Source of the DNA: a virus
Virus record (IMG/VR): IMGVR_UViG_3300023235_000008
Location: 124,001 to 188,000 of that record
Direction: 5' to 3' (one strand)
DNA length: 64,000 nucleotides
Shown here: piece after piece, positions 1 through 64,000 of the stretch
Position numbering within the stretch: position 1 is the first letter of the stretch
Layout: every line of letters begins with the position of its first letter
Notes under the pieces: generated by a model
Told to the model about the DNA's origin: nothing
The model's database searches: none
The model's input: only the letters and a program-made list of their open reading frames with translations
Translations under genes and position numbers: made by a program

Positions 1-2
1 TG

Positions 3-74
3 TTGGACTGCTTTGACGAGTTGTATGAAAAGTTGGGCAAGTCAGTCGCCAAGGCGATGCGTCTGGAAAAGTAA
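3..74 (+). CDS. C-terminal end of an unidentified protein
   Basis: The first frame open from the window edge ends at a TAA at 72-74 and encodes about 23 residues ending in AMRLEK. The gene begins before the window, so no function can be given. A GC-rich hairpin follows within 25 bases, which fits the end of a transcription unit. Confidence 0.5.
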   Translation: MDCFDELYEKLGKSVAKAMRLEK

Positions 75-94
75 TCAACAGCGACAAACTGGGG

Positions 95-121
95 CGGGGG
101 AAATCCCCCCGTCACTTTTTC
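95..121 (+). terminator. Probable rho-independent terminator
   Basis: GGGGG, a four-base AAAT loop and CCCCC are followed within a few bases by a run of five T. The stem is short but all G-C. It sits between the truncated first gene and the next translation unit. Confidence 0.45.
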
Positions 122-131
122 AAATGGAACC

Positions 132-160
132 TTGACAATGAATGATAAACCTCTTAATAT
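132..160 (+). promoter_or_regulatory. Possible sigma70-type promoter
   Basis: TTGACA at 132-137 and TAATAT at 155-160 are separated by 17 bases. Transcription would start near 167, downstream of the ATG at 138, so this promoter and the small gene at 138 would not be used together in a simple way. Confidence 0.4.
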
Positions 161-254
161 AAACGAACTGATTAATGGCTACGGTTTTATCGAACTTGAT
201 ACCGATAGCTTTTGGAATACAACCGAAGAGGATGAAGACTATGAGCAAGACTAA
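138..254 (+). CDS. Small acidic protein, 38 aa, unknown
   Basis: The ORF begins at an ATG preceded by GGAA at a spacing of 9 bases, and its stop overlaps the start of the next gene at 241. The product is very acidic towards the C-terminus and contains TDSFWNTTEED, a weak echo of the FW box seen in many later small proteins. Function is unknown. The promoter-like element inside its 5' end is an argument against it. Confidence 0.5.
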   Translation: MNDKPLNINELINGYGFIELDTDSFWNTTEEDEDYEQD

Positions 255-846
255 ATCAACCGAAGAAGTTGCCGATGATATCCGCAACAAAGTCAAAGAT
301 CACGTGACGCAAGCAACGCAATCAAATGACGAAGACGAGCGTGAGCCTCGTTTCAAAATCGCAATCACGGTATTAAATCCAGAAATGCTTCAAGAAGGTG
401 CCGAAACGGAAATGACCCAAACCGCACCAGACGAAGAAGGTGTCAAAAGTCTTTTACAGTCACTGAATAGTTATCGTGCCCGTGGTATTGATATTGAAAC
501 CGATATCGAAGATATGGAAGGCAATAAGTTTGAGCCTTGGGATTTTGGAATGCCAAAGCCAAGTGCATATCAGCGCCGTATCGCCAAAGCAATCGGCAAA
601 GCAATGGATAACCCAAGCCGTGATACATTCGAAACCCTATGCGAGATTATGGCTTCTAAGCAGTGGCAGACGTGGGATATCATCGAGTCGCTAGACGAAG
701 TGTTTGGTGAATGGAATGCCGATACTGGCACAATGGATAAGGCCGTTTATGATTTCAGCGACGAGAAAGTTGAAACGGCAATGACCAAAGACAAACTTTC
801 CAAAGAAGAGTTCTTGGAAGGTCTTTCGCAGAAGGTGAACAACTAA
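241..846 (+). CDS. Hypothetical phage protein, 201 aa
   Basis: A longer frame opens at 175, but the ATG at 241 (MSKTKSTEEV) has GAGG upstream and gives a more natural N-terminus. The protein is acidic and mostly helical in character, with no motif I recognise. Its stop overlaps the next ATG (TAATG), showing translational coupling in a run of small co-oriented genes. Confidence 0.75.
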   Translation: MSKTKSTEEVADDIRNKVKDHVTQATQSNDEDEREPRFKIAITVLNPEMLQEGAETEMTQTAPDEEGVKSLLQSLNSYRARGIDIETDIEDMEGNKFEPWDFGMPKPSAYQRRIAKAIGKAMDNPSRDTFETLCEIMASKQWQTWDIIESLDEVFGEWNADTGTMDKAVYDFSDEKVETAMTKDKLSKEEFLEGLSQKVNN

Positions 847-1043
847 TGGCAAGTTCTATTATGTTACATTGGCAAGAACGACTTGACCGTGATTTGGTTG
901 GTCGTGCTGAAGAGATTATGAACGATCTTGAACACGGCGTCATTGATGAAGACGAAGCATATGAAGAACTTATGTGCAACGAACTCACATGTGACGAAGC
1001 CGAAGACGCCGTTAATCAAGCTGTTTCTTGGAGGGATTCCTGA
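846..1043 (+). CDS. Hypothetical acidic protein, 65 aa
   Basis: The start ATG overlaps the previous TAA. The product is strongly acidic and probably helical (runs of E and D around residues 20-50). No family is recognised. The stop overlaps the next start (TGATG), so it is part of the same coupled operon. Confidence 0.65.
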   Translation: MASSIMLHWQERLDRDLVGRAEEIMNDLEHGVIDEDEAYEELMCNELTCDEAEDAVNQAVSWRDS

Positions 1044-1363
1044 TGCGAGAGAATCGTCGTAAAGTAACAATCCGTGAAGATGCCACTGGCATTTACTTTA
1101 ACGCCATGGGAGTTACGTGGCGTCCTGATCCTTGGTTCAAAAAGGATAGTGCATTTTGCAATGAAGCAAGAGAGTTTCGGAAAAGCCATGGCGGTATAGT
1201 CGAAGGGTCATATACCCCTGACTATCCAAATACGGGCGACAAAATCTTTGCTGAACCCGATCCAGCCAAAGGCTCTTCGATGGTCGAAGTTCCAATATTG
1301 ATCAATGGTGATGAAGGTTATAGCACCAATAACTGGTCAGATGAAACACTAAAGGATATTTGA
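1043..1363 (+). CDS. Hypothetical protein, 106 aa
   Basis: The ATG at 1043 was chosen because GGAGG lies at 1030-1034 and the codon overlaps the preceding TGA. An in-frame ATG at 1028 lies before this ribosome site and is unlikely. The sequence has a basic N-terminus (MRENRRKVTIRED) and several aromatic residues, with no recognised family. Confidence 0.65.
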   Translation: MRENRRKVTIREDATGIYFNAMGVTWRPDPWFKKDSAFCNEAREFRKSHGGIVEGSYTPDYPNTGDKIFAEPDPAKGSSMVEVPILINGDEGYSTNNWSDETLKDI

Positions 1364-1365
1364 AT

Positions 1366-1635
1366 ATGTTGATGCCGTATGAAGAGTTTGTCCAGTTGAT
1401 GGTGGACCGTGGCTTTGGCTACTCGTTTACCGATCACGATGGTAAACTACAGCTTGAGTTGGAATACCTGATGGTGTTGGCGCACGAAGATCACTACGAG
1501 TTATTCGTAACCCAAACCGCTGGTGACACCTATCTCATTAAAAAGTTGACGCAATCACTGAACGATATTGACGGTGTTGTAATTAACCAAACCCCTGCGG
1601 AACCTTTCACTCTTGAAGACGAATGGACTTTATGA
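1366..1635 (+). CDS. Hypothetical protein, 89 aa
   Basis: AAGGA lies nine bases before the ATG at 1366. A TTG at 1360 that overlaps the previous stop (TTGA) is an alternative start. The protein is acidic, with hydrophobic heptads such as LQLELEYLMVLAHED. Function is unknown. Confidence 0.6.
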   Translation: MLMPYEEFVQLMVDRGFGYSFTDHDGKLQLELEYLMVLAHEDHYELFVTQTAGDTYLIKKLTQSLNDIDGVVINQTPAEPFTLEDEWTL

Positions 1636-1999
1636 TGGACTTATCACTTTTTGACGTTTACCTGATTATGCAAGCCGATACTTTCAATGAGGGTATCACT
1701 GTATTATTGGTAATATTTGCCGCAGGAACGGTTGGTTCATTAATGCTTATGGGATTAGCGTCGTTCGATACAGATAATCCAGTTAAAAACCCGTGGGGTA
1801 CGCGACCAGCGTGGTTGATTGCAGTGGGGGTTTTCATTCTATTGAATATTACCTTCCCATCAACCAAAACATCCAGATTTCCAAAGACCTTGCCAATAAC
1901 GAGAACGTGCAAGAAATCGGCGGACTTGCTAACGACGCCCTTAAAAAGCTTCTGAAAGAATACATTGAAGAAGATAAATCAAACGAAGGAAACAAATAA
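1632..1999 (+). CDS. Small membrane protein, apparently frameshifted
   Basis: The frame from the ATG at 1632 (ATGA overlap with the upstream stop) encodes two membrane segments, around GITVLLVIFAAGTVGSLML and WLIAVGVFILLNI. It then turns into an unlikely tail. A second frame, open through 1999, continues with a helical acidic tail (ISKDLANNENVQEIGG, then EEDKSNEGNK). The join falls near 1850-1858 (aatattacc); one extra T there would give a continuous protein. The layout is holin-like, but that is only a resemblance. Either a real mutation or a base-call error explains it. Confidence 0.55.
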
Positions 2000-2271
2000 T
2001 GCAAACGCTTAACGAAGATTTCGAAACGTGGTGGAAAATGGCTAAGTATCGTAAACGGGATATTGAAGCACGTGACAAATATGGCGAACTTGAAGTTATC
2101 GAACGGATTGCCGATAGTCGGTGTCGTGACTGGCCCGGAACAGAAACTGATGTCAAATACTTTGTTCGTCTTGAAAATCAGGTGTATGTAGGCTTTCGCG
2201 AGCCACGAACAGAAACAGGCCGTCGTGCAAAATATTGCGAGTTTCCGGTATTCGTTAAAGAAAACACTTGA
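1999..2271 (+). CDS. Hypothetical protein, 90 aa
   Basis: The ATG overlaps the preceding TAA (TAATG). The sequence is charged, with a Trp-rich N-terminus (FETWWKMAKY). No domain is recognised. It is the last gene before a clear promoter at 2268-2295. Confidence 0.65.
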   Translation: MQTLNEDFETWWKMAKYRKRDIEARDKYGELEVIERIADSRCRDWPGTETDVKYFVRLENQVYVGFREPRTETGRRAKYCEFPVFVKENT

Positions 2272-2295
2272 CTTATACACCGACTAGTATATAAT
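2268..2295 (+). promoter_or_regulatory. sigma70-type promoter
   Basis: TTGACT and a perfect TATAAT are separated by 16 bases, about 30 bases upstream of the start of the metallopeptidase/VWA gene, which has its own AGGAG site. Confidence 0.75.
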
Positions 2296-2323
2296 CAAAG
2301 AATAAATCAATAGGAGTTACCAA

Positions 2324-3655
2324 ATGTCAAACACAACTACCCAAGCCGATAAGAAAGATAAGCGTGTCGGTCTAGAAATCGATCCAGTGATTGATGCAGA
2401 CTCACGTGAACGACTTGTCGATGCAAAAGTAATGCTGCTTTTCAAATCGCCGTTTTTCGGTCAGCTTTGCTCACGTCTTGCGATTGTCAACGCCGATGCT
2501 TGGTGCCCGACAGCCGCCACCGATGGAAAGCATTTCTATTACAATAGCCGCTTTATCAAACTATTGACCGACGAAGAACTGGTGTTCTTGTTTGGTCACG
2601 AAGTGTTACACTGCGTCTATGATCACATGGGACGGACGAAAGATAACCAGTCTGATCCGCAACTTTCAAACATTGCACAGGATTATATCATTAATAGTGA
2701 TTTGATTGATCAGCGAGTTGGCGATAAAATCACAACCGTTCCTGTCTTGTATGATCCAAAGTTCAAGGGTTGGTCGTCGGAAGAAGTTTATGACTATCTT
2801 TACGAAAACGCCGATAAGATTGATATGCAGTCACTTATTGATCAGTTGCTTGATGAACACATGGATGGCGACGAAGACGACGGCGATGGCGATGGCGATA
2901 TGGAAACTGATGCCGATGGCAACAAAACTTCCAAGTCCAAGCCTAAAATGTCAGATGACGAACGCCAGAAAATCCGTGACGAAATCAAGAAAGCGGTTAT
3001 CAACGGTGCGAAAGCCGAAGGTTCAGCCGGTAACTTGCCAGCGGGTGTCCAGCGTATTCTCAAAGACCTGACCGAGCCTAAGTTGAACTGGCGTGAACTG
3101 ATCCAGCAGCAGATTCAAAGCACGATCAAGTCAGATTTTAGCTTTATGAAGCCTTCACGGAAAGCTTGGCACACAGGCGCTTGCTTGCCGGGTATGATCG
3201 TAGATACCACAATCGACGTGGTTGTTGCGATTGATTTGTCGGGTTCAATCGGCGAAGATCAAATGCGGGATTTCATCAGCGAAATCAAAGGCATCATGGA
3301 CTTGTATCCTTCATTCAAGTTGAAGTTGTTCACGTTTGATACAAACGTATATAACGATGAAGACTTTGACGAAATGAATGCCGATGACCTTTTCGAGTAT
3401 CCGTTTAAAGGTGGTGGCGGTACAGACTTTATGTGTTGCTGGGATCATATGAAAGAAACCGATTGTCAGCCTAAGAAGTTCATCATGTTCACGGATGGTT
3501 ATCCGTGCGGTTCTTGGGGCGATGAAATGTATTGCGATACAGTATTCGTTATCCATAACAACGGATACGGCGACAATCCAGTAGCACCTTGGGGCATTTC
3601 TTGCGACTATGATGAAATGACCAAGAGGCAGCATAAAAAAGATGGTGGGTGTTAG
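2324..3655 (+). CDS. Metallopeptidase-like plus VWA-like protein (DUF2201 type)
   Basis: The N-terminal half contains HEVLHCVYDH near residue 91, an HExxH zinc site of the kind found in the DUF2201 N-terminal putative metallopeptidase domain. A very acidic Asp/Gly-rich linker follows (about residues 180-200). The C-terminal half has VVVAIDLSGSIG near residue 304, the MIDAS-type Asp-x-Ser-x-Ser motif of a VWA-like domain. This two-domain order matches DUF2201 proteins, often paired with MoxR-type AAA ATPases in bacteria. The substrate is unknown. The start has a strong AGGAG site and its own promoter. Confidence 0.85.
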   Translation: MSNTTTQADKKDKRVGLEIDPVIDADSRERLVDAKVMLLFKSPFFGQLCSRLAIVNADAWCPTAATDGKHFYYNSRFIKLLTDEELVFLFGHEVLHCVYDHMGRTKDNQSDPQLSNIAQDYIINSDLIDQRVGDKITTVPVLYDPKFKGWSSEEVYDYLYENADKIDMQSLIDQLLDEHMDGDEDDGDGDGDMETDADGNKTSKSKPKMSDDERQKIRDEIKKAVINGAKAEGSAGNLPAGVQRILKDLTEPKLNWRELIQQQIQSTIKSDFSFMKPSRKAWHTGACLPGMIVDTTIDVVVAIDLSGSIGEDQMRDFISEIKGIMDLYPSFKLKLFTFDTNVYNDEDFDEMNADDLFEYPFKGGGGTDFMCCWDHMKETDCQPKKFIMFTDGYPCGSWGDEMYCDTVFVIHNNGYGDNPVAPWGISCDYDEMTKRQHKKDGGC

Positions 3656-3687
3656 CGCACTCACCATTTACTTTTAAGGAAAGTATA

Positions 3688-3957
3688 ATGGAAAAACCAA
3701 AACTTACAGTAACAGTAAAGCCTCGTCCACGTAACGATGTTGACGAACTTGAAAAGAAAGTAAATGATTATATCGGCGAGACAACGATGCAAAGCGATGA
3801 ACTTATTGTATTGCTTAGTGACTTCCTTTCAGATTATAATGCGATGAAGGAAGAAAATGTCAAAGTGAAAGAACTCCTACTTGGTATGCTTTCGAATCCG
3901 CTGATGGGCAGTGTTGTAGATAACGTGAAACAAAAATTGAAAGACCAGTTGAAATGA
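3688..3957 (+). CDS. Hypothetical protein, 89 aa
   Basis: The ATG at 3688 follows AAGGAAAG at good spacing; an upstream in-frame start at 3649 overlaps the previous gene and lacks a site. The protein is charged and helical, with heptad-like patterning from residue 20. No family is recognised. Confidence 0.65.
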   Translation: MEKPKLTVTVKPRPRNDVDELEKKVNDYIGETTMQSDELIVLLSDFLSDYNAMKEENVKVKELLLGMLSNPLMGSVVDNVKQKLKDQLK

Positions 3958-4091
3958 TTTCAAAAGAGAAGATTCGGTCAGCAGCCGCTGATATGAAAAT
4001 GGCTGTAACTTCAATGGAGTTTTGGTTTATGATGTCGTTGGCTGGATTGTATTTCAGCCTGTGTATGTTGAAAGTAGCAGGGGCATTCTGA
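3954..4091 (+). CDS. Small single-pass membrane protein, 45 aa
   Basis: The ATG overlaps the previous TGA (ATGA) and the stop overlaps the next ATG. A charged N-terminal half is followed by one hydrophobic segment (FWFMMSLAGLYFSLCML). The role is unknown. Confidence 0.6.
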   Translation: MISKEKIRSAAADMKMAVTSMEFWFMMSLAGLYFSLCMLKVAGAF

Positions 4092-4270
4092 TGACACAAC
4101 CTTGCCCGAAGATTTTGACGAAAGAAGAATGGATTGCTACACGATTAAAAGCATTTCCGAATGAAACCCGTTTTGAAGCAGAAAATCTTCATAACGATAT
4201 CCACCAGTTGATTCATAATCAAAGTAGTAGGCAGCAACTTCGTAAAATGATTAAAGATGGAGATTACTAA
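4091..4270 (+). CDS. Hypothetical protein, 59 aa
   Basis: The ATG at 4091 overlaps the upstream TGA (TGATG). A longer frame from 4022 lies inside the previous gene and is rejected. The sequence begins MTQPCPKILTKEEW and is basic and helical at the C-terminus. Function is unknown. Confidence 0.6.
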   Translation: MTQPCPKILTKEEWIATRLKAFPNETRFEAENLHNDIHQLIHNQSSRQQLRKMIKDGDY

Positions 4271-4392
4271 TGGAAGTATATTGGGTAGTTGGGTTCGGGC
4301 TATTTGGACTTGCCGCTTTTGCGTGGGCTATCAAATGCACAGGCGACCAAGCGGTTGCTGAAATCAAAGAAATGAAAGAAGAAGATAAATGA
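4270..4392 (+). CDS. Small membrane-anchored protein, 40 aa
   Basis: It starts on a TAATG overlap and ends with an ATGA overlap. One hydrophobic helix (WVVGFGLFGLAAFAWAI) precedes a charged tail rich in Lys and Glu. No function can be assigned. Confidence 0.6.
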   Translation: MEVYWVVGFGLFGLAAFAWAIKCTGDQAVAEIKEMKEEDK

Positions 4393-4607
4393 ATACAGTT
4401 TTATATATTGCCGGGATGATTATTTTGATTATACTCGTCCTTGCTGGATCGTTTTGGATGAGTAAGAACAACGTAGGTGCGTGGACAGCCGTTAATCCAT
4501 CGCAGTTGATTTATTCAAAAGATATTCGGACGGATATTTGTTATGCACAGGGTTCCAAACTGTTGGCAACGGTGCCGTGCGAAAAAGTTGAAAAATATTT
4601 AGAATAG
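4389..4607 (+). CDS. Membrane-anchored protein, 72 aa
   Basis: The start overlaps the upstream stop. Residues 4-24 form one hydrophobic helix (VLYIAGMIILIILVLAGSFW), followed by a soluble part with two cysteines (residues 51 and 64). The soluble part is probably outside the cytoplasm, but orientation is an inference. Confidence 0.6.
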   Translation: MNTVLYIAGMIILIILVLAGSFWMSKNNVGAWTAVNPSQLIYSKDIRTDICYAQGSKLLATVPCEKVEKYLE

Positions 4608-4672
4608 CATTTACATACCCCTTCAACTATGATAGGGTTCACTTACTTAATATTAACAATGGAGAAAATACA

Positions 4673-5104
4673 ATGAAACGATTTATTACCGCTATCGCAG
4701 CCGTCGCAATGGTTGGATCACTGAGTGCTTGTTTCGACCAAGCCGCAGACGTGGCTTCAAAGAACCTATCCAAAGCTGCTGACAACTTCGAAGTGCCACG
4801 TCGCATTTCAGTCGTAAATGGTATCACGGACAAAATCGTGATGAAGATGGAAGGTTTCTGTTCCCTACAACAAAGTACAACGGCGGGACGTATCGCAGTT
4901 GTATGTAAGGAAGATGGTAAGTTTATCAAAAACTTCCTTGATAAAAGCGACAACGTATTTGTACTAACCGAACAGTTGGCGGCGGTTGACGTATCAACAT
5001 TCCATTATCGTGTTATGTTCCGTCCACAATCGCTTATTCCTGATATTGACTTTTCGGGCGATGCTGGCGAAGTTCTTCAAAACAGTAACACTGATTCAAA
5101 ATAA
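4673..5104 (+). CDS. Lipoprotein, beta-sandwich type
   Basis: The N-terminus is a signal peptide ending in a lipobox (LSAC, Cys at residue 20), so the mature protein should be lipid-anchored at the envelope. The mature part (RRISVVNGITDKIV and following) resembles a group of small phage lipoproteins annotated as beta-sandwich lipoproteins; I rely on recall for that link. Two further cysteines in the mature part could pair. The next gene is also a lipoprotein and starts at its stop codon. Such proteins may alter the surface of the infected cell. Confidence 0.75.
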   Translation: MKRFITAIAAVAMVGSLSACFDQAADVASKNLSKAADNFEVPRRISVVNGITDKIVMKMEGFCSLQQSTTAGRIAVVCKEDGKFIKNFLDKSDNVFVLTEQLAAVDVSTFHYRVMFRPQSLIPDIDFSGDAGEVLQNSNTDSK

Positions 5105-5373
5105 TGCAAACTATTAAAACAGTGTTTGCAGTCACGGCATTGTTCGCAGTGACTGCGTGTTCCAATACAATGCATGGTTTTATTGACGACTTTGCTGACA
5201 ACGGGCATAAGACGATTGAGTTTACCGGCGATGCTGTCATAAAGATTGTTGATTGGTCGGGAAATGCCGTAAGCACCATTGGCGAAGATGCAGTGAAATC
5301 AGGTTACGAGATTGGCAAAGATACTAAGCTACCCGATGTTCCAAATACGTCCAAAGGCAAGTCTACTTTATAA
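5104..5373 (+). CDS. Small lipoprotein, 89 aa
   Basis: The signal peptide ends in a lipobox (VTAC, Cys at residue 19). The mature part is short and has no recognised domain (IDDFADNGHKTIEFTGDAV). It is translationally coupled to the previous lipoprotein (TAATG). The 3' end overlaps the convergent gene by 11 bases. Confidence 0.75.
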   Translation: MQTIKTVFAVTALFAVTACSNTMHGFIDDFADNGHKTIEFTGDAVIKIVDWSGNAVSTIGEDAVKSGYEIGKDTKLPDVPNTSKGKSTL

Positions 5374-5848
5374 AAGACTCAATAAGCCAGTCAGCTTTGT
5401 CAACGCATTGATTGACGAAACCAAATATAACATCAACATACTGCCCCCTCTTTTGACGGGGCAGTTTTTGTATTTCATCCCTATATCTATTTTTCCACAT
5501 AGCAAACATCATAGCTTCGTTCTGCATTATATTTGATTCGGACAATCCATTGTCACTAAAGAACTTCCGTACCACTGGCATTTTCGCTTCAATGGTTTCG
5601 AAATCTGCTTTCAACTTATTAATAATCATTACAATATCGGGGTCAGGCTTCTTCATCATAATGATTTGAATGTCAAGCGCATAAGCAAACTGACCGTGTA
5701 AAAAACTCAATGCCGCCTGACATTGATTCAAACTTCCCGTAATCACGGAATGTGTGTAAGCAGTTTTTCTTTCTTCGTCAGATAAAATATTTGCATGGGC
5801 TTGTGACATAATAAATAATGACAGAAAGAGGGATACTAATAGTTTCAT
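5363..5848 (-). CDS. Secreted or periplasmic protein, 161 aa
   Basis: The N-terminus is a typical signal peptide (MKLLVSLFLSLFIMSQAHA) with an AHA-type cleavage site. The mature part is mostly helical with two Cys (residues 43 and 152) that might pair. No family is recognised. It runs against its neighbours and has its own late-type box just upstream, so it may be expressed late. Its coding sequence also holds the terminator of the opposing operon. Confidence 0.7.
   Translation of the reverse strand: MKLLVSLFLSLFIMSQAHANILSDEERKTAYTHSVITGSLNQCQAALSFLHGQFAYALDIQIIMMKKPDPDIVMIINKLKADFETIEAKMPVVRKFFSDNGLSESNIMQNEAMMFAMWKNRYRDEIQKLPRQKRGQYVDVIFGFVNQCVDKADWLIESFIK
5440..5469 (+). terminator. Rho-independent terminator for the + strand, inside the opposing gene
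   Basis: An 8-bp stem (ACTGCCCC with GGGGCAGT) and a 10-base loop are followed by a run of five T on the + strand. It lies about 70 bases after the lipoprotein stop, within the coding region of the gene on the other strand. Confidence 0.8.
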
Positions 5849-5877
5849 TTGTTTTCCTTAAAAATATTATATACACA

Positions 5878-5885
5878 TATTTATA
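5878..5885 (-). promoter_or_regulatory. T4-type late promoter box
   Basis: An exact TATAAATA on the minus strand, 29 bases upstream of the secreted-protein start. It forms a divergent pair with the box at 5887. Confidence 0.65.
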
Positions 5886-5886
5886 C

Positions 5887-5894
5887 TATAAATA
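5887..5894 (+). promoter_or_regulatory. T4-type late promoter box
   Basis: An exact TATAAATA, 18 bases upstream of the ATG at 5913. In T4 this box is read by the phage late sigma factor; its use here is inferred from the match and position. Confidence 0.7.
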
Positions 5895-5912
5895 TTAGTC
5901 AGGAGATTAGTA

Positions 5913-6149
5913 ATGACCGAAGAAGTTACACAAGAAGTAGAAGCACTAAACGTAGGTGACCTACAAGTTATGGTTCAAGTTATCGCAGCTGGTTCACAGC
6001 GTGGTGCATTTAAACCAGAAGAAATGGCAGTTGTTGGTGCAACATACAATAAACTAACCAATATCCTACAGGCACAAGGGGTAGAAACACCCGAGCAAAA
6101 GGCTCAAGCCGAAAAAGCACCAAAAGAAGAAGAAAAAGGTAAAAAATAA
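5913..6149 (+). CDS. Conserved-type phage protein, 78 aa
   Basis: The start has AGGAG at good spacing and follows a late box. The first 60 residues form a compact helical unit (VGDLQVMVQVIAAGSQRGA); the tail is Lys/Glu-rich and likely disordered. The arrangement with the next gene resembles neighbours in marine T4-like phages. Function is unknown. Confidence 0.7.
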   Translation: MTEEVTQEVEALNVGDLQVMVQVIAAGSQRGAFKPEEMAVVGATYNKLTNILQAQGVETPEQKAQAEKAPKEEEKGKK

Positions 6150-6835
6150 TGATTAAACACATTGGACGACACAATAACGATAAGGTAATCTTGGTATTTC
6201 GCCAACTTCCTTCCCCACAAGAACATATGGCGTTGGTTCTGTATACAGGACGACTAGGCGCAGCCTATCACGATTCAATGATGAAGGTGCTAGAAAGTAA
6301 TGCTGGTCAAACGTCAAACGATTTCGCAGATGTTCTACACCGCAATCTATTCCCCGATGGTCGCAATATGCTTAATGCTTTGCACCACGAAGGATGGTTG
6401 AAAAAGGTTCCTACAAGCCAAGTGATTGTTGAAGCAAATGCTAAATCACACATTCGTTTGGATGAACTGAATAACATCATTAATGAAATGGCGACAGGCG
6501 CAGAGGCGCAAAAGCGTCTGGAAGACCTTGATACAAGTTCTGGTCTACAAACAGCACCACAGAAGAATATTCCACAAGAGCGTATTAGCGCAATGGATAT
6601 GGCAGCTGCTGCCGACCTTGGTATCGCAGATCAAAACCCTGTCGATGAGGTAGTTGTCGATGAGGCTATGGCTGGAGATGGCGTTCTAAGTGATGTTGAT
6701 ATTGCACAAAACACCATTAACCAAGCGGCGCAAATGGAAGCGGAAGCAACCCGACTCCGCGAAGAAGCATATGCAATGGCACCTTCACTGAAGCCTACCA
6801 CAAAAACAGCCGCAAAAAGGAAAAAAGTTGCATAA
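6149..6835 (+). CDS. Conserved hypothetical T4-like phage protein, 228 aa
   Basis: It starts on a TAATG overlap. The N-terminal 110 residues (MIKHIGRHNNDKVILVFRQL, then HDSMMKVLESNAGQ and LHRNLFPDGRNML) resemble, from memory, a conserved protein of T4-like cyanophages. The remainder is low-complexity, Ala/Glu-rich and ends in a basic KRKKVA tail. The late promoter upstream suggests a virion or assembly role, but this is inference. Confidence 0.65.
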   Translation: MIKHIGRHNNDKVILVFRQLPSPQEHMALVLYTGRLGAAYHDSMMKVLESNAGQTSNDFADVLHRNLFPDGRNMLNALHHEGWLKKVPTSQVIVEANAKSHIRLDELNNIINEMATGAEAQKRLEDLDTSSGLQTAPQKNIPQERISAMDMAAAADLGIADQNPVDEVVVDEAMAGDGVLSDVDIAQNTINQAAQMEAEATRLREEAYAMAPSLKPTTKTAAKRKKVA

Positions 6836-7139
6836 TAAAAAATTCAGTAAAGAGTTCATTGAAAAATGGAGTCATTTAATTGAAGATATTGATATGGATG
6901 ATGTGCCGATTCAGTTCGTTGATCGTTTAGAGTTATACTTTAACAACGGACAGAATCCGGCGTTCATCGATATCACACTATTACTAGAAGATGAAAAGCC
7001 GCGGAAAGTTGAAAAGAGAATCACGATGGAGTTAGATGCCATCGATGATATTCTGGATCGGGTTGACTTTCATCTCAACTTAGAAAAAGTAGTCGAAACC
7101 GTAGACATAGCAACTAAAGATACCCTTAAAAAACTATAA
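6828..7139 (+). CDS. Hypothetical protein, 103 aa, TTG start
   Basis: The start is a TTG at 6828 with AAGG seven bases upstream; the upstream stop lies within the next codons. It begins HNKKFSKEFIEKW after the start codon and is acidic with alternating beta and helical stretches. Similar proteins occur beside the preceding gene in marine T4-like phages, as I recall. No biochemical role is known. Confidence 0.65.
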   Translation: MHNKKFSKEFIEKWSHLIEDIDMDDVPIQFVDRLELYFNNGQNPAFIDITLLLEDEKPRKVEKRITMELDAIDDILDRVDFHLNLEKVVETVDIATKDTLKKL

Positions 7140-7567
7140 TGGAAAATCGTTTTTATATATACATAGGGGATGGAAATACGGTAAAATATACTATACCAGC
7201 TTACGTATGGAAAGAACTATGTTATGTAAATGGATGTATAATGAACCAAAATACTGATTACACGGTTACGGGGAATACAGTAACCTTCGATACGGCACCC
7301 GCCGATGGCATGGAAGTGAGACTTGATATTTACGGATACGATGAAAAAGAACTGCACGGCATCGGATACGATGTAAGGCACGAATACGAAGTTCCAATAA
7401 ATAAGCACGGTGTCCCATTTTTTTACGTTACATGGTGCAGTGAAAACTGCAAAGAACCTTGGGGCTGGTATTTTAAAGACAATGATGACGATTTACCTAT
7501 TATGACATTCAAAAATGAAAAAGACGCATTTATGTTTTCAATCACACACGGAGTAGCACCAACTTGA
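7139..7567 (+). CDS. Protein with a fibre-type module, 142 aa
   Basis: Residues 5-70 (IYIGDGNTVKYTIP, then TDYTVTGNTVTFDTAP) match the pattern of the repeated modules in the giant structural protein encoded at 32956-46059. The C-terminal part (EPWGWYFK, then KNEKDAFMFSITHG) resembles the small accessory protein at 28967 (KSEKDLFFFNMSHK). So it combines a virion-type module with an accessory-operon module. It may be a small virion component; that is inference. Confidence 0.6.
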   Translation: MENRFYIYIGDGNTVKYTIPAYVWKELCYVNGCIMNQNTDYTVTGNTVTFDTAPADGMEVRLDIYGYDEKELHGIGYDVRHEYEVPINKHGVPFFYVTWCSENCKEPWGWYFKDNDDDLPIMTFKNEKDAFMFSITHGVAPT

Positions 7568-8013
7568 AGATTTTGATTATGGGTCTTGCTGGAACAGGCA
7601 AGACAACACTAGGACGCCGCCTACAAGAAAAACTAAAGGCAGCATATTTTAACGCAGACGAAGTTCGCACAATGTTTAACGATTGGGAGTTCAGCCCAAA
7701 GGCACGGGATCGCCAAGCAACACGCATGGCTGCATTAGCCACCATTGCAGAGAATGATTATGTGATTGCAGACTTTATTTGTCCTACTAAAAACACACGT
7801 GATCTTTTTGATCCTGATTATATCGTGTGGATGAATACTGAAAAAGAATCCAACTCAGCAAATGGTCCAGCAGCCGCAGGATCAACATTTAAACAAACAG
7901 ATAAAATGTTTGAAGCACCTACCGATTATGACGTAATGGTTACCGAAAAAGATGTTGACAAATGGACAGAGATTGTCTATACTGATGTATTGAATCAACT
8001 ACCGAGGTTCTAA
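7564..8013 (+). CDS. P-loop kinase, adenylylsulfate kinase-like
   Basis: The start is a TTG overlapping the previous stop (TTGA), giving MKILIMGLAGTGKTTLGRRL with a Walker A motif GLAGTGKTT. FNADEVR followed by R..Q..R, and then ADFICP, are typical of APS kinase, which makes PAPS from adenylylsulfate and ATP. The enzyme would supply sulfate donors; a sulfotransferase-like fragment is encoded at 17357. Related phage kinases may act on other substrates, so the substrate is not certain. Confidence 0.75.
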   Translation: MKILIMGLAGTGKTTLGRRLQEKLKAAYFNADEVRTMFNDWEFSPKARDRQATRMAALATIAENDYVIADFICPTKNTRDLFDPDYIVWMNTEKESNSANGPAAAGSTFKQTDKMFEAPTDYDVMVTEKDVDKWTEIVYTDVLNQLPRF

Positions 8014-8930
8014 TGAAGATATTAATCGTAGGTATGGGCTTTATTGGTCAATATCTCGCCGTACATTTTTTAAAAGAAAATCATACAGTTGATGGTATTG
8101 ATAAAGATAATCGTGACCATAACTTTATTCATCCCTTAAAAGACTATCATAACTTCACTTTCAAAAGGACTTTCAAAAATGATGAAAATATATTTCTCGA
8201 TGAGAATAATCAGCGATATGACGTTATCATTTACACGGCAGCAATGTCGAATGCTCGGGAGTTTGCTATCAACTATTGTCCCGAATATGTATATACTATG
8301 ATGAACGGTCCAAGCGATATCATCGGTTCTCTATATACTGACGAAAAACCACACTTCATTTACCTAAGTTCAAGTATGGTATACGGAAACTTTGGCGAAT
8401 CCAATCCAAATGAAGAAACGTATTGTGCGCCGATTGAACCATACGGCATTACCAAGTTGGCTTCCGAAGGTATTTTAAAACACAAAGCGAAAAGTTATAA
8501 TATTCCACTGTCAATCGTTCGCCCAAGTGCAGTATATGGATTTGGCGATGGCATTGCAGGAATACAGCGGGTAATCGAAACATTTGTTAGCACGGCAAAA
8601 GATGGCGGTGTTTTGACTGTTAAGGGCAACAATAGGCTGGACTTCACATACATTGATGATATAGTAGATGGCATTGATCTTATCGTTAAAAATAAAGAAG
8701 CAGCAACCGATCAAACGTTTAATATAACTGGCGGAAACCCACGTTCATTGCTGGATGCGGCAGCTATCGCAGTTCGTACATATGGCGGCGAGATTGACAT
8801 TCAAGACCACGATGAACTATATCCAGTGCGGGGTGGATTAGATATAACCAAGGCACGTGACCTACTTGGGTATAATCCAAGATTTACACTTGAAAAAGGG
8901 ATTGAAGCGTATGCCAAAAGCATTGATTGA
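8013..8930 (+). CDS. NAD-dependent sugar epimerase/dehydratase (SDR)
   Basis: A Rossmann signature near the N-terminus (GMGFIGQYLA) and the catalytic pattern Ser..Tyr-x-x-x-Lys (YLSSSMVYG, then YGITKLASEG) place it in the extended SDR family that acts on nucleotide sugars. Length (305 aa) is normal. It overlaps the aminotransferase gene downstream and follows a kinase, suggesting a sugar-nucleotide pathway for surface glycans. The exact sugar cannot be read from sequence. Confidence 0.85.
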   Translation: MKILIVGMGFIGQYLAVHFLKENHTVDGIDKDNRDHNFIHPLKDYHNFTFKRTFKNDENIFLDENNQRYDVIIYTAAMSNAREFAINYCPEYVYTMMNGPSDIIGSLYTDEKPHFIYLSSSMVYGNFGESNPNEETYCAPIEPYGITKLASEGILKHKAKSYNIPLSIVRPSAVYGFGDGIAGIQRVIETFVSTAKDGGVLTVKGNNRLDFTYIDDIVDGIDLIVKNKEAATDQTFNITGGNPRSLLDAAAIAVRTYGGEIDIQDHDELYPVRGGLDITKARDLLGYNPRFTLEKGIEAYAKSID

Positions 8931-10023
8931 TGTTCCATTCACTGGAAACAAAATACATTGGGATACACATAAAAACGAGTATCTTCAAGTATTTGATGAA
9001 GTGTTGTCTACAGGCAAGTGGCAAGGCAATGACACCAGCGAAGCCCTTGAGAGTGCCCTAGTATCGATCACAGGGCGTAACCACGCTATCTTAGTAGGTA
9101 GTGGCACCGAAGCATTATATTTGGCTACGAGGGCGCTTGACGATGGTAAACCAGACGTTATCCTTCCAGCATATAGTTTTTCAGCAACAGCATCGGCGGT
9201 AGTTAGGGCTGGTAAGAATCCTGTGTTTATTGACGTGAACTTGTACGGGTTGATGACTCCGCCACGTCCATCACAAATCAATAGCGACACCAGTATTATT
9301 ATGCCAGTACATATGTATGGTAGAAATACACAAGGAAACACTTATAATATCAACACGATTATTGATAATGCCCAAGGGTTTCGTCGCAATCAATACGCAT
9401 TTAAAAATGGCACCATACAATGCCTGAGTTTTGATCCAATGAAAACGCTGCCCGCATTTGGTAGTGCGGGTGCTATACTTTGTGACGATCCTGTGCTGGC
9501 ATTTTTGATTAAAGGTCTGCGAAACAATAGTCCGTATTCACCGTTGCCAAGCCAAAACAGCCAAGTTCCCGCAATCATTTCAGCAGGATTATTAGTATCC
9601 CTTAACAAATATTTCAATGAATGGAATGCACGTAGAGGAACTATTTCAAAAATGTATATTGATCATATTCCCCTTGCGTATCAAGATATGTATCCTGACT
9701 TAACATCATATCACAAGTTTCCTATCTATTCTTCTAATCGTGATGAAATGGCAGAATATTTAAAAGAACGTGGTATTGAAACAAAAGTCCATTACTCCTA
9801 TACCTTGCCAGAACTCGATCAGTTTGGCGGGATGCCAGCAGAAGAAGCGAAAGAAAAGTTTCCTAATGCGTATTTGTTATCACGTAACGAGTTGTCATTG
9901 CCGATTTATCCGCAAATGACGAATGAACAAGTATGGTATGTTATTGAATGCGTCAATGACTTTATGCGGCTAACGATTTCCGAAGATGTTCATCAACCCA
10001 ATCCCATTCGTAACTTAGTTTAA
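8911..10023 (+). CDS. DegT/DnrJ/EryC1-type aminotransferase
   Basis: The ATG at 8911 (MPKALIDVPFTGNKIHW) is chosen over an in-frame codon at 8857 inside the epimerase gene. GSGTEALYLA near residue 65 and the SFDPMK segment near residue 180, with its PLP-binding lysine, are typical of sugar aminotransferases of this family. They transfer an amino group to keto-sugars, here probably the product of the preceding SDR enzyme. The 3' end overlaps the convergent gene by 62 bases. Confidence 0.85.
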   Translation: MPKALIDVPFTGNKIHWDTHKNEYLQVFDEVLSTGKWQGNDTSEALESALVSITGRNHAILVGSGTEALYLATRALDDGKPDVILPAYSFSATASAVVRAGKNPVFIDVNLYGLMTPPRPSQINSDTSIIMPVHMYGRNTQGNTYNINTIIDNAQGFRRNQYAFKNGTIQCLSFDPMKTLPAFGSAGAILCDDPVLAFLIKGLRNNSPYSPLPSQNSQVPAIISAGLLVSLNKYFNEWNARRGTISKMYIDHIPLAYQDMYPDLTSYHKFPIYSSNRDEMAEYLKERGIETKVHYSYTLPELDQFGGMPAEEAKEKFPNAYLLSRNELSLPIYPQMTNEQVWYVIECVNDFMRLTISEDVHQPNPIRNLV

Positions 10024-11290
10024 GCATTTCGGGGTCACCGTTTACTTCATTGTAAAAACGCACGGCTTCCTTTGCACCACTAACACTCATTTCACCGTTT
10101 TCCCCATTGCCAATCGTTGTCCAACAATGCAAACGATATTCTGTTTCTACAGTGTAGTTTGTATCCATTGCTTGCCGTAGTTTCAATGCTTCTCGGAATG
10201 CAGTACGCCAAGTTACTTCAGGTTCGGTATCGAAACGTGCTACACAACTTAACTCTGGAATCACCGCATGTGGGGCGGAAAGGGTAAAGTCAATACCAAT
10301 GGGATTAGGTGGATTCAGAACAAGATCACGATTATAGGCAATAACGCCCATATGCCCGTATTCAAGACCGTTAACTGGATTCTTTGCGTGAAAGATATAA
10401 TGCTTCGGCGCTTGCATATAATCAGGTTGCCAATCAAAATCAAAATCATCATCGATTTCACACTTAGCAAACACCGCAAAAAACCATGCGGTCGATGCAA
10501 GCGAAGCAGCACGTTGATATGCTTCTGTCCGTCCTTTTATTCCATCTATTCGCTGCAATGAGTTTCCACGAACCAATGCCTCTATGCGTAGCTTCTCGTA
10601 GTTTTCATCAGCAATCTTTTCGCCATTAGAAATAAAAACGATATCCAGCATTTCATCGCACTGTATGTTACTGTAACGATAATCGATATGGGGATAATCA
10701 TATATCTGTTCTTTGATTTTACCACGACATTGGCGGGGAACCAATAATACTGACCCGGATTTATTTAATGGATAAACATATTTCGCATCCCATAAAGTAG
10801 GCATTCCTTCGCCAAATCGGTGCGGCATTTCAGTAATAGAACTCACAACTGAATAGTAATCCGTGACTTCGTTGGCTACTGTAACAGGGTCACTCGTGTC
10901 AATACTACTCAATGGAAAACGTGACACGCCGGGATAATGATAATGAACGTCTTTAAACCATTCTAGCTTTTCTAATGGAACATCTTGTGCCAAAAACTCT
11001 CTCACTGGAATAAGAAATGTATCACCTTGTTGTTGTTCGCCCGATGCCCAGCAATGTATTTGGGAAGCTTCCCAAGGTGCGGAACGATAGTTAAAGTCAA
11101 AGAAAGAATAATCACACACAGACGAAACAATCCATACGTAGTCAGTTGTCGCCTTACTCACACAACGACGAATAGTTTCTAAATGTGTTCCAAAATATCG
11201 GGTGTGTGTCGAGTGCATAGGCACACCGTAGTTAAACATATCATTTCGCTGTTCTTGATTGCCAAAATCCATTACGAAAACGTCATACAT
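9962..11290 (-). CDS. Two-domain glycosyltransferase-like protein
   Basis: The C-terminal half (LDIVFISNGEKIADENY, IDGIKGRTEAYQRAA, ASTAWFFAVFAK) matches the pattern of the 304-aa protein at 24139 (DVVYLTFDEPKK, VDGVKG, ETEWFVLIDGDHM). The N-terminal half looks like a second, more divergent copy (YDVFVMDFGNQEQR, VSKATTDYVWIVSSVCDYS). The GT-A type Asp-x-Asp is ambiguous here (ECEIDDDFDFD region), so activity is not certain. It is the last gene of the long minus-strand operon. Confidence 0.6.
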   Translation of the reverse strand: MYDVFVMDFGNQEQRNDMFNYGVPMHSTHTRYFGTHLETIRRCVSKATTDYVWIVSSVCDYSFFDFNYRSAPWEASQIHCWASGEQQQGDTFLIPVREFLAQDVPLEKLEWFKDVHYHYPGVSRFPLSSIDTSDPVTVANEVTDYYSVVSSITEMPHRFGEGMPTLWDAKYVYPLNKSGSVLLVPRQCRGKIKEQIYDYPHIDYRYSNIQCDEMLDIVFISNGEKIADENYEKLRIEALVRGNSLQRIDGIKGRTEAYQRAASLASTAWFFAVFAKCEIDDDFDFDWQPDYMQAPKHYIFHAKNPVNGLEYGHMGVIAYNRDLVLNPPNPIGIDFTLSAPHAVIPELSCVARFDTEPEVTWRTAFREALKLRQAMDTNYTVETEYRLHCWTTIGNGENGEMSVSGAKEAVRFYNEVNGDPEMLKLSYEWDWVDEHLRKSLAA

Positions 11291-12912
11291 TATAATACTC
11301 TTACACCATATTCTTTTTCAAAGCGGTCTGCATCATTTCGATCATTGACCATCGGTTCGCCTCTTATGTTCAATGAAGTATTTAGAAGCATAGGGCATCC
11401 ACCGCTATAAAAATACCATTGCTCTAATAACTGTCTGATACCAGACTTACAATCCTTCGGAACAGTTTGAACTCGTGCAGTGTTATCAACGTGCTGAATG
11501 GCAGGATAATCTGCATAATATTTAGGTTTAAGTTTAGATACGTATTGCATATACTCCGAACTACCGTATGCCATTTCAAAATACTCTTCTGCATATTCTT
11601 CAAGTATGACAGGGGCAAAAGGACGGAACTTCTGTCTGCGTTTGATTTCGTTTACTTTGTCTTTAATATCGATTCCACGTGGGTCTGCAAGCAATGAACG
11701 GTTACCAAGCGCACGTGGTCCGAACTCGGCTCGTCCATTAGCAATGCCCACTATTTTAGTTGACATCAACTCTTTTATAAGGTTAGCCACTGGATATTCA
11801 CCGGGGATATCTGTTCCTAAGAATGGGCTTTCCCATTTAAGCTTTTTACCAAGTGACAATGCAGCTGCGCCCAAACTGGAACCAGCATCGCCGGGATTTG
11901 GCATAATCCACAGATAGTCACACTCACGCTTCTCACCGTTATAAAAAGATCGCAGTTCAATGTCAAGAATGGAAGGATATATACGATTGTTGGCAACACA
12001 GTTTAGCGCAACGCCGCCCATATAAACAAAGTTGGCAGTTTTATACTTGGTAGCTAATACAACAGCATAATCGAATACTCGTCTAATAACACGTTCCACC
12101 ACATACTGACCAGCAGCAGCAATATCTTCAGATGCCATTGCATTTTTAACAATACCATCGGGCATCCCGATGTGAAAGTTATGTTCCGATTTGAAATGAA
12201 AATCATGACCGTGTATGGAAATATCTACCAACTCATCACTGAAAGTTTTATTCCAGTTACTGGGATTTCCGTATGCAGCCATTCCCATCGTAATGTATTC
12301 TTCTTCGTTAGGCTTTAACCCACACGCTTTAGTAATGGCTGAATAATATAATCCTAATGAATGTGGATATTTAACTGAATCAAGTTTAGTATATTTGATT
12401 TCCTGTCTTCCCATATGAAAACGGTCACACTCTGCCAACCAGAATGAAAAACAATCCCATTCGCCAATGGCATCAATCACTACACATATAGCACGGTCAA
12501 ATCCGCTTGTTTGGAAACCTGCGGCGGCATGTGATTTATGATGTGAATAAGTTTTAATTGGAATTTTATCAAAGTCGTTGCCTACATAATCACGTAAGTA
12601 TTTACGTGGACTGAAAGGCATACTGAATAAACTCTTTTCACCCGAATAGATTTGGCGGGTATGTTTAAGCAATGGCTTTTCATACCACGCAATCTCGGTA
12701 ATAGGTTCGTCGGTATACGAACATGCTTCGGCAAGCAACTCCATATTCAAATCGGGGTCGTTCTTTTTGCGTGAATATCGTTCTGCATGTCCTGCAAACA
12801 CGATTTCACCATCTTTGTTTACTACTGATGCAGATGCATCATGATATCCAGCACTAAGCCCTAAAATAGAAATATTTTTCTTCCCATTCTGGTATGTAAT
12901 CTCTGCGATCAA
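11290..12912 (-). CDS. NodU/TobZ-type carbamoyltransferase
   Basis: ILGLSAGYHDASASVV near the N-terminus, a His-rich site HHKSHAAAGF near residue 123, and AEFGPRALGNRSLL in the C-terminal part are hallmarks of this family, which transfers carbamoyl groups to sugars or antibiotics. Length (540 aa) is normal. The apparent start is a TTG at 12912; no ATG lies near, and the reading frame is closed just upstream. It fits a glycan-modification pathway with the neighbouring transferases. Confidence 0.9.
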   Translation of the reverse strand: MIAEITYQNGKKNISILGLSAGYHDASASVVNKDGEIVFAGHAERYSRKKNDPDLNMELLAEACSYTDEPITEIAWYEKPLLKHTRQIYSGEKSLFSMPFSPRKYLRDYVGNDFDKIPIKTYSHHKSHAAAGFQTSGFDRAICVVIDAIGEWDCFSFWLAECDRFHMGRQEIKYTKLDSVKYPHSLGLYYSAITKACGLKPNEEEYITMGMAAYGNPSNWNKTFSDELVDISIHGHDFHFKSEHNFHIGMPDGIVKNAMASEDIAAAGQYVVERVIRRVFDYAVVLATKYKTANFVYMGGVALNCVANNRIYPSILDIELRSFYNGEKRECDYLWIMPNPGDAGSSLGAAALSLGKKLKWESPFLGTDIPGEYPVANLIKELMSTKIVGIANGRAEFGPRALGNRSLLADPRGIDIKDKVNEIKRRQKFRPFAPVILEEYAEEYFEMAYGSSEYMQYVSKLKPKYYADYPAIQHVDNTARVQTVPKDCKSGIRQLLEQWYFYSGGCPMLLNTSLNIRGEPMVNDRNDADRFEKEYGVRVL

Positions 12913-13012
12913 TACCTTTTAATTTATCTTGAAAATCAAGCTGATTGATTGTTTCGGCGGTAACTTCCCGCCCGTACCAAGGCTGTACACAAAATGTGTC
13001 AGAGTTTTTCAT
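12854..13012 (-). CDS. Small protein with a radical-SAM-like N-terminal motif, 52 aa
   Basis: The ATG lies within the last codons of the SGNH gene (14-base overlap), the usual coupling pattern here. It begins MKNSDTFCVQPWYG, recalling the FCxxPW start of the radical SAM proteins (KTFCMLPWVH). It has no CxxxCxxC site. It overlaps the start of the carbamoyltransferase by 59 bases. It could be a remnant or a small independent protein. Confidence 0.45.
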   Translation of the reverse strand: MKNSDTFCVQPWYGREVTAETINQLDFQDKLKGIDRRDYIPEWEEKYFYFRA

Positions 13013-13628
13013 ACAGTTTCTCCGCTACCTTTAAATGTCCTTCTGGTCCGGGATGACCTTTCGGCATAAGCGGGGTTCCATATATCCACTCTACCATGCC
13101 TTCATCTGGCCACCCTAGAAATCGTGTAGTATTAATGTATTCATATTCAGGCAAATCGTATTTCTTTATAAGTTCCTGATTACCGAACCCATTTATCATA
13201 ATATACGGCATATTATAGTTTTCAAGAAAGCTTTGCAATGATATTACTTGCCATATCCATTTAGTAAAAGCAAACTGCTCATCCCACCATACCTTATAAT
13301 ATTCATCTATGAACTTTACACCCTGATTTGTCCAGCGTATGTTGGTCTGCAAAGGACCAGTGTAGTTTTTATAACCGGGCGTATTTACTGGTAAATTCGC
13401 ATGAAGTTCAAGTCTATTTGTCTCCGACCATTGGACAACTACCATATCTGGCTTATATATCAAACATTGTTCCATTGTCGTGCGTTGAATATAATCATTG
13501 CTCGCTCCCATCATTCCAGCATTGATGACTGCTTGTTTCATCATTAGACCAAGCTGCGATGGATAAGATTGGTGGCGATATTCAAGTTCTTCACCATACG
13601 TGAAGCTACATCCTGTGCATAAAATCAT
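12999..13628 (-). CDS. SGNH/GDSL-type hydrolase-like protein
   Basis: The N-terminus MILCTGCSFTYGEEL has the Gly-x-Ser block-I pattern of SGNH hydrolases, followed by GMMGASNDYI (block II Gly/Asn) and a C-terminal GHPGPEGH with a His that could be catalytic. The family removes or adds acyl groups on sugars and lipids. Length (209 aa) is normal. It starts with an ATGA overlap with a 33-aa gene. Catalytic assignment is inferred from motifs. Confidence 0.65.
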   Translation of the reverse strand: MILCTGCSFTYGEELEYRHQSYPSQLGLMMKQAVINAGMMGASNDYIQRTTMEQCLIYKPDMVVVQWSETNRLELHANLPVNTPGYKNYTGPLQTNIRWTNQGVKFIDEYYKVWWDEQFAFTKWIWQVISLQSFLENYNMPYIMINGFGNQELIKKYDLPEYEYINTTRFLGWPDEGMVEWIYGTPLMPKGHPGPEGHLKVAEKLYEKL

Positions 13629-13726
13629 TTATACAGGAAAGGATCACGACGTTTAAGCTCTTTTAAACGTTTACGATATCTGATTTCAAGCTTGATTTTA
13701 TTCCAAAGGTTTTTAAAAATGTTCAT
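13625..13726 (-). CDS. Tiny basic protein, 33 aa
   Basis: ATG at 13726 (or 13729), stop overlapping the next ATG. The product MNIFKNLWNKIKLEIRYRKR, ending RDPFLYK, is highly basic and helical. I recall similar tiny proteins ending RDPF(I/L)YK in marine genomes, without known function. Confidence 0.6.
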   Translation of the reverse strand: MNIFKNLWNKIKLEIRYRKRLKELKRRDPFLYK

Positions 13727-13733
13727 CATATAT

Positions 13734-14741
13734 TTATTCCCAAGTATAATCGTATATATATTCTTTATCATCTACCGCAATCTTGTATACATCAAAATGA
13801 TTACCAATAGTATTCCATAAATCTTCAGGAGTTCCGCTATAATCTATTTTAGCGATAGGAAGATATCCTAAACTTAGTTTTGGGTCAGTATAAGATAAAT
13901 TGTTTTGTAGTATCCAAGATTTAAATCTATCAATTTCGCCAGTATGCCATTCGTGTTGTCCATAACGTACGTCACGACCAAATTCAATATCAAATTCACC
14001 TGAATAATATTCCAGTTGCGTGATAGCATCACATACCGTTTTGGTAAGTTCGGGGGCTTCTTCATCACGCCATACTTCAAATAATGTCTTGCCAATTTGT
14101 GCCCAATGCATATAAACATATCCAAATTTACGGTCGTAACCATTTTGAACAAATAACTTTCGGTGTTCATCGGTTAATTTATATCTTGGTGCATTTTTAA
14201 ACGATGTAATTTGGCTTGGTCTTATCCATTCGGGGCTTCTAATAGCTTTGCGTTGCGACAATACCAGACTTTCTACTTCATGACATAATAAATTTAATTG
14301 CTGTATAGCCCGTTTTGTTTTTTCTTGTGCTTCATTATATAACGGACTTATTTTACCCACTGTTCCTTGTAGGATTTCAAAATGATTATGTAAGCGATTC
14401 ATAATAAGATGTTTAATCGTAAGACCGAGCATCCATTCGCCCAACGGATACCCGTCATTAAAACGCACGGTGTCGGGCGTAAAGTAATCTTCGATTACAT
14501 AATCAATTGGATCGTTATTGATTGTTTGTATATGTGTGTTAAGCTCGTTACATAGATAATCCAAATCACGTGGCGTATTTGGGAATCCATGAAAACAAAA
14601 CCCTTTTTCAATACGATTCTTGTTTATCAATAGTTCTTTTAATGCGTGTTTCCAATCATGTGCCAATGGATTGTCCAATATAACAATAGGGAATGTTACT
14701 GTATTGCCATTGGATATATTCCTGTATGTTATTTCAATCAT
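13734..14741 (-). CDS. Unidentified protein, 335 aa
   Basis: The ATG at 14741 overlaps the previous TGA (ATGA); an in-frame ATG at 14756 is also possible. The sequence is His- and Trp-rich (FGRDVRYGQHEWHTGEID) with no catalytic signature I recognise. It sits between FW-box genes and the SGNH gene in the accessory operon, so it may act on the same product. Confidence 0.7.
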   Translation of the reverse strand: MIEITYRNISNGNTVTFPIVILDNPLAHDWKHALKELLINKNRIEKGFCFHGFPNTPRDLDYLCNELNTHIQTINNDPIDYVIEDYFTPDTVRFNDGYPLGEWMLGLTIKHLIMNRLHNHFEILQGTVGKISPLYNEAQEKTKRAIQQLNLLCHEVESLVLSQRKAIRSPEWIRPSQITSFKNAPRYKLTDEHRKLFVQNGYDRKFGYVYMHWAQIGKTLFEVWRDEEAPELTKTVCDAITQLEYYSGEFDIEFGRDVRYGQHEWHTGEIDRFKSWILQNNLSYTDPKLSLGYLPIAKIDYSGTPEDLWNTIGNHFDVYKIAVDDKEYIYDYTWE

Positions 14742-15049
14742 TTCTTCCATATCCATTTATCAGGTATTTCAGTTGCGCCATCTATCGGCGCTGGTTTATG
14801 GACTTTGCCAAACAATATCGGCGGCATAGCTGGATATTCTGCACCCCGCACCATTCCTGCGCAACGATAACCAAAACTTATGATATGTGGGCCTGCGTTT
14901 AACCCAACGCTTGAACCGTAGTAGTTATAATCTATCTTCGCAAATCGACAAGTTCGCTGCATATCGTCACGGGCACAGTTTTCGCACGTCCGATCCTTCA
15001 ACTCTGGTTGGGATAACATATCCCAAAACTCTTTTTTATTCTTTTTCAT
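14738..15049 (-). CDS. FW-box Cys-rich protein, 103 aa
   Basis: It begins MKKNKKEFWDMLSQPELKDR, matching the box shared by about 20 small proteins here, then CENC and two further Cys, and ends DKWIWKK, the W-x-W end of the Cys-rich subfamily. The Cys spacing suggests a metal-binding fold. Its start contains the stop of the upstream gene. Confidence 0.65.
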   Translation of the reverse strand: MKKNKKEFWDMLSQPELKDRTCENCARDDMQRTCRFAKIDYNYYGSSVGLNAGPHIISFGYRCAGMVRGAEYPAMPPILFGKVHKPAPIDGATEIPDKWIWKK

Positions 15050-15596
15050 TAATCATATTAATACCTAAGATGGCTTGACCTCTTGCATCAGTTAATGCAG
15101 TGTGATCGTGTGGAAACTTTTCAAACCAATTCTTTGGGTAATTCCTCTTTGCACTTTTTCTATAATCTAGACCTAATTTACCCGCTGCATAGCTTTTTAG
15201 ATCAAGTCCAGAAAAACCACACGGGTCTTCGCCAGCATACTTTATCAAATACCAATGATGAAACATAAAATCAAAACACGCTGGATACCCCATAAAAATA
15301 GGACGCTTTGGTAATACTTTTAAAAACTCCAAATACAGCTTCATACCACCTTCTGGCGATACGATGTTATGTCGGTGATGCGCCCACGCCTCTGGTTGTG
15401 TATCATTCAAGAACCACTCAAATGTTCCATCTTCACTTTCAATAGCAGGACCATCTTCTCTATGTCGTTCGCCATTCAAGTACCAAACTTTGGTGCCAGA
15501 TGTATATTCAATAGCAGGACCATCTTCTCTATGTAGTTCGCCATTCAAGAACCATTGTTTGTTACCATTTGCATCGGTATGAATTCCATTTTTCAT
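15036..15596 (-). CDS. YwqK-type repeat protein fused to a 3'-5' exonuclease-like C-terminus
   Basis: Residues 1-60 contain repeats of the kind WFLNGELHREDGPAIEY (MORN/YwqK type). The C-terminal part (FMGYPACFDFMFHHWYLIKY, then HTALTDARGQA) matches the second and third motifs of DEDDh exonucleases such as RNase T or RNase AS. The first motif (Asp-x-Glu) is missing; the repeats stand in its place. It is therefore probably not a working nuclease, or has a new role. It is coupled by ATGA to an upstream repeat protein. Confidence 0.6.
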   Translation of the reverse strand: MKNGIHTDANGNKQWFLNGELHREDGPAIEYTSGTKVWYLNGERHREDGPAIESEDGTFEWFLNDTQPEAWAHHRHNIVSPEGGMKLYLEFLKVLPKRPIFMGYPACFDFMFHHWYLIKYAGEDPCGFSGLDLKSYAAGKLGLDYRKSAKRNYPKNWFEKFPHDHTALTDARGQAILGINMINEKE

Positions 15597-15802
15597 GATT
15601 TTAACTTCCACCAGAACTGTTGTTCTTTAGTTAGCACATCTTCCATTTTTACTTTATTGTCATTCAAGTACCAATATTTGTCGCCATCTGCATATTCAAT
15701 CGCAGGACCATCTTCGCGATGTCGTTCGCCATTCATGTACCAATGTTTGTCGCCATCTGCATCGGTATGCATCCCATCTGTTCTCATGATTTCAAATCTC
15801 AT
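15593..15802 (-). CDS. YwqK/MORN-type repeat protein, 69 aa
   Basis: Two repeats of the type HWYMNGERHREDGPAIEYAD are followed by a tail ending LTKEQQFWWKLKS, which again contains an FW-like segment. Similar repeats occur in the next gene. In bacteria such repeats are found in immunity proteins and in phage proteins; the role here is unknown. The start ATG overlaps the stop of the frameshifted gene upstream. Confidence 0.6.
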   Translation of the reverse strand: MRFEIMRTDGMHTDADGDKHWYMNGERHREDGPAIEYADGDKYWYLNDNKVKMEDVLTKEQQFWWKLKS

Positions 15803-16024
15803 CTATTGGTTTCCACATGGGTAGTGATAATCCCGCTCGGTTCGCATATAGAGGATCGTGTCCGGGATTTTCTATACGAAAATAGCAAGTAGCAGTTCTT
15901 TTATTACTCACATGATAGGGTTCACCACATAGCGCGGCATGATACATGCGCAATTATCACAAGTTCTATCCAATACAGGAATAGACTTTAATGCTTCCCA
16001 AAACTGTTCTTTATTTAATGTCAT
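15792..16024 (-). pseudogene. FW-box Cys-rich gene broken by a frameshift
   Basis: From the ATG at 16024 the frame reads MTLNKEQFWEALKSIPVLDR and TCDNC, then stops early at 15908. Another frame, open from about 15947 to 15792, continues with more Cys (HAALCGEPYHVSN, RTATCYF). One added base near 15948 would join them into one protein of about 76 residues. Its start overlaps the end of the radical SAM gene before it. It may be a real mutation or a base-call error. Confidence 0.55.
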
Positions 16025-17360
16025 TCCAAAAATCCAAGGCGGCATCGTTATGTTTACCGAATATTTCAATCATAGTGATGGGTTGCATGCGAATACTTTC
16101 AAGATACTCAATACGCTTCTTACCTTTTCTACGACCTTCTTCAAAATCGTCTGGATACTTATTTTCCATAGTATCACGAGCAAGGAGATTTGTCAACACG
16201 TCAATGAGTGGTTTTTGATTACGGTCGGCTAATGGGGTCAACTCGTCTATCAACTCGTGGAGTATAGGATGCAGAACATCTTTTGGCAACCATAATGGAC
16301 ACATTGCCACACTGCTATCAAACTCAAAACAGACTTTAGACAAGATTTGGGTGTTATATTTTTTGGATAGGTGAAACATATTACGAACCTCGAATAAGCC
16401 GGGTGTTGTTAATGTGAAATCCAGTCTCATTTGGTTTGGTTTTTGTTGTGAAGTCAATCCTTCTTCAAAGTGTTTAATGAACTTTTGGTAGTCAAGTCCT
16501 GTTCGTATATATTCACCAATGACTCCTGTACCATCAATGCTCGCACACACTTGCCAATCCCTAAATGATTTCAACACGGTGAACAATGAAGCGTTTTTCG
16601 ATATACCGTGTCCTGACTTATTATAAATCTCACTTAGATTAGTGTTATAACGGGCATACACCTTTGACGAATGACCTGTGCGGACAAGAATCTCCATTGT
16701 TTCCCAATGCTCTTTGAACATAAGCGGTTCGCCACCAACCCAGTATATTTCTTCTAATGATTTATTAACTATGGCGTCACGTAACTCACCATACATATCA
16801 GATTGATTGTTTGCTAACTCTTTTTTATATTTCATCCAAGGGTGAAACTGGCCAGCATACTCGTCATTTTTTTTAACTTCTGATTCCCAAGATGAACTAA
16901 GCATCGGTCCACACATACGACATTTGAAGTTGCATAAGTTGCTGAACCGATAGTCAAAGCTTACAGGCTGGCCGTTGTAGTGCCCGTCTGGGTCCGTGTT
17001 TGCAATAACCTCATCCCACTTATCACCAAACAGGTGCTCAAAGTAATCGCGGTATACACTTGTGTTTAGAAGCTTACCAGTGCACACTTCACACTCAGGC
17101 AGAACTTCGTTGTTCATCATACGAAGCCTCACGCTTTTCATATGATCACTATTCCAATGTTCTTTGAGACTAGGTATAGAGAAAGTTTGCTGCTTTTCAA
17201 AAAAAGCCATTACTTCTTCTTTGGATTTGTTCTCCATGCTATCGTTAGTATCTATGTATTGTTTAAAGTTAGTAGATGGTTCGCGACTAGCACAACAGAG
17301 TCTGCGTTCACCTTGCGGTGAACAATAGCTGTGTACCCACGGGGCAATGCATTTGGTCAT
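16011..17360 (-). CDS. Radical SAM protein with twitch-like N-terminus (copy A)
   Basis: CNFKCRMC near residue 142 is the CxxxCxxC site for the 4Fe-4S cluster, and WVGGEPLMF is the GGEP SAM-contact motif. The N-terminus CIAPWVHSY, with LCC near residue 22, and ECEVCTG fit the N-terminal twitch layout of a radical SAM group common in marine phages. Substrate unknown. An FW-box gene overlaps its 3' end; its own C-terminus is also FWNDIK. Confidence 0.85.
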   Translation of the reverse strand: MTKCIAPWVHSYCSPQGERRLCCASREPSTNFKQYIDTNDSMENKSKEEVMAFFEKQQTFSIPSLKEHWNSDHMKSVRLRMMNNEVLPECEVCTGKLLNTSVYRDYFEHLFGDKWDEVIANTDPDGHYNGQPVSFDYRFSNLCNFKCRMCGPMLSSSWESEVKKNDEYAGQFHPWMKYKKELANNQSDMYGELRDAIVNKSLEEIYWVGGEPLMFKEHWETMEILVRTGHSSKVYARYNTNLSEIYNKSGHGISKNASLFTVLKSFRDWQVCASIDGTGVIGEYIRTGLDYQKFIKHFEEGLTSQQKPNQMRLDFTLTTPGLFEVRNMFHLSKKYNTQILSKVCFEFDSSVAMCPLWLPKDVLHPILHELIDELTPLADRNQKPLIDVLTNLLARDTMENKYPDDFEEGRRKGKKRIEYLESIRMQPITMIEIFGKHNDAALDFWNDIK

Positions 17361-17716
17361 AGATTTGCGACAATCCTTTTCAATTCTGCAATTTTAGGCT
17401 TATTCTTCTCTATCATGAAGTCGTGAAACCCATTATGAAACCACTTATAATTATTATAACATACATCGGTTACATTTTCCATACAAAGTTTTTGTATGCT
17501 ATCCAATATACCAATAAATCTTAAATCATCTTCGGTTTCTGATCGCAACTTACTTTCAAGGTCGCGGATTGGTACTATAAAATCGCCATCATAATCTGAT
17601 AACAGAATGCTTTCCCATCCCATCGCATACAGCATATTGCGGGTGGCGGTCGATGCAGATTTAGCTATCGGGACAACGCCAAGGTCTTTTTTCGGAGACA
17701 CTATTACTTCAATCAT
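17357..17716 (-). CDS. Sulfotransferase-like fragment, 119 aa
   Basis: VVPIAKSASTATRNML near residue 15 resembles the 5'-phosphosulfate loop that binds PAPS in sulfotransferases. The protein is much shorter than a full sulfotransferase (usually over 200 aa) and lacks a recognisable 3' phosphate motif, so it may be a reduced domain. An APS-kinase-like gene at 7564 could make its donor. ATGA overlaps at both ends show it belongs to the operon. Confidence 0.5.
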   Translation of the reverse strand: MIEVIVSPKKDLGVVPIAKSASTATRNMLYAMGWESILLSDYDGDFIVPIRDLESKLRSETEDDLRFIGILDSIQKLCMENVTDVCYNNYKWFHNGFHDFMIEKNKPKIAELKRIVANL

Positions 17717-17925
17717 ATCGGTTTTCTACTTGTGATTTTTTTCGCTATCAAAATGACCTCGTAATCTTCTGCTTCTTTTCTTCTTTTGAAATCTGCTGGG
17801 TCTTCACACAAACTATCAAAGAAATCTTTTTTATCACGGCATTCTATTTCTTCGGGGGTTATTTCTACCGCCGCTTCATCAATGCGTGTTAATAAATCTT
17901 TAAAAAAATCGCTATCGTCAGTCAT
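17713..17925 (-). CDS. FW-box-like small protein, 70 aa
   Basis: The ATG at 17925 gives MTDDSDFFKDLLTRI, with a second copy further on (KKDFFDSLCEDP); both follow the x-D-F-F/W-x-x-L pattern. The rest is highly charged and ends in a basic segment. Its start contains the stop of the upstream FW-box gene (ATGACTGA). Confidence 0.6.
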   Translation of the reverse strand: MTDDSDFFKDLLTRIDEAAVEITPEEIECRDKKDFFDSLCEDPADFKRRKEAEDYEVILIAKKITSRKPI

Positions 17926-18121
17926 TATATTTCCATTCCCATTTACTTCCAAGTTGTTGAAGTTGAAGTTTACACATAGTTCTTGCGTATTTGTTATCCG
18001 TTATCGGAAAGTCACAGTGCGACAAGTCATATGGATTGCCGTCCTCGGGCAAATACTTGCAACTTTCGCAAGACTTTACGCCATCCCATTCCAAGGCTTT
18101 CCAAAACTTATCTTTATTCAT
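17918..18121 (-). CDS. FW-box Cys-rich protein, 67 aa
   Basis: It begins MNKDKFWKALEWDGVK, followed by SCESC and two more Cys, and ends KWEWKYND. Four Cys suggest a zinc-ribbon-like fold. Its ATGAATAAA start contains the TAA stop of radical SAM copy B, so the two are coupled. Confidence 0.7.
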   Translation of the reverse strand: MNKDKFWKALEWDGVKSCESCKYLPEDGNPYDLSHCDFPITDNKYARTMCKLQLQQLGSKWEWKYND

Positions 18122-19298
18122 ATCCCATCGCTTTTGCTATGTGTGGATAAATGTCCGCAAAATCTTGCTTGCGTAATCTATCAGTTGCCTTCATATAGTT
18201 ACAAAATACTTTACCATCGCTGCCCGAACCTGCCTCAATGAAGTTAATAAGTTGTTGCCAGTTTTCATTGTATTGTGGCATGATATGCATACAATGATAC
18301 TTAATGTTATCAACCACTAGCCGTTTGCATTCCGGTGTCATATACTGGACATTCATATGCCATGGGTCGTGCAAATAGTTCCAATGGATTGAATCAAACT
18401 TACCCTCTTCTTCTGCCCACATCAATAACTGGTCAAGATAGAATACGTTTTGTATATTTATAGTGAAACAAAGTTGTCTGGTAAAAGTTGTGCTGTTAAT
18501 CCATGCTTTTTTAATAATAAATGAACGCACTTCATCCCATTTGGCACCATACCGTTCGTATTCAAATCGCTCACCAATATTATCAACAGAATATGCAAAC
18601 TCTACACTCTTAAAATCATATAGAAAATCATAATGGTGGACTTGTGTGCCATTAGTATTATAGTGCAACTCAATCGTATTTTTTACTTCGGTAGGAATAT
18701 TTGACAAGAAATCAATATGTTCTTTAATCATAAATGGTTCACCGCCAGTGAACTCAATGTACTTGATTTGTTCTACCTCAGTCATATTAATAAGGTTATC
18801 CCAAAAATGATGATTATCTTCTGGCCAGCGTCCTAGCTGAAGTTGCTTATATGCTAGATGTTCTTTGCCGCCGCCGTCACGTTCCATTTCTTCTTTAGCC
18901 CATTTCGAACTTGACCAAGAACCACAAATACGACATTTTAGATTACATTTGTTTCCAAGTTTCAAATCAAGAAACCACAAGCTATCGGGTTCAATGTCAG
19001 TGTAATCAATCTTATCCATAAGATGTTTTAGGCGAAATTGGGTATTCATACGCTTAGACATTTTGCCAGCAGATTCTTCTTCCCAACATCTCGAACACGT
19101 TTCGGGTTTCTCGCCATTCAAAAACTGTTGGCGTAGGTCTTTCATATAATCAGATTTATATGCGTCTTCGATAGTGTGTTTACGTAGGTCAATCCCCGGC
19201 ACTTCGTCACGAGCAAGACAGCACGGACGGCATCCGCCCATCGGCGTTGTTTCCATACTAATCCACGGTAACGGGCAAATATTTGGTAGTTTATTCAT
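18114..19298 (-). CDS. Radical SAM protein with twitch-like N-terminus (copy B)
   Basis: Near residue 8 ICPLPWISM, then GGCRPCC and CSRCW, form the N-terminal Cys cluster pattern. CNLKCRICG near residue 118 is the radical SAM site, and FTGGEPFM the GGEP motif. The enzyme should open SAM by one-electron chemistry; the target is unknown. It overlaps an FW-box gene at each end. Confidence 0.85.
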   Translation of the reverse strand: MNKLPNICPLPWISMETTPMGGCRPCCLARDEVPGIDLRKHTIEDAYKSDYMKDLRQQFLNGEKPETCSRCWEEESAGKMSKRMNTQFRLKHLMDKIDYTDIEPDSLWFLDLKLGNKCNLKCRICGSWSSSKWAKEEMERDGGGKEHLAYKQLQLGRWPEDNHHFWDNLINMTEVEQIKYIEFTGGEPFMIKEHIDFLSNIPTEVKNTIELHYNTNGTQVHHYDFLYDFKSVEFAYSVDNIGERFEYERYGAKWDEVRSFIIKKAWINSTTFTRQLCFTINIQNVFYLDQLLMWAEEEGKFDSIHWNYLHDPWHMNVQYMTPECKRLVVDNIKYHCMHIMPQYNENWQQLINFIEAGSGSDGKVFCNYMKATDRLRKQDFADIYPHIAKAMGYE

Positions 19299-19531
19299 TT
19301 ATTAAGGTATCCCAAAACGCTGCCTTCTTTGATTTCTTCTTGCGGTCTATGTATATTTTTTTCATAAAAAATCTTCCTGCATTCACAACACGCTATTTCT
19401 TGTTCAATAATCATATATGGTTCTGAATCTTTGATTTTGACTTCTTTGGTTTCTCGGTTTACAACGAAACCGGCACCGCACCCACATCGCAACGGATTAC
19501 TTAAAGCATTCCAAAACTCGTCTTTATTTAT
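19295..19531 (-). CDS. FW-box Cys-rich protein with no standard start codon, about 78 aa
   Basis: The conserved box INKDEFWNALSNP precedes CGCG and CCEC. At the position where relatives have ATG this gene has ATA, overlapping the TAA stop of radical SAM copy C (ATAA instead of ATGA). No ATG, GTG or TTG lies between the upstream in-frame stop and the box; a TTG at 19492 would remove the box. An ATA, ATT or CTG start must be assumed. Confidence 0.55.
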   Translation of the reverse strand: MNKDEFWNALSNPLRCGCGAGFVVNRETKEVKIKDSEPYMIIEQEIACCECRKIFYEKNIHRPQEEIKEGSVLGYLNK

Positions 19532-20838
19532 TTCCAGTCTTTTAATCTCATTAACTCAGGAAACACATCATAAAAGTGTTCATTTCTTAGTGTATCTAGT
19601 TTACCAATCGTTTCGTTAAACTTGGGGATTAAATATGTATTATCTGTCCCATTCATAAAGTTCAATGCCGATTTAAAACCATTTGTCGCACGATGAAAAT
19701 CATCGCTCGGCTCAATGAATGCGATATGTTCATTGTATATTTCTTCGACTTCCTTCTTCATATCCTGTGGCAAAATATCCATACGGTATTCGTCTGGACC
19801 TTGTAGTATATTGACGTTCCAATCCTTGCCACGTACCAATCCAAGTTTAATCCACTCTCGATGAAAATCAGGAATATGATATGCGTTCATAACACTCATT
19901 GTCGAACTAACATAAAAATCCACATCAGGACAAACCCGCATCATTTCCTCACGATTAAGAACAACCTGTTTCCATTTTGTACCATACCGCATAAGCTCGC
20001 CTCGTTCATACGAAGCATCAAGACTTGCTCCAATACTCACACTGTCAAACTCTTTCCACATTTCAAGAACGTTTTCGCTCTTGTATTTCAACTCAGTAAA
20101 GTTAGTATTATATGATAGTTTAACATCATTTCGCCCTTGGCGCAATAGTTCTTTTAACACCTTATAATGTTCTTCCATCATTAGGGGTTCGCCACCAGCA
20201 AAATATACCTCCTGAATATACGGAATATGTGGCAATAGTTGTTCCCACGCATCGGTTTGATATCGACCAGCGTAAGTAACATTTTCCGCATCCTTTGGCA
20301 ACCAGTTATATTTCTTCTTTTCTTTAACCCATTTCGAACTAAAGATATCACCACACGAACGACATGCTAAGTTACATAGATTTGAAAATCGTATGTCATA
20401 ATAGCGTAGTTTAAAATCACCCGTCGTCCCATCGTTATTAATATCAACGTCTTTAATATTATGACCGAATGACTGATTGGCTGTATTGCGCATACTAAAG
20501 AAACCATTGCGTTCTTGTTCGTAGCATTTAGTGCATTCGTCGCATGATTTTTCATTTACCATATTGCTCCGAATGGTATTCATTTTATCATTATGGAAAA
20601 TCTCTTCCATTGTATTATCTCGCATTGAACCAACAGGGTTTTCGTATGTTGCTAGACAACAAGGATAAGCCTTACCATCTGGATATGCGTGTAGGTGTAC
20701 CCATGGCAACATACAAAACGTCTTACTATCCATAAGTAGCTCACGCTCGGTATCGGTTAACTCTTCTATTTTTATGTTAATAGGGGCACGATTACCATAA
20801 TCGTATTTTGTGTAATAATCGTCCTCGTCTTTACTCAT
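19528..20838 (-). CDS. Radical SAM protein with twitch-like N-terminus (copy C)
   Basis: KTFCMLPWVHLHAYPDG, then AYPCC and CDECTKC, form the N-terminal Cys pattern. CNLACRSCG near residue 157 is the cluster site and FAGGEPLMM the GGEP motif. Length (436 aa) is similar to the other copies. Its stop overlaps the ATA of the next FW-box gene. Confidence 0.85.
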   Translation of the reverse strand: MSKDEDDYYTKYDYGNRAPINIKIEELTDTERELLMDSKTFCMLPWVHLHAYPDGKAYPCCLATYENPVGSMRDNTMEEIFHNDKMNTIRSNMVNEKSCDECTKCYEQERNGFFSMRNTANQSFGHNIKDVDINNDGTTGDFKLRYYDIRFSNLCNLACRSCGDIFSSKWVKEKKKYNWLPKDAENVTYAGRYQTDAWEQLLPHIPYIQEVYFAGGEPLMMEEHYKVLKELLRQGRNDVKLSYNTNFTELKYKSENVLEMWKEFDSVSIGASLDASYERGELMRYGTKWKQVVLNREEMMRVCPDVDFYVSSTMSVMNAYHIPDFHREWIKLGLVRGKDWNVNILQGPDEYRMDILPQDMKKEVEEIYNEHIAFIEPSDDFHRATNGFKSALNFMNGTDNTYLIPKFNETIGKLDTLRNEHFYDVFPELMRLKDWK

Positions 20839-21113
20839 CTAAACTTTCCATTTATTCTAAACTTATAATCATTATACCATTTACTCCCACACCGCTCACA
20901 TGTTGGCTGAAGGGTGCCCATGTCAGGTTGTTTTTGATGCCACGTCCAATCATTCGGGTATTTTGGTTGTGCTTTGTATACAGTATACGGAAAAGTAAAT
21001 ATCGGATGACCGTTTTCGCACTCAGCCGTTTCACCACCATACGCATATACCTTACTATGGTCTATTGACAATGCTTCAATAAAAGATTCTTTGCTTATAG
21101 CGTTTTGTACCAC
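20835..21113 (-). CDS. FW-box-related Cys protein, 92 aa (GTG or ATA start)
   Basis: A GTG at 21113 gives a full frame, but alignment of the box (ISKESFIEAL) with its relatives puts the start at an ATA at 21098 that overlaps the upstream TAA (ATAA). Here Trp of FW is replaced by Ile. One Cys near residue 30 and a CERCG pair near the C-terminus suggest metal binding. It follows radical SAM copy D. Confidence 0.6.
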   Translation of the reverse strand: MVQNAISKESFIEALSIDHSKVYAYGGETAECENGHPIFTFPYTVYKAQPKYPNDWTWHQKQPDMGTLQPTCERCGSKWYNDYKFRINGKFR

Positions 21114-22432
21114 GTGACAAGTTCCTCTGGAAATGTTTCTTCAAATAGTTTACCGCGGCGAATGTCATACTGTGTATAAAACTGTTTGAAATCGTGCTGC
21201 CTTGCTTCTACATCAATGGGGGCTGGTTCTCGTAGATAATCAATCAATCGTTCAATGTGATCTATTTCATGTGCGTGTAATAGTTTTGGGTCTTGTTTCA
21301 TTAACCATCCACCAAGGGCTGCACGGCGGGTTGAACGGATTTCTTCGGGAAGAACCAAGCAAGATTGAAAGCTCGGGAATCTAAGTATATTTAGTGTAAA
21401 ACTAGGTTGTTTACCCACAATCCAATGCTTTTGTCTTAACATAATAAGATGGTCAAGCATATCAGTTAGTGTCCACAAACACAATGCATTAACCGTGCAC
21501 ATAACACTGACATCATTGAATGTGCCATCGGCAAGAAGCGCATCCAAGCGTGATGTCCACTGATCGTAATCCAATCCATCACGAATATATTCGGCGTGTG
21601 CGTCTGTCGCTTCGCAACTAGTATACAATGTGCCGAAGTTAATAACATAATCATTGATAAGTCTATTAAATAATACGTCCGAACATCCAAGGTTTGAGTT
21701 CATTGAAATAGGTGGATACTTGAAAACGCTATCAGCACTATTTTTATAATCAGCATAAATCATATCAAGCAGTTTCCAAAAGTCCTGCGACATGGTTGGT
21801 TCACCGCCCGTAATACGCAACTCCTGCAACGATCCCTTTAAGTCGCTTTCCCACCACTTAAAGAACGCATCGACATATTGATTTGGTTCACCTACCTTGA
21901 AAGGTTGTGAAGCAGCATGTGTATGCGTAAAGTGATTGCGTCCGTCAGTTACTAAGCCTTCGTATGGACCGTTTTCTTTGATATCTTTTGCCCACGTTGT
22001 AGAAAACGCAGGGTTACAATACGAACAAGCAAAGTTACAAGTACGATCAAATGATATCTCTAGCGTCTTTAAGTCAACGTCTTGTTGTGGATTTGTTTTG
22101 TATGCAGTAAGGTTTTCCGACCAATCATAAATCTTTGATTTGTATACACGGTCAGGAACAGCATCAGTTTCCATATCCATCACTTTCCAACAGTAGTCGC
22201 AACCTTTAGGACGTTCACCACGCACCATTAACTCACGGTCGTGTTTCTTTTCCTTGGTGTTATGTAATAGCTTTGGATTGTTTACAACATCGTCAGATAT
22301 TTGATGTGCAGGGGGATGGTGACACGATGTAGTTTGACCGCTGCCTAACCATATAGTAGCGTTATACCATTTCGCCGAACAAAAGCTTGGCGATAGTTTA
22401 TCCAATACTTTTTTGTAATCTTTATCGTTCAC
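21095..22432 (-). CDS. Radical SAM protein with twitch-like N-terminus (copy D)
   Basis: FCSAKWYNATIW and SCHHPPAHQI near the N-terminus, and CDYCW, give a variant of the twitch Cys pattern. CNFACSYC near residue 133 is the radical SAM site; ITGGEPTMS is the GGEP motif. It is most like copy E in layout and they form a subgroup with SCxHPP instead of PCC. Confidence 0.85.
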   Translation of the reverse strand: MNDKDYKKVLDKLSPSFCSAKWYNATIWLGSGQTTSCHHPPAHQISDDVVNNPKLLHNTKEKKHDRELMVRGERPKGCDYCWKVMDMETDAVPDRVYKSKIYDWSENLTAYKTNPQQDVDLKTLEISFDRTCNFACSYCNPAFSTTWAKDIKENGPYEGLVTDGRNHFTHTHAASQPFKVGEPNQYVDAFFKWWESDLKGSLQELRITGGEPTMSQDFWKLLDMIYADYKNSADSVFKYPPISMNSNLGCSDVLFNRLINDYVINFGTLYTSCEATDAHAEYIRDGLDYDQWTSRLDALLADGTFNDVSVMCTVNALCLWTLTDMLDHLIMLRQKHWIVGKQPSFTLNILRFPSFQSCLVLPEEIRSTRRAALGGWLMKQDPKLLHAHEIDHIERLIDYLREPAPIDVEARQHDFKQFYTQYDIRRGKLFEETFPEELVTWYKTL

Positions 22433-22679
22433 TGAACATTATTCCAATCCGTTTCTGTTCTTTTTTGTATTGTAGAACGCTATGAAAATGGCTTTTCCAC
22501 GATTCTTGTTTTTCAGGATCGCTTACAATCTCGTCACAATCCTTACAAACTTCACATAACTTATAAATCATATACAGCTTTTTTTGTTTGCCTACCGTAA
22601 CTGTTGTGTTGGCGGCTTTGATGAGGATTGTAGGATGAATGCATTTAGTCAAACCATTCCAAAACTGTTCCTTATCCAT
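22422..22679 (-). CDS. FW-box Cys-rich protein, 85 aa
   Basis: The ATG at 22679 gives MDKEQFWNGLTKCIHP. CEVCKDCD near the middle suggests metal binding; the C-terminal third is basic. The start codon region (ATGGATAAG) contains the TAA stop of the 38-aa gene before it, and the gene overlaps copy D downstream. Confidence 0.65.
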   Translation of the reverse strand: MDKEQFWNGLTKCIHPTILIKAANTTVTVGKQKKLYMIYKLCEVCKDCDEIVSDPEKQESWKSHFHSVLQYKKEQKRIGIMFSER

Positions 22680-22788
22680 AAGGTTCCCATTCTTCACCAG
22701 TGAAAATCAACAATCCTTTTTCTTCGTCGTGGATTATTTCACCTTCAAATGGCACTACTGGCGGTGGCGAGGGCGTATCATCTGTCAT
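22672..22788 (-). CDS. Small acidic protein, 38 aa
   Basis: It starts at an ATG inside the last codons of radical SAM copy E. The product has a Pro run (SPPPVVP) and ends LLIFTGEEWEPYG, the same pattern as the tails of other box proteins (GLEIWNGKEW at 25390) and of phage fibre modules. It lacks the FW box itself, so it looks like a tail module without its leader. Confidence 0.6.
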   Translation of the reverse strand: MTDDTPSPPPVVPFEGEIIHDEEKGLLIFTGEEWEPYG

Positions 22789-24142
22789 ATTTGTTGCTCC
22801 TATACATACAATCATCCCAGAACTCAATCATCTCTGGAAACGTTTCTAAGAAGTTAGTGCCCCTACGGTTATCGTGTTCATTGAAGAATCGATAGAAGTT
22901 AACACGTGCTTCATTTAAATCTTTCTCGCCCATAGGAGTTTTCATATGGTCAAGGTTTCTCACCATCTTGGCAGCTTCGTAATCCTTGAATCCATCATAA
23001 CAAGTAGGACAAGACTCTGGACTATTACCTAAGTATTTTACCATATTTTCAAGCTGAAATCTATATGATTCGGGCAATATTTGAATCGATTGCCATACTG
23101 GATCAGTAAGAACTGGGATGTCAAACCACACACGCTGATAATCGTTGCTGTAAATCTTACGAAGACCAAGGATAGCGGTAAACAACTCAGGGAGACTAGT
23201 GATACTAAGGTTATTTAGGGTAATAATAAATGTAACACTATTCCTATGTGGAATGTCGTGTAAGAATGTATTGACGTTATCCCATAAACGATTGAAGTCA
23301 AGCCCGTGTCGAATATACTCAGCCTTTGAACCAAATGCATCCAATGAAACAAACTGCATAAAATGTTCTACATTCTCGCCGTCGCAAATACGTTTCGTAT
23401 AATCCATATACTTGTCAAAGATTTTAGGCTCTACACTAAAGTTGCTCGTTACGTTTAAGTGAAGGTCTGGTTTTGGATTTTCTAAAACATAGTCAAATAC
23501 TTTATAGGTGTTCGGGTCCATTAATGGTTCACCTCCTGTCATTCTGAAATGACGCAATGTTGGATACATTGCTGCCCAATCTTCCCAAAACTTTTCTACA
23601 TATGGATTATGTTCACGTTGTGGGATTGGGCGACGGTCACCAGCAAAATGCGCAGGATGGTTGTGCGGGGTAATGGTTGGCCACGCACCTTGTGATTTTG
23701 TTTCTGCCATCCATGATGAACTATATTGTGGCGAACAATAGCTACACTTTAAGTTACAGGCGTTATTAAAGTTCACCTCAACATACGATGGATTGACAAC
23801 GCCGCCCGCAACAACCTTATCAAAGTTATCCATTGCCCAAGGCTCACCACTACGATAGTGACGGTCTGACAGATTTCCTTGGTCTTCCATCTTCCAGCAA
23901 TAATCACAACCAGTAGGTCGCTTACCCGCAACCATCATTTGCTTTTGGATATCTTTTTCGGATGTTTCGTTTAACGTTTCACGTTTCAAATCCATCTTGT
24001 GCGGTGGCGGATGATAACATGAGTTAGTATGACCTGTTGTTAGGTGAAGGCTGGTTTGTAACCATTTAGCCAAGCAGAATGTTTCGGAAACATCGTCCAG
24101 TTTCTTCTTGGCGTGTAATGCATCGTCGTTATAGTTACTCAC
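22778..24142 (-). CDS. Radical SAM protein with twitch-like N-terminus (copy E)
   Basis: ETFCLAKWLQTSLH, then SCYHPPPHKM and CDYCW near the N-terminus; CNLKCSYC near residue 127 is the cluster site and MTGGEPLMD the GGEP motif. Length is 454 aa. It is first of the five copies in transcription order, preceded by a glycosyltransferase-like gene (ATGA overlap). Confidence 0.85.
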   Translation of the reverse strand: MSNYNDDALHAKKKLDDVSETFCLAKWLQTSLHLTTGHTNSCYHPPPHKMDLKRETLNETSEKDIQKQMMVAGKRPTGCDYCWKMEDQGNLSDRHYRSGEPWAMDNFDKVVAGGVVNPSYVEVNFNNACNLKCSYCSPQYSSSWMAETKSQGAWPTITPHNHPAHFAGDRRPIPQREHNPYVEKFWEDWAAMYPTLRHFRMTGGEPLMDPNTYKVFDYVLENPKPDLHLNVTSNFSVEPKIFDKYMDYTKRICDGENVEHFMQFVSLDAFGSKAEYIRHGLDFNRLWDNVNTFLHDIPHRNSVTFIITLNNLSITSLPELFTAILGLRKIYSNDYQRVWFDIPVLTDPVWQSIQILPESYRFQLENMVKYLGNSPESCPTCYDGFKDYEAAKMVRNLDHMKTPMGEKDLNEARVNFYRFFNEHDNRRGTNFLETFPEMIEFWDDCMYRSNKYDR

Positions 24143-25053
24143 CAGTTCTCCCGCTTTCTGATTATATCAATCTCGGTTGTCATAAAGTCTTCCTGTACGT
24201 GATTCTTTTTATAGAAGTGTTTAAAAAACTTTGATTGGTCACTATCATATCGCACCAATGGGATATTCAATCGTGACTTAACAATATCAATGGTTGCTTT
24301 GATATATCTATCATCGTTATTATTCGCATAACCATCGTATTGCATTTTCAATACGTCGAAGTCTTGAACGCCCGTATAATCCCAATCGGTTAGCATAACG
24401 GCGTGTAATCCGAATAAAGCACCATCCATTGCTGAAACACCAAACTCGGCGTCGGCTCCTGTATTCAACCATACCATAAGATTATCAAGGTTCTTATCGT
24501 GAACCATTTGCTCAAACTCTGGTAGTGTAGGACGAACACCTTTATTCAGACACATCTTTACGCCTTCACGAAACCCTGCTCTCCAAGCATTGAACTCACT
24601 TTGATTGGGATGCGTAGTTCCGTAAACATTCCACATAGCGTGATAGTTAGGGTCATAGCAAAACTCTACGTTGTTTTCATCTGACCCATCACTATTTTCG
24701 TGCGTTCGCATATTCATAATGAAATCACGATGCCAAATACTAATACCGCCGTTGCCGTATCTCAATCCATTTATTGCATTGATTGCCTTCCAACGATATG
24801 CACTTGGTACATCAGGTGCTTCAAATGTTTGATTAAAGAAGTTTGGATCAGGCATATGGTCACCATCAATCAACACAAACCATTCGGTTTCACTGATTTC
24901 AGCTGCCGCTTTGTGTGCGGAATCACTGCCTTTTACACCATCGACACGATTTGCCCATGGCACCATATTCTGGATTTCTACCCAAAACTCTTCTTTTTTT
25001 GGTTCGTCAAATGTTAGATAGACCACATCAAGGTCTGCAACATCAATCTTCAT
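24139..25053 (-). CDS. Glycosyltransferase-like protein, 304 aa
   Basis: DVVYLTFDEPKKEEFW at the N-terminus, FVLIDGDHMPDPNFF with a candidate Asp-x-Asp metal site near residue 62, and GLRYGNGGISIWHRD point to a GT-A type transferase. It matches the C-terminal domain of the protein at 9962. The donor and acceptor are unknown. The KKEEFW segment may be a chance likeness to the FW box. Confidence 0.65.
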   Translation of the reverse strand: MKIDVADLDVVYLTFDEPKKEEFWVEIQNMVPWANRVDGVKGSDSAHKAAAEISETEWFVLIDGDHMPDPNFFNQTFEAPDVPSAYRWKAINAINGLRYGNGGISIWHRDFIMNMRTHENSDGSDENNVEFCYDPNYHAMWNVYGTTHPNQSEFNAWRAGFREGVKMCLNKGVRPTLPEFEQMVHDKNLDNLMVWLNTGADAEFGVSAMDGALFGLHAVMLTDWDYTGVQDFDVLKMQYDGYANNNDDRYIKATIDIVKSRLNIPLVRYDSDQSKFFKHFYKKNHVQEDFMTTEIDIIRKRENW

Positions 25054-25240
25054 ATTCTACCCAAAAGTCTTTTTCAAAATCAAACGTATATTGAATGTCG
25101 GTAGTAGTATCTCGGTATACGTGAATACCAATGCCGATATTCTTGTCTGCCTGTAAATAACTCTTATTAGGCTGCGGTGGCATTTGTAATACTTGCCAAA
25201 ACTTATCTCTGCTTATGTTCAATCCATTTATCCTTTTCAT
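25043..25240 (-). CDS. FW-box protein, 65 aa
   Basis: An ATG at 25240 is used here. The box (ISRDKFWQVLQMPPQP) begins eight codons later at an ATA, so the true start could be there. The tail (YRDTTTDIQYTFDFEKDFW) follows the D-x-x-T...W pattern of fibre-like modules. It overlaps its neighbour by 38 bases if the ATG is used. Confidence 0.6.
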   Translation of the reverse strand: MKRINGLNISRDKFWQVLQMPPQPNKSYLQADKNIGIGIHVYRDTTTDIQYTFDFEKDFWVEYED

Positions 25241-25418
25241 AATTAAAAACCCATTTTAAACCCGTCTGTATATCTACCCAAATAGTAACCATAGGAAGTT
25301 CTTTATTATATATACCGAGCTGATATACCGTCAACATACTTTCTTCGCTCGGCTGTGGGGGTTCGCCTAACCCTTCCCAAAAATCTTCTTTACTTAACAC
25401 AAATCCATTCTTTTCCAT
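25203..25418 (-). CDS. FW-box protein, 71 aa
   Basis: An ATG at 25418 gives MEKNGFVLSKEDFWEGLGEP; a GTG at 25400 would start just before the box. The tail (WVDIQTGLKWVFNYEKDKW) is clearly related to that of the next protein, so the pair are recent paralogues. The TAA of the upstream gene lies inside the box. Confidence 0.6.
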   Translation of the reverse strand: MEKNGFVLSKEDFWEGLGEPPQPSEESMLTVYQLGIYNKELPMVTIWVDIQTGLKWVFNYEKDKWIEHKQR

Positions 25419-25539
25419 TCCAAATCTCCAATCCACCTGTGTCGTTGTTATAAAATACGGAACCCACTGGGCGGGTCGGCGGTGGTGCCTTCAATGCTTC
25501 CCAAAAATCTTCTTTATTCAAAGTCTTTTCGGTATTCAT
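25390..25539 (-). CDS. FW-box protein, 49 aa
   Basis: An ATG at 25539 gives MNTEKTLNKEDFWEALKAPP; a TTG at 25521 (TTGAATAAA, with the upstream stop inside) would start exactly at the box. The tail SVFYNNDTGGLEIWNGKEW is like small repeated modules in phage fibre proteins, including the one encoded at 30838. Confidence 0.65.
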   Translation of the reverse strand: MNTEKTLNKEDFWEALKAPPPTRPVGSVFYNNDTGGLEIWNGKEWICVK

Positions 25540-25888
25540 AGAAGTCTTCGGTGCCGATGAAGTATGGGTTATTTTTTCTAGTGCCATACATTCCAGTCTC
25601 CGATTTGACAAGGTTGTATGTTTGTGGCTTAGATGGCGTTTTAATCTCGCCATCAATGATTTTATTATCACTTCTTATACTTTCCCATACGCTGCGCTCA
25701 ACGATAATGAAATCACCTTCGGGTGGTTCAACATTGTATTCAATAGCGACTTGTTTAAGGATATCGCCAGTTTCCTTGTTATAGTATAACCTATATTCAG
25801 GCGTAAAGTCAATAACTGGTTCAGCATCAAATAGAACTAATCCTTCTAAAAAGTTACTCAAAATCTTCCTCTCTATATTCTTCTCCAA
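25514..25888 (-). CDS. Box-related protein, 124 aa
   Basis: An ATG at 25888 or a TTG at 25861 (TTGAGTAAC, containing the upstream TAA) can serve as start. The latter gives LSNFLEGLVLFDAEP, a divergent box. The body (YRLYYNKETGDIL, then DFIIVERSVWESIRS) has a D-x-x-T-G-x-x-L turn seen in other tails here. No function is known. Confidence 0.55.
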   Translation of the reverse strand: MEKNIERKILSNFLEGLVLFDAEPVIDFTPEYRLYYNKETGDILKQVAIEYNVEPPEGDFIIVERSVWESIRSDNKIIDGEIKTPSKPQTYNLVKSETGMYGTRKNNPYFIGTEDFYEYRKDFE

Positions 25889-25997
25889 ATATCTCTTTTA
25901 ATCCCGGCATTAACTGTCGCAATACAGCAGCACGGCGAATAGCCTCTTTACTTTTCACTGGATTTTTTAAAGTTTTCCAAAACTCATGTTTATTCAT
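25854..25997 (-). CDS. FW-box protein, 47 aa
   Basis: It begins MNKHEFWKTLKNPVKSKEA and is basic in the middle (EAIRRAAVLRQLMPG) and acidic at the end. The ATG overlaps the TGA of the broken gene upstream (ATGA). It has no Cys. Function is unknown. Confidence 0.65.
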   Translation of the reverse strand: MNKHEFWKTLKNPVKSKEAIRRAAVLRQLMPGLKEIFGEEYREEDFE

Positions 25998-26170
25998 TTC
26001 TTGTTCCATTCCCAGTGCTTACGATCTCCCGTTGCACTCACTAATATACTCACACAATCCACGTGTCCCGGCGCTGTTGCGTGTTTACAACTAAAACACG
26101 TTTTATCGTTTCCTAATAGAAACCAAAACTAGTTATCGTTTCCTAATAGAAACCAAAACTCTTCTTTACT
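25994..26170 (-). pseudogene. FW-box Cys-rich gene disrupted by a 30-base duplication
   Basis: The frame SKEEFWFLLGND is followed by an in-frame TAG and then a repeat of FWFLLGND leading into KTCFSCKHATAPG and HWEWNKK. Removing one copy of the duplication restores a normal box-CxxC-WEW protein of about 50 residues. No start codon lies at the box (TGT at that position), so translation is doubtful. Confidence 0.6.
26103..26160. repeat. Tandem direct repeat, two 28-base copies, period 30
   Basis: Copies at 26103-26130 and 26133-26160 are identical. They lie inside the broken FW-box gene and add an in-frame stop. Confidence 0.9.
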
Positions 26171-27020
26171 ACAATCGTTGTTCGTATCGTCTGATGAGTT
26201 CGTCACTGCAAAAATCCTTCTGTTGATAATGGAATGGAAACATTTGATAGTATCCTCCCACAATAAAATCCATATCTTCCGTCAACGCCCAACTCACCAT
26301 ATCCGTCCACTGATTGGAATGAAAGCCCTGTAGTTCTGGCTTCATATGAACAAAGGTCGGTTGAACACCCGGCATATAACAACGTTCTTCACCAATCATC
26401 AATGCAGCTAACGCATATACTTCATCGGTTGTTGGGCGTTCAATACGGCAGTTCTTTAAAATATTATCCCGATACATTGACCAGTTCTCAAATATTTCTT
26501 TAGCCGCCATAAAAAAGTCAGCCATTGTCTTTGAATATCTGAAATAACTAAAACCATTATATGTATTTAGAAGGCTGTTATCATCGAATACTTTTCGGAA
26601 TCGGCGGTCAGTAATAAGGTTGCCACGATAATCAACTACGTCCGTAGTTATACAAATATCCTTGGCTCTCATATGATCCCACCAATGTGAAACATCACGT
26701 GTGAAAATCATATCAACATCAAGGTTAACTGTCTCTTTAAATGGCGTAGCGTGGTACAGTTTCCAAGCATTAGCCAACTTCCATTCATCGCCAGCAGCGG
26801 CGTCACCGAAAGGTATATCAACAATGTAATCAAATACTTTGCGATGTTTATCGGTGATTTGCGCTTTAGTCTTTTCATCAACGGCGATAGCATACTTGTT
26901 AATGCGTTGTGTTGCCTTGATAGAAAGGGCTTGTAAATATGCTATACGCAAGTAATCAACATCGCTGTTCTGAACAAAAGCAAAATATCCTTGCTGGTCT
27001 TTGAACTGTTCTTTATTCAT
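26169..27020 (-). CDS. Glycosyltransferase-like protein with box-like start, 283 aa
   Basis: The ATG at 27020 gives MNKEQFKDQQGYFAFVQNSD, the start of the FW box without the Trp. NLDVDMIF near residue 97 is a GT-A Asp-x-Asp motif, and GDEWKLANAWKL precedes it as in nucleotide-sugar transferases. It may transfer a sugar to a phage or host product made in this operon. Its TAG stop is followed by the broken FW-box gene. Confidence 0.65.
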   Translation of the reverse strand: MNKEQFKDQQGYFAFVQNSDVDYLRIAYLQALSIKATQRINKYAIAVDEKTKAQITDKHRKVFDYIVDIPFGDAAAGDEWKLANAWKLYHATPFKETVNLDVDMIFTRDVSHWWDHMRAKDICITTDVVDYRGNLITDRRFRKVFDDNSLLNTYNGFSYFRYSKTMADFFMAAKEIFENWSMYRDNILKNCRIERPTTDEVYALAALMIGEERCYMPGVQPTFVHMKPELQGFHSNQWTDMVSWALTEDMDFIVGGYYQMFPFHYQQKDFCSDELIRRYEQRL

Positions 27021-27216
27021 TGTTCCATTCCCATTTATCATTGCCGCCAGCTTGACGTTGATCTACCATACCGCATCTAGTGCATCTATCGCACACGTCA
27101 AGATCATTGTAGTCCGCATCCCTCCCGATAATATGCAAAGTATCTTCCCATTTACAGTTGCCGCATACTCTTTCAGCAGGTTCACATAAAGTTTTCCAAA
27201 ACTCCTGTTTATTCAT
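27013..27216 (-). CDS. FW-box Cys-rich protein, 67 aa
   Basis: The ATG at 27216 gives MNKQEFWKTLCEPAERVCGN. VCGNC and VCDRCTRCG provide five Cys, and the end is DKWEWNNE. The ATGAATAAA start contains the upstream TAA. It is one of five adjacent Cys-rich paralogues. Confidence 0.7.
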   Translation of the reverse strand: MNKQEFWKTLCEPAERVCGNCKWEDTLHIIGRDADYNDLDVCDRCTRCGMVDQRQAGGNDKWEWNNE

Positions 27217-27424
27217 TTTCACCATCCCAATGCCAATGGTCAGCTGCTCGTCTGATTTCCCGCGGGGGTATACCCGATATAGCACGAACGCAAGTATACT
27301 TAACGTGTAGACTACATTCCATGCCAAGGCTAGGTCCAGCGTCCATCATATGCGAACAGTTATTACACGTATGTGTCGATGGTTCACGCAGTGTGTCCCA
27401 AAACTTTTCTTTATCTTTATTCAT
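27209..27424 (-). CDS. FW-box Cys-rich protein, 71 aa
   Basis: The ATG at 27424 gives MNKDKEKFWDTLREPSTHTC, then CNNC and further Cys, and the end is HWHWDGENE. The start contains the upstream TAA. The Cys pattern suggests metal binding. Confidence 0.7.
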   Translation of the reverse strand: MNKDKEKFWDTLREPSTHTCNNCSHMMDAGPSLGMECSLHVKYTCVRAISGIPPREIRRAADHWHWDGENE

Positions 27425-27632
27425 ATTTTCCATTCCATTCATATATACTATAATGACGGACGTATGTGTAATCGCCGTTTTCTTTTTCTCGTTTTAACGC
27501 CATCATAGCATCATTAAAGTTACAGGAAAAACAAGGTGACGGTGCATTTTTTGATTTTCCTTCATGAATACAAGTGTTACAACTCGGCTTTGGGCTTTTT
27601 AATGTTTCCCAAAACTTTTCTTTATCGTTCAT
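27417..27632 (-). CDS. FW-box Cys-rich protein, 71 aa
   Basis: The ATG at 27632 gives MNDKEKFWETLKSPKPSC. CNTC and CFSC are two CxxC knuckles about 18 residues apart, as in a zinc ribbon. It ends IYEWNGKYE. It overlaps both neighbours by 8-11 bases. Confidence 0.7.
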   Translation of the reverse strand: MNDKEKFWETLKSPKPSCNTCIHEGKSKNAPSPCFSCNFNDAMMALKREKENGDYTYVRHYSIYEWNGKYE

Positions 27633-27819
27633 CGACACCATTCCATTCCCAATAATCTTCAGTAATAAAGAAACCTTCAGTAAAGAAACGAAACCTACGA
27701 TGCTTAATACAATCTGCGTCCAGTGAACACCCTTGGTCTACCAAATGAATACAGTTTCGGCAGTTATGGTGTGTTGGTTCACGCAATGCTTTCCAAAACT
27801 TTTCTTTATCTTTATTCAT
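27622..27819 (-). CDS. FW-box Cys-rich protein, 65 aa
   Basis: MNKDKEKFWKALREPTHHNC is followed by CRNC and two more Cys, and the end is DYWEWNGVDER. The gene starts six bases after the previous stop rather than overlapping it, an exception in this array. Confidence 0.7.
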   Translation of the reverse strand: MNKDKEKFWKALREPTHHNCRNCIHLVDQGCSLDADCIKHRRFRFFTEGFFITEDYWEWNGVDER

Positions 27820-27825
27820 ATAAGA

Positions 27826-28086
27826 TTATGGAAAGACAGGCAGGGGTTCATCGTCGTCGGTGTCGTCTTTGCCATTCCATTTCCAATAACTGTATTCGCC
27901 GTGCTGTTCACTCACGTGTGCGCTTTTACAACGACCACAAAATGCACTACCATTCACATTACCAAAATCGTGATACGAATATCTTTCGGGAGAATAGAAA
28001 CCGGGACGTGTACAAGTACCACATGATTTTGCAGGTGTTTTTAAATCTTGCCAGAACTTTTCTTTATCATCGAGGTTTTTATACAT
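27826..28086 (-). CDS. FW-box Cys-rich protein, 86 aa
   Basis: The box (LDDKEKFWQDLKTPAKSC) starts at residue 5. CGTC and CGRC are two CxxC pairs. The W-x-W end (YWKWNGKDD) is followed by an extra acidic tail ending LPVFP. It follows a glycosyltransferase-like gene by two bases. Confidence 0.7.
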   Translation of the reverse strand: MYKNLDDKEKFWQDLKTPAKSCGTCTRPGFYSPERYSYHDFGNVNGSAFCGRCKSAHVSEQHGEYSYWKWNGKDDTDDDEPLPVFP

Positions 28087-28088
28087 TA

Positions 28089-28970
28089 TTATTTTTTCTT
28101 TCCGGTGCCTGATAACTGCGTCGGTATATATGGACAGTAATAAAATCCTTCATCCATCACTTCCGTTTTACCACGTAACCCATCCCAAAACAGTTTCTTT
28201 CTATTAAGAATATCAATCTGTTTTATAAGCGAAGGTTTATTCATAACGTGTAAATCAAGACCATTTACTTTGGTTTGATATTCCTTGCCATTATTATCAT
28301 ATTCAATGACGACCGTGCCATCCTGCCTAATATCTACCACTTCTTCTTGTGTTCCGACCGAAGCCAATGGAAACGTGAAATGGTTTTCTGTATCATTATA
28401 TCCCGAAAGCAACTGTAATGCAATACTTAATGCAAAATCATTTCGATATGGGGTGGGTCTGAAGTTGAATAAATGCCCGTAATAATGATAGTTTTGGCGA
28501 ACTTCTTGCATCATATCAAATACCGACTTGGAAAACTCAGTCTTTTTAAAATAGATACACGTTGCCCAACGCATAGGAAAACTTGTCTTGCTCATCATTC
28601 TATCAGATGCAAATGTATTTGTGCCCGTAACGTCATATACCTTATCGGCGCATTGAAACTCATGCGCTGAACCGAAATATTTCTTCAAGTTATCTGACAT
28701 AATCAAATAGTCAGCATCAAGTAATAATGTTTCATCATACGGCGAAAGGGAATATGCGGTCATGCGATCCGTATTATGCCAATCCACTTGTTCATACGTA
28801 TTATCACGCCATATAAATGTTCGACTGTTAGCGTTTGTCGGATTTCCAGTGATAATCGTGGTCGGAATATTCAAATGATGAAGTATTAGCTGGCGATTAA
28901 ACTCGGCAATCTTTTCATAATCAATCTGATCATTATTGTAAGCGAAGATTAATGCGCCCTTTGTTGTCAT
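28089..28970 (-). CDS. Glycosyltransferase-like protein with C-terminal FW-like segment, 293 aa
   Basis: ETLLLDADYLIM near residue 80 gives the GT-A Asp-x-Asp motif, and the layout (NRQLILHHL...TTIITG) is that of a nucleotide-sugar transferase. The C-terminus carries LNRKKLFWDGLRGKTE, an internal relative of the FW box, then YYCPYIPTQLSG. It may have gained this segment by fusion with a box gene. Substrates are unknown. Confidence 0.65.
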   Translation of the reverse strand: MTTKGALIFAYNNDQIDYEKIAEFNRQLILHHLNIPTTIITGNPTNANSRTFIWRDNTYEQVDWHNTDRMTAYSLSPYDETLLLDADYLIMSDNLKKYFGSAHEFQCADKVYDVTGTNTFASDRMMSKTSFPMRWATCIYFKKTEFSKSVFDMMQEVRQNYHYYGHLFNFRPTPYRNDFALSIALQLLSGYNDTENHFTFPLASVGTQEEVVDIRQDGTVVIEYDNNGKEYQTKVNGLDLHVMNKPSLIKQIDILNRKKLFWDGLRGKTEVMDEGFYYCPYIPTQLSGTGKKK

Positions 28971-29191
28971 TGTTTATGCTCAATCATAGATTTATGATAT
29001 TTGTGAGACATATTGAAAAAGAATAAATCCTTTTCACTCTTGAACTTTAAATAATACATTCCGCCCCAATGACCTTCAATATCAAATGACCATTTAAAAC
29101 GATCAAACGTTTGAAGGTTCACAAGCGTTATGTGCCACTCGTCTATATCGTTAAGGGCTGAAAAGAACTCAAGTTTATGCCATTTGCTCAT
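28967..29191 (-). CDS. Box-related small protein, 74 aa
   Basis: It begins MSKWHKLEFFSALNDIDEW, with FF instead of FW. The C-terminal part (FKSEKDLFFFNMSHKYH) matches the C-terminus of the protein at 7139. ATGA overlap at the start. Function is unknown. Confidence 0.6.
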   Translation of the reverse strand: MSKWHKLEFFSALNDIDEWHITLVNLQTFDRFKWSFDIEGHWGGMYYLKFKSEKDLFFFNMSHKYHKSMIEHKQ

Positions 29192-29490
29192 TTAGGAAAG
29201 TTCCTTAAAATGTTCGCCATATCTTTAATCGTGTCGTGTTTTTCTTTTGCCTCTACTTCTTCGGGACGAATGATACGATAGGTTTCAAGCTGAATACGAT
29301 AATATTCTAAGACTTCACTGTTTGAATATCGCCCCGAATAGTCGTAACCATCGGGGTCCAGCTTTTCAAGTTCGGCAATATGCTTTAGAATATTTTCTTT
29401 TGCTCGTTCTTCAATCAACGAATAAGGCGGTGGCAATGGACACTGTAATGCATTCCAGAACTCTTCTTTAGATAAATCATCTTCAATCAT
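29188..29490 (-). CDS. FW-box protein, 100 aa
   Basis: MIEDDLSKEEFWNALQCPLP carries the box at residue 6, followed by a Pro run and a long charged helical tail without CxxC. The start overlaps the previous stop (ATGA). It is the second gene of the operon. Confidence 0.65.
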   Translation of the reverse strand: MIEDDLSKEEFWNALQCPLPPPYSLIEERAKENILKHIAELEKLDPDGYDYSGRYSNSEVLEYYRIQLETYRIIRPEEVEAKEKHDTIKDMANILRNFPK

Positions 29491-29822
29491 AGTTGGTCAG
29501 TCTTTCGAATCTTACGTAGTTGTTCGTATTCGTTATGCCAATCGTTCATTACTTCATTGTATTTTGTGATTAAACCATGAAGAAAATGGTGGACATCATC
29601 TATTTTGATTGGGTTGTTGTACGAATCTTTTAGAAAATATTCATCTGGGTAGGTTCCAGTATATTCATCAAACCGCATTAATGTCTCAGCGAATGATATC
29701 AACTCAGGGGTGACTTTGAATAAGCCGCCATTATACGCAAGCGTAAGAGCTTGTTCTGCTCTTTCCGCTGCGGTTTGTTTTAATACTTTATGATCTAGAT
29801 GTTTCTTAGCAATACTTTCCAT
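29487..29822 (-). CDS. First gene of the accessory operon, 111 aa
   Basis: The protein (MESIAKKHLDHKVLKQTAAE) is helical and has no box. It starts five bases after the promoter's TATAAT, so the message should be leaderless. The gene lies directly between the end of the structural genes and the accessory genes. Function is unknown. Confidence 0.65.
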   Translation of the reverse strand: MESIAKKHLDHKVLKQTAAERAEQALTLAYNGGLFKVTPELISFAETLMRFDEYTGTYPDEYFLKDSYNNPIKIDDVHHFLHGLITKYNEVMNDWHNEYEQLRKIRKTDQL

Positions 29823-29827
29823 AGGTG

Positions 29828-29856
29828 ATTATATCACGTATTGGAATATATGTCAA
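29828..29856 (-). promoter_or_regulatory. Strong sigma70-type promoter of the accessory operon
   Basis: On the minus strand TTGACA (29856-29851) and TATAAT (29833-29828) are separated by 17 bases. Only five bases separate TATAAT from the ATG at 29822. About 20 kb of overlapping genes follow without a visible terminator. Confidence 0.85.
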
Positions 29857-29858
29857 TA

Positions 29859-30812
29859 TTAAATACCAGATGTTTGTGCAGCACCGACTGGTGTTACTAC
29901 TGCGGTTCCCCAAACAGGAGTTCCCCAAGTATTTGTAAGATATGTGGTTTCCGGTGGATAATACGAGAATGTGGTGGTTGTTGTTCCAGTCACGTTATCT
30001 TCAAGCGTGTATACCTGTTTATTGAAGGCTTGGTCGGCTGCATCATCCTGAAGCAAAACGGTAATGGTAATAACCGTTCCGTTGTTTCCAAGACCATCGG
30101 TAGCGTCATCCGTGTTTGATTGCATACTAACACGGTAATAGTTTGCTGTATATGGTGCGGTATCCGCAGCTTGCTGGAACATTATCGTATCCGAGTTATC
30201 TAATAAATCATAATAACCAGTGGCAGTAAGGTTGGTTACAGGTGTACCGGTTCCGCCAGACTTTCCGCCAGATTGTGCGTTCAATAGATAGTTTGCTGCC
30301 TTCGTGCAAAGGTCGTTCCATTCGTTGTCTTTTGCATTACCAGCACCATGAACCGTCGAAATATCGATATATCCACCAGCGTTGAAGAAATAACGAGCTT
30401 CGTTTCCGCCAGCAAATGTAAGAGTATTTGAGATTGTAAGTGATGTAATCCAATCGGTGGTATTGGCACCAGTTGAGCTAGATACAGTGCCATTCGATAC
30501 TTTATTAAGACGACTAGCACCGATAGATGTAATGTTACCCGACAGTGCGGCATAAGCAGCGATAGGGTCAGTTGCAACAGGACTAGTAATAGCAGTAATA
30601 CCAGTGGCTTGATGACTAGCAGAACTTGATATTCTTGCTAATAATGTTGACCATTGCGTAGCGGTAACCGTATTTCCAGCCGTGACAGATGATAAAGTCG
30701 TTGATTGACCATAACCAGTGTCGCCAGTTCCTGTTCCCCATACGCTATTAACATCGGTTGCAAACCCATTATAATGAGTGTCTAGAATAACGTCGCCTGA
30801 AGTATATGCCAT
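29859..30812 (-). CDS. Tail-fibre-type virion protein, 317 aa
   Basis: The sequence is rich in Thr, Ser, Gly and Asn with few charges (ISSSASHQATGITAITSP), typical of beta-rich fibre proteins. The N-terminus MAYTSGDVILDTHYNGF and the position downstream of other tail genes support this. The start has GGAAC upstream. It lacks catalytic motifs. Confidence 0.65.
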   Translation of the reverse strand: MAYTSGDVILDTHYNGFATDVNSVWGTGTGDTGYGQSTTLSSVTAGNTVTATQWSTLLARISSSASHQATGITAITSPVATDPIAAYAALSGNITSIGASRLNKVSNGTVSSSTGANTTDWITSLTISNTLTFAGGNEARYFFNAGGYIDISTVHGAGNAKDNEWNDLCTKAANYLLNAQSGGKSGGTGTPVTNLTATGYYDLLDNSDTIMFQQAADTAPYTANYYRVSMQSNTDDATDGLGNNGTVITITVLLQDDAADQAFNKQVYTLEDNVTGTTTTTFSYYPPETTYLTNTWGTPVWGTAVVTPVGAAQTSGI

Positions 30813-30837
30813 GTTTAGTAAGTTCCTTTTCTTTTAT

Positions 30838-32169
30838 TTAGTTTACAGTAACGAAGGCTTCAATATTTCCATCAGCGCCATCTTCTAGTGCACGTCCAAC
30901 CACATTGAATGCAGTTGCTTCACCCGCCTGTGCGGCACGTGCAACGCCATTACCAGCAGAAACCAAACGGTCACCTTTACGAACTTGTCCAACTACACAT
31001 ACTGGGCAACGTCCTGTTAACGCTACGGCTGTTCCGCCTTCTAATCCAGCGTTCATAAGGTGGGCTGGGTTTGTTGAAACAACACCAAATACCGTATCTG
31101 AAAGTTCTTCATTCGCTAATGTAATCTCGTCAATGCCGCCGAGAGCAACCAATGTTCCCGGAGCATATACTGAATCAGCGGCGAAGTTTTCCGCAACGTC
31201 GGCGTATTGTGCCTGTGTTGATGTTCCGTTAAATGTCGTCGCATAAATCGTAGCGAATACATTACCAGAAGCACCAATGTTATGTGTATTTGTTGTTCCC
31301 GGCAAGATTGCCGAGGTAGCACCGTCAATAAGTGCAACAGTAGTGTTAACACCGCCGTCATTAATATTGAACTTGAGGTCACCATCTAGTGTCGTGTTAC
31401 GAACTGTTACATCCGATCCAGCAACACCAATCGTTAAATCACTGTCTGCGCCGATAGTAATACCGCTATCATTTAGAACACCAAATGTGCCCGATGTGGT
31501 ATCAGCTTCGTCAGAACGTAAAAACTGCGTTGAGTTGATTGTGTCTAATGTGTCTGCGTTTGATACGGTTCCGATGAACTGTGCACCAGCAACTGTCGTG
31601 CTTAGATTGTAACCCGGCTTAACCGTAGCAAATCCTGAGATAGCAACCTGTGGAGTGAATTCGCTATCTTTAGAAATGATTGCTACAATAGCATCAGATA
31701 CAAACATCTTAACAACAACGTGGTCCGATGCAAGGGAGTCGGTAATAGTATCAATGACTGGTCCAGACTGACCCGTGCCTGTTGTAAACGCTGGTCCAAT
31801 AAGTGTGAATGACGTGCCGTTATAAACTTTCAACTGGCTGTTCGTCGTATCCCACCAAAGGTCACCAGTAACAACTGGCGTTGGCTCAGTTGCAGATGAT
31901 GTTGAACTTGAAATCGTTTTCCAAGCCGTTCCGGTGTAAACTTGCATCAAACTTGATGTAGTATTCCAGAATAACTGACCCGCAATAGGTGCACTTGGTG
32001 CTGATGTATTCGCAAAGTTTTCAAGAAGCTTAACGAAATCTTCGTTTAGAATCTCCCCATAACCTGCGTAGTTCTTACCGATAAGTGTAATATCAGTCGT
32101 TGTATCAATAGTACCGTCTGCGACTGTAGTTAGCACGGCACCTGTTGTTTTATTTATTGTGTAGGCGAT
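30838..32169 (-). CDS. Tail-fibre-type protein with peptidase G2-like C-terminus, 443 aa, ATC start
   Basis: The N-terminus, read from an ATC with GGAG seven bases upstream, is AYTINKTTGAVLTTV, then LIGKNYAGYGEILNEDF, a pattern I recall from T4-like marine phage fibre proteins that normally begin MAY. Two modules follow (GQLFWNTTSSLMQVYTGTAW type). The C-terminus (YADVAENFAAD...PGTLVALGG...VFGVVSTNPAHLMN) fits the self-cleaving peptidase G2/IMC family. The next standard start, a GTG at 32136, would cut off the conserved N-terminus. Confidence 0.75.
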   Translation of the reverse strand: MAYTINKTTGAVLTTVADGTIDTTTDITLIGKNYAGYGEILNEDFVKLLENFANTSAPSAPIAGQLFWNTTSSLMQVYTGTAWKTISSSTSSATEPTPVVTGDLWWDTTNSQLKVYNGTSFTLIGPAFTTGTGQSGPVIDTITDSLASDHVVVKMFVSDAIVAIISKDSEFTPQVAISGFATVKPGYNLSTTVAGAQFIGTVSNADTLDTINSTQFLRSDEADTTSGTFGVLNDSGITIGADSDLTIGVAGSDVTVRNTTLDGDLKFNINDGGVNTTVALIDGATSAILPGTTNTHNIGASGNVFATIYATTFNGTSTQAQYADVAENFAADSVYAPGTLVALGGIDEITLANEELSDTVFGVVSTNPAHLMNAGLEGGTAVALTGRCPVCVVGQVRKGDRLVSAGNGVARAAQAGEATAFNVVGRALEDGADGNIEAFVTVN

Positions 32170-32250
32170 TGTTTTTCTCCACTATGCATATACACCTCTC
32201 AGCACATACGACTTATCATTTCTTATATATGTATTTATGCTTGTTGATTA

Positions 32251-32258
32251 TATTTATA
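32251..32258 (-). promoter_or_regulatory. T4-type late promoter box
   Basis: An exact TATAAATA on the minus strand, in the gap between two structural genes and about 80 bases upstream of the ATC start. A second near match lies at 32231-32240. Confidence 0.6.
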
Positions 32259-32268
32259 CATAATGTTT

Positions 32269-32937
32269 TTATATACTCGTTAATGCTGTCAAAGTTTGAA
32301 CACGAATCGTGTAATCGATACGAATCAATCTGTTCAATGATTTTTGAACTGGGTGAAACACAACGTGGGTAAGTAGTTTTCCCGTATTAACTGTTCCATT
32401 CCAAGCTTTCAAACCTAGTTCATCAAAAACATATGTTCCATCAAAGTTCTCAGTGTTATCAAATGCTTGCTGTCCACTTGGTTCACCATAATCAAGTAAG
32501 CATGAAATAACGATATCCGTGTATACTTGTCCAGTCGTATGTCTAATCTCCATATCATTTCGGGTAGAATCCGTATTCAATGATGAGTTGTCATCTACCA
32601 CTTTATAATATGTCTGGTTGTACAATGCTGCGTTAACGCCACTGCTGTTTGCTGGCAAATAAGTGATAACACCAGTCGGGTCAACGGATGTTCCGCCGTT
32701 TCCAAAAGCCATTTCGTGAATAAAACCTGTCGTCTTATTACCAACACTAAGTGCTAATGCTTCACTGAAATTTTCGAAATGGATAGCATTACGCTTGTTA
32801 ACGTAATCTTCGCCCGTTTCTGGGTCATATATACGAATGTGCCCTTCAAGCATAAGACGCCCCTCGTCTTTAATAGCGGATTCTCGTCTTTCTTCAACAG
32901 GTTTTTGATCGTCGTTCATTGGTTGATCCTTATTCAT
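32269..32937 (-). CDS. Virion structural protein, 222 aa
   Basis: An acidic N-terminus (MNKDQPMNDDQKPVEERRES) is followed by HIRIYDPETGEDYVNKRNAI, a start found in phage structural proteins I recall. The rest is beta-rich. It lies between the giant protein and the fibre gene and has a near-match late box just upstream. Confidence 0.65.
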   Translation of the reverse strand: MNKDQPMNDDQKPVEERRESAIKDEGRLMLEGHIRIYDPETGEDYVNKRNAIHFENFSEALALSVGNKTTGFIHEMAFGNGGTSVDPTGVITYLPANSSGVNAALYNQTYYKVVDDNSSLNTDSTRNDMEIRHTTGQVYTDIVISCLLDYGEPSGQQAFDNTENFDGTYVFDELGLKAWNGTVNTGKLLTHVVFHPVQKSLNRLIRIDYTIRVQTLTALTSI

Positions 32938-32943
32938 TTGTAG

Positions 32944-32951
32944 TATTTATC
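32944..32951 (-). promoter_or_regulatory. Near-match late promoter box
   Basis: GATAAATA on the minus strand (seven of eight bases of TATAAATA), six bases upstream of the ATG at 32937. Confidence 0.4.
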
Positions 32952-32955
32952 ATTC

Positions 32956-35900
32956 TTATTCCGCTAACAAAGTTCTTTTAGCAACAAGATATTGTGCCTG
33001 AAGCGTGCTGCTATTCTGTAATCCCTGACCGTCAGCTGCTGTGCCGTCACCACTTGTATACCATACTTGGGTATGGGTATTGCCGGGGATTTGCTGTCCA
33101 CTTACGTCAAAAACATTGCTACCTAATGCGTGAACGCTTTTAGCACCAGTTCCTTGTGTTCCACGACGAAGGCGACTGACTGTATTCGCATCAGTATCTC
33201 TTTCCCAATACGTAATACGCTCACCCGCAATCATTAAGAAACCGGGAACGCCAGAATCAGTATCAGGTGGTGCAAGACTTGTGGCATTTTCCACATAAAT
33301 CACATCATCTTCAAGTGTAAACTCTTGAACAAGGGTAGTTGTATTGTCTTGTGTGATACGATAATATTCAGTGTTACCAAGCATATCGTTGAAAATACGG
33401 AAGCCTGTTGACGGCTGTGATATTTTTTCACTAAATCCAGACACTACGATAATACTACTTGCGGTTAACGTTGTTGAATCGGCGATGATAATCTCACTAC
33501 CAAGAACACTGTAATCTACCGCACTATGCAGCTTTGTCCCGTCCACTGTAACCCATAGGTAATCGGTGTTAGTAACTGGACGGTCTAGAGTAAAGCGTTG
33601 TTCTGTGCCGACACCCTTAAACACATTGGTTTGAATACGCTGTGGATCGTGATTTGCAAACTGAACAATACGAATAATATCATCTGCCGCAAGTGTAACG
33701 CCAGCATCAATAGTAAGGGTTGTTCCATCACTGCTTACAGTATATTCTGCATCGGTAGTAATGCCGATAACAACCGTATCCTGCGTGGTTGGTGTTCTAG
33801 CCGCAGAATCATCGCCGATAAAGGTTATTGAACGAATAGAACTGCCATCATATGCATTGGTTGTATAATCCTGCCCAGCCACCAAGTTTCTATATTGATC
33901 TACAGATTGGTCATATATGCCAACAATGATATCACTATTTTGAACCAAAGCTTGAGTTTCTTGTGCGGATGTAGGAACATTAAACGTAATGGTGTTACCA
34001 TCGCCGCTATAATAAACCGCATTTGCTGGCCGCAATCTCGAACCATTTACTTCAACAATCATATTTGCTTCAAATGGTTTTGCATACAGTGAAGTATTAT
34101 CAAGAGTAATAACTCGGGTTGAACCGTCGCTTGTTTCAAGCTGTTCAGTAACTTCGGAGAATGCCTGACGTACATCAGGATCAACATCATATAGAACAAT
34201 ATGAACGTGCTGACCTGCTGTCGGGGTAGATGAAAGAACAACGTCAATAAAGTTTCCATTGACAACGATATTCGGGTTAAGACTTCTAACGCCATCTACC
34301 AGAACATATCCCTGTTCTACAACATCGGGATCAATAGGAACCGTAAAGGTATCCGTTATGCCATCTGCGGTAAAGCTTTTTTCAGCTACTGGATTTTCAC
34401 CCGTGTTACTAAACGAATATATATAAATAGTGTCATTTGATACGGGCACTGACACGAAGGTAACAATGCCGTTCGTGTAATCCACCGTAAAGTCGATGTC
34501 TTGGTATTGAACGCCACCAAGCGCAGTCCACACAAATATATTATCAACATCTTCAACCGATGAGCTGCCTTTGTAACCAAATGAGGCTGTTGAACCGTCA
34601 CTCACGTGAAATTCTGTATATATACGGGCTGCATTGCCGTCAAATTCTTGATCTTGCCCCGGTAACGTAAACACTTTAAGGTCGAGCGTATCGAACATTA
34701 TGCCCGGAACAAATTCCTCTGGAGAGTGTGAGTTATATACATCGATGTATTTTCCACCAACAATATCAATATCTTCTGGCGCAACACCCAATGCTGCATC
34801 GGAATAAGTTGAACGGATAATACTATCAATTGAACTTGCGCCACTGATAACGGCAATACCATTCTCGTCAATTTCAAATGCGTCAAATTCCTCAACATCA
34901 AATGCCCCCACATCAAAACCGGGATTTGCATTGAAATCTGGACCATATACTCGGACACCGGGGTAGTCTGTTCCGATTTGTAGCTGGGTTATATCGTTGC
35001 CGATCATTCCTTCAGTCGGTGTGTAATAAGCGGCTATTCTATCTGCTGCGCTAGTAAAGTCGCCATCTGCATAAACCGTGAGATTAGATGCATCGAAAGT
35101 GGCACTACTTGTGTAATCAGCAACAACTTCATACGCTTCACCAAGATAAGAAATAATCTGTGCGGCAGTATAAGCAGTATTTGCTTCCCATTCGACGATA
35201 TCGGATGAATATGCAATTCGATCAAACTTCAATATTGAATCAAATTCACGTACTTTGCCGTTAGTTAGTTGCAGATATATTTCAAGCCCTGTGCCCACGC
35301 CATCTATTTCAACGGTAGGAGTAGTTGTATACCCATTACCCTCATTGATAACTGTTAGCTGCGTAATCACACTGCCGTTGGTTTTTGCTTCAATTATAGC
35401 ACCTGAACCGCCGCCGCCAGTAACTGTTAATACGGGCGGAATTGTATACCCAATACCACTATTAAGAAGGATTGTAGACCCGACTGAATACCCATAGTTA
35501 TCGCCCCAAGGAACATTAAGACCTTGTTCCCAAAGTGCAAAATCGCTTGCTTTTTCACCAGATGGTTTGCGATAATAACCAAGGTCTGAATCGAAATAAC
35601 TGTGTACGTCGAAATCTGTCACATCACCATTCCACGGATCATCCTTGGTATATTCTAAAATATATTCACGAACATTTGTACGATACGGTTTGGCTTCGGC
35701 AATATAATCACTGATGTAATCTTGGTTATCACGCTGATAACTAGGATATTGATCAAGACCACGCAGTTTTTGCACAACCTTGATAAACGATGTCTTGATT
35801 AACCAGTCAGCATAAGGCTGTTCGGTTAGTAGATATTCAACCATAGTGAACCACAGACGATTCCATTCAACACGAATGTCTTCAACGAAGATATCGTTTT

Positions 35901-38900
35901 TAACTGCCTCAACTATTTGTCTAATCTCAGTGGTAGGTAGTTTATCAAACAATGAATTATCGAACGCCGAATTGTCAAAACCGATAACTTCAACCGTATT
36001 ATCATATAGTGAAGGAAGAAATTCAATAGTTCCATCTTCAACGACAACTTCTTCAAAACTTCCGTCTTCGTTAAATTGCACGATGCTTTCAACGCCCAGA
36101 TCGTTACTCTTAATCTTTACTAGCTCTCCCGCACTTAAAGTATCGGAAATAGCATTTAAGTCTTGTTCAGTCTCGACCGCAAATGTTACCACGGTGTTTT
36201 CATTAAATCCATCTGCATACCAAGTCGTTTTCTGCCAATAATTGTTGGTATCATATGCCTGAATGCGAGTTAAAATCCATGTATTATCGCTTTGTTTTTC
36301 ATATATTGACCATAAGTTATCATAATTTTCATCGCCCAAGACGAGAACCTTATATCCATTTGCGTAAATTGCAGGATTTAAATATGATAACTCAGCAAAA
36401 GTATCAACGCTTTCTGCCCAAGCACCACTGCGTTCACCGGGAATAGGGTCAGCCGATTCAATTCGGGATAGATCAAATTGATTAGCAATCTGATATTTTC
36501 CGAATACTTCATTACAGAATGTAACAAATAATTCCAATGCAGTGGTTCTATCAACAAACATTGTTTGGCGTGGACGATATAGAACACCATAGCGTTCAGC
36601 CACACTCAAGCCTCGCTGCGGCACTGAATCGCCATTGGAGTTCGTTGCTGCAAGACTGTCAACAAATTTGTTATAAATTTTATCAGCGATAACACTGGTC
36701 GAATCGCCTTCAGCCACTAACTGATATTCACTATGCAGAACGTTGCTGTTCTTAATAACATCATAATTTATATGGAGAACAGTGTTATTGTCTTCAATAT
36801 TTTCAGCGAGGTTATATGCAATAATTGAATTGCTTTTAATAACTGAAAGGAATTTTAACCCGTAAGTTTTTGGATTATCAATAATACGTGCGACTGTAGA
36901 AGAATCCAACTTGCGGAACCCAACATTAGGCGCACTTGTTTTATCTTTTACCCAGAAATAATATTTAGTTGTAGCAATTCCCGTGTTATTATTAAATGAC
37001 ACTCTTTCAGTATAACTAGAGTCATCTGCAAATTTAGGTGTTCCGTCGCCCGAATACACGCTCGGTAATGTGTTACTTTCTACCCATTCATAAACATCGG
37101 TCGATGAGCCGGGGAATTTAGCGGCCCATTGAGATGCACGATAGTCTAACTCACCTTGCTCATAATCTACGTATCGAACAGTAGATACATCCCACCATAG
37201 CTTACCAACGTGATTAATGCCCCAAGGTGAACGAGTATTAAGAATATTAGTCGTGATTGTATTAACATTATATGATGCGGGATCACGCTCGGTAGTATAT
37301 GCTAATTCTTGTTGAGCCAATCCAGATACCTTACCCTTTGCAGGATCAATCCAGTCAAGATACTCAATAATTTCGTTGTTTCGGCGACTATAAATGAATG
37401 CTTTGTTAAACAAACTTACATCAATCTTATCATCCTCGCCTCGAATATCTACCCATCCCTTATTAAGTGTTGGGTTTTCATACTCGTAAAATATACCAGA
37501 GTTTGTTAAGGTTGCTGTGTCATATTTCGGCGAACCGACAATAATCTTAGTATCACGTATATGAACAGAAGTGCCGAACTCATCGAACGATTCAATCGTT
37601 TCAGATTGTAACTGTTGCGTAAATCCAAACTGCGATGGATTATCGATGGTTTCATTCCAACTTGCCAATAAGTCATAAACATAAACCGCACCGCTTTGAA
37701 GTTCACGATCAAAGAAATACGTGCTATTATTATCAAACACTGTTGTCGCCAAATCATCAGCATCAACATCGAAACGTAATGTATTAATAGTAGATGCAAT
37801 CTTTGACCCAACAACAAGTGTATCACCAGCAGCATTTAAGTCTATTGCTAAACCAAAAGTTTCATTTTCTGCATTACGTGGATGTGAAATCTCCTGAATC
37901 TTAGTATAAGGCTCGATGCCAAGAGTTCCATACGTATTTCCCGTAAGTGGCATAACACGTAGTTTGTTATTTTCTATTTTACTTTCGGATACAATGGTTA
38001 ACCCATTGGTATCGGCAGCGGTAATGCCAGAAATACCTGCGTTATTAATATCAGAAACCAATGTGGTTAAGGTTGTTCCGGTCGTAGTAACCACAATGTC
38101 ATTGATTCTAATCTTGTCACCCGACGATATTGTTGGGCTTGATGTGCCTGTTACTGTTCCAAACTTCTTAGAACGATCCAAATACACAAAAACTGATCCC
38201 GTATTTGTCGTCACTCGGTCTTCGCCGGGGGAACCAATGGCAATCCAGTTGCCAGTAGTGTCGCTATTTATAACAACACTCGAACCATACAAATCAGAGT
38301 CGGTAGGATCGGTGCTTTGTAGTCGCTGAACTTGGACAAAGTTATTAACATCTATTTTCACAATAACATTTTCACTCGGTGCATTTCTAAACTCTACCGT
38401 ATTTCCAGTCAATGTATATTGACCGAACTGGGAATCATCCGATGTTAACGTCAAATCCACAGTATACGTTTGTATTTCATTATCAATATACACGCTTAAT
38501 GTGTTAACAGGCGGCAATGTTCCGCTAGGCGTAAATGTATCAGTCGTTCCGTCGCCGATGAAACTTTCTTTTGTTCTTTCGAATATATATGCAGCACCAG
38601 CGTTTGATAACACTGCGCTATCTGTGCCAAAGTATCTGCGATTAGGTGCGCCCGTCACTATAATAGTTCCGTCGCCATTCGTATCAATATTAGTTCCCAT
38701 AGCATCAGCCGCACGATCTTCGACATCAGCATTTCGTTCAATCGTTGAAATGTGGCGATACATTGGTATACGGCGCATAACATAATCGACACTATTTGTT
38801 AGTGTGAATGTGAAGTTTACTGTATTGCCAGAAACTGTAAAGTCTACATACGGAACAAGAATGCGTCCGTTACTATCAATAATTTGTAGATTGTCTTCGC

Positions 38901-41900
38901 TTTCTGGGAACCAGAATATAGACGCACTAGTTTTAATACCATCTCCGGCTTCAGTCTGAACAACTTCGTTTGATGATATAACGTCTTGCAGATTGTAAGC
39001 ATATATTTCACTACTGCCAGAAGCTCCGATATAAATCCATTTTTCGTCATTGCTAATAGCAACTGACTGACCGAACTTATCACCAGATGTTATGTTACTC
39101 GGACGCAATACCTGATTGATACTGAAAACGTTTCCAGTGCCTTTCTTATAGATAACCGCCATGCCTGTTTCAGAACTGGACAATGGCGCACCAACAACAA
39201 TATATTGCTCATCGCCAACATCCACACTTGTTCCAAAGCCATTAATACCAGTGACATCACTTGGATCAAATAATGCATTTTCAGTGAGGTCGTCGGTCGC
39301 TGTCTTAACGCAGTTTATTGCTTTACCTGTGCCGCTATTCGGAAGTCCTGCTACCGCCCATAGATTTTTTTCAGACGATGCAAAGCTTGTGCCGAGATTG
39401 TCATTACCAGATACGCCACCGTATGTAATATTATTACTGAAATCCCACGGAGATTGCTTCTCTAAGACTTGCCATTTACCATCGGCGTCATTTTCAAGCC
39501 ACACTTTTTCTTTAGTCTGCCATCCGTATATTGGATTAAATGATGCGATATCTTTCGGCTCATCATATTTAATAGATTCAAGCGTGAACAATAGTCCATC
39601 AATATTTTCTAAGTCTATTCCGCTTGCATCTACCGTAACAACAAATTCCACATTCGATACAATACTGTCTACACGATAGAATCCATCTACCGAAGAAGTA
39701 TTACGCATTACAACAAAATCATTCGTTGTTAAGTTGTGTGATTTTGATGTTGTTACTTTAATCTGGTTATCCAGAATATCGATCACATTAGTAACCCTAT
39801 TAGCTGTTTCGGAAACACGATAAACATCCCATACACCAGCGGTATTTCGGGCGGTCCATATCGTATATCCAGAACCGACAAACTCCGCATTCAAATCAGC
39901 AACATTGGCGATATCGAAAATGGTTACATCAATGTCTGAAAGACGAGGGAATCCAGCATACGTTATATCTTTCTTAGTATCAGTGCTGCCTGAACGGGTC
40001 GTAAACATATCCTTCGAATATTCATTAGGGGTTTTGTATAAGTCGTCTTCAATATAACTAATGTGCTGCGGGCGTGTATCACCATTGTCTAAAAATTCAA
40101 TAAGTTCTGGGTTAGAAACAAACTCATTCTCGTTAAGTTCAATTTCAATAACTTGGTTGGCATCAATCGCACCATATTCACCAACACGAAATCCCCATTC
40201 TTCGAAGAAATTAATATCGGAATCTTGGTTGTCAAGCTGGGCACGAATTAGTTTATCGATAGATGACGCCGTTCCTTTTTGTTTAATCATTCCCTGATAA
40301 AACTTAACCTGTGAAACATCATCGAGTTCTAGATTTTCAAGATAGTCTCGTTTTTGGTATCCGATAAGACCCTTACCGTATCTATCAAAGATTCCTTCGT
40401 TGTTAACGGAATCCATATTATAAAAATCACCAAAAATAGATGCAGCCGTATCAAGGTTAGGTCTTAACCCAGTCTTTATATTATCAGCAATGCGCCAAAA
40501 CTCTTGTTCAAATGTCTGTCTAGCATCTTGTGCCTTGATAGCAACCCACGTTTTCTTACGGAAGATTGCGAAATCGCCTCGCTTATAATCAACGCCCGGT
40601 GACCACGTTTTAGTAACAGGTTGATTGAAAATATATCCCGGTGCCTGAAATGATCCATCCCAGTTACTCGTCTTTGTACCGATAAGCTTTAAACGGAATT
40701 GACGTGAACCCAACTCTGGAAGATAGATAATGTCATTGAATACTGTGCGATTATTGAAAACAATCGTGTGTTCATATTGGACAGGATTAACTTCAAGTAA
40801 GTAAATAGGTCCAGCCGTATCGGTTGCTTGAACTGTAAATAAGTTATCAATACGCGATACTTTAAGTTGGGTGAATCGAATAGGCTTCAAGTTTTGATTC
40901 AATACTTTATACTGAAGTCCATCGCCGGCAAGATCATCAGGAACTGTTCCGAATAAATTAAACGTCACTTTATCGGATACGGGGTTAAGCGTAATAGTTG
41001 CACCGTTTTCCCAACCCTGCGATTGCCAGAAAAGGTATTCTTTTGCAGACAAAATCCAGTCTTTGGATAATGCACCATTCGTTTCTTCTAGTTGTTCATT
41101 AAATACAAACCCACGTAATTCTAAATATCGCTGATACGATACAAAGAAATCAACTACCTGCTGTGTGTTAGTAAATTCTGTGTTGTACGGTACACGAATT
41201 ACTTCATTGCGGAAATCGTTATAAACGATGGCTCGCACACCGCCGGTATTAATCTGATAGTTATTATCGGTAATGCTACTCGGAATAATATCAAAGTATG
41301 GATTCTCGATATCGTAGCCACGAACTGCCCAACCGTTATTTGTTTTTTCAATGATAACACCGCTCAATGATACCCTCGCTATCGGGGCAGATTTTGTCAG
41401 TTCAATATCGAAGTCATCGTCTGGCACAAATATGCCTTTGTTTGTTGAAGTCGGCGAAACCTGTTCAGCCAGAACTTTCAAGAAACGCTTGTCAGTATAT
41501 CCACCCACTCGATAAACAAGCTGAAGTTCAAGTGCACGAATAACTTTAATAATGTTATCTAACGAAACGTTTTTATGTCTTGCCCAATCTGATACAAACT
41601 GCGAAATACCATTCACTCGATTGACAGTTCCATTAGTTTCTGTTCCGTGAAGAACGATATCTGAACTAGTAATGCGCTTCAATGTATGACGATCAACAAT
41701 CTGATCAAGCGATTTATCACGAACAATATTACCAGAATCGAAACGGGTGGCTGCAAATTTACTTGGTCGTGTCAATGCAGATAGTTTCATTATCGCATAT
41801 GGATACTCACTTGATCTTCTCCAAGCCGCTTCGGCTGGACCAACATCGCCAAATACAAAGCTTTCCTCGACATAGGTGGTATTGTATGCACCTACGACTG

Positions 41901-44900
41901 ATTGTAACGGATCGGCAAGATTACCAGTGGCATCTACGGGTATAAAGCTTTTCAAATCAGGTCGGACGAAATCTGCTAAAATAGTAAAGTCGGTGCCCGC
42001 AACATCTTGATATAGCTTTCCATCACGTAGGTCTTCCCACATAACTTCGTTGCCCTTTGTGTAAGGCGCAATACCGTAACGATCATCCCACCAAGTAGGC
42101 TTTTCGCTTTGCCCCAGCATTTCCCAAGGGTGACTATGTGGGCGGTCAGTATCGTAGAAATAACGATAAATTCCACGCCAGTGACCCGGTAACAAATCAC
42201 CATCTATTTTATCTTGAAAATTAGACCAATTCCACGTAAACTTGTCAGCAACGTCAAATCCAATTTGTGCCGAGTAATCAACCTTATTGACAATCGCCCA
42301 ATTTAAGAAACCAAGACTTAAAATACTATCAACTTCTTCACGAGTATAATCACTGTCACGGAATTTACCGGGAAGAAGTTCATTGACATCGAATACATCT
42401 GTGGTATAAGTTGTCTTAATATTGTTATAAATTCTTTTTTCAAATTCAAGTATAATGTCGTCGCGACTATCGTTGAATGCCACAAAAATACTACCATCGT
42501 GTCCTTGGATAACTGTCTTCGGCGTGCGGTATGTATCGTCAGTGTAAATCTCTGGTCTAAACTTCGGATATAACCCCATTTTTGTAGGCGTAGGCGGAAT
42601 AAAACTTCCGTCCGTATTTGAATAATCAATAATCTCAATGATATCGTCTACTGCCAACACAAATCCATCATCAAAGGTAATATTTGCGCCAACGGTATCA
42701 AATACAAAATCCGTGCCAACATAAATCTGAACACCGTTATGATATACTAATACAGAGCGATTGCTGATATCATTGATATCAAAGAATAGTCCGTAGTCAT
42801 ATGTTCTAATATCTGGGTTCTCGATTGCATATATAGCAGTCGCGGCATCTTCACCATATCCAAGCATATCACTATAAAAGAACGGGAATGTTTCCGATTT
42901 GCCAATTTTTAGTTCATTGATAACTGCATCCAGTGCGGCGGGGATATCATCAAAATTTAAATCCATCGTGCTAATAGCATCATATAATTTTTGTTTATAC
43001 TTACTATATTCACGGCGGGAATAATCAATTGATCTGATTATACTCGAATCATGAACGTGGGTATTGTTATCCTTATTAATACTGCCGTTGTTTAGCAGAA
43101 ATGCGCCTAAATGTGCGCCCGCACTATGCTGAAGAATATTACCAGCATAACTTTTTAAATTAGTAACATCACGCAGATTACTATTACCCGGCGAATTACC
43201 AAAGAATGTAGTTGAGTTATTACTAGCGATGGTAATGTGATTGCGGATTTGTCCAAGTGTAAGCGTAGTAAACTCGGTGTTTGTTGCGTTATTTTCCAAG
43301 TTTGATGGAATTTCATAGTAACCGAAATCAGGCTGAACATCAGAATATGCACGAATAACAATGTAATCATCCACGTCAGCCGGTGCAGCTAATACAACAA
43401 AAAAGTTCCCATCCTGCTCCAACGTAGTATATTCAGGTTCAATAAAGTTAGTGACATTTTGTGTAGTATCACGTTTCAGTAGTTTGCTATTTTTATATAC
43501 GAATAGATTAACCACATCGTTCTCATTCTTAGGAATGGTGGGTGATTGAAATACCTGTGTCTCATCGGCAGTTACGAGGTATTCCTGAATAGAGAACTGG
43601 CGGGTATTTCTATTAACTTTCGTCCAGTCGTTCTTGATTTCATCCGTATCTCTGTCAATAATTTTATGAACAAAGCCATCATTAATCTTGGTTGTTTCAA
43701 TAATATTGCTTGGTGAATAAGTGAACGCATCACGAACGTAGTTGTTTTCAAAAATTATATCGCCGACATTTTCGAAGTTTTTGTAGCTTAATCCAAATCC
43801 AAGAACAGGGTCTTCCACTGCGGCTGGCTGTTGCTGATAGCTAAACAATCTAGTTCCAGTGAAACCTGTTCCAAAATATACGCTTTCATCACCAAAACTA
43901 TTTCCAGACGTATCGAAAATATCGAAATATGGGGTTTGATTAATATTGGTTTTTTGCTGGGATTCTAACCACACATCATCATTATAATAAAACACAATAC
44001 CCTGTCTTGTGGCACCATTGGAAATAAGAATAACATCGTCGTTGGTGGCATCACCAACTTCTGTCAAATGAAGTTGAAATTCATCGTCTGAATCAGTATC
44101 AATAAAGGATACCTCATATATTTTACTACGCACCAATGGATCACGGTCAGCACCAAAGATAACGGTTGTTCCACCTAATAACGGAATACCATCCACGAAG
44201 TAACCTGACTGACCTTCAACATTTGACAATGCATCAATCTGCGTTTCGTCAAATACATTAACAACTCGATTAAAAATCTTACCATAGTTGAATAGTTGTA
44301 AATCTGGTTCAAATTCAATGATAGGACGATTAGCTCGTTTGTCTTGATCGACAATAAAATTAAAGTCATTATATGCAGCTGTTTTTTCAATCACATCAAT
44401 GTGGAACCAACGGTTTGAACGTGACCAAGCATTGCGGTCAACGGATGAACGATTTATTGTGAAATAATCAACCTCTAGTGGCGCATTAGCAGAGCCAGCC
44501 CAACCAGCACTGTCAAACGTTTCTGTATCAAATCCTTCTTCTTCGGTGGTCGTAAACGGCTCTGGAACAACCAAATCATCCACTGATACTAATCGAATGC
44601 CTCCTGTTTGACCGACTCCTTCTACGTAATATTCGTTACCCGCATATGAAACTGGGGTGACATCACTATTAAAATCAATCTTCATTCCATTCGTAAGTTC
44701 TACAGCATTTGGTGAAATATACTCGTTGCGTCCAATGATATCTTCGTCCACATTAATCGCAGGGACTTCATCCTGCTCAACCACATCAATAATACCGAAA
44801 CGCAACGGGTCAATGCCATCAGCATAAAAGAAGCGGGTTAATGGCGCAGTGATTACGGGAACAAGTTCAAGTTGCTGAACTGCATTTTTCCAAAGTTCTT

Positions 44901-46059
44901 TATTGCCAAATTCGCTACCTTTAAGAATAAAAATCTTTTCATCCTGCGGTATATTCAGAACACGAACAACAGTCATAATATCATTGGCATCAATGCTTAT
45001 TCTGTAAACGTCGTGTCGGTCTTCTAGGGAAATCGTATTTGTAGGATCAAAGGTACTTCCGTTAGCATCAAAGCCAACACCCTGCGTATCAAATAGTCCG
45101 CCCGCTTCCCAAATCTCTTCGTTTTGGTTTTCGTCAACATTATAAAAAACGATAGTAGCATTTTCAATTTCACGCTGATCAGTAATACCGTCAATACCAT
45201 CAGGATTATTAGCAATGAACGTAGTGAATACTTGGTTATGTATTTCTGTATAAGAAAAGCGAGTTGCAAAATCAACGTCATCGGTTTTTGTCATTCCAAT
45301 CCATTTATTTTGCGCATTTGCTGCTGGTACATTAAACGTTACTACGCCCACATCCTCGCCATTATTTTCAATACCTAGAATGTCACGGGTCGAAATGTTA
45401 TCTTGGATGTCTTTAAGACCATCTAATCCCGGCTCAGTCTGAATATAAAATGGAAACCCAAGTTGATCTACTGTGAACGTATATGAACCACCACGTGCAA
45501 TCTTAATAGTAGGGTTATTAACCGAGTTGCGATCATTTATAAAATACGAAGGTTCAATATCCACACGAGTTATGTCAAAATTTTCTTCGGAATCAATAAC
45601 GGAACTGAATACAGGAATAGAATCGGGTCCATTTGGTAACCAATAATATTGTGAAAAGTTAACAAACTTATCAAAATCAAAGAATGAAGACCAAGAATAA
45701 TATTCATTTTCAAATAGACGGTCGTGATTATTAGTATCACCGCCTTCTGCCTCAATGGCGTTGACCATATCAACATAATTTGTCAAAAACTCAACACGAT
45801 CACCACTCGTACCAGTTTCTGGAATTTCTTTAAATACTACACCCGGCTCAAGTTGATAATTCTGACGAGTATCAGATACTTCATTTACGTATTGGTCACC
45901 CGCAGAGAAAGACGGTGCAAATTTTCTACCGACAAAGGCATTAATCTTTTCTTGAACACTAGGTGTTACAAGTTGGTCAATGGTTGCATTAAGAAATTTC
46001 TCGTTTTTTTCAGTTCTGAAAATCTCAGGTAATAATCCGATGGTTTTACGCAAAGCCAT
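32956..46059 (-). CDS. Giant virion structural protein, 4367 aa
   Basis: The N-terminus (MALRKTIGLLPEIFRTEKNE, then FDFDKFVNFSQYYWLPNGPD) is like large structural proteins of marine T4-like phages. The middle has FG-GAP-like repeats (NLGTSFASSEKNLWAVAG, GFGTSVDVGDEQYIVVGAP, KFGQSVAISNDEKWIYIGA), as in beta-propellers. The C-terminal third has repeated fibre modules (SDGST, then a turn, then VDG). Position beside gp6- and gp25-like genes suggests a baseplate or fibre role. One ORF of 13.1 kb with no break argues for strong selection. Confidence 0.85.
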   Translation of the reverse strand: MALRKTIGLLPEIFRTEKNEKFLNATIDQLVTPSVQEKINAFVGRKFAPSFSAGDQYVNEVSDTRQNYQLEPGVVFKEIPETGTSGDRVEFLTNYVDMVNAIEAEGGDTNNHDRLFENEYYSWSSFFDFDKFVNFSQYYWLPNGPDSIPVFSSVIDSEENFDITRVDIEPSYFINDRNSVNNPTIKIARGGSYTFTVDQLGFPFYIQTEPGLDGLKDIQDNISTRDILGIENNGEDVGVVTFNVPAANAQNKWIGMTKTDDVDFATRFSYTEIHNQVFTTFIANNPDGIDGITDQREIENATIVFYNVDENQNEEIWEAGGLFDTQGVGFDANGSTFDPTNTISLEDRHDVYRISIDANDIMTVVRVLNIPQDEKIFILKGSEFGNKELWKNAVQQLELVPVITAPLTRFFYADGIDPLRFGIIDVVEQDEVPAINVDEDIIGRNEYISPNAVELTNGMKIDFNSDVTPVSYAGNEYYVEGVGQTGGIRLVSVDDLVVPEPFTTTEEEGFDTETFDSAGWAGSANAPLEVDYFTINRSSVDRNAWSRSNRWFHIDVIEKTAAYNDFNFIVDQDKRANRPIIEFEPDLQLFNYGKIFNRVVNVFDETQIDALSNVEGQSGYFVDGIPLLGGTTVIFGADRDPLVRSKIYEVSFIDTDSDDEFQLHLTEVGDATNDDVILISNGATRQGIVFYYNDDVWLESQQKTNINQTPYFDIFDTSGNSFGDESVYFGTGFTGTRLFSYQQQPAAVEDPVLGFGLSYKNFENVGDIIFENNYVRDAFTYSPSNIIETTKINDGFVHKIIDRDTDEIKNDWTKVNRNTRQFSIQEYLVTADETQVFQSPTIPKNENDVVNLFVYKNSKLLKRDTTQNVTNFIEPEYTTLEQDGNFFVVLAAPADVDDYIVIRAYSDVQPDFGYYEIPSNLENNATNTEFTTLTLGQIRNHITIASNNSTTFFGNSPGNSNLRDVTNLKSYAGNILQHSAGAHLGAFLLNNGSINKDNNTHVHDSSIIRSIDYSRREYSKYKQKLYDAISTMDLNFDDIPAALDAVINELKIGKSETFPFFYSDMLGYGEDAATAIYAIENPDIRTYDYGLFFDINDISNRSVLVYHNGVQIYVGTDFVFDTVGANITFDDGFVLAVDDIIEIIDYSNTDGSFIPPTPTKMGLYPKFRPEIYTDDTYRTPKTVIQGHDGSIFVAFNDSRDDIILEFEKRIYNNIKTTYTTDVFDVNELLPGKFRDSDYTREEVDSILSLGFLNWAIVNKVDYSAQIGFDVADKFTWNWSNFQDKIDGDLLPGHWRGIYRYFYDTDRPHSHPWEMLGQSEKPTWWDDRYGIAPYTKGNEVMWEDLRDGKLYQDVAGTDFTILADFVRPDLKSFIPVDATGNLADPLQSVVGAYNTTYVEESFVFGDVGPAEAAWRRSSEYPYAIMKLSALTRPSKFAATRFDSGNIVRDKSLDQIVDRHTLKRITSSDIVLHGTETNGTVNRVNGISQFVSDWARHKNVSLDNIIKVIRALELQLVYRVGGYTDKRFLKVLAEQVSPTSTNKGIFVPDDDFDIELTKSAPIARVSLSGVIIEKTNNGWAVRGYDIENPYFDIIPSSITDNNYQINTGGVRAIVYNDFRNEVIRVPYNTEFTNTQQVVDFFVSYQRYLELRGFVFNEQLEETNGALSKDWILSAKEYLFWQSQGWENGATITLNPVSDKVTFNLFGTVPDDLAGDGLQYKVLNQNLKPIRFTQLKVSRIDNLFTVQATDTAGPIYLLEVNPVQYEHTIVFNNRTVFNDIIYLPELGSRQFRLKLIGTKTSNWDGSFQAPGYIFNQPVTKTWSPGVDYKRGDFAIFRKKTWVAIKAQDARQTFEQEFWRIADNIKTGLRPNLDTAASIFGDFYNMDSVNNEGIFDRYGKGLIGYQKRDYLENLELDDVSQVKFYQGMIKQKGTASSIDKLIRAQLDNQDSDINFFEEWGFRVGEYGAIDANQVIEIELNENEFVSNPELIEFLDNGDTRPQHISYIEDDLYKTPNEYSKDMFTTRSGSTDTKKDITYAGFPRLSDIDVTIFDIANVADLNAEFVGSGYTIWTARNTAGVWDVYRVSETANRVTNVIDILDNQIKVTTSKSHNLTTNDFVVMRNTSSVDGFYRVDSIVSNVEFVVTVDASGIDLENIDGLLFTLESIKYDEPKDIASFNPIYGWQTKEKVWLENDADGKWQVLEKQSPWDFSNNITYGGVSGNDNLGTSFASSEKNLWAVAGLPNSGTGKAINCVKTATDDLTENALFDPSDVTGINGFGTSVDVGDEQYIVVGAPLSSSETGMAVIYKKGTGNVFSINQVLRPSNITSGDKFGQSVAISNDEKWIYIGASGSSEIYAYNLQDVISSNEVVQTEAGDGIKTSASIFWFPESEDNLQIIDSNGRILVPYVDFTVSGNTVNFTFTLTNSVDYVMRRIPMYRHISTIERNADVEDRAADAMGTNIDTNGDGTIIVTGAPNRRYFGTDSAVLSNAGAAYIFERTKESFIGDGTTDTFTPSGTLPPVNTLSVYIDNEIQTYTVDLTLTSDDSQFGQYTLTGNTVEFRNAPSENVIVKIDVNNFVQVQRLQSTDPTDSDLYGSSVVINSDTTGNWIAIGSPGEDRVTTNTGSVFVYLDRSKKFGTVTGTSSPTISSGDKIRINDIVVTTTGTTLTTLVSDINNAGISGITAADTNGLTIVSESKIENNKLRVMPLTGNTYGTLGIEPYTKIQEISHPRNAENETFGLAIDLNAAGDTLVVGSKIASTINTLRFDVDADDLATTVFDNNSTYFFDRELQSGAVYVYDLLASWNETIDNPSQFGFTQQLQSETIESFDEFGTSVHIRDTKIIVGSPKYDTATLTNSGIFYEYENPTLNKGWVDIRGEDDKIDVSLFNKAFIYSRRNNEIIEYLDWIDPAKGKVSGLAQQELAYTTERDPASYNVNTITTNILNTRSPWGINHVGKLWWDVSTVRYVDYEQGELDYRASQWAAKFPGSSTDVYEWVESNTLPSVYSGDGTPKFADDSSYTERVSFNNNTGIATTKYYFWVKDKTSAPNVGFRKLDSSTVARIIDNPKTYGLKFLSVIKSNSIIAYNLAENIEDNNTVLHINYDVIKNSNVLHSEYQLVAEGDSTSVIADKIYNKFVDSLAATNSNGDSVPQRGLSVAERYGVLYRPRQTMFVDRTTALELFVTFCNEVFGKYQIANQFDLSRIESADPIPGERSGAWAESVDTFAELSYLNPAIYANGYKVLVLGDENYDNLWSIYEKQSDNTWILTRIQAYDTNNYWQKTTWYADGFNENTVVTFAVETEQDLNAISDTLSAGELVKIKSNDLGVESIVQFNEDGSFEEVVVEDGTIEFLPSLYDNTVEVIGFDNSAFDNSLFDKLPTTEIRQIVEAVKNDIFVEDIRVEWNRLWFTMVEYLLTEQPYADWLIKTSFIKVVQKLRGLDQYPSYQRDNQDYISDYIAEAKPYRTNVREYILEYTKDDPWNGDVTDFDVHSYFDSDLGYYRKPSGEKASDFALWEQGLNVPWGDNYGYSVGSTILLNSGIGYTIPPVLTVTGGGGSGAIIEAKTNGSVITQLTVINEGNGYTTTPTVEIDGVGTGLEIYLQLTNGKVREFDSILKFDRIAYSSDIVEWEANTAYTAAQIISYLGEAYEVVADYTSSATFDASNLTVYADGDFTSAADRIAAYYTPTEGMIGNDITQLQIGTDYPGVRVYGPDFNANPGFDVGAFDVEEFDAFEIDENGIAVISGASSIDSIIRSTYSDAALGVAPEDIDIVGGKYIDVYNSHSPEEFVPGIMFDTLDLKVFTLPGQDQEFDGNAARIYTEFHVSDGSTASFGYKGSSSVEDVDNIFVWTALGGVQYQDIDFTVDYTNGIVTFVSVPVSNDTIYIYSFSNTGENPVAEKSFTADGITDTFTVPIDPDVVEQGYVLVDGVRSLNPNIVVNGNFIDVVLSSTPTAGQHVHIVLYDVDPDVRQAFSEVTEQLETSDGSTRVITLDNTSLYAKPFEANMIVEVNGSRLRPANAVYYSGDGNTITFNVPTSAQETQALVQNSDIIVGIYDQSVDQYRNLVAGQDYTTNAYDGSSIRSITFIGDDSAARTPTTQDTVVIGITTDAEYTVSSDGTTLTIDAGVTLAADDIIRIVQFANHDPQRIQTNVFKGVGTEQRFTLDRPVTNTDYLWVTVDGTKLHSAVDYSVLGSEIIIADSTTLTASSIIVVSGFSEKISQPSTGFRIFNDMLGNTEYYRITQDNTTTLVQEFTLEDDVIYVENATSLAPPDTDSGVPGFLMIAGERITYWERDTDANTVSRLRRGTQGTGAKSVHALGSNVFDVSGQQIPGNTHTQVWYTSGDGTAADGQGLQNSSTLQAQYLVAKRTLLAE

Positions 46060-49000
46060 TAACTTGTACTCCCTACATTAGTATTTTCGATAGTGGTAGT
46101 AGTGGCGAATGAACTAGTGATTGTATCGTCGGTGGAAGAGGACGATACTACATTGCCGCTTGCTTTTAGTCTACTTGCCGTAATTCCGTCAATAATATCA
46201 ACATCACTTACTGTTGCTGACGATATAAAGATTTCATCACGCTGGGCAGTGATTTGAAATAACGATCCAAATACTTGGTCGCCGCTATTAGGAACAATCA
46301 ATACCGTTTCGATATCAGGCACAAGCTCTTGGTGAATATATCCTGCAAGTTCACTGAAGAAGAATGTGTCACCAAAATCCCAGTTATCCACTGCAAAGAA
46401 TTCATTAATTGCATTAATAACACGAACGTTTATTTCACTATCAGTTTTTAGTGTTGCTGAATTTTTGATAACCTTGAAGGTTGACTGCAATGATGGATCG
46501 GATTTTTCACCAAATAATGGTCTATATTTGACACTGTTGAAAATAATCGTATCGCTGATTGCCTTAAATGCTTCCAGACCACCAAAACTATTACGTAATT
46601 CAAAACTGGTTGGCTTAGTCGGCTCAGTCAATGTGTTGGTAGTATCAGCAATATATGCACGATAATCCTCATCGTATGCACGTGTTAACAAGAACATATC
46701 AACGAAGTTCGAAGGCGATGGGTCAATACGGCGGCCGTTCGGACTGTTGTGCGTGTACTGGAAGTTAAGTAGGTCACGTCCAATACGAACACGATATTCT
46801 GTAGATTCGGCGACAGTACGTGTTCCTGCCGAACTAATGCTCATCACAAAGAATTTTTCTTCGGTCGTGGCATAAAATATCTGACCATCATTATACAATG
46901 ATAAATCTTGACTTATATCAATTTCTGCGGCATAATCAACATTAACAGTGGTGGATGAAATAGGACGATATCTTTCAAAGTTATCAACATCCAATACTTT
47001 TTCAAAAAATACCAATTTAGTTGTTACATTTGTTTCAGGGGCAACCACAATATCAAAAATCTCGGGGTTATCTGGAATACCGTCATCATCACGATCAGGA
47101 TAGGTCACTTTAATTTTAGTGCTATCAACATATCCATCACTTTCCTGAACATTCGCATACACAGAAAGATTATAGTTTGACGGGAAAGCCTCGTTTGCAT
47201 CAGGCTGGGCATTGATTTTTAAAATATTGATATTATCTTTGATTGTTTGTCCTGTACGTGGATCAAATATTTTCTGACCCGGCTCAAAGTAGAAGCGAGT
47301 TTGCAATGTGCTTTCAAAGAAATAATCCAATGAACGATACTTCACGGTATATGTTTCGCCATCTGTCTCAAACATAATAAACCAACTATTGTCTATGCCA
47401 GTTGAAGACGTGTCGCCCGCATTGCCAAGATTGAACGTTTCTGATTTATCCAAATCAACCCCATCGATAACAACCCATTCCTGCGTTTCTTGATCAAAGC
47501 GCAATCCAAACTCTTTAAATAGTTTAACACGTGAAATAATATCGCTTTCTACAACCGCAGGGAAATCATTCGTAAATGGAACAATAATCTCAGTGGGGAT
47601 TGCGGCACTTGGAAGTATATCATTCAATGATACCGGACCCGTGCCATCAGTCAATGCACCCGTTCCTTGATTCGAACCATCATCCACCACGTTAGTGACG
47701 GCGCTCCATATAAAATCACGGGTTCCCGGCGCACCACTTGTTCCTGCCTCAAGCGTTCCATTTTCACGGAAAAAGAAACCATCGGGGGCAACAAACTTAA
47801 CAAGCGAACTTGTTTTTAAAAACTTCAGGTTGGATGTTACAAAACTACCAATACTTAATGGATCACCGGATGCGTTAGCAAAATATCCAGTTGTTAGGTT
47901 GGTTCCTGTTGTTAACTGAATCCACTGAACGTCATTAACAGTAATATCATATGGTGAATAATTCTTAAAGTAGAAATGCAACGCTGGTTTATCAGCAATA
48001 ATAGGTTCCAATGTATTAATAACAACGTTCAAAATGTCGTTATCATTGATAAACTCAAAGGTAAAGGTTTCAATGCTTTCAAACTCATACAATAATCCGT
48101 CATCGGCAAAGATATTGGTTGAACTATACTTACCAGTGGTATCACGAACATCCAAGTATCGTGAAATACCAGAACTTGCTCGGTTCACACTCTTAACTTT
48201 CAAGATATCATTGTATTGCGTTAACGGAAATGCATTATAATCTTCACCATTTATCATTCTATTTTGCGAATAGTAACTCAATGGTGCATTTGCACGAACA
48301 CTGTTTATGCTTTCACGAGAAGACGCATTTGAAACCGTTGCTTCAAGGCTCAACTCAAGTGATACTGTCTCCAACTGATTGTTACGACTTAGATACGGAA
48401 TATCAACAACAATACCTTGCATATTATCTGGTGTTATTTTATAATCAAGCGCATTACCAGCACGGAAAATTACCCGAAAGTCGCCAACTGGAATATCTGA
48501 AAATACACCATCACCAAATGCAATATCAATCTGATCATTAGTACGACTATTCACCGAATAAAGTGTACGGGTGCTTGCCGCAAGATCGTTGTAAATAATG
48601 TTTGTACCTGAAATCGCAGGAACTTTAGTCCACTCGCTTTCCACATTGCCATCTGCATCCAATTTGTAAAGCCATACATCAGTATTATCAACATTCGAAA
48701 CATTAATAGATACAATGCGGTTTTCAATAGATTCATCAATAGTAAAATCAGCCTGTTGAACCACGCCCTGCTTAAAGTACGTAAAGAAACCAGTGTTATT
48801 TGAACCGTTACCACGTCCATCATTGCGATAGATTAGATTAAACCCACTGCCCGGAACAGGTGGTTGCTCATATACATAACTTTGTCCAGAAAATGAACCA
48901 TTCACCAATTCAAAGTTCATATCGATGCCGTTCACGTTATTACTGAAAGAATAGATAGGAACGGTGTTCGGCACCAAGTTCAATGTATATTCTTCAACCT

Positions 49001-49550
49001 TAATACCGTTTATGTCGCCCGCATACGCTGGCTTGCCAAATCGCTGCGAACGTTGTAATGACGCATTCATAACAATAGTAAACTGTTCTAAGAAATCGCT
49101 GTTGGTATTGTCGTCCCAAATAATAGGGGTATCAGCAAGATTAAAACCGTTGCTGTCAAAAATGTTTTCAGTAGTAGAAATAGATTGAATCTTTAAAAAA
49201 CCACGTGCAGTAGAACTACGCTTCGGATGATAGTTAAGCATACGTGCAAGTTGCAATACGCTGTCACGGCGTTCTGCTGTTTCAAGAAAGTTTTCACGTG
49301 CATTCATATCGGTGCGGAACGCAAGGCTCTGTCCCATAAACGCAATCAAATCAATAAGTGCAATATATTCGGAGGATTCAATGAAATCGTTGAAATCTTC
49401 AGGATAATAAATCCGAAGATAATCAATCATCGTCTTTCTTAATGTCTCGTAATCATATGACTGGAAGTCCGCTTCACGAAATGTTTCATAAACTTTCTTC
49501 CAATCCTCATTGATAAATAAATTAAACCCACGTGTTGATGTTGCTGTCAT
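46059..49550 (-). CDS. Baseplate wedge protein, gp6-like
   Basis: The N-terminus NEDWKKVYETFREADFQSYD and FIESSEYIALIDLIAFMGQS, then ARENFLETAERRDSVLQLAR, match the pattern of T4 gp6 and its relatives in marine phages. Length (1163 aa) exceeds T4 gp6 (about 660 aa), as is common in such phages. It is coupled to the giant protein by a one-base overlap. Confidence 0.85.
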   Translation of the reverse strand: MTATSTRGFNLFINEDWKKVYETFREADFQSYDYETLRKTMIDYLRIYYPEDFNDFIESSEYIALIDLIAFMGQSLAFRTDMNARENFLETAERRDSVLQLARMLNYHPKRSSTARGFLKIQSISTTENIFDSNGFNLADTPIIWDDNTNSDFLEQFTIVMNASLQRSQRFGKPAYAGDINGIKVEEYTLNLVPNTVPIYSFSNNVNGIDMNFELVNGSFSGQSYVYEQPPVPGSGFNLIYRNDGRGNGSNNTGFFTYFKQGVVQQADFTIDESIENRIVSINVSNVDNTDVWLYKLDADGNVESEWTKVPAISGTNIIYNDLAASTRTLYSVNSRTNDQIDIAFGDGVFSDIPVGDFRVIFRAGNALDYKITPDNMQGIVVDIPYLSRNNQLETVSLELSLEATVSNASSRESINSVRANAPLSYYSQNRMINGEDYNAFPLTQYNDILKVKSVNRASSGISRYLDVRDTTGKYSSTNIFADDGLLYEFESIETFTFEFINDNDILNVVINTLEPIIADKPALHFYFKNYSPYDITVNDVQWIQLTTGTNLTTGYFANASGDPLSIGSFVTSNLKFLKTSSLVKFVAPDGFFFRENGTLEAGTSGAPGTRDFIWSAVTNVVDDGSNQGTGALTDGTGPVSLNDILPSAAIPTEIIVPFTNDFPAVVESDIISRVKLFKEFGLRFDQETQEWVVIDGVDLDKSETFNLGNAGDTSSTGIDNSWFIMFETDGETYTVKYRSLDYFFESTLQTRFYFEPGQKIFDPRTGQTIKDNINILKINAQPDANEAFPSNYNLSVYANVQESDGYVDSTKIKVTYPDRDDDGIPDNPEIFDIVVAPETNVTTKLVFFEKVLDVDNFERYRPISSTTVNVDYAAEIDISQDLSLYNDGQIFYATTEEKFFVMSISSAGTRTVAESTEYRVRIGRDLLNFQYTHNSPNGRRIDPSPSNFVDMFLLTRAYDEDYRAYIADTTNTLTEPTKPTSFELRNSFGGLEAFKAISDTIIFNSVKYRPLFGEKSDPSLQSTFKVIKNSATLKTDSEINVRVINAINEFFAVDNWDFGDTFFFSELAGYIHQELVPDIETVLIVPNSGDQVFGSLFQITAQRDEIFISSATVSDVDIIDGITASRLKASGNVVSSSSTDDTITSSFATTTTIENTNVGSTS

Positions 49551-49574
49551 ACTATTTGAATCCTACTGTTAATG

Positions 49575-49582
49575 TATTTATG
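49575..49582 (-). promoter_or_regulatory. Near-match late promoter box
   Basis: CATAAATA on the minus strand (seven of eight bases), 24 bases upstream of the gp6-like start. Confidence 0.4.
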
Positions 49583-49603
49583 ATTTATAATAAAGTGTGC
49601 ATA

Positions 49604-49987
49604 TTATAGTATTGACGTACTGATTTGCTGTGTTTCGCCGTTAAACTGCAATAATAACTCTTCAGAAAGGTCTAACTCACGATAAAATAACTCTACTTCT
49701 ACTTGTAACCCAAGCTCATATTCCGTTAGGATTACATTCGATACTTGTGTTCGTGGGTCGCTGTTGACAATAGTGGTTACATCGTCTACTATAGATTGCT
49801 TGACATCTTCGGTCATGGGATCGTATATATGATCCCAAATGATTGTGCCGAAATCAGGACGCATTAACTTCTCGCCTTTACGGATTTGAAAATGATTAAG
49901 TAAATCACGCTTGATTAACTCTTTATCTTCCAAACGGGTTGACCCAAAGACCGTATCGACCGTGTTATAACCTCTATAAAAACTCAT
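49604..49987 (-). CDS. Baseplate wedge protein, gp25-like
   Basis: LLNHFQIRKGEKLMRPDFG and IWDHIYDPMTEDV follow the gp25/W family pattern, including the conserved basic and Pro residues; length (127 aa) is typical. It forms part of the baseplate inner ring. An AAGGAGA site precedes the start, and an imperfect late box (ACTAAATA) lies a little upstream. Confidence 0.9.
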   Translation of the reverse strand: MSFYRGYNTVDTVFGSTRLEDKELIKRDLLNHFQIRKGEKLMRPDFGTIIWDHIYDPMTEDVKQSIVDDVTTIVNSDPRTQVSNVILTEYELGLQVEVELFYRELDLSEELLLQFNGETQQISTSIL

Positions 49988-50015
49988 ATTATTATCTCCT
50001 TGTGGTATTTAGTCG

Positions 50016-50044
50016 TTGACAATAGGCAATGCTTAATGTATATT
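50016..50044 (+). promoter_or_regulatory. sigma70-type promoter
   Basis: TTGACA and TATATT separated by 17 bases, in the divergent gap before the gene at 50069, which has GGAG upstream. It probably drives the whole early-type block to about 53.6 kb. Confidence 0.75.
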
Positions 50045-50068
50045 GAACGAAATAGATGGAGAAATACG

Positions 50069-50230
50069 ATGGCTAAGAAAGTCTACAAGTTTGTAAATCA
50101 CGACGAGATTCCAGCAATCACCGCCGAATATGTATTAAGCGTTGCTGATGCTGATAGCATCTGGTCCATACCTATTGACGAAATCAATGAGTTCCTTAAC
50201 GACTTGGAAGAATATGATGGATTATCGTAA
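50069..50230 (+). CDS. Small protein, 53 aa
   Basis: The ATG at 50069 (MAKKVYKFVNHDEIPAITAE) has a GGAG site. The first 15 residues match the N-terminus of the protein at 53698 (MAKKTIKYVSKDEIPTL), which also stands directly behind a promoter. The rest is acidic. Function is unknown. Confidence 0.65.
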   Translation: MAKKVYKFVNHDEIPAITAEYVLSVADADSIWSIPIDEINEFLNDLEEYDGLS

Positions 50231-50744
50231 AAGTGGGTCAACATGTACGCATTCCAATTGGGATGGTAAATGGTATAGTTCGTCACATACAGTAAGTATT
50301 GACAAACTGCGGAATCACCAAGGGGATACTCTACCAGATTGGGAACGCCTTATCATAATGAAAGAAGTTCTATCACCAGAACAATATGAGTTCAATAAAA
50401 ATTTCGACGGATTTGCCCATTTAACAGATACAGAAATGCGTAATATATCTATGCGTTCGTTCCCAACATTACGTTCTGAAGTATTTCAATGGTTGCGTGA
50501 AAATGTTGCGGATTCAACCGATATCAATCGCAAAGACCGACCAGAAGGATGGTGCATTGGTTCAGCCGAATATCGTGTAAGTGGCGCATCGGGTTACCTA
50601 ACCATCTGGTTTTTACGGCGTCTTGATGCAATGAAGTTTATCAAAAAGTGGAGTGTTTACAATCAGCCAGAAGAATACTCGAATGATGACGGTATGTGGA
50701 AACGTCTTATTGACGGCATACTTGTAGATGTAGAGCAAAACTGA
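50217..50744 (+). CDS. Hypothetical protein, tandem paralogue 1
   Basis: The ATG at 50217 (MDYRKSGSTCTHSNWDG) overlaps the previous gene by 14 bases. The central part shares a 99-base stretch with no mismatch with the next gene; the flanks are only loosely alike. The end (IWFLRRLDAMKFIKKWS, then LIDGILVDVEQ) parallels that of the paralogue. No function is recognised. Confidence 0.7.
   Translation: MDYRKSGSTCTHSNWDGKWYSSSHTVSIDKLRNHQGDTLPDWERLIIMKEVLSPEQYEFNKNFDGFAHLTDTEMRNISMRSFPTLRSEVFQWLRENVADSTDINRKDRPEGWCIGSAEYRVSGASGYLTIWFLRRLDAMKFIKKWSVYNQPEEYSNDDGMWKRLIDGILVDVEQN
50459..50557 (+). repeat. 99-base direct repeat, copy 1
   Basis: Identical to 50983-51081 and lies in the core of the first paralogue. 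The surrounding coding sequence is much less similar. Confidence 0.9.
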
Positions 50745-51259
50745 TGAGATATTTAAAAGGTTGGTATTTTTGTAGCGATTCGAATTGGGGCACTTCATTT
50801 GACTCAGGACATAGGGTGTCAGTTGAAACGCATGAAGATTTTAAGCATGGTTCAGTTGAGTGCGATGATTGGAAACGTCTAATCATTATGAAAAGCGCCA
50901 TTAATAAAGTAAGATATGATATGTATGCACGTTTGAACCCCGAATGGACCGATTCTGAGTTAATAAGGTTAGCAGTAGAAGAGTTCCCAACATTACGTTC
51001 TGAAGTATTTCAATGGTTGCGTGAAAATGTTGCGGATTCAACCGATATCAATCGCAAAGACCGACCAGAAGGATGGTGCATCGGAGATACACAACGCCGC
51101 ATGAAAGAAATGGTTGAGTTAAATATATGGTTTTTACGGCGGCGGGACGCACTGAAGTTTATCAAAACGTGGAGTGTTCACAAACAACCAACCGAAACCT
51201 TCAGCGACGACATAAAGAAGGTGTTGATTGATGGAAAACTTGTAGAAATAGAACGATAG
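50744..51259 (+). CDS. Hypothetical protein, tandem paralogue 2
   Basis: Starts on a TGATG overlap: MRYLKGWYFCSDSNWGTSFD. The core and C-terminus (WFLRRRDALKFIKTWSVHKQ) match the previous protein, so this is a tandem duplication. The 171-aa product has no known domain. Confidence 0.7.
   Translation: MRYLKGWYFCSDSNWGTSFDSGHRVSVETHEDFKHGSVECDDWKRLIIMKSAINKVRYDMYARLNPEWTDSELIRLAVEEFPTLRSEVFQWLRENVADSTDINRKDRPEGWCIGDTQRRMKEMVELNIWFLRRRDALKFIKTWSVHKQPTETFSDDIKKVLIDGKLVEIER
50983..51081 (+). repeat. 99-base direct repeat, copy 2
   Basis: Identical to 50459-50557, in the core of the second paralogue. Confidence 0.9.
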
Positions 51260-51269
51260 GAAAAAGTTC

Positions 51270-51539
51270 ATGAATGAAGAAAAAGAGTATTACAGTCACT
51301 ATCCAGACCGTTACGTATGTAGTGTGATTGACGAAATGCGGAAGTGTCATGAAACCCGCAACTATGCCATTCTACCTAGTCTCATTGAAGAAATGCAGAC
51401 GATGGTTAATCGTATGGAAGCCGGTCTTAGTGAACAAAAAAGTATGAATAAACTTAGCGAAGATTTCAAGAAACTGCGTGTAGAATATAACGAACTTGTT
51501 ACCGAATACAACGACCTCAATGATAAAGGTAAGAAATAA
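51270..51539 (+). CDS. Coiled-coil-like protein, 89 aa
   Basis: AGGAAAAAG precedes the ATG. The C-terminal half (LSEDFKKLRVEYNELVTEYN) has heptad patterning typical of a coiled coil. Stop and next start overlap (TAATG). Function is unknown. Confidence 0.65.
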   Translation: MNEEKEYYSHYPDRYVCSVIDEMRKCHETRNYAILPSLIEEMQTMVNRMEAGLSEQKSMNKLSEDFKKLRVEYNELVTEYNDLNDKGKK

Positions 51540-51871
51540 TGTTCGGATTTAAGAAAGTTATTGATGAAACTATTTCCCGTGAAGAGTTCTGGGAAACGTT
51601 ATCAACCGACCACGGCATCAAGGCGGGCGATATTGTCCAGACACGAGATATCAGCCGTGGAAGCAAGTTAGTTTCTGGTGGATGGTCGTATGATTGTGCG
51701 GTTGTAATGTCAGTAAATCCTTTTATTATGGTTTCTGAAGAAACTGATATGAAATGGTCGTGTGCAAAAGCAGAAGATTTTGAACCAGTCGGTGTTCGGG
51801 CTTCGCAACGGTGGTTCAAACACTGTTGGAAAAAACGTATGGACGGTAAACCCCCAAAATATAGGAGATAA
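51539..51871 (+). CDS. FW-box protein outside the operon, 110 aa
   Basis: MFGFKKVIDETISREEFWET carries the box at residue 12, then a beta-rich body (DIVQTRDISRGSKLVSGG) and a basic end. It lies on the + strand in the early block, far from the radical SAM genes, so the box is not confined to one operon. Confidence 0.65.
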   Translation: MFGFKKVIDETISREEFWETLSTDHGIKAGDIVQTRDISRGSKLVSGGWSYDCAVVMSVNPFIMVSEETDMKWSCAKAEDFEPVGVRASQRWFKHCWKKRMDGKPPKYRR

Positions 51872-51872
51872 T

Positions 51873-52619
51873 ATGAGAATTCACAGTAAGTTTCAAGACT
51901 ATTACGACTCTGCACTCGGATTTGGTATTGACGAACAATGCCATTATTCCCGACAGACTGAATACATCAATGATAATCCGCTTAATGGATTGAAGCAGAT
52001 CGGGTTCTATGAAGAACTGTTCGAAAGTATACCCCACGAACATGGTACTTGGACAACTAGCTTTGATGGTGTGAAAACTCATATCTTTTTGTTCTGTGGT
52101 AAGATGTATATTTGTATTCAATTCACAATTGAAGAAGAACAGCAATACAAAGATATATGGTGTTACTCGCCCGATGATATTGCTGAAGTGATTAACGAAT
52201 ACGGTTCCGATAATGATAAAAGTCGTTGGAATAGGAAAAAATACGACAAGGAAAAGCGGCGCATCGGTTTCCGTTATAGTATAACCAATAAGCGGCACAT
52301 GGAAGAAATGTTCACAAAATATAGCGGCGTTGAGCGTGATGATATCGATGACTTCCATCACGAGACTGGCATTCCTGTTATAGTTATTAAGCCCTCTAGA
52401 ATGGCAAATGGCGATGTGTTGACTTACAATCCAGTCCTAAAGGATTATCAATTCTACAAAGTATTGGATGCCTTTACTGCCTTTCAAGAATTGAGCATGT
52501 ATATTTCTGGTGTGCTTGGTGGTCATTCACCAAAGATGATAGAAGTAAGTAACGAAGTCAAAATCCACAAAGCTGGGTTTGACAAGTTTTCATTCAGAAA
52601 AGATAAGGAAGAGAAATAA
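51873..52619 (+). CDS. Conserved hypothetical phage protein, 248 aa
   Basis: The ATG at 51873 has AGGAG upstream and gives MRIHSKFQDYYDSALGFGID; the frame opens earlier at 51762 inside the previous gene. Proteins with this start (basic residue, then F.DYYD) occur in many large phages, as I recall, without known function. Five Cys are spread through it. Confidence 0.7.
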   Translation: MRIHSKFQDYYDSALGFGIDEQCHYSRQTEYINDNPLNGLKQIGFYEELFESIPHEHGTWTTSFDGVKTHIFLFCGKMYICIQFTIEEEQQYKDIWCYSPDDIAEVINEYGSDNDKSRWNRKKYDKEKRRIGFRYSITNKRHMEEMFTKYSGVERDDIDDFHHETGIPVIVIKPSRMANGDVLTYNPVLKDYQFYKVLDAFTAFQELSMYISGVLGGHSPKMIEVSNEVKIHKAGFDKFSFRKDKEEK

Positions 52620-52804
52620 TGGATAAAATCACGTTGATAGAAAAAGACTATTGTTCAGAAGAACTATGCGACCTTGACCGTGACGTGTCGGAATGTTTAG
52701 ACCCGTTATTCACGCCCGGTGCAAAACATATACCAGTCGATGAACATGGATTTCATCCCGGCGTATTCAAAGTGTCGATTACATGGGTGAATGATAATGG
52801 TTAA
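52619..52804 (+). CDS. Small acidic protein, 61 aa
   Basis: It starts on a TAATG overlap and ends inside the next start. The N-terminal part has two Cys (DYCSEELCDL) and the body is acidic. No family is recognised. Confidence 0.6.
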   Translation: MDKITLIEKDYCSEELCDLDRDVSECLDPLFTPGAKHIPVDEHGFHPGVFKVSITWVNDNG

Positions 52805-53033
52805 AAAACCCACACCTAAAAAAGCTGTGCCTAAAAAAGCTGCACCAGTAAAGAAAGCACCACCTAAAAAGGTCAAGAATACTGACCCATTCGAAATACC
52901 AAGGTTTTTGAATCGGTGGATTGGTAAGACTGAAATCGTAAAACTTATTAGCGATGACAAAGGCAATCTTATCAAAGTTGACAAAAAAGGTAATAAGTAT
53001 GATGCTGCAACCGATAAAGTAATAAAAAAATGA
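52797..53033 (+). CDS. Lys/Pro/Ala-repeat protein, 78 aa
   Basis: The ATG at 52797 gives MVKKPTPKKAVPKKAAPVKK, a repeat-rich basic N-terminus of the kind seen in histone-H1-like nucleic-acid-binding tails. The C-terminal half (WIGKTEIVKLISDDKGNLIK) is a small folded-looking part. DNA binding is a reasonable guess only. Confidence 0.6.
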   Translation: MVKKPTPKKAVPKKAAPVKKAPPKKVKNTDPFEIPRFLNRWIGKTEIVKLISDDKGNLIKVDKKGNKYDAATDKVIKK

Positions 53034-53656
53034 TGCCGGATTTTAAATATAATATAAGCCGTGTGTGGTCCACCGCCGAAGCAAAGGCGAAGCCGTGGTC
53101 AACCGCAGGGTATATTGCGGTAATTATTGTTAGTTTTTTTGCGTACGTATTATTTGTTAATGTATGGTTATTTACACTCAGTGATATGATGTGGTACGGC
53201 GATGCATCTTTTGGTCCGCATCCTATGGACGAAAGGTTTCAGGTGTTCACTGCGATTTTGTCTACGGTGTCATTCGTGGTGTTCTGTGCAACATGGATGT
53301 TTACAACAGATAGAGCAAAATTCATCGTTAATCGATTTTCGGCATTTGCAGTCCATTACGGAAAACGGGCAATGAAAGATATCAAAAAGGAATGCACGGT
53401 GGGTTATGCTAATAACACATTTACATCTCATCATAATCCCCTTTTAGAAAAAATGGCAGGTATTACAAACATCAACTGCCACCTATTACTTACTCATAAT
53501 AATACATCACACATGACTATTTTTAAGAAAGATGCGGTTGACGATTATATGATATACGGATTTCCAATCGATGGTAAGCTAGAGTTTTGTGTAGAAGGTG
53601 AAAAAAATATGTTCTTTTTACAACTTTCCAGTGATATTTTCATTGACAATGGCTAA
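53030..53656 (+). CDS. Membrane protein, 208 aa
   Basis: Two hydrophobic helices (AGYIAVIIVSFFAYVLFVNV and AILSTVSFVVFCATWMF) span residues about 26-95, with a soluble C-terminal part of 100 residues. The start overlaps the previous stop (ATGA). No family is recognised. Confidence 0.65.
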   Translation: MMPDFKYNISRVWSTAEAKAKPWSTAGYIAVIIVSFFAYVLFVNVWLFTLSDMMWYGDASFGPHPMDERFQVFTAILSTVSFVVFCATWMFTTDRAKFIVNRFSAFAVHYGKRAMKDIKKECTVGYANNTFTSHHNPLLEKMAGITNINCHLLLTHNNTSHMTIFKKDAVDDYMIYGFPIDGKLEFCVEGEKNMFFLQLSSDIFIDNG

Positions 53657-53677
53657 TATTATGATATTATATAAATA
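53643..53677 (+). promoter_or_regulatory. Overlapping early and late promoter elements
   Basis: TTGACA (53643-53648) and TATTAT (53665-53670) are 16 bases apart, and an exact TATAAATA follows at 53670-53677. Together they suggest use both early and late. The next gene starts at 53698 with GGAG upstream. Confidence 0.65.
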
Positions 53678-53697
53678 TCAAACATTGGAGAAGAACT

Positions 53698-53868
53698 ATG
53701 GCAAAGAAAACAATCAAGTATGTATCGAAAGACGAAATCCCTACACTACGTAGCGGAATCAATCTTGGCTTGCCTATGTTCCGTAAACGTGTTGAAGCCA
53801 AAAAAACTGGCAAAGCAAGCTACACCCGCAATACTAAACATAAGGGTGATGGCAGAAATGGCGTTTGA
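53698..53868 (+). CDS. Small basic protein, 56 aa
   Basis: MAKKTIKYVSKDEIPTLRSG resembles the start of the protein at 50069; the C-terminus is strongly basic (FRKRVEAKKTGKASYTRNTK). It could bind nucleic acid. Its stop lies inside the start of the FW-box gene that follows. Confidence 0.65.
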   Translation: MAKKTIKYVSKDEIPTLRSGINLGLPMFRKRVEAKKTGKASYTRNTKHKGDGRNGV

Positions 53869-54034
53869 AAAAGAAGACTTTTGGAAAGCGTTATGCCAAC
53901 CCGAAAAACGAACGTGCTTTAACTGCATAAACAAAGAACAATATTCGGCACGTAGAGCGCCGTGTAATGGTTGTATGAAACAATACCCGAAAACCGTGTT
54001 GTGGGAATGGGATGGAAAAACCCATGACATTTAA
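53858..54034 (+). CDS. FW-box Cys-rich protein outside the operon, 58 aa
   Basis: The ATG at 53858 gives MAFEKEDFWKALCQPEKR, then TCFNC and CNGC, and it ends VLWEWDGKTHDI. It therefore has all parts of the Cys-rich subfamily: box, two CxxC pairs and W-E-W-D-G. It stands on the + strand 24 kb from the main array. Confidence 0.75.
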   Translation: MAFEKEDFWKALCQPEKRTCFNCINKEQYSARRAPCNGCMKQYPKTVLWEWDGKTHDI

Positions 54035-54359
54035 ACCATCAAAGGCAATAATCAAAAAAGAAGCAGCGTATATGAATACGGTGCTTTTTGCCGACGAAAT
54101 ACCCAAGTTCGATATTACAATAAAATACTTGACAGGCGCTTGGGCATATTGTATAAAGTATACAGATAATACATTCGAGATAGAAATGAATAACAGTTTT
54201 CCTACGAAAGAGTTATTCGCAAATGTTCTCGGACATGAAATGGTGCACATATATCAAATGACAAACGGCGATTCTGGTAATCACAATAGTTTGTTTTATT
54301 CGTTCCGTGATGCATTTTCTGAAAATGGATACCAACTGAAAAGAGTTTACAATGAGTAA
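54024..54359 (+). CDS. SprT-like metallopeptidase, 111 aa
   Basis: LGHEMVHIYQM near residue 73 is an HExxH zinc site, followed by GNHNSLFYSFRD, where the His may be the third ligand. This matches small SprT-like proteins in phages. The ATG at 54024 overlaps the previous gene; one at 54012 is also in frame. The target is unknown. Confidence 0.75.
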   Translation: MTFKPSKAIIKKEAAYMNTVLFADEIPKFDITIKYLTGAWAYCIKYTDNTFEIEMNNSFPTKELFANVLGHEMVHIYQMTNGDSGNHNSLFYSFRDAFSENGYQLKRVYNE

Positions 54360-54750
54360 TACGTTTGGCGTCGATACAAAAGCTGTTATGTCCGGTATGC
54401 GCTTTGTTCGTGCATTGAATAGTGCATATGGTCCTGACCGTGGCATGGAAGTTTTTGATAAAATCCGTGAAGTGATGGGCGAAGATGTTGCCCGTGCCAT
54501 TTTCTTTGCACAACTTTCCTCAAATGTTGGCAACGATATTCGTATCACTAATCCCGGTCGAGAAAAAATCCAACTTATTAAAGAACTTCGCAACACACTC
54601 GGGTGTGGATTGAAAGATGCCAAAGATTATAGTGAAGGCACGAATCGTATCTTGGAATCATATTACGAAAAATATGTGGATATGGACAAAGTTATCAATA
54701 TTCTTGAAACAGCCGCCGACAGTTGGGGCGTCGAGTTCGAATACATATAA
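54352..54750 (+). CDS. Protein with ribosomal L7/L12 C-terminal-like domain, 132 aa
   Basis: REKIQLIKELRNTLGCGLKD followed by AKDYSEG near residues 69-95 closely follows the bL12 C-terminal signature (K-x-x-V/L-I-K-x-[IVL]-R-x-x-x-x-L-x-L-K-[ED]-A-K). Some viruses are known to encode bL12 or its C-terminal domain. The N-terminal 65 residues are unrelated to the L12 dimerisation domain. It might recruit translation factors or enter ribosomes. Confidence 0.7.
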   Translation: MSNTFGVDTKAVMSGMRFVRALNSAYGPDRGMEVFDKIREVMGEDVARAIFFAQLSSNVGNDIRITNPGREKIQLIKELRNTLGCGLKDAKDYSEGTNRILESYYEKYVDMDKVINILETAADSWGVEFEYI

Positions 54751-54756
54751 TAAGCA

Positions 54757-54784
54757 TTGACAAACAAAATGATTGGTGTATAAT
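54757..54784 (+). promoter_or_regulatory. sigma70-type promoter, leaderless gene
   Basis: TTGACA and TATAAT are 16 bases apart. The ATG at 54791 lies six bases after TATAAT, near the expected transcription start. Confidence 0.8.
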
Positions 54785-54790
54785 ACTCCT

Positions 54791-55504
54791 ATGATCAAGT
54801 TTACAGACATTCCAAATACAACGTTTAAAGGTTTCCGAGTATTCGGTGACGTGCATGGCGAGTTCGACGATATGGTTGAAATCGTTACAGGCGCACTTAA
54901 CGAAGACTTGTTTCCGATTGGACTAGGCGACTTTACTGATCGTGGTCCAGAATCAGACAAAGTTATGGCTTATGTATTGATGATGGCACGTAACGGTTTG
55001 TTCGCCAGCATCATTGGTAACCACGACGACAAGTTGTGGCGGGCTTTGAACGGCAACAATGTTAAAATCAACAACGGGTTGGAATTGACATTAGAGCAGT
55101 TGAACAACAACGATGACCGTGAAGGCATCGTTAATGAGTGGTTAACTGCAATGCCCAATATGCCATTGTTTGCTACATTTGACAAATATACTTTTGTTCA
55201 CGGTTCATTTCATCCTGCGATGTTGACGGCTGACGAGTTGGCATACAAAGATAAAAAAGGATGGGGCAAAGTTGTTTCCCGTGCAATGTATGGTCAAGTT
55301 GATGGATTTCAAGAAAACGGTTACCCTAATCGTATCCACGATTGGGTTGATACTATTCCCGCTGGACATACAGTGTTCGTCGGTCACGAGGTTGTAGGCG
55401 ATGTGCCAATAACCAAAACAGGTGCCTTGGGTGGCACGGCGCACTTCTTGGACACTGGTTCGGGCAAGGGCGGTTCAATCTCATTTATGGACGTGGAGTT
55501 TTAA
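54791..55504 (+). CDS. Calcineurin-type metallophosphatase
   Basis: FGDVHGEFDD, GLGDFTDRGPESD, IGNHDDKLWR, VHGSFHP and FVGHE are the standard metal-binding blocks of PP2A/ApaH-like phosphatases. Length (237 aa) is right for the phage type, whose targets include phosphoproteins and diadenosine tetraphosphate. The ATG at 54791 is chosen because it sits at the predicted transcription start; the in-frame codon at 54773 is within the promoter. Confidence 0.85.
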   Translation: MIKFTDIPNTTFKGFRVFGDVHGEFDDMVEIVTGALNEDLFPIGLGDFTDRGPESDKVMAYVLMMARNGLFASIIGNHDDKLWRALNGNNVKINNGLELTLEQLNNNDDREGIVNEWLTAMPNMPLFATFDKYTFVHGSFHPAMLTADELAYKDKKGWGKVVSRAMYGQVDGFQENGYPNRIHDWVDTIPAGHTVFVGHEVVGDVPITKTGALGGTAHFLDTGSGKGGSISFMDVEF

Positions 55505-55509
55505 AAACA

Positions 55510-55707
55510 ATGAAAGACAACTATAGCGGAGAACTTGCTTTCTTAGGATTGATTGCTTTCGCATTCGTAATCCTTGCAGTCGCTGGGTGGTTCACACACT
55601 TGTATGTGTGCTTTACCACGGCGGCTTGGGGCTTCCTTATCGCAGGGGCAATCTTCTTTCCAATCGGGGTATTCCACGGTTGGGGTAGTTGGTTCGGAAT
55701 CTGGTAA
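55510..55707 (+). CDS. Small membrane protein, 65 aa
   Basis: Two hydrophobic helices with a short connecting loop (LAFLGLIAFAFVILAVAGWF and FLIAGAIFFPIGVFHGWG). It ends WGSWFGIW. Similar small proteins occur in phages as I recall. Function is unknown. Confidence 0.65.
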   Translation: MKDNYSGELAFLGLIAFAFVILAVAGWFTHLYVCFTTAAWGFLIAGAIFFPIGVFHGWGSWFGIW

Positions 55708-56111
55708 TGGCAATAATACATTTCTTTTTCGTATGGGGTATTCTATATGCCGCATCAAACAACTACTACGACAATCCCGAGAACTACTATATGTATGTAG
55801 CAGTATTGGGTGCGTATGCTATCTCAATGATCGGCATATATATATGGCGTATCATTAAGCCGCAGGATATAACCGAAATCAAAGAAAAGTTGGTTACGAT
55901 TACAATTGAGACAAATAATGATATGTTTATGCCCGAACTCTTTAAATGGATGACTACATTTATTACTGTTCATCACGCTGCGGTTATAATGGCGACGGTG
56001 TATTTGTTGCCCGAACCAAACGTAATCCTTGCCATGTTGTTTATGGCGGCATATACACTTTGTGGTATTATTACCGACAAAACATTAGACCGTCTTTACC
56101 AAAAAGGATAA
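55707..56111 (+). CDS. Polytopic membrane protein, 134 aa
   Basis: The ATG at 55707 overlaps the previous TAA. Four hydrophobic segments are visible (IIHFFFVWGILYA, MYVAVLGAYAISMIGIYIW, FITVHHAAVIMATVYLL and VILAMLFMAAYTLCG). The role is unknown. Confidence 0.65.
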   Translation: MAIIHFFFVWGILYAASNNYYDNPENYYMYVAVLGAYAISMIGIYIWRIIKPQDITEIKEKLVTITIETNNDMFMPELFKWMTTFITVHHAAVIMATVYLLPEPNVILAMLFMAAYTLCGIITDKTLDRLYQKG

Positions 56112-56120
56112 CCAATATAT

Positions 56121-56306
56121 ATGTTAATATCATCAGATTCCGACCAAACCCAAGAAACATCAGAAAAACTCGAAGGTTATATTCTCGGATATATACAGCT
56201 TGGGTTTGGCGAAGATGCAGCTGCGCAGTGGCGAGTCAGTCGCATAACATTCTGTACTAACGACGAGTTTGAAAAATATATGTTTTGGCAACAACTTTCT
56301 GCTTGA
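56121..56306 (+). CDS. Hypothetical protein, 61 aa
   Basis: A short soluble protein (MLISSDSDQTQETSEKLEGY) with an AAAQWRVSR segment and a final FWQQLSA. Its 3' end overlaps the promoter of the RNA ligase gene. No family is recognised. Confidence 0.55.
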   Translation: MLISSDSDQTQETSEKLEGYILGYIQLGFGEDAAAQWRVSRITFCTNDEFEKYMFWQQLSA

Positions 56307-56330
56307 CATTCATCTAACTTAGGGTATAAT
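56303..56330 (+). promoter_or_regulatory. sigma70-type promoter, leaderless gene
   Basis: TTGACA and TATAAT are 16 bases apart, and the RNA ligase ATG at 56338 follows TATAAT by seven bases. Confidence 0.8.
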
Positions 56331-56337
56331 ACTTATT

Positions 56338-57543
56338 ATGAAATATAACTTTCCACATATCAATCACATCAATGATGTCCTTCCACATATCGAAGGTCGT
56401 AAAGAGTTCGTTGTGGCAGAACGAGATGGATTTACGGTTATCAACTATGTCGTAATGACGCCTGACCTGTTCCCACCAGTTGTTACTGAAGCAGATGCAA
56501 TACTGCGTGAATGTCGTGGCATCACTTTCTGCAATGAAACGGGCAAAGTCGTAGCTCGAAAGTTTCACAAGTTCTTTAACGTTGGCGAACGCATGGAAAC
56601 CGAGTTCCGTAAACTGGATTTAAGTCAGCCACACGTTATTCTTGAAAAGCTTGATGGCTCAATGATTACGCCGTATCTGCGTGATGGTAAAGTTGAATGG
56701 CATACCAAAATGGGCAAGACTGATGTTGCCGATATGGTTATTCCTTTCGTTGAAGCAAATCCACAGTATGCTGAACTGGCAGATTTCATATTGCGTAATA
56801 ATAACGCTACGCCAATATTTGAGTTCTGTTCACGCAAGAATCGTGTTGTGATTGACCATCCAGAAGACCGTATGGTATTACTGGCGGTGCGTGATAACGT
56901 AACTGGAAAGTATTGGGAATACGAGCTTGGTCTTGAAATCCCAGCTGTAGAATTTAATGTCGAGTTGGTCGGACAGCATAAAGCAACGTTTGACAAGGAT
57001 TTCCTTGAATATGTTCGTGGCTTGGTCGGAACTGAAGGGTTCGTTGTGCGCTTTGATGATGGGCATATGTTGAAAATCAAAGCAGAGGATTACTTACAGT
57101 TACATCGTGCCAAAGAAGGTATCTCTCATGAGAAGAATGTTTGGTCAATGGTCCTCAATGAGTCAGTAGATGATTTGAAGTCATTCTTAGATGATGATGA
57201 CCGTATGCGTGTTGAAGATTTTGAAGTGAAGTTATGGCGTGAAGTTGATTACGCTGTTCAGCACTTGGAAATGTTCTTCGGATTTGCAATGGATGATTTG
57301 AACAAGCGTGACCTATCAATGTTTGAAGATGCTGACCGTGAACGTAAGAAGATGTTTGCCATGGAATACGCTAATAACTACCGTAAAGAGTTCAAAGGTG
57401 TCTTGTTCAGCATGTTTGATGGTGGCGATGTGCGTGACTTGGTTATACAGTTCATTAAGAGCAACGTATCAACTGGAACTAAGTTGGATGGAATACGTCC
57501 GTTGTTTAACAACATTCAGTTTGATGAAAGGGAGTATGAATAA
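56338..57543 (+). CDS. T4 RNA ligase 1-like protein (Rnl1 family)
   Basis: LEKLDGSMITPY near residue 103 is ligase motif I, with Lys as the AMP acceptor; ECRGITF, FEFCSRKNRVV, GFVVRFDDGHMLKIKA supply later nucleotidyltransferase motifs. Length (401 aa) fits Rnl1 (374 aa in T4). In T4 this enzyme, with a polynucleotide kinase, repairs cleaved tRNA; a P-loop kinase is encoded at 59168. The start lies at a predicted leaderless transcript. Confidence 0.9.
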   Translation: MKYNFPHINHINDVLPHIEGRKEFVVAERDGFTVINYVVMTPDLFPPVVTEADAILRECRGITFCNETGKVVARKFHKFFNVGERMETEFRKLDLSQPHVILEKLDGSMITPYLRDGKVEWHTKMGKTDVADMVIPFVEANPQYAELADFILRNNNATPIFEFCSRKNRVVIDHPEDRMVLLAVRDNVTGKYWEYELGLEIPAVEFNVELVGQHKATFDKDFLEYVRGLVGTEGFVVRFDDGHMLKIKAEDYLQLHRAKEGISHEKNVWSMVLNESVDDLKSFLDDDDRMRVEDFEVKLWREVDYAVQHLEMFFGFAMDDLNKRDLSMFEDADRERKKMFAMEYANNYRKEFKGVLFSMFDGGDVRDLVIQFIKSNVSTGTKLDGIRPLFNNIQFDEREYE

Positions 57544-57749
57544 TGGCAATACTAATATGTAATGATTGTCGCTTTCATTTTGAAGATAAATGGTCCACAA
57601 ATCATAAGTGTTGTATTGAACCACAAACGACAGACAGGTTTCCTAGTATGACAGCGTGTCATAGGTTTGAACCAGAGTTTTGTTCAGACCCAGAACTGAA
57701 AAAACAATACGACAAGTTTATGTTTGGCATACACTTGCAAAAGGAGTAG
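57543..57749 (+). CDS. Cys-rich small protein, 68 aa
   Basis: Six Cys (ICNDCRFHFEDKW, KCC, CHRFEPEFC) suggest metal binding. It starts on a TAATG overlap with the ligase gene. It lacks the FW box. Function is unknown. Confidence 0.65.
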   Translation: MAILICNDCRFHFEDKWSTNHKCCIEPQTTDRFPSMTACHRFEPEFCSDPELKKQYDKFMFGIHLQKE

Positions 57750-57755
57750 AGACAG

Positions 57756-58055
57756 ATGTTTAAAATAATAGAAAAAGCCGAATCATATGGAAAACGGCTA
57801 GATGAGAAGATAGAAGCAAATAAGTTAACTAGCGAAAGTCAATCCCATTTCTGTCTTTACTATATCCTAAACCAGATTTCCTTTGAAATGTGTTTTAGCG
57901 TAGGAACGATGCTAGGATTCATATTCGCAGCGATTGTGCTAATCGGTTTGATTAGCTTCTTCCCATGGTTGCTTATCGTTATTGCGGTAGCACTAGGTTG
58001 GGCGATTAAACAACACTGTAATAAAAACTGGAAGAAACACAATGCCAAACAATGA
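57756..58055 (+). CDS. Membrane protein, 99 aa
   Basis: A charged N-terminus (residues 1-35) precedes hydrophobic segments LGFIFAAIVLIGLISFFPWL and LLIVIAVALGWAI. The C-terminus is basic. No family is recognised. Confidence 0.65.
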   Translation: MFKIIEKAESYGKRLDEKIEANKLTSESQSHFCLYYILNQISFEMCFSVGTMLGFIFAAIVLIGLISFFPWLLIVIAVALGWAIKQHCNKNWKKHNAKQ

Positions 58056-58230
58056 AGATCGAGTTCCTACTACTGCACCCTATGGCGGGATAACTGACGG
58101 AAGTGTCTACTGTACTCGATGTGGCGAAGAGAGAACAGGGTGCAGTATGTGTGCTGGTGAACTCAGGAGTTTGAAAGCAGGGCGATCAACCGCCTACAGA
58201 TTTTGTATAGGAGATGAAAATGCTAAATAA
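58042..58230 (+). CDS. Zinc-ribbon-like protein, 62 aa
   Basis: YCTRCGEERTGCSMCAG holds two CxxC pairs close together. The start overlaps the previous gene. Function is unknown. Confidence 0.6.
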   Translation: MPNNEDRVPTTAPYGGITDGSVYCTRCGEERTGCSMCAGELRSLKAGRSTAYRFCIGDENAK

Positions 58231-58654
58231 ATTGAAAGATGATGCGTTACAAGCGAGGAAAGATCGTGATCTTTTTGCTAGTTCACTCAACACGCTTTTG
58301 TCTGAAGTAAAGATGAGAGCAAAGAACGATGGCAACCGTGAGCCTAACGACGAAGATGTGTATAAGATAGCACAGACTACAATGGCTTCGTTGCTCGGTA
58401 ATCGTGACCTATTGGACACTGCAGGACGTGACACGACTGAAGTAGAACAAGAGATGAAAGTGATTTCTGCTTACGTTCCTACTGTTATGCCGAAGGAAGA
58501 AGTCGAAGGTAAAGTTCAACTTGCTATGCATGAAATCAAACCAGAAGGCATGCAAGATATGGGCAAAGTGATGTCATGGCTTAAAGAAAAGTATGGAGCT
58601 CGTATTGATATGAAACTGGCCTCTCAGCTTTTCCGGGAGCGATTGAATGGATAA
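58220..58654 (+). CDS. YqeY-like (GatB/YqeY domain) protein, 144 aa
   Basis: LKDDALQARKDRDLFASSLN, GRDTTEVEQEMKVISAYVP and MGKVMSWLKEKYGARIDMKL follow the YqeY pattern (helical domain also at the C-terminus of GatB). Bacterial YqeY is about 150 aa and may bind tRNA. The ATG at 58220 has GGAG at proper spacing. Its role in a phage is unknown. Confidence 0.8.
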   Translation: MLNKLKDDALQARKDRDLFASSLNTLLSEVKMRAKNDGNREPNDEDVYKIAQTTMASLLGNRDLLDTAGRDTTEVEQEMKVISAYVPTVMPKEEVEGKVQLAMHEIKPEGMQDMGKVMSWLKEKYGARIDMKLASQLFRERLNG

Positions 58655-58916
58655 CATTGCCCAATCAGAGGATGAACTGATCGAAGACTTTGCTGGAATC
58701 ATCGGCAAAATCATTGTCGCCCGAAAAGCATGTGATGATTATCTGGAATCTGGAACAGCATCAACCTTCCGCGGTGATGTTGTGGTTGAAACCGACGCAA
58801 AGATTGCGGCACTATCACGTGAAGCCGATGTCATTATTGCAATGATTGATGATATTGCAGAAAACAAAGGCTTTGTGAACCGTATGAAAAAAATGTATAA
58901 GGAGTTAATGGAATGA
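58647..58916 (+). CDS. Hypothetical protein, 89 aa
   Basis: A mostly helical acidic protein (EDELIEDFAGIIGKIIVARK). It overlaps both neighbours (ATGA). No family is recognised. Confidence 0.6.
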   Translation: MDNIAQSEDELIEDFAGIIGKIIVARKACDDYLESGTASTFRGDVVVETDAKIAALSREADVIIAMIDDIAENKGFVNRMKKMYKELME

Positions 58917-59167
58917 CGAATGAAACGTGGAAAGAAGCTATTACCGACACATTAGGCGATCTTGGCGATACAATCGTGTTGGCTACATTGGTTGAAGCTT
59001 ACGTTGCAAATGAGCGTGACATTTACAATCTCGAAAGCAACGAAGAACTCGAAGATTATCAAACAGAGGATTTAGAATATAATAAGAAGCTTCGTGAATC
59101 TGTAAAGTTTGTAATCAAATATTATTCAACAGATTCTGAACGTGTAAGATTGGGATTGGATTTTTAA
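58913..59167 (+). CDS. Hypothetical protein, 84 aa
   Basis: It begins on an ATGA overlap. Acidic and helical, with a Leu/Glu-rich middle (NLESNEELEDYQTEDLEYNK). No family is recognised. Confidence 0.6.
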   Translation: MTNETWKEAITDTLGDLGDTIVLATLVEAYVANERDIYNLESNEELEDYQTEDLEYNKKLRESVKFVIKYYSTDSERVRLGLDF

Positions 59168-59626
59168 ATGCCTATGTTATATATGCTAATCGGTGTTCCA
59201 GCAAGCGGCAAGTCAACTTGGCTTGAACAAAATGCTGATAGTGGTGTAGTTTTAAGCACGGACGCACATATTGACAATGTTGCCGCACAACAGGGCAAGT
59301 CATATAACGATGTGTTTGGCGATGCGATTAAAAAAGCCACTGTGAAAATGAATAACGATTTAAAGCAAGCGGTTAATCGTGGCGAAGATATCCATTGGGA
59401 TCAAACCAATCTTACGGTTAAATCTCGTCGTGGCAAGCTACAGAAGGTGCCTGATACGTATGAAAAGATTGCGGTAGTATTTCCAACACCCGATGCCGAC
59501 GAACATCAGCGGCGACTGGATTCACGCCCCGGCAAAACTATTCCACCACATATTTTGAAGAATATGATGGCAACTTTCCAAATGCCTACCACCGATGAAG
59601 GATTTGATAGGATAGTAGTAATATGA
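59168..59626 (+). CDS. P-loop kinase, polynucleotide-kinase-like
   Basis: GVPASGKSTW near residue 9 is a Walker A motif; LSTDAHID and DIHWDQTNLT parallel the T4 Pnk kinase pattern (D-x-D type and conserved Asn/Thr), and RLDSRPGKTIP ends in the lid region. At 152 aa it is only the kinase domain. It may act with the RNA ligase in RNA repair. Confidence 0.75.
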   Translation: MPMLYMLIGVPASGKSTWLEQNADSGVVLSTDAHIDNVAAQQGKSYNDVFGDAIKKATVKMNNDLKQAVNRGEDIHWDQTNLTVKSRRGKLQKVPDTYEKIAVVFPTPDADEHQRRLDSRPGKTIPPHILKNMMATFQMPTTDEGFDRIVVI

Positions 59627-59943
59627 AAACACCAGACAACTGGGTTGTAATCTTCTTTAATAGTGATGATCCTCATTATCGTGTCTTGGCTGGTTGGTCC
59701 GGTGGATATACCACAGGCGATGGCTGGCAGATGAACAGTGGCATCACTCGCATCGAACAAGACGAAGATTATTATAACGTGCATGGTTCATCGGGCAGCG
59801 TTTATCGTTGTCACAAAGATTCATATTGCCTACGGATGAACAATGGGCATATATGGAACCAGTTGAAAGAACTCCATGGCGATAAAGTCCAAATGATGGA
59901 CGAAGACACAAACTGGTTAGAAATGGATTGGATAATTGAGTAG
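59623..59943 (+). CDS. Hypothetical protein, 106 aa
   Basis: Rich in Trp, Tyr and Gly (LAGWSGGYTTGDGWQMNSG), likely beta. Starts on an ATGA overlap. No family recognised. Confidence 0.6.
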   Translation: MKTPDNWVVIFFNSDDPHYRVLAGWSGGYTTGDGWQMNSGITRIEQDEDYYNVHGSSGSVYRCHKDSYCLRMNNGHIWNQLKELHGDKVQMMDEDTNWLEMDWIIE

Positions 59944-60310
59944 CAATATAGTTCAACTTGGGGCGGCGGCACGTTTAAAAACACCGATGTCTCAATCGGA
60001 ATATGAAGATTTTTCCGAAGAAGCCGATGATATGGGTTTCAATATCGGTGCGGGTTATATTAATGAAACCATTGATATGATTTTTATCAGGGAAGAAAGT
60101 TTTGATATTTTCGAACAGTTTCACGAACACGATATCACTGGTGTATTCGCATCAGCACGTGAAAGTCTAATCGAGATGGTTGAACATTTTAAACTTGATG
60201 CCGACCTTGACGATATCCGAGACTTTATGGATATGTATTATAATGGGGCAGACGATACCATGTCGTATGCCAGTTGGGAAAACTTCGGAACAGGAAAGGG
60301 CGCATTATGA
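59936..60310 (+). CDS. Hypothetical protein, 124 aa, TTG start
   Basis: The only suitable start is a TTG (TTGAGTAGC) that contains the upstream TAG, the same coupling pattern as in the accessory operon. The protein is acidic and helical (SQSEYEDFSEEADDMGFNIG). Function unknown. Confidence 0.6.
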   Translation: MSSNIVQLGAAARLKTPMSQSEYEDFSEEADDMGFNIGAGYINETIDMIFIREESFDIFEQFHEHDITGVFASARESLIEMVEHFKLDADLDDIRDFMDMYYNGADDTMSYASWENFGTGKGAL

Positions 60311-60618
60311 ATGATAAAGATTATGTTGTGGTTACGTGTGTTTCGTCTTATCGTATGCGGTATGTTATGCATAAAGATGACCTACAAAAACTCAACACAG
60401 AAAAACCAGTTAATCCGATTGAGTGGGCTAACGACATCGTAACATTGGACCAATGCGAAGAGTTTTCACAAGAGCATATGGGTGAATATATCCTAGACAC
60501 GGTTGAAATGGCAGAAGATGATGTCATTGAACTATTCGATAAAGATAATGATTATCTTAGTTCATGGACGAAAGAGCAAAAGATTGAATCTATTAGAAAA
60601 TCATTAGATGATGAATGA
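60307..60618 (+). CDS. Hypothetical protein, 103 aa
   Basis: The ATG at 60307 overlaps the previous TGA (ATGA). The body is acidic (MNDKDYVVVTCVSSYRMRYV at the start). No family is recognised. Confidence 0.6.
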   Translation: MNDKDYVVVTCVSSYRMRYVMHKDDLQKLNTEKPVNPIEWANDIVTLDQCEEFSQEHMGEYILDTVEMAEDDVIELFDKDNDYLSSWTKEQKIESIRKSLDDE

Positions 60619-60738
60619 ACGTCTACAAAAGAGTATAATAAGGCTTATCAAATTTGCATCAACGTAGATACAAATGGACCAACGGATGTATACCTAAACG
60701 ATGCCGAGGTAAATGCAGTATTAAAAACTTTTTTATAA
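60619..60738 (+). CDS. Possible small coding frame without a standard start, 39 codons
   Basis: After the TGA of the previous gene, the same frame stays open and reads NKAYQICINVDTNGPTDVYL, then NDAEVNAVLKTF, with protein-like composition. It has no ATG, GTG or TTG; an ACG immediately follows the TGA. It could be a broken gene, a readthrough tail, or a gene using a rare start. Confidence 0.35.
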   Translation, partial: TSTKEYNKAYQICINVDTNGPTDVYLNDAEVNAVLKTFL

Positions 60739-60754
60739 AAAATGCAAAAAAGGC

Positions 60755-60792
60755 TTGACTTATTAATATATATGTGATAGAATGTATAAATA
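60755..60792 (+). promoter_or_regulatory. Overlapping early and late promoter elements
   Basis: TTGACT and TAGAAT are 17 bases apart, and an exact TATAAATA follows at 60785-60792. The next gene begins at 60840. Confidence 0.6.
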
Positions 60793-60839
60793 GAATAACA
60801 GCACAGAATACTTCAGTGCACAATATAGAAAGAGATACA

Positions 60840-61034
60840 ATGACTTCAACACTTTTAACACAACCAATAACACTCAGCTTATCAGATTATCGACCGATTA
60901 TCCGTGCGTGTATTGCCGTGCTTAAAGGTTGGGGTAGTATTCAATCAGAACATACAGCGCTACCCGTATATACACGATTTAATATGGATAAAAGCGCAAC
61001 GAGGGTTCAAGGAGATGGTGGAAGTTCATTCTAA
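60840..61034 (+). CDS. Hypothetical protein, 64 aa
   Basis: The ATG at 60840 (MTSTLLTQPITLSLSDYRPI) has an AGAAAGAGA stretch upstream; the open frame reaches back to 60774, inside the promoter. A mixed helical/strand protein with no known family. It is followed by a strong terminator. Confidence 0.55.
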   Translation: MTSTLLTQPITLSLSDYRPIIRACIAVLKGWGSIQSEHTALPVYTRFNMDKSATRVQGDGGSSF

Positions 61035-61065
61035 CACAAAATCTTAAAAACGAAAGTTTTACGAA

Positions 61066-61096
61066 CCCTCTAAACCGCAAGTTTAGGGGGTTTTTT
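61066..61096 (+). terminator. Rho-independent terminator
   Basis: A 10-bp stem (CCCTCTAAAC with GTTTAGGGGG, one G-T pair), a five-base loop and six T. It separates the protein-coding block from the RNA region. Confidence 0.9.
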
Positions 61097-61115
61097 AATG
61101 AGCGTAAAAAAGATG

Positions 61116-61144
61116 TTGACAAAAAGATATAGGTAGAGTAATCT
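61116..61144 (+). promoter_or_regulatory. Probable promoter of the RNA region
   Basis: TTGACA and TAATCT are separated by 17 bases, directly after the terminator and upstream of the repeats and tRNAs. Confidence 0.55.
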
Positions 61145-61341
61145 ACTGAAGATAAGCAGTCAAGACCGGCGAACAACAAAGGTTGTTCAGATATATGGTA
61201 AGGCTGGCACAGTAAAGAATAGCCCGTAAGGATACTAACTTTACTGCAGTAAAGAATAGCCCGTAAGGATACTAACTTTACTAAGCAGAGGTTCGAAGCG
61301 TTTACGTGGATTGCCAATCTAAAATGTTATGTGTGTTTTGT
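61145..61341 (+). ncRNA. Structured non-coding leader with a tandem hairpin repeat
   Basis: No coding frame is seen. AACAAC and GTTGTT form a small hairpin at 61174-61188, possibly nested in CCGGC...GCTGG. It then carries two hairpin repeats (61210-61282) and runs to the tRNA-Pro. It is likely part of a processed transcript; the function is unknown. Confidence 0.4.
61210..61282 (+). repeat. Tandem hairpin repeat, two 36-base copies, period 37
   Basis: Copies 61210-61245 and 61247-61282 are identical. Each has a 7-bp stem AGTAAAG/CTTTACT around a 21-base loop that includes AGCCCGTAAGGAT. Confidence 0.9.
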
Positions 61342-61416
61342 CAGGGTGTAGCTCAGTCTGGCCAGAGTGTCGGTCTTGGAGTCCGAAAGTCGCAGGTTCG
61401 AGTCCTGCCACCCTGA
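61342..61416 (+). tRNA. tRNA-Pro (anticodon TGG)
   Basis: A 7-bp acceptor stem (CAGGGTG/CACCCTG), D-stem GCTC/GAGT, anticodon loop CTTGGAG and T-arm GCAGG-TTCGAGT-CCTGC are all present. CCA is not encoded. Confidence 0.9.
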
Positions 61417-61533
61417 CAGAATACATATAGAGAGAATATGGGCGGGTACGCAACACCGTAAGTCCCAGAGATTACGTGAGTTAACGGTCCACGCTGACAA
61501 TCGGGTTCACAGCATGAAATAGGGCAATCGGAA
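61417..61533 (+). ncRNA. Non-coding stretch with an 18-base repeat
   Basis: No coding frame is seen. It contains the first copy of CGTAAGTCCCAGAGATTA (61457-61474), repeated at 61687-61704. It may belong to the same structured RNA as the sequence after 61674. Confidence 0.35.
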
Positions 61534-61656
61534 TCAACCGTTATCGTCTTTATCTGTTATATTATAATAAATGTGAAGACCAATGGAAATCGGTATCACA
61601 GATAATATTGCAATAAACTTAATAGTTTCCCAATCGAAGGTGACGATAATATCCAT
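61534..61656 (-). CDS. Tiny membrane protein inside the RNA region, 40 aa
   Basis: On the minus strand an ATG at 61656 opens a frame coding MDIIVTFDWETIKFIAILSV, then IPISIGLHIYY and a polar tail KDDNG. One hydrophobic helix is clear. An exact late box lies five bases upstream of the ATG, with no room for a ribosome site. It lies opposite in direction to all surrounding RNAs. Confidence 0.5.
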   Translation of the reverse strand: MDIIVTFDWETIKFIAILSVIPISIGLHIYYNITDKDDNG

Positions 61657-61661
61657 ATAGA

Positions 61662-61669
61662 TATTTATA
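61662..61669 (-). promoter_or_regulatory. T4-type late promoter box
   Basis: An exact TATAAATA on the minus strand, five bases upstream of the 40-aa gene. Confidence 0.55.
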
Positions 61670-61673
61670 CTAG

Positions 61674-61841
61674 GGGCAGCTTAAAGCGTAAGTCCCAGAG
61701 ATTAGTTACCCCGGTGGTCCTACGGTACGTTGTTTAACCGCTTCGTTATCATGGTCTAGCGTGGTCGCTAGGGTGAAACAGGCTGGGTAGTAAAATAGTG
61801 TGGTAACTATTTGAACCCCGTCCCTAGTAGCCAAAAGTTTA
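61674..61841 (+). ncRNA. Structured RNA of unknown type
   Basis: No coding frame is seen. It holds the second copy of the 18-base repeat (61687-61704), a perfect CTAGCG-tggt-CGCTAG hairpin (about 61756-61771) and an AAATAGT/ACTATTT hairpin (61793-61812). It runs directly to a tRNA-like gene. Confidence 0.45.
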
Positions 61842-61974
61842 GGATTGGTAGCTGAGAGGCACAGCGGCACCTTAATGGGTGTGTCGAAACATAAGCACGT
61901 AACAAACTCGCCGAGGACGCTCGAACGATAAGGTTACGCCTGTTACGTTGGTTCAAATCCAACCCAATCCACCA
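61842..61974 (+). tRNA. tRNA-Leu-like gene (anticodon TAA) with a large insertion
   Basis: Acceptor GGATTGG/CCAATCC, D-arm GCTG/CAGC, T-arm GTTGG-TTCAAAT-CCAAC and an encoded CCA are clear. The anticodon loop reads CTTAATGG, eight bases if the GGCAC/GTGTC stem is used. About 55-60 bases lie between the anticodon stem and the T-arm, far more than a normal Leu variable arm. Confidence 0.5.
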
Positions 61975-62058
61975 TTTCGCCAAGCGTATCTCGATACTGT
62001 CCGAATGCAGTACATAAGCAACGAATGTCGTTGATATTGGGACCGCTACTTTTTTTAA
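61975..62058 (+). ncRNA. Spacer between tRNA-like genes
   Basis: No coding frame is seen. Small inverted repeats (CAACGA..TCGTTG) and a run of seven T before the next tRNA are present. Confidence 0.3.
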
Positions 62059-62134
62059 TCCCTACGGGCGAGCAAGCGAACGCACTGGTCTGTTAAACCA
62101 GCATTGCCTCGGGCGGTACGAGGGTAGGGAGCCA
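62059..62134 (+). tRNA. tRNA-Asn (anticodon GTT) with degenerate loops
   Basis: Acceptor TCCCTAC/GTAGGGA, anticodon arm CTGGT-CTGTTAA-ACCAG, T-stem CCTCG/CGAGG, discriminator G and encoded CCA are good. The T-loop is GGCGGTA instead of TTCRANY, the D-stem has three pairs, and the D-loop lacks the usual GG. Confidence 0.65.
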
Positions 62135-62641
62135 ATATATATTATCGTGGATGTCAGAAGCGTTTAAGCTTCGGGTATATTACAACTTTCGTCCCATGGG
62201 ATGGGTGCCGAAGTGATATATCTGCTGGTGTAAGCCCAGTGCCCACGCCTATTTAGTGACCGTTACAGACAGGTTTTGGCAACCTCTCATAAGCAATACT
62301 AGTAAAAGCTTTGGATGGGGAAACACCAAACGGCACTAATCCAGTTTGCGATAGCTTAATAACTCTTGGATAAGCGCACTAAGAGTAAAGCGTCTGGTAT
62401 TTCGCCAGAAGATGGTAAACGAAAGGAATAATGCATTATTCCAAGTAGTTGCGGCACTGACCACCTCGCAAAGCCAAACTTAGGGTAGAAGCAGCATTAT
62501 GCTCCCCTCCTTTATTAGCGTGAAAAACGGAGGTATTGCAGTTCGATTCTGCTGATCTTGTTCGTAAGAAAAATAGTGGTCTGTTGTGGGTAGCACCCAG
62601 CCTATGGTTTCGAATCCTTCACGCTATAGTAAATACCCACA
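62135..62641 (+). ncRNA. Large structured non-coding RNA between tRNAs
   Basis: About 500 bases without a coding frame. Visible hairpins include GGTT-TTGGC-AACC near 62273, CTCTT...AAGAG near 62363-62385, TCTGG/CCAGA near 62393-62408, and a perfect 18-base palindrome GGAATAATGCATTATTCC at 62425-62442. Near the end TAGCGTGA (62516) pairs with TCACGCTA (62618) around a T-arm-like GCAG-TTCGATT-CTGC. Phage-borne ornate RNAs such as GOLLD and ROOL lie next to tRNAs; whether this is one cannot be told by eye. Confidence 0.5.
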
Positions 62642-62729
62642 CCAGAAGTTGGGCAGGTGGTGAGCCTCGGGGATTGTAAATCCCTCGCGTATGTATGCTT
62701 TAGAAGTTCGATTCTTCTCTTCTGGACCA
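62642..62729 (+). tRNA. tRNA-Tyr (anticodon GTA)
   Basis: Acceptor CCAGAAG/CTTCTGG, D-stem GGGC/GCCT, anticodon arm GGGGA-TTGTAAA-TCCCT, a long variable arm as expected for bacterial Tyr, T-arm AGAAG-TTCGATT-CTTCT and encoded CCA. Confidence 0.92.
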
Positions 62730-62757
62730 ATTTTATTTAACAGACTAATTCAAATAA

Positions 62758-62835
62758 CTTCCCATCGTCTAGTCTGGTTTAGGACGCTGCCCTTTCAAGG
62801 CGGAAACACGAGTTCAAATCTCGTTGGGAAGACCA
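62758..62835 (+). tRNA. tRNA-Glu (anticodon TTC)
   Basis: Acceptor CTTCCCA/TGGGAAG, D-stem GTCT/GGAC, anticodon arm CTGCC-CTTTCAA-GGCGG, T-arm ACGAG-TTCAAAT-CTCGT and encoded CCA. Confidence 0.92.
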
Positions 62836-62841
62836 ATTAAG

Positions 62842-62920
62842 GGGGCAGTGGTCTAAGTCAGGTTCAAGACGCCGGTATTCCATCATCGGAAACAGTGGTT
62901 CAAATCCACTCACCCCGCCA
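62842..62920 (+). tRNA. Degenerate tRNA, Gly (TCC) or Trp (CCA)
   Basis: The T-arm (AGTGG-TTCAAAT-CCACT), D-stem GTCT/AGAC and encoded CCA are good. The anticodon stem CCGGT/ATCGG closes an eight-base loop ATTCCATC, so the anticodon is TCC or CCA depending on the register. The acceptor stem has only four G-C pairs before mismatches. Discriminator G favours Trp. Confidence 0.5.
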
Positions 62921-62984
62921 TATTTTGCGGAGCGTTTCCGTGTACCCGCTCCATTTTATATAGAGTTTCTTTGATTGTTTGTGA

Positions 62985-62990
62985 TATAAT
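62985..62990 (+). promoter_or_regulatory. -10 element, leaderless HNH gene
   Basis: A perfect TATAAT six bases before the ATG at 62997; no good -35 element is seen. Confidence 0.45.
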
Positions 62991-62996
62991 CAAAGT

Positions 62997-63613
62997 ATGA
63001 ACACATGTAAAATATGCAATACACAGTTTATCAATAAACCTAAAACAACAGGTCTATACTGTTCAATCTCCTGTGGAAATCGCAGTAGAGGAAATAAACT
63101 AAGAGAACAAAATAAGACAATCTATGTTCCGTCATCTTGCAAACGCTGCGGTGATGACATTCCATATGAAAAAAGACGCAACACATTTTGCTCTAGTAAA
63201 TGTGCTGCTACAGGAAATACAAACAGAAGGTATCTTCATACATCATATGCAAAGAATGCAACGAGGCATACAAACCAAGACATTCGGTTTCATACTTTTG
63301 TAGCAAGGCATGTGAGATTGAGAATAGGCGAGGGGCTACTGAAAAGAAAATTAAAAAAGGGGCAGTCAGAGGTCGCCCGACATTAAAAAGATATCTTCTA
63401 CGAAAGAATGGACACTGCTGTGAAATGTGCAACGGGACGGAATGGATGGGCGAACCTATTCCACTCGAACTTGACCATATTAATGGCGATGCGGGTAACA
63501 ATATGCCCGACAACTTGCGATTATTATGCCCTAACTGCCATACTATAACACCATACTCAAATGGAAAAAATAGAGGCAATGGTAGAAAATCTCGTGGTGT
63601 CCCGCTAAACTAA
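62997..63613 (+). CDS. HNH endonuclease with zinc knuckles, frameshifted
   Basis: The first frame (MNTCKICNTQFINKP, CKRCGDDIPYEKRRNTFCSS) holds CxxC knuckles; the second, open to 63613, continues them (CKECNEAYKPRHS, YFCSKAC) and contains the HNH core CEMCNGTEW, LELDHINGD, NLRLLCPNCH. The join is near 63215-63230 (acagaaggt); one more A there would give a single protein of about 205 aa. Such free-standing HNH genes are common mobile nucleases in phage tRNA clusters. Confidence 0.75.
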
Positions 63614-63617
63614 TAAA

Positions 63618-63692
63618 GCCTCGGTAGCTCAATGGTAGAGCGATGGTGTGAAGTACCATGCGTAGGGAGTTCGATTCTCTTTCGAGGCACCA
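63618..63692 (+). tRNA. tRNA-Phe (anticodon GAA)
   Basis: Acceptor GCCTCGG/TCGAGGC, D-stem GCTC/GAGC, anticodon arm ATGGT-GTGAAGT-ACCAT, T-arm GGGAG-TTCGATT-CTCTT and encoded CCA. Confidence 0.92.
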
Positions 63693-63714
63693 TTTCAAAA
63701 CTATGTTCTTAGGT

Positions 63715-63787
63715 GTGGTCGAAGGCAAACTGGTGAGCCGACAGATTGTGGTTCTGTTGTTATTGGATTCGAGTTCCAGCGGCCACC
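63715..63787 (+). tRNA. tRNA-His (anticodon GTG)
   Basis: Acceptor GTGGTCG/CGGCCAC, D-stem GGC/GCC, anticodon arm ACAGA-TTGTGGT-TCTGT, T-arm TTGGA-TTCGAGT-TCCAG. The base before position 1 is T, so the extra G typical of His tRNA is not encoded; the discriminator is C. CCA is not encoded. Confidence 0.85.
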
Positions 63788-63802
63788 CCTAATAACATAT
63801 AT

Positions 63803-63879
63803 GCATAGGTGGCGGAAATAGGTACGCACAAGATTGCAAATCTTGACAGATGCTGGTGCAAGTCCAGTCCTATGCTCCA
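63803..63879 (+). tRNA. tRNA-Cys (anticodon GCA)
   Basis: Acceptor GCATAGG/CCTATGC, D-stem GCG/CGC, anticodon arm CAAGA-TTGCAAA-TCTTG, discriminator T and encoded CCA. The T-loop is TGCAAGT, with G where T55 is normally found. Confidence 0.88.
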
Positions 63880-63892
63880 AAAATTTATCTTG

Positions 63893-63920
63893 TTGCCGGA
63901 ACTGGTATACTTGGTATAAT
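63893..63920 (+). promoter_or_regulatory. Probable promoter before tRNA-Asp
   Basis: TTGCCG and TATAAT are 16 bases apart, ending eight bases before the tRNA. Confidence 0.5.
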
Positions 63921-63928
63921 AATAATAA

Positions 63929-64000
63929 GGGTATGTAGCTCAAAGGAAGAGCGCCGCTCTGTCGAAGCGGAGGTTGGGATATCGTAATTCCTCATACTCG
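63929..64000 (+). tRNA. tRNA-Asp (anticodon GTC), cut by the window end
   Basis: Acceptor GGGTATG/CATACTC, D-stem GCTC/GAGC, anticodon arm CCGCT-CTGTCGA-AGCGG and discriminator G at the last base. The T-arm is unusual: the loop reads near ATCGTAA rather than TTCRANY, with an imperfect stem. Confidence 0.8.

What the first reader, a model, noticed from the sequence alone, without database searches (positions are those of the whole stretch)
14738..29490. A large family of small ORFs sharing a start box x-N/S-K-E/D-x-F-W-x-x-L-x-x-P
About 20 small genes between 14.7 and 29.5 kb begin with the same 10-13 residue box and then diverge completely: some tails are Cys-rich, some fibre-module-like, some charged. 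A conserved short N-terminus with variable remainder is the layout of leader/core peptide families. It could also be a docking tag for a common partner, or a DNA-level cassette joint. The box is conserved at base level too (AATAAAGAnnAnTTTTGG).
Basis: partly seen in the sequence, partly recalled or inferred. Interest (0 to 1): 0.95.

Follow-up and report, generated by a model that had tools for sequence, protein, structure and literature searches.

The report
Shuffling phage protein family, shared start
A large virus of bacteria carries more than forty small genes that begin with the same short helix, most of which continue into a cysteine-rich, probably metal-binding body; this unnamed protein family is duplicated, deleted and re-joined in natural virus populations, and the shared helix may be a common docking handle.

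Summary
Sixteen clear box ORFs lie at 14.7-29.5 kb (not ~20), plus degenerate copies. The whole 230-kb virus record holds 46 matches to the box motif, against 0-3 for scrambled versions. The statement that the tails 'diverge completely' is wrong. Most box ORFs continue into one module, CxNC...C...C...WxW[DN]G, giving a small, probably zinc-binding protein family with no match in Pfam, PHROGs, NCBIfam, PADLOC or the PDB. A minority carry unrelated tails, so the box is portable.

The box is constrained as protein: a capped amphipathic helix with free synonymous codons at L and P. Most of its base-level sameness follows from that and from genome-wide AATT avoidance. At DNA level, box genes form start/stop-overlapping cassettes that recombine. 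Two near-identical contigs differ by a 197-bp loss exactly between two box starts. A syntenic relative has a nine-match array where this phage has one copy. One cassette core is nearly identical in an otherwise unrelated phage.

Leader/core peptide: not supported. Docking helix: plausible but inferred. Cassette joint: supported as a consequence of the box. The closest known case is the ~35-copy zinc-ribbon expansion of Bacillus phage G, not detectably homologous. Function is unknown; host takeover or counter-defence is my guess.

The parts
14738..15049 (-). box gene, Cys type (MKKNKKEFWDMLSQP...CENC...WIW)
15908..16024 (-). box gene, short Cys type (NKEQFWEALKSIP...CDNCAC), overlaps the end of the radical-SAM gene 16011-17360
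17918..18121 (-). box gene, Cys type ending KWEWKYND, overlaps the end of the radical-SAM gene 18114-19298
17713..17952 (-). degenerate box ORF (TDDSDFFKDLL and DKKDFFDSL), starts in the TGGGAATGGAA joint of the gene before it
19295..19528 (-). box gene NKDEFWNALSNP with atypical Cys tail and no ATG/GTG/TTG start, directly after the radical-SAM stop
20835..21113 (-). degenerate box ORF (ISKESFIEALS...CERCGSKW) after the radical-SAM gene 21095-22432
22422..22679 (-). box gene DKEQFWNGLTKC with CEVCKDCD tail
25043..25240 (-). box gene SRDKFWQVLQMPP, non-Cys tail ending FEKDFWVEYED
25203..25418 (-). box gene SKEDFWEGLGEPP, non-Cys tail ending YEKDKWIEHKQR; starts inside the gene before it
25390..25539 (-). 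box gene NKEDFWEALKAPP with fibre-module-like tail GSVFYNNDTGGLEIWNGKEW
25854..25997 (-). box gene NKHEFWKTLKNP, charged non-Cys tail
25996..26170 (-). broken box cassette: 30-bp tandem duplication of half the box with an in-frame TAG, followed by a complete Cys tail CFSCKH...HWEWNKK
26169..27041 (-). glycosyltransferase-like ORF whose start is the cassette joint plus half box (ATGAATAAAGAACAGTTC)
27013..27216 (-). box gene NKQEFWKTLCEP...CGNCKW...CDRC...WEWNNE; core nearly identical in an otherwise unrelated phage (L046)
27209..27424 (-). box gene DKEKFWDTLREP...CNNC...HWDGENE
27417..27632 (-). box gene DKEKFWETLKSP...CNTC...YEWNGKYE
27622..27819 (-). box gene DKEKFWKALREP...CRNC...WEWNGVDER (AlphaFold query 2)
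27826..28086 (-). box gene DKEKFWQDLKTP...CGTC...WKWNGKDD
29188..29490 (-). box gene SKEEFWNALQCP, long charged non-Cys tail
51539..51871 (+). box gene SREEFWETLSTD, non-Cys tail, outside the stated interval
53858..54034 (+). most compact Cys-type member, MAFEKEDFWKALCQPEKRTCFNC...CNGC...WEWDGKTHDI (AlphaFold query 1)

Best explanation
The box ORFs are one lineage-expanded family of small phage proteins. Shown: an N-terminal box of about 12 residues constrained at protein level and readable as a capped amphipathic helix (N/D/S/T cap, K, E/Q, x, F, W, x, x, L, x, x, P), followed in most members by CxNC...C...C and a closing WxW[DN]G; many genes packed with start codons overlapping the previous stop; and duplication, deletion and re-tailing between related contigs, sometimes with breakpoints in or just before the box. 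Inferred: the Cys module binds one zinc ion; the FW..L helix, being kept on unrelated tails, is a shared docking handle to a common partner (a host or phage complex) while the variable tails add specificity; the arrays form a fast-evolving set of host-takeover or counter-defence adaptors. Box DNA similarity lets cassettes recombine in frame, so the conserved protein tag also serves as the joint of the cassette system.
For: Chance control 46 vs 0-3. Family profile: 43 matches in this record and 1-15 in other virus records, with a conserved Cys/WxW pattern. Synonymous codons vary at L and P while the residues stay; K/F/W/L columns pN/pS 0.03 vs about 0.9 next to the box. N-cap residues N/D/S/T at position 1 in 86%; AlphaFold puts a helix on the box in two members. 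Box retained on at least nine non-Cys tails in this genome. Stop/start overlap or close abutment in 39 of 47. 197-bp deletion between two identical 30-bp box starts in L029 vs L040; 75-bp exact tandem box duplication in L045; 30-bp in-window duplication. One box gene here vs a nine-match array at the same place in a syntenic relative. Nearly identical cassette core in an otherwise unrelated phage. Box plus joint at the start of a glycosyltransferase-like ORF.
Against: No partner, expression or metal binding is shown. AlphaFold confidence is low (pLDDT 65-68) and Foldseek finds nothing. The helical moment of the box is only slightly above shuffled (0.38 vs 0.30 +- 0.15). F and W were fixed by the search, so their invariance is partly ascertainment. 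Contigs are metagenomic, so small indels and the L029 deletion could in part be assembly errors. Docking and host takeover are inferences; the box may simply pack on its own domain.
Confidence: 0.5

Rival explanations
1. The box is only the first helix of one folded zinc-ribbon-like domain; F, W and L form its hydrophobic core with the WxW strand. Non-Cys box proteins are chimeras or decaying copies, and there is no common docking partner.
For: Box, CxNC and WxW[DN]G co-occur with short, fairly constant box-to-CxNC spacing. The second AlphaFold model has a helix, a strand after CxNC and a strand at WEW. Broken copies are common.
Against: At least nine box proteins without the Cys module keep the box, several of full length with their own tails. 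Model confidence is low.
Confidence: 0.3
2. The proteins are small zinc-ribbon DNA- or RNA polymerase-binding regulators, like the proposal made for the phage G expansion; the box helix contacts polymerase and each tail chooses targets.
For: Same genomic pattern, dozens of small CxxC...C proteins in one large phage; Iyer et al. suggested transcription factors or DNA-binding proteins for phage G (PMC7824862).
Against: No homology detected to the phage G family in the stretch tested; no DNA-binding family match.
Confidence: 0.15
3. DNA-level cassette joint only: the box is kept because it is a recombination or start/stop junction and its protein meaning is incidental.
For: Recombination breakpoints at the box; the first codons carry stop codons for upstream genes (ATGA, xxT-AAR) and N at position 1 is always AAT; E and K before F strongly use GAG/AAG.
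Against: L uses six codons and P four; residue-level rules (N-cap, FW..L) hold while DNA varies; the GAG/AAG bias is largely shared by all E/K-F pairs in the genome, which avoids AATT.
Confidence: 0.08
4. Leader/core peptide (RiPP) family matured by the neighbouring radical-SAM enzymes.
For: Conserved N-terminus; in the window each of five radical-SAM genes is followed closely by a box or degenerate-box ORF.
Against: The enzymes are N_Twi_rSAM, far below cut-off for peptide maturases; no RRE/PqqD domain in the three enzymes scanned against Pfam; most box genes in this record and in relatives have no radical-SAM gene nearby; the core pattern is conserved, not variable; no cleavage motif.
Confidence: 0.04

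Closest known systems
Zinc-ribbon (ZnR) expansion of Bacillus phage G, ~35 copies (Iyer et al. 2021, PMC7824862; e.g. YP_009015343.1)
   Same: Dozens of small CxxC...C proteins in one large phage genome, with a shared short terminal motif and function unknown.
   Different: In the phage G members read here the shared motif is C-terminal (YWKENDRYLAKxLSK-like) and the knuckle is CPIC; no profile match to this family in the 42-kb stretch tested; start/stop cassette overlap and box recombination were not tested there.
PeSL / mobile regulatory cassettes of T4-type phages (Arbiol et al. 2010, doi 10.1093/gbe/evq006, seen only as a citation in PMC4503421; content from my own knowledge)
   Same: Short repeated DNA lets accessory small genes be shuffled in T4-like phages.
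   Different: PeSLs are intergenic promoter/stem-loop elements; here the repeat is inside the coding start, genes overlap, and promoter- and terminator-like sites are not enriched.
'ORFanage' region of cyanophage S-PM2 (Puxty et al. 2015, PMC4503421)
   Same: A block of ORFan genes in a marine T4-like phage, lost by deletion.
   Different: The abstract and passages read describe ORFans without a shared start motif or family; the deletion there is one large block.
RiPP precursor families with conserved leaders (general knowledge)
   Same: Conserved N-terminus followed by a variable part.
   Different: The variable part has a conserved Cys/WxW scaffold; no dedicated maturase; no cleavage site.

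Membership tests
Bacillus phage G ZnR expansion | Sequence homology to gp32 (YP_009015343.1) family | tested here: not met
   Profile of this family vs six-frame ORFs of the 42-kb phage G stretch holding gp32: best E 0.66, not at gp32; tblastn of gp32 in phages hits phage G only
Bacillus phage G ZnR expansion | Dozens of small CxxC...C paralogs in one phage | tested here: met
   43 profile matches in the 230-kb record
PeSL-type mobile regulatory cassettes | Intergenic early promoter plus stem-loop terminator at each joint | tested here: not met
   59 promoter-like sites vs 51.0 +- 7.1 and 11 terminator-like vs 10.1 +- 3.2 in shuffles; genes overlap or abut in 39 of 47. Only sigma-70-type promoters were scanned.
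RiPP leader/core precursor | Dedicated, co-located maturation enzyme | tested here: inconclusive
   Five N_Twi_rSAM genes interleave in the window, but most other box genes and relatives lack a nearby radical-SAM gene
RiPP leader/core precursor | Hypervariable core after a conserved leader | tested here: not met
   CxNC, further Cys and WxW[DN]G conserved after the box
RiPP leader/core precursor | Cleaved or modified peptide in infected cells | not testable with these tools
   needs mass spectrometry
Zinc-binding small protein | Four Cys in two pairs at plausible spacing | tested here: met
   First Cys pair invariant, third and fourth Cys in at least 90% of alignment A2
Zinc-binding small protein | Match to a known zinc-ribbon family or fold | tested here: not met
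   No Pfam/PHROGs/NCBIfam/PADLOC family; best PDB sequence hit is a zinc finger MYM-type protein at E 0.12; Foldseek none, on low-confidence models

The most novel reading that the evidence does not exclude
A phage-encoded modular effector system: one conserved docking helix (FWxxL) carried by dozens of small proteins, each with a different recognition tail, encoded as start/stop-overlapping cassettes in which the docking tag's own DNA is the recombination site, so that new tails are put behind the same tag by homologous recombination, with cassettes exchanged between different phages.
Probability: 0.3. Interest if true: 0.85.

Novelty: new variant of a known kind. Interest (0 to 1): 0.58.

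Why it matters
If right, this is a natural, combinatorial family in which a protein docking tag and a recombination joint are the same 30 bases. That would explain how some large phages evolve many small effectors quickly, and the box peptide would be a direct bait for the common target. Even in the plain reading it is an unannotated family with over forty members in one genome and no entry in Pfam, PHROGs or NCBIfam, with the phage G zinc-ribbon expansion as an independent parallel.

Tried and rejected
Searching cultured phages with one member and with a hand-made consensus: nothing beyond chance. A first degenerate pattern hit only an unrelated GIY-YIG-like gene. The box-like hit at 24999 inside a glycosyltransferase-like ORF is rejected as a member. 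I first took the strong AAG/GAG use before TTTTGG for a DNA-level signal; the genome-wide control showed AATT avoidance explains most of it. The copy at 26170, first noted as a frameshift, is a 30-bp in-frame tandem duplication with a TAG. The L023/L027 675-bp difference is not box-to-box; one breakpoint lies just after a box and the other is not in a box.
Full report
What was checked. The window is bases 124001-188000 of a 230,059-base virus record. A tblastn of the baseplate-wedge-like protein at 46059-49550 gives large T4-like phages at about 36% identity or less (Agrobacterium phage Atu_ph07, Sinorhizobium phage Phosso, Salicola phage SCTP-2), so this is a divergent large T4-like myovirus. 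Small minus-strand ORFs from 14.7 to 29.5 kb do begin with x-[NDST]-K-E-x-F-W-x-x-L-x-x-P. The DNA pattern gives 27 hits against 6.1 +- 2.3 in shuffles. The protein motif occurs 46 times genome-wide against 0-3 for scrambled motifs. I count 16 clear members in the stated interval. Others lie at window 51575 and 53867 and in genome regions 1-13 kb and 21-41 kb.

The tails. Aligned, the majority show one module: box, a few residues, C-x-N-C, then two further Cys at variable spacing, then a closing W-x-W-[DN]-G. A profile of this module finds 43 places in the record. A minority of box ORFs have other tails: fibre-module-like (25518), two tails ending EKD-[KF]-W-[IV]-E (25394, 25213), and charged tails (25994, 29472 and copies elsewhere). 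No Pfam, PHROGs, NCBIfam or PADLOC family and no PDB sequence is matched convincingly. Two AlphaFold models are of low confidence (pLDDT 68 and 65) but both place a helix on the box; Foldseek finds nothing.

Protein or DNA constraint. In 76 distinct boxes, P12 uses its four codons at near-genomic rates and L9 uses all six codons, though TTA/TTG are favoured and CTT avoided. K/F/W/L columns have pN/pS about 0.03, while columns 10-11 and 13-16 are near 0.9 (F and W were fixed by the search pattern, so part of this is ascertainment). Position 1 is a helix-cap residue (N, D, S or T) in 86%. This reads as a capped helix kept for its residues. The striking use of AAG/GAG before TTTTGG (49 of 52 for K and E) looked like a DNA signal. 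However, the whole genome avoids AATT (762 observed, 1789 expected) and prefers G-ending codons before TTT everywhere, which explains most, not all, of it.

Cassette anatomy. Of 47 box ORFs in the record, 39 start within about 30 bases of an upstream stop, most overlapping by 4 or 8 bases (ATGA; ATGAATAA). The first box codons thus contain the previous gene's stop in another frame: TGA in the start, TAA in xxT-AAR. That fits N at position 1 being always AAT (17 of 17). In tandem copies the WEWNG codons of one gene (TGGGAATGGAATGG) lie directly before the next start. There is no excess of promoter- or terminator-like sites.

Recombination in nature. (a) L040 and L029 are about 99% identical contigs. 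L029 lacks 197 bp exactly between two identical 30-bp stretches, AATGAACAAAGATAAGCAGAAGTTTTGGGA, the starts of two neighbouring box genes. (b) L045 carries an exact 75-bp tandem copy of joint + box + CYN. (c) In the window itself, 26170 has a 30-bp tandem duplication of half a box with a stop between. (d) L027, 70-93% identical in DNA to this phage over shared genes, has an array giving nine profile matches between two shared blocks where this phage has about 190 bp and one degenerate box gene. L022, which shares collinear blocks of 70-83% identity, has one family match in its whole 94.5-kb record. (e) L046 shares with the record almost no DNA beyond an 85% match of 171 bp covering one cassette and short box matches; within its CGNC...CTR core only 3 of 90 bases differ, while box and tail differ. 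(f) The glycosyltransferase-like ORF at 27041 begins with joint plus half box. All contigs are metagenomic, so any single case could be an assembly fault; the agreement of several cases is the argument.

Distribution. Two collection scans of IMG/VR with variable-gap box + CxNC patterns, and one with the joint + box pattern, found the family in several distinct virus records, 1 to 15 copies each apart from near-copies of this phage. Cultured phages gave no match to one member or to a consensus. Of 84,980 bacterial and archaeal genomes, none gave a convincing member.

Interpretation. Shown: one expanded, recombining family with a protein-level start helix. Inferred: zinc binding by the Cys module; a shared docking role for the FW..L helix, because unrelated tails keep it; a role as host-takeover or counter-defence adaptors, from position among variable accessory genes and rapid turnover. 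The leader-peptide idea fails on the conserved body and on the type and placement of the radical-SAM genes. The closest described case is the ~35-copy zinc-ribbon expansion in Bacillus phage G (PMC7824862). I read several members of it, and they show a different conserved motif at the C-terminus and no profile match in the stretch tested.

Noticed in passing
whole record G000: AATT (762 vs 1789 expected from trinucleotides) and GATC (565 vs 1103) are strongly under-represented, as if the phage avoids restriction sites.
   Followed up: partly
window 15036-15802; L008 and L017 (both ends of the record); L045 1-1200: A second multi-copy family, MORN-like repeats (NGxxHREDGPAIEYAxGxKxWYLNG), whose members end ...PKEQFWWKLKS; 75-85% similar DNA occurs in a different phage.
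   Followed up: no
window 16011-24142 (minus strand): Five N_Twi_rSAM radical-SAM genes in a row (NF033640, E 1e-77 to 1e-117), each followed closely by a box or degenerate-box ORF, beside a NodU-type carbamoyltransferase and glycosyltransferase-like genes.
   Followed up: partly
genome 36611-36895 (L009:17611-17895): One ORF with two boxes in tandem, NKQQFFKALSEP then NKEEFWQALSQP.
   Followed up: no
genome 71365 (L011:14365) and L023:1032: Box-like EKE-x-FW-x-A-[ML] in the interior of a conserved protein in two related phages; unclear whether homologous to the box.
   Followed up: no
window 19295-19528: A box ORF directly after a radical-SAM stop with no ATG, GTG or TTG start; either a rare start codon or a dead copy.
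   Followed up: no
L125:26153-28126 and 32804-33106 (Bacillus phage G): Phage G ZnR copies share a C-terminal YWKENDRYLAKxLSK-like motif, a second case of a short shared terminal tag on an expanded Cys family.
   Followed up: partly
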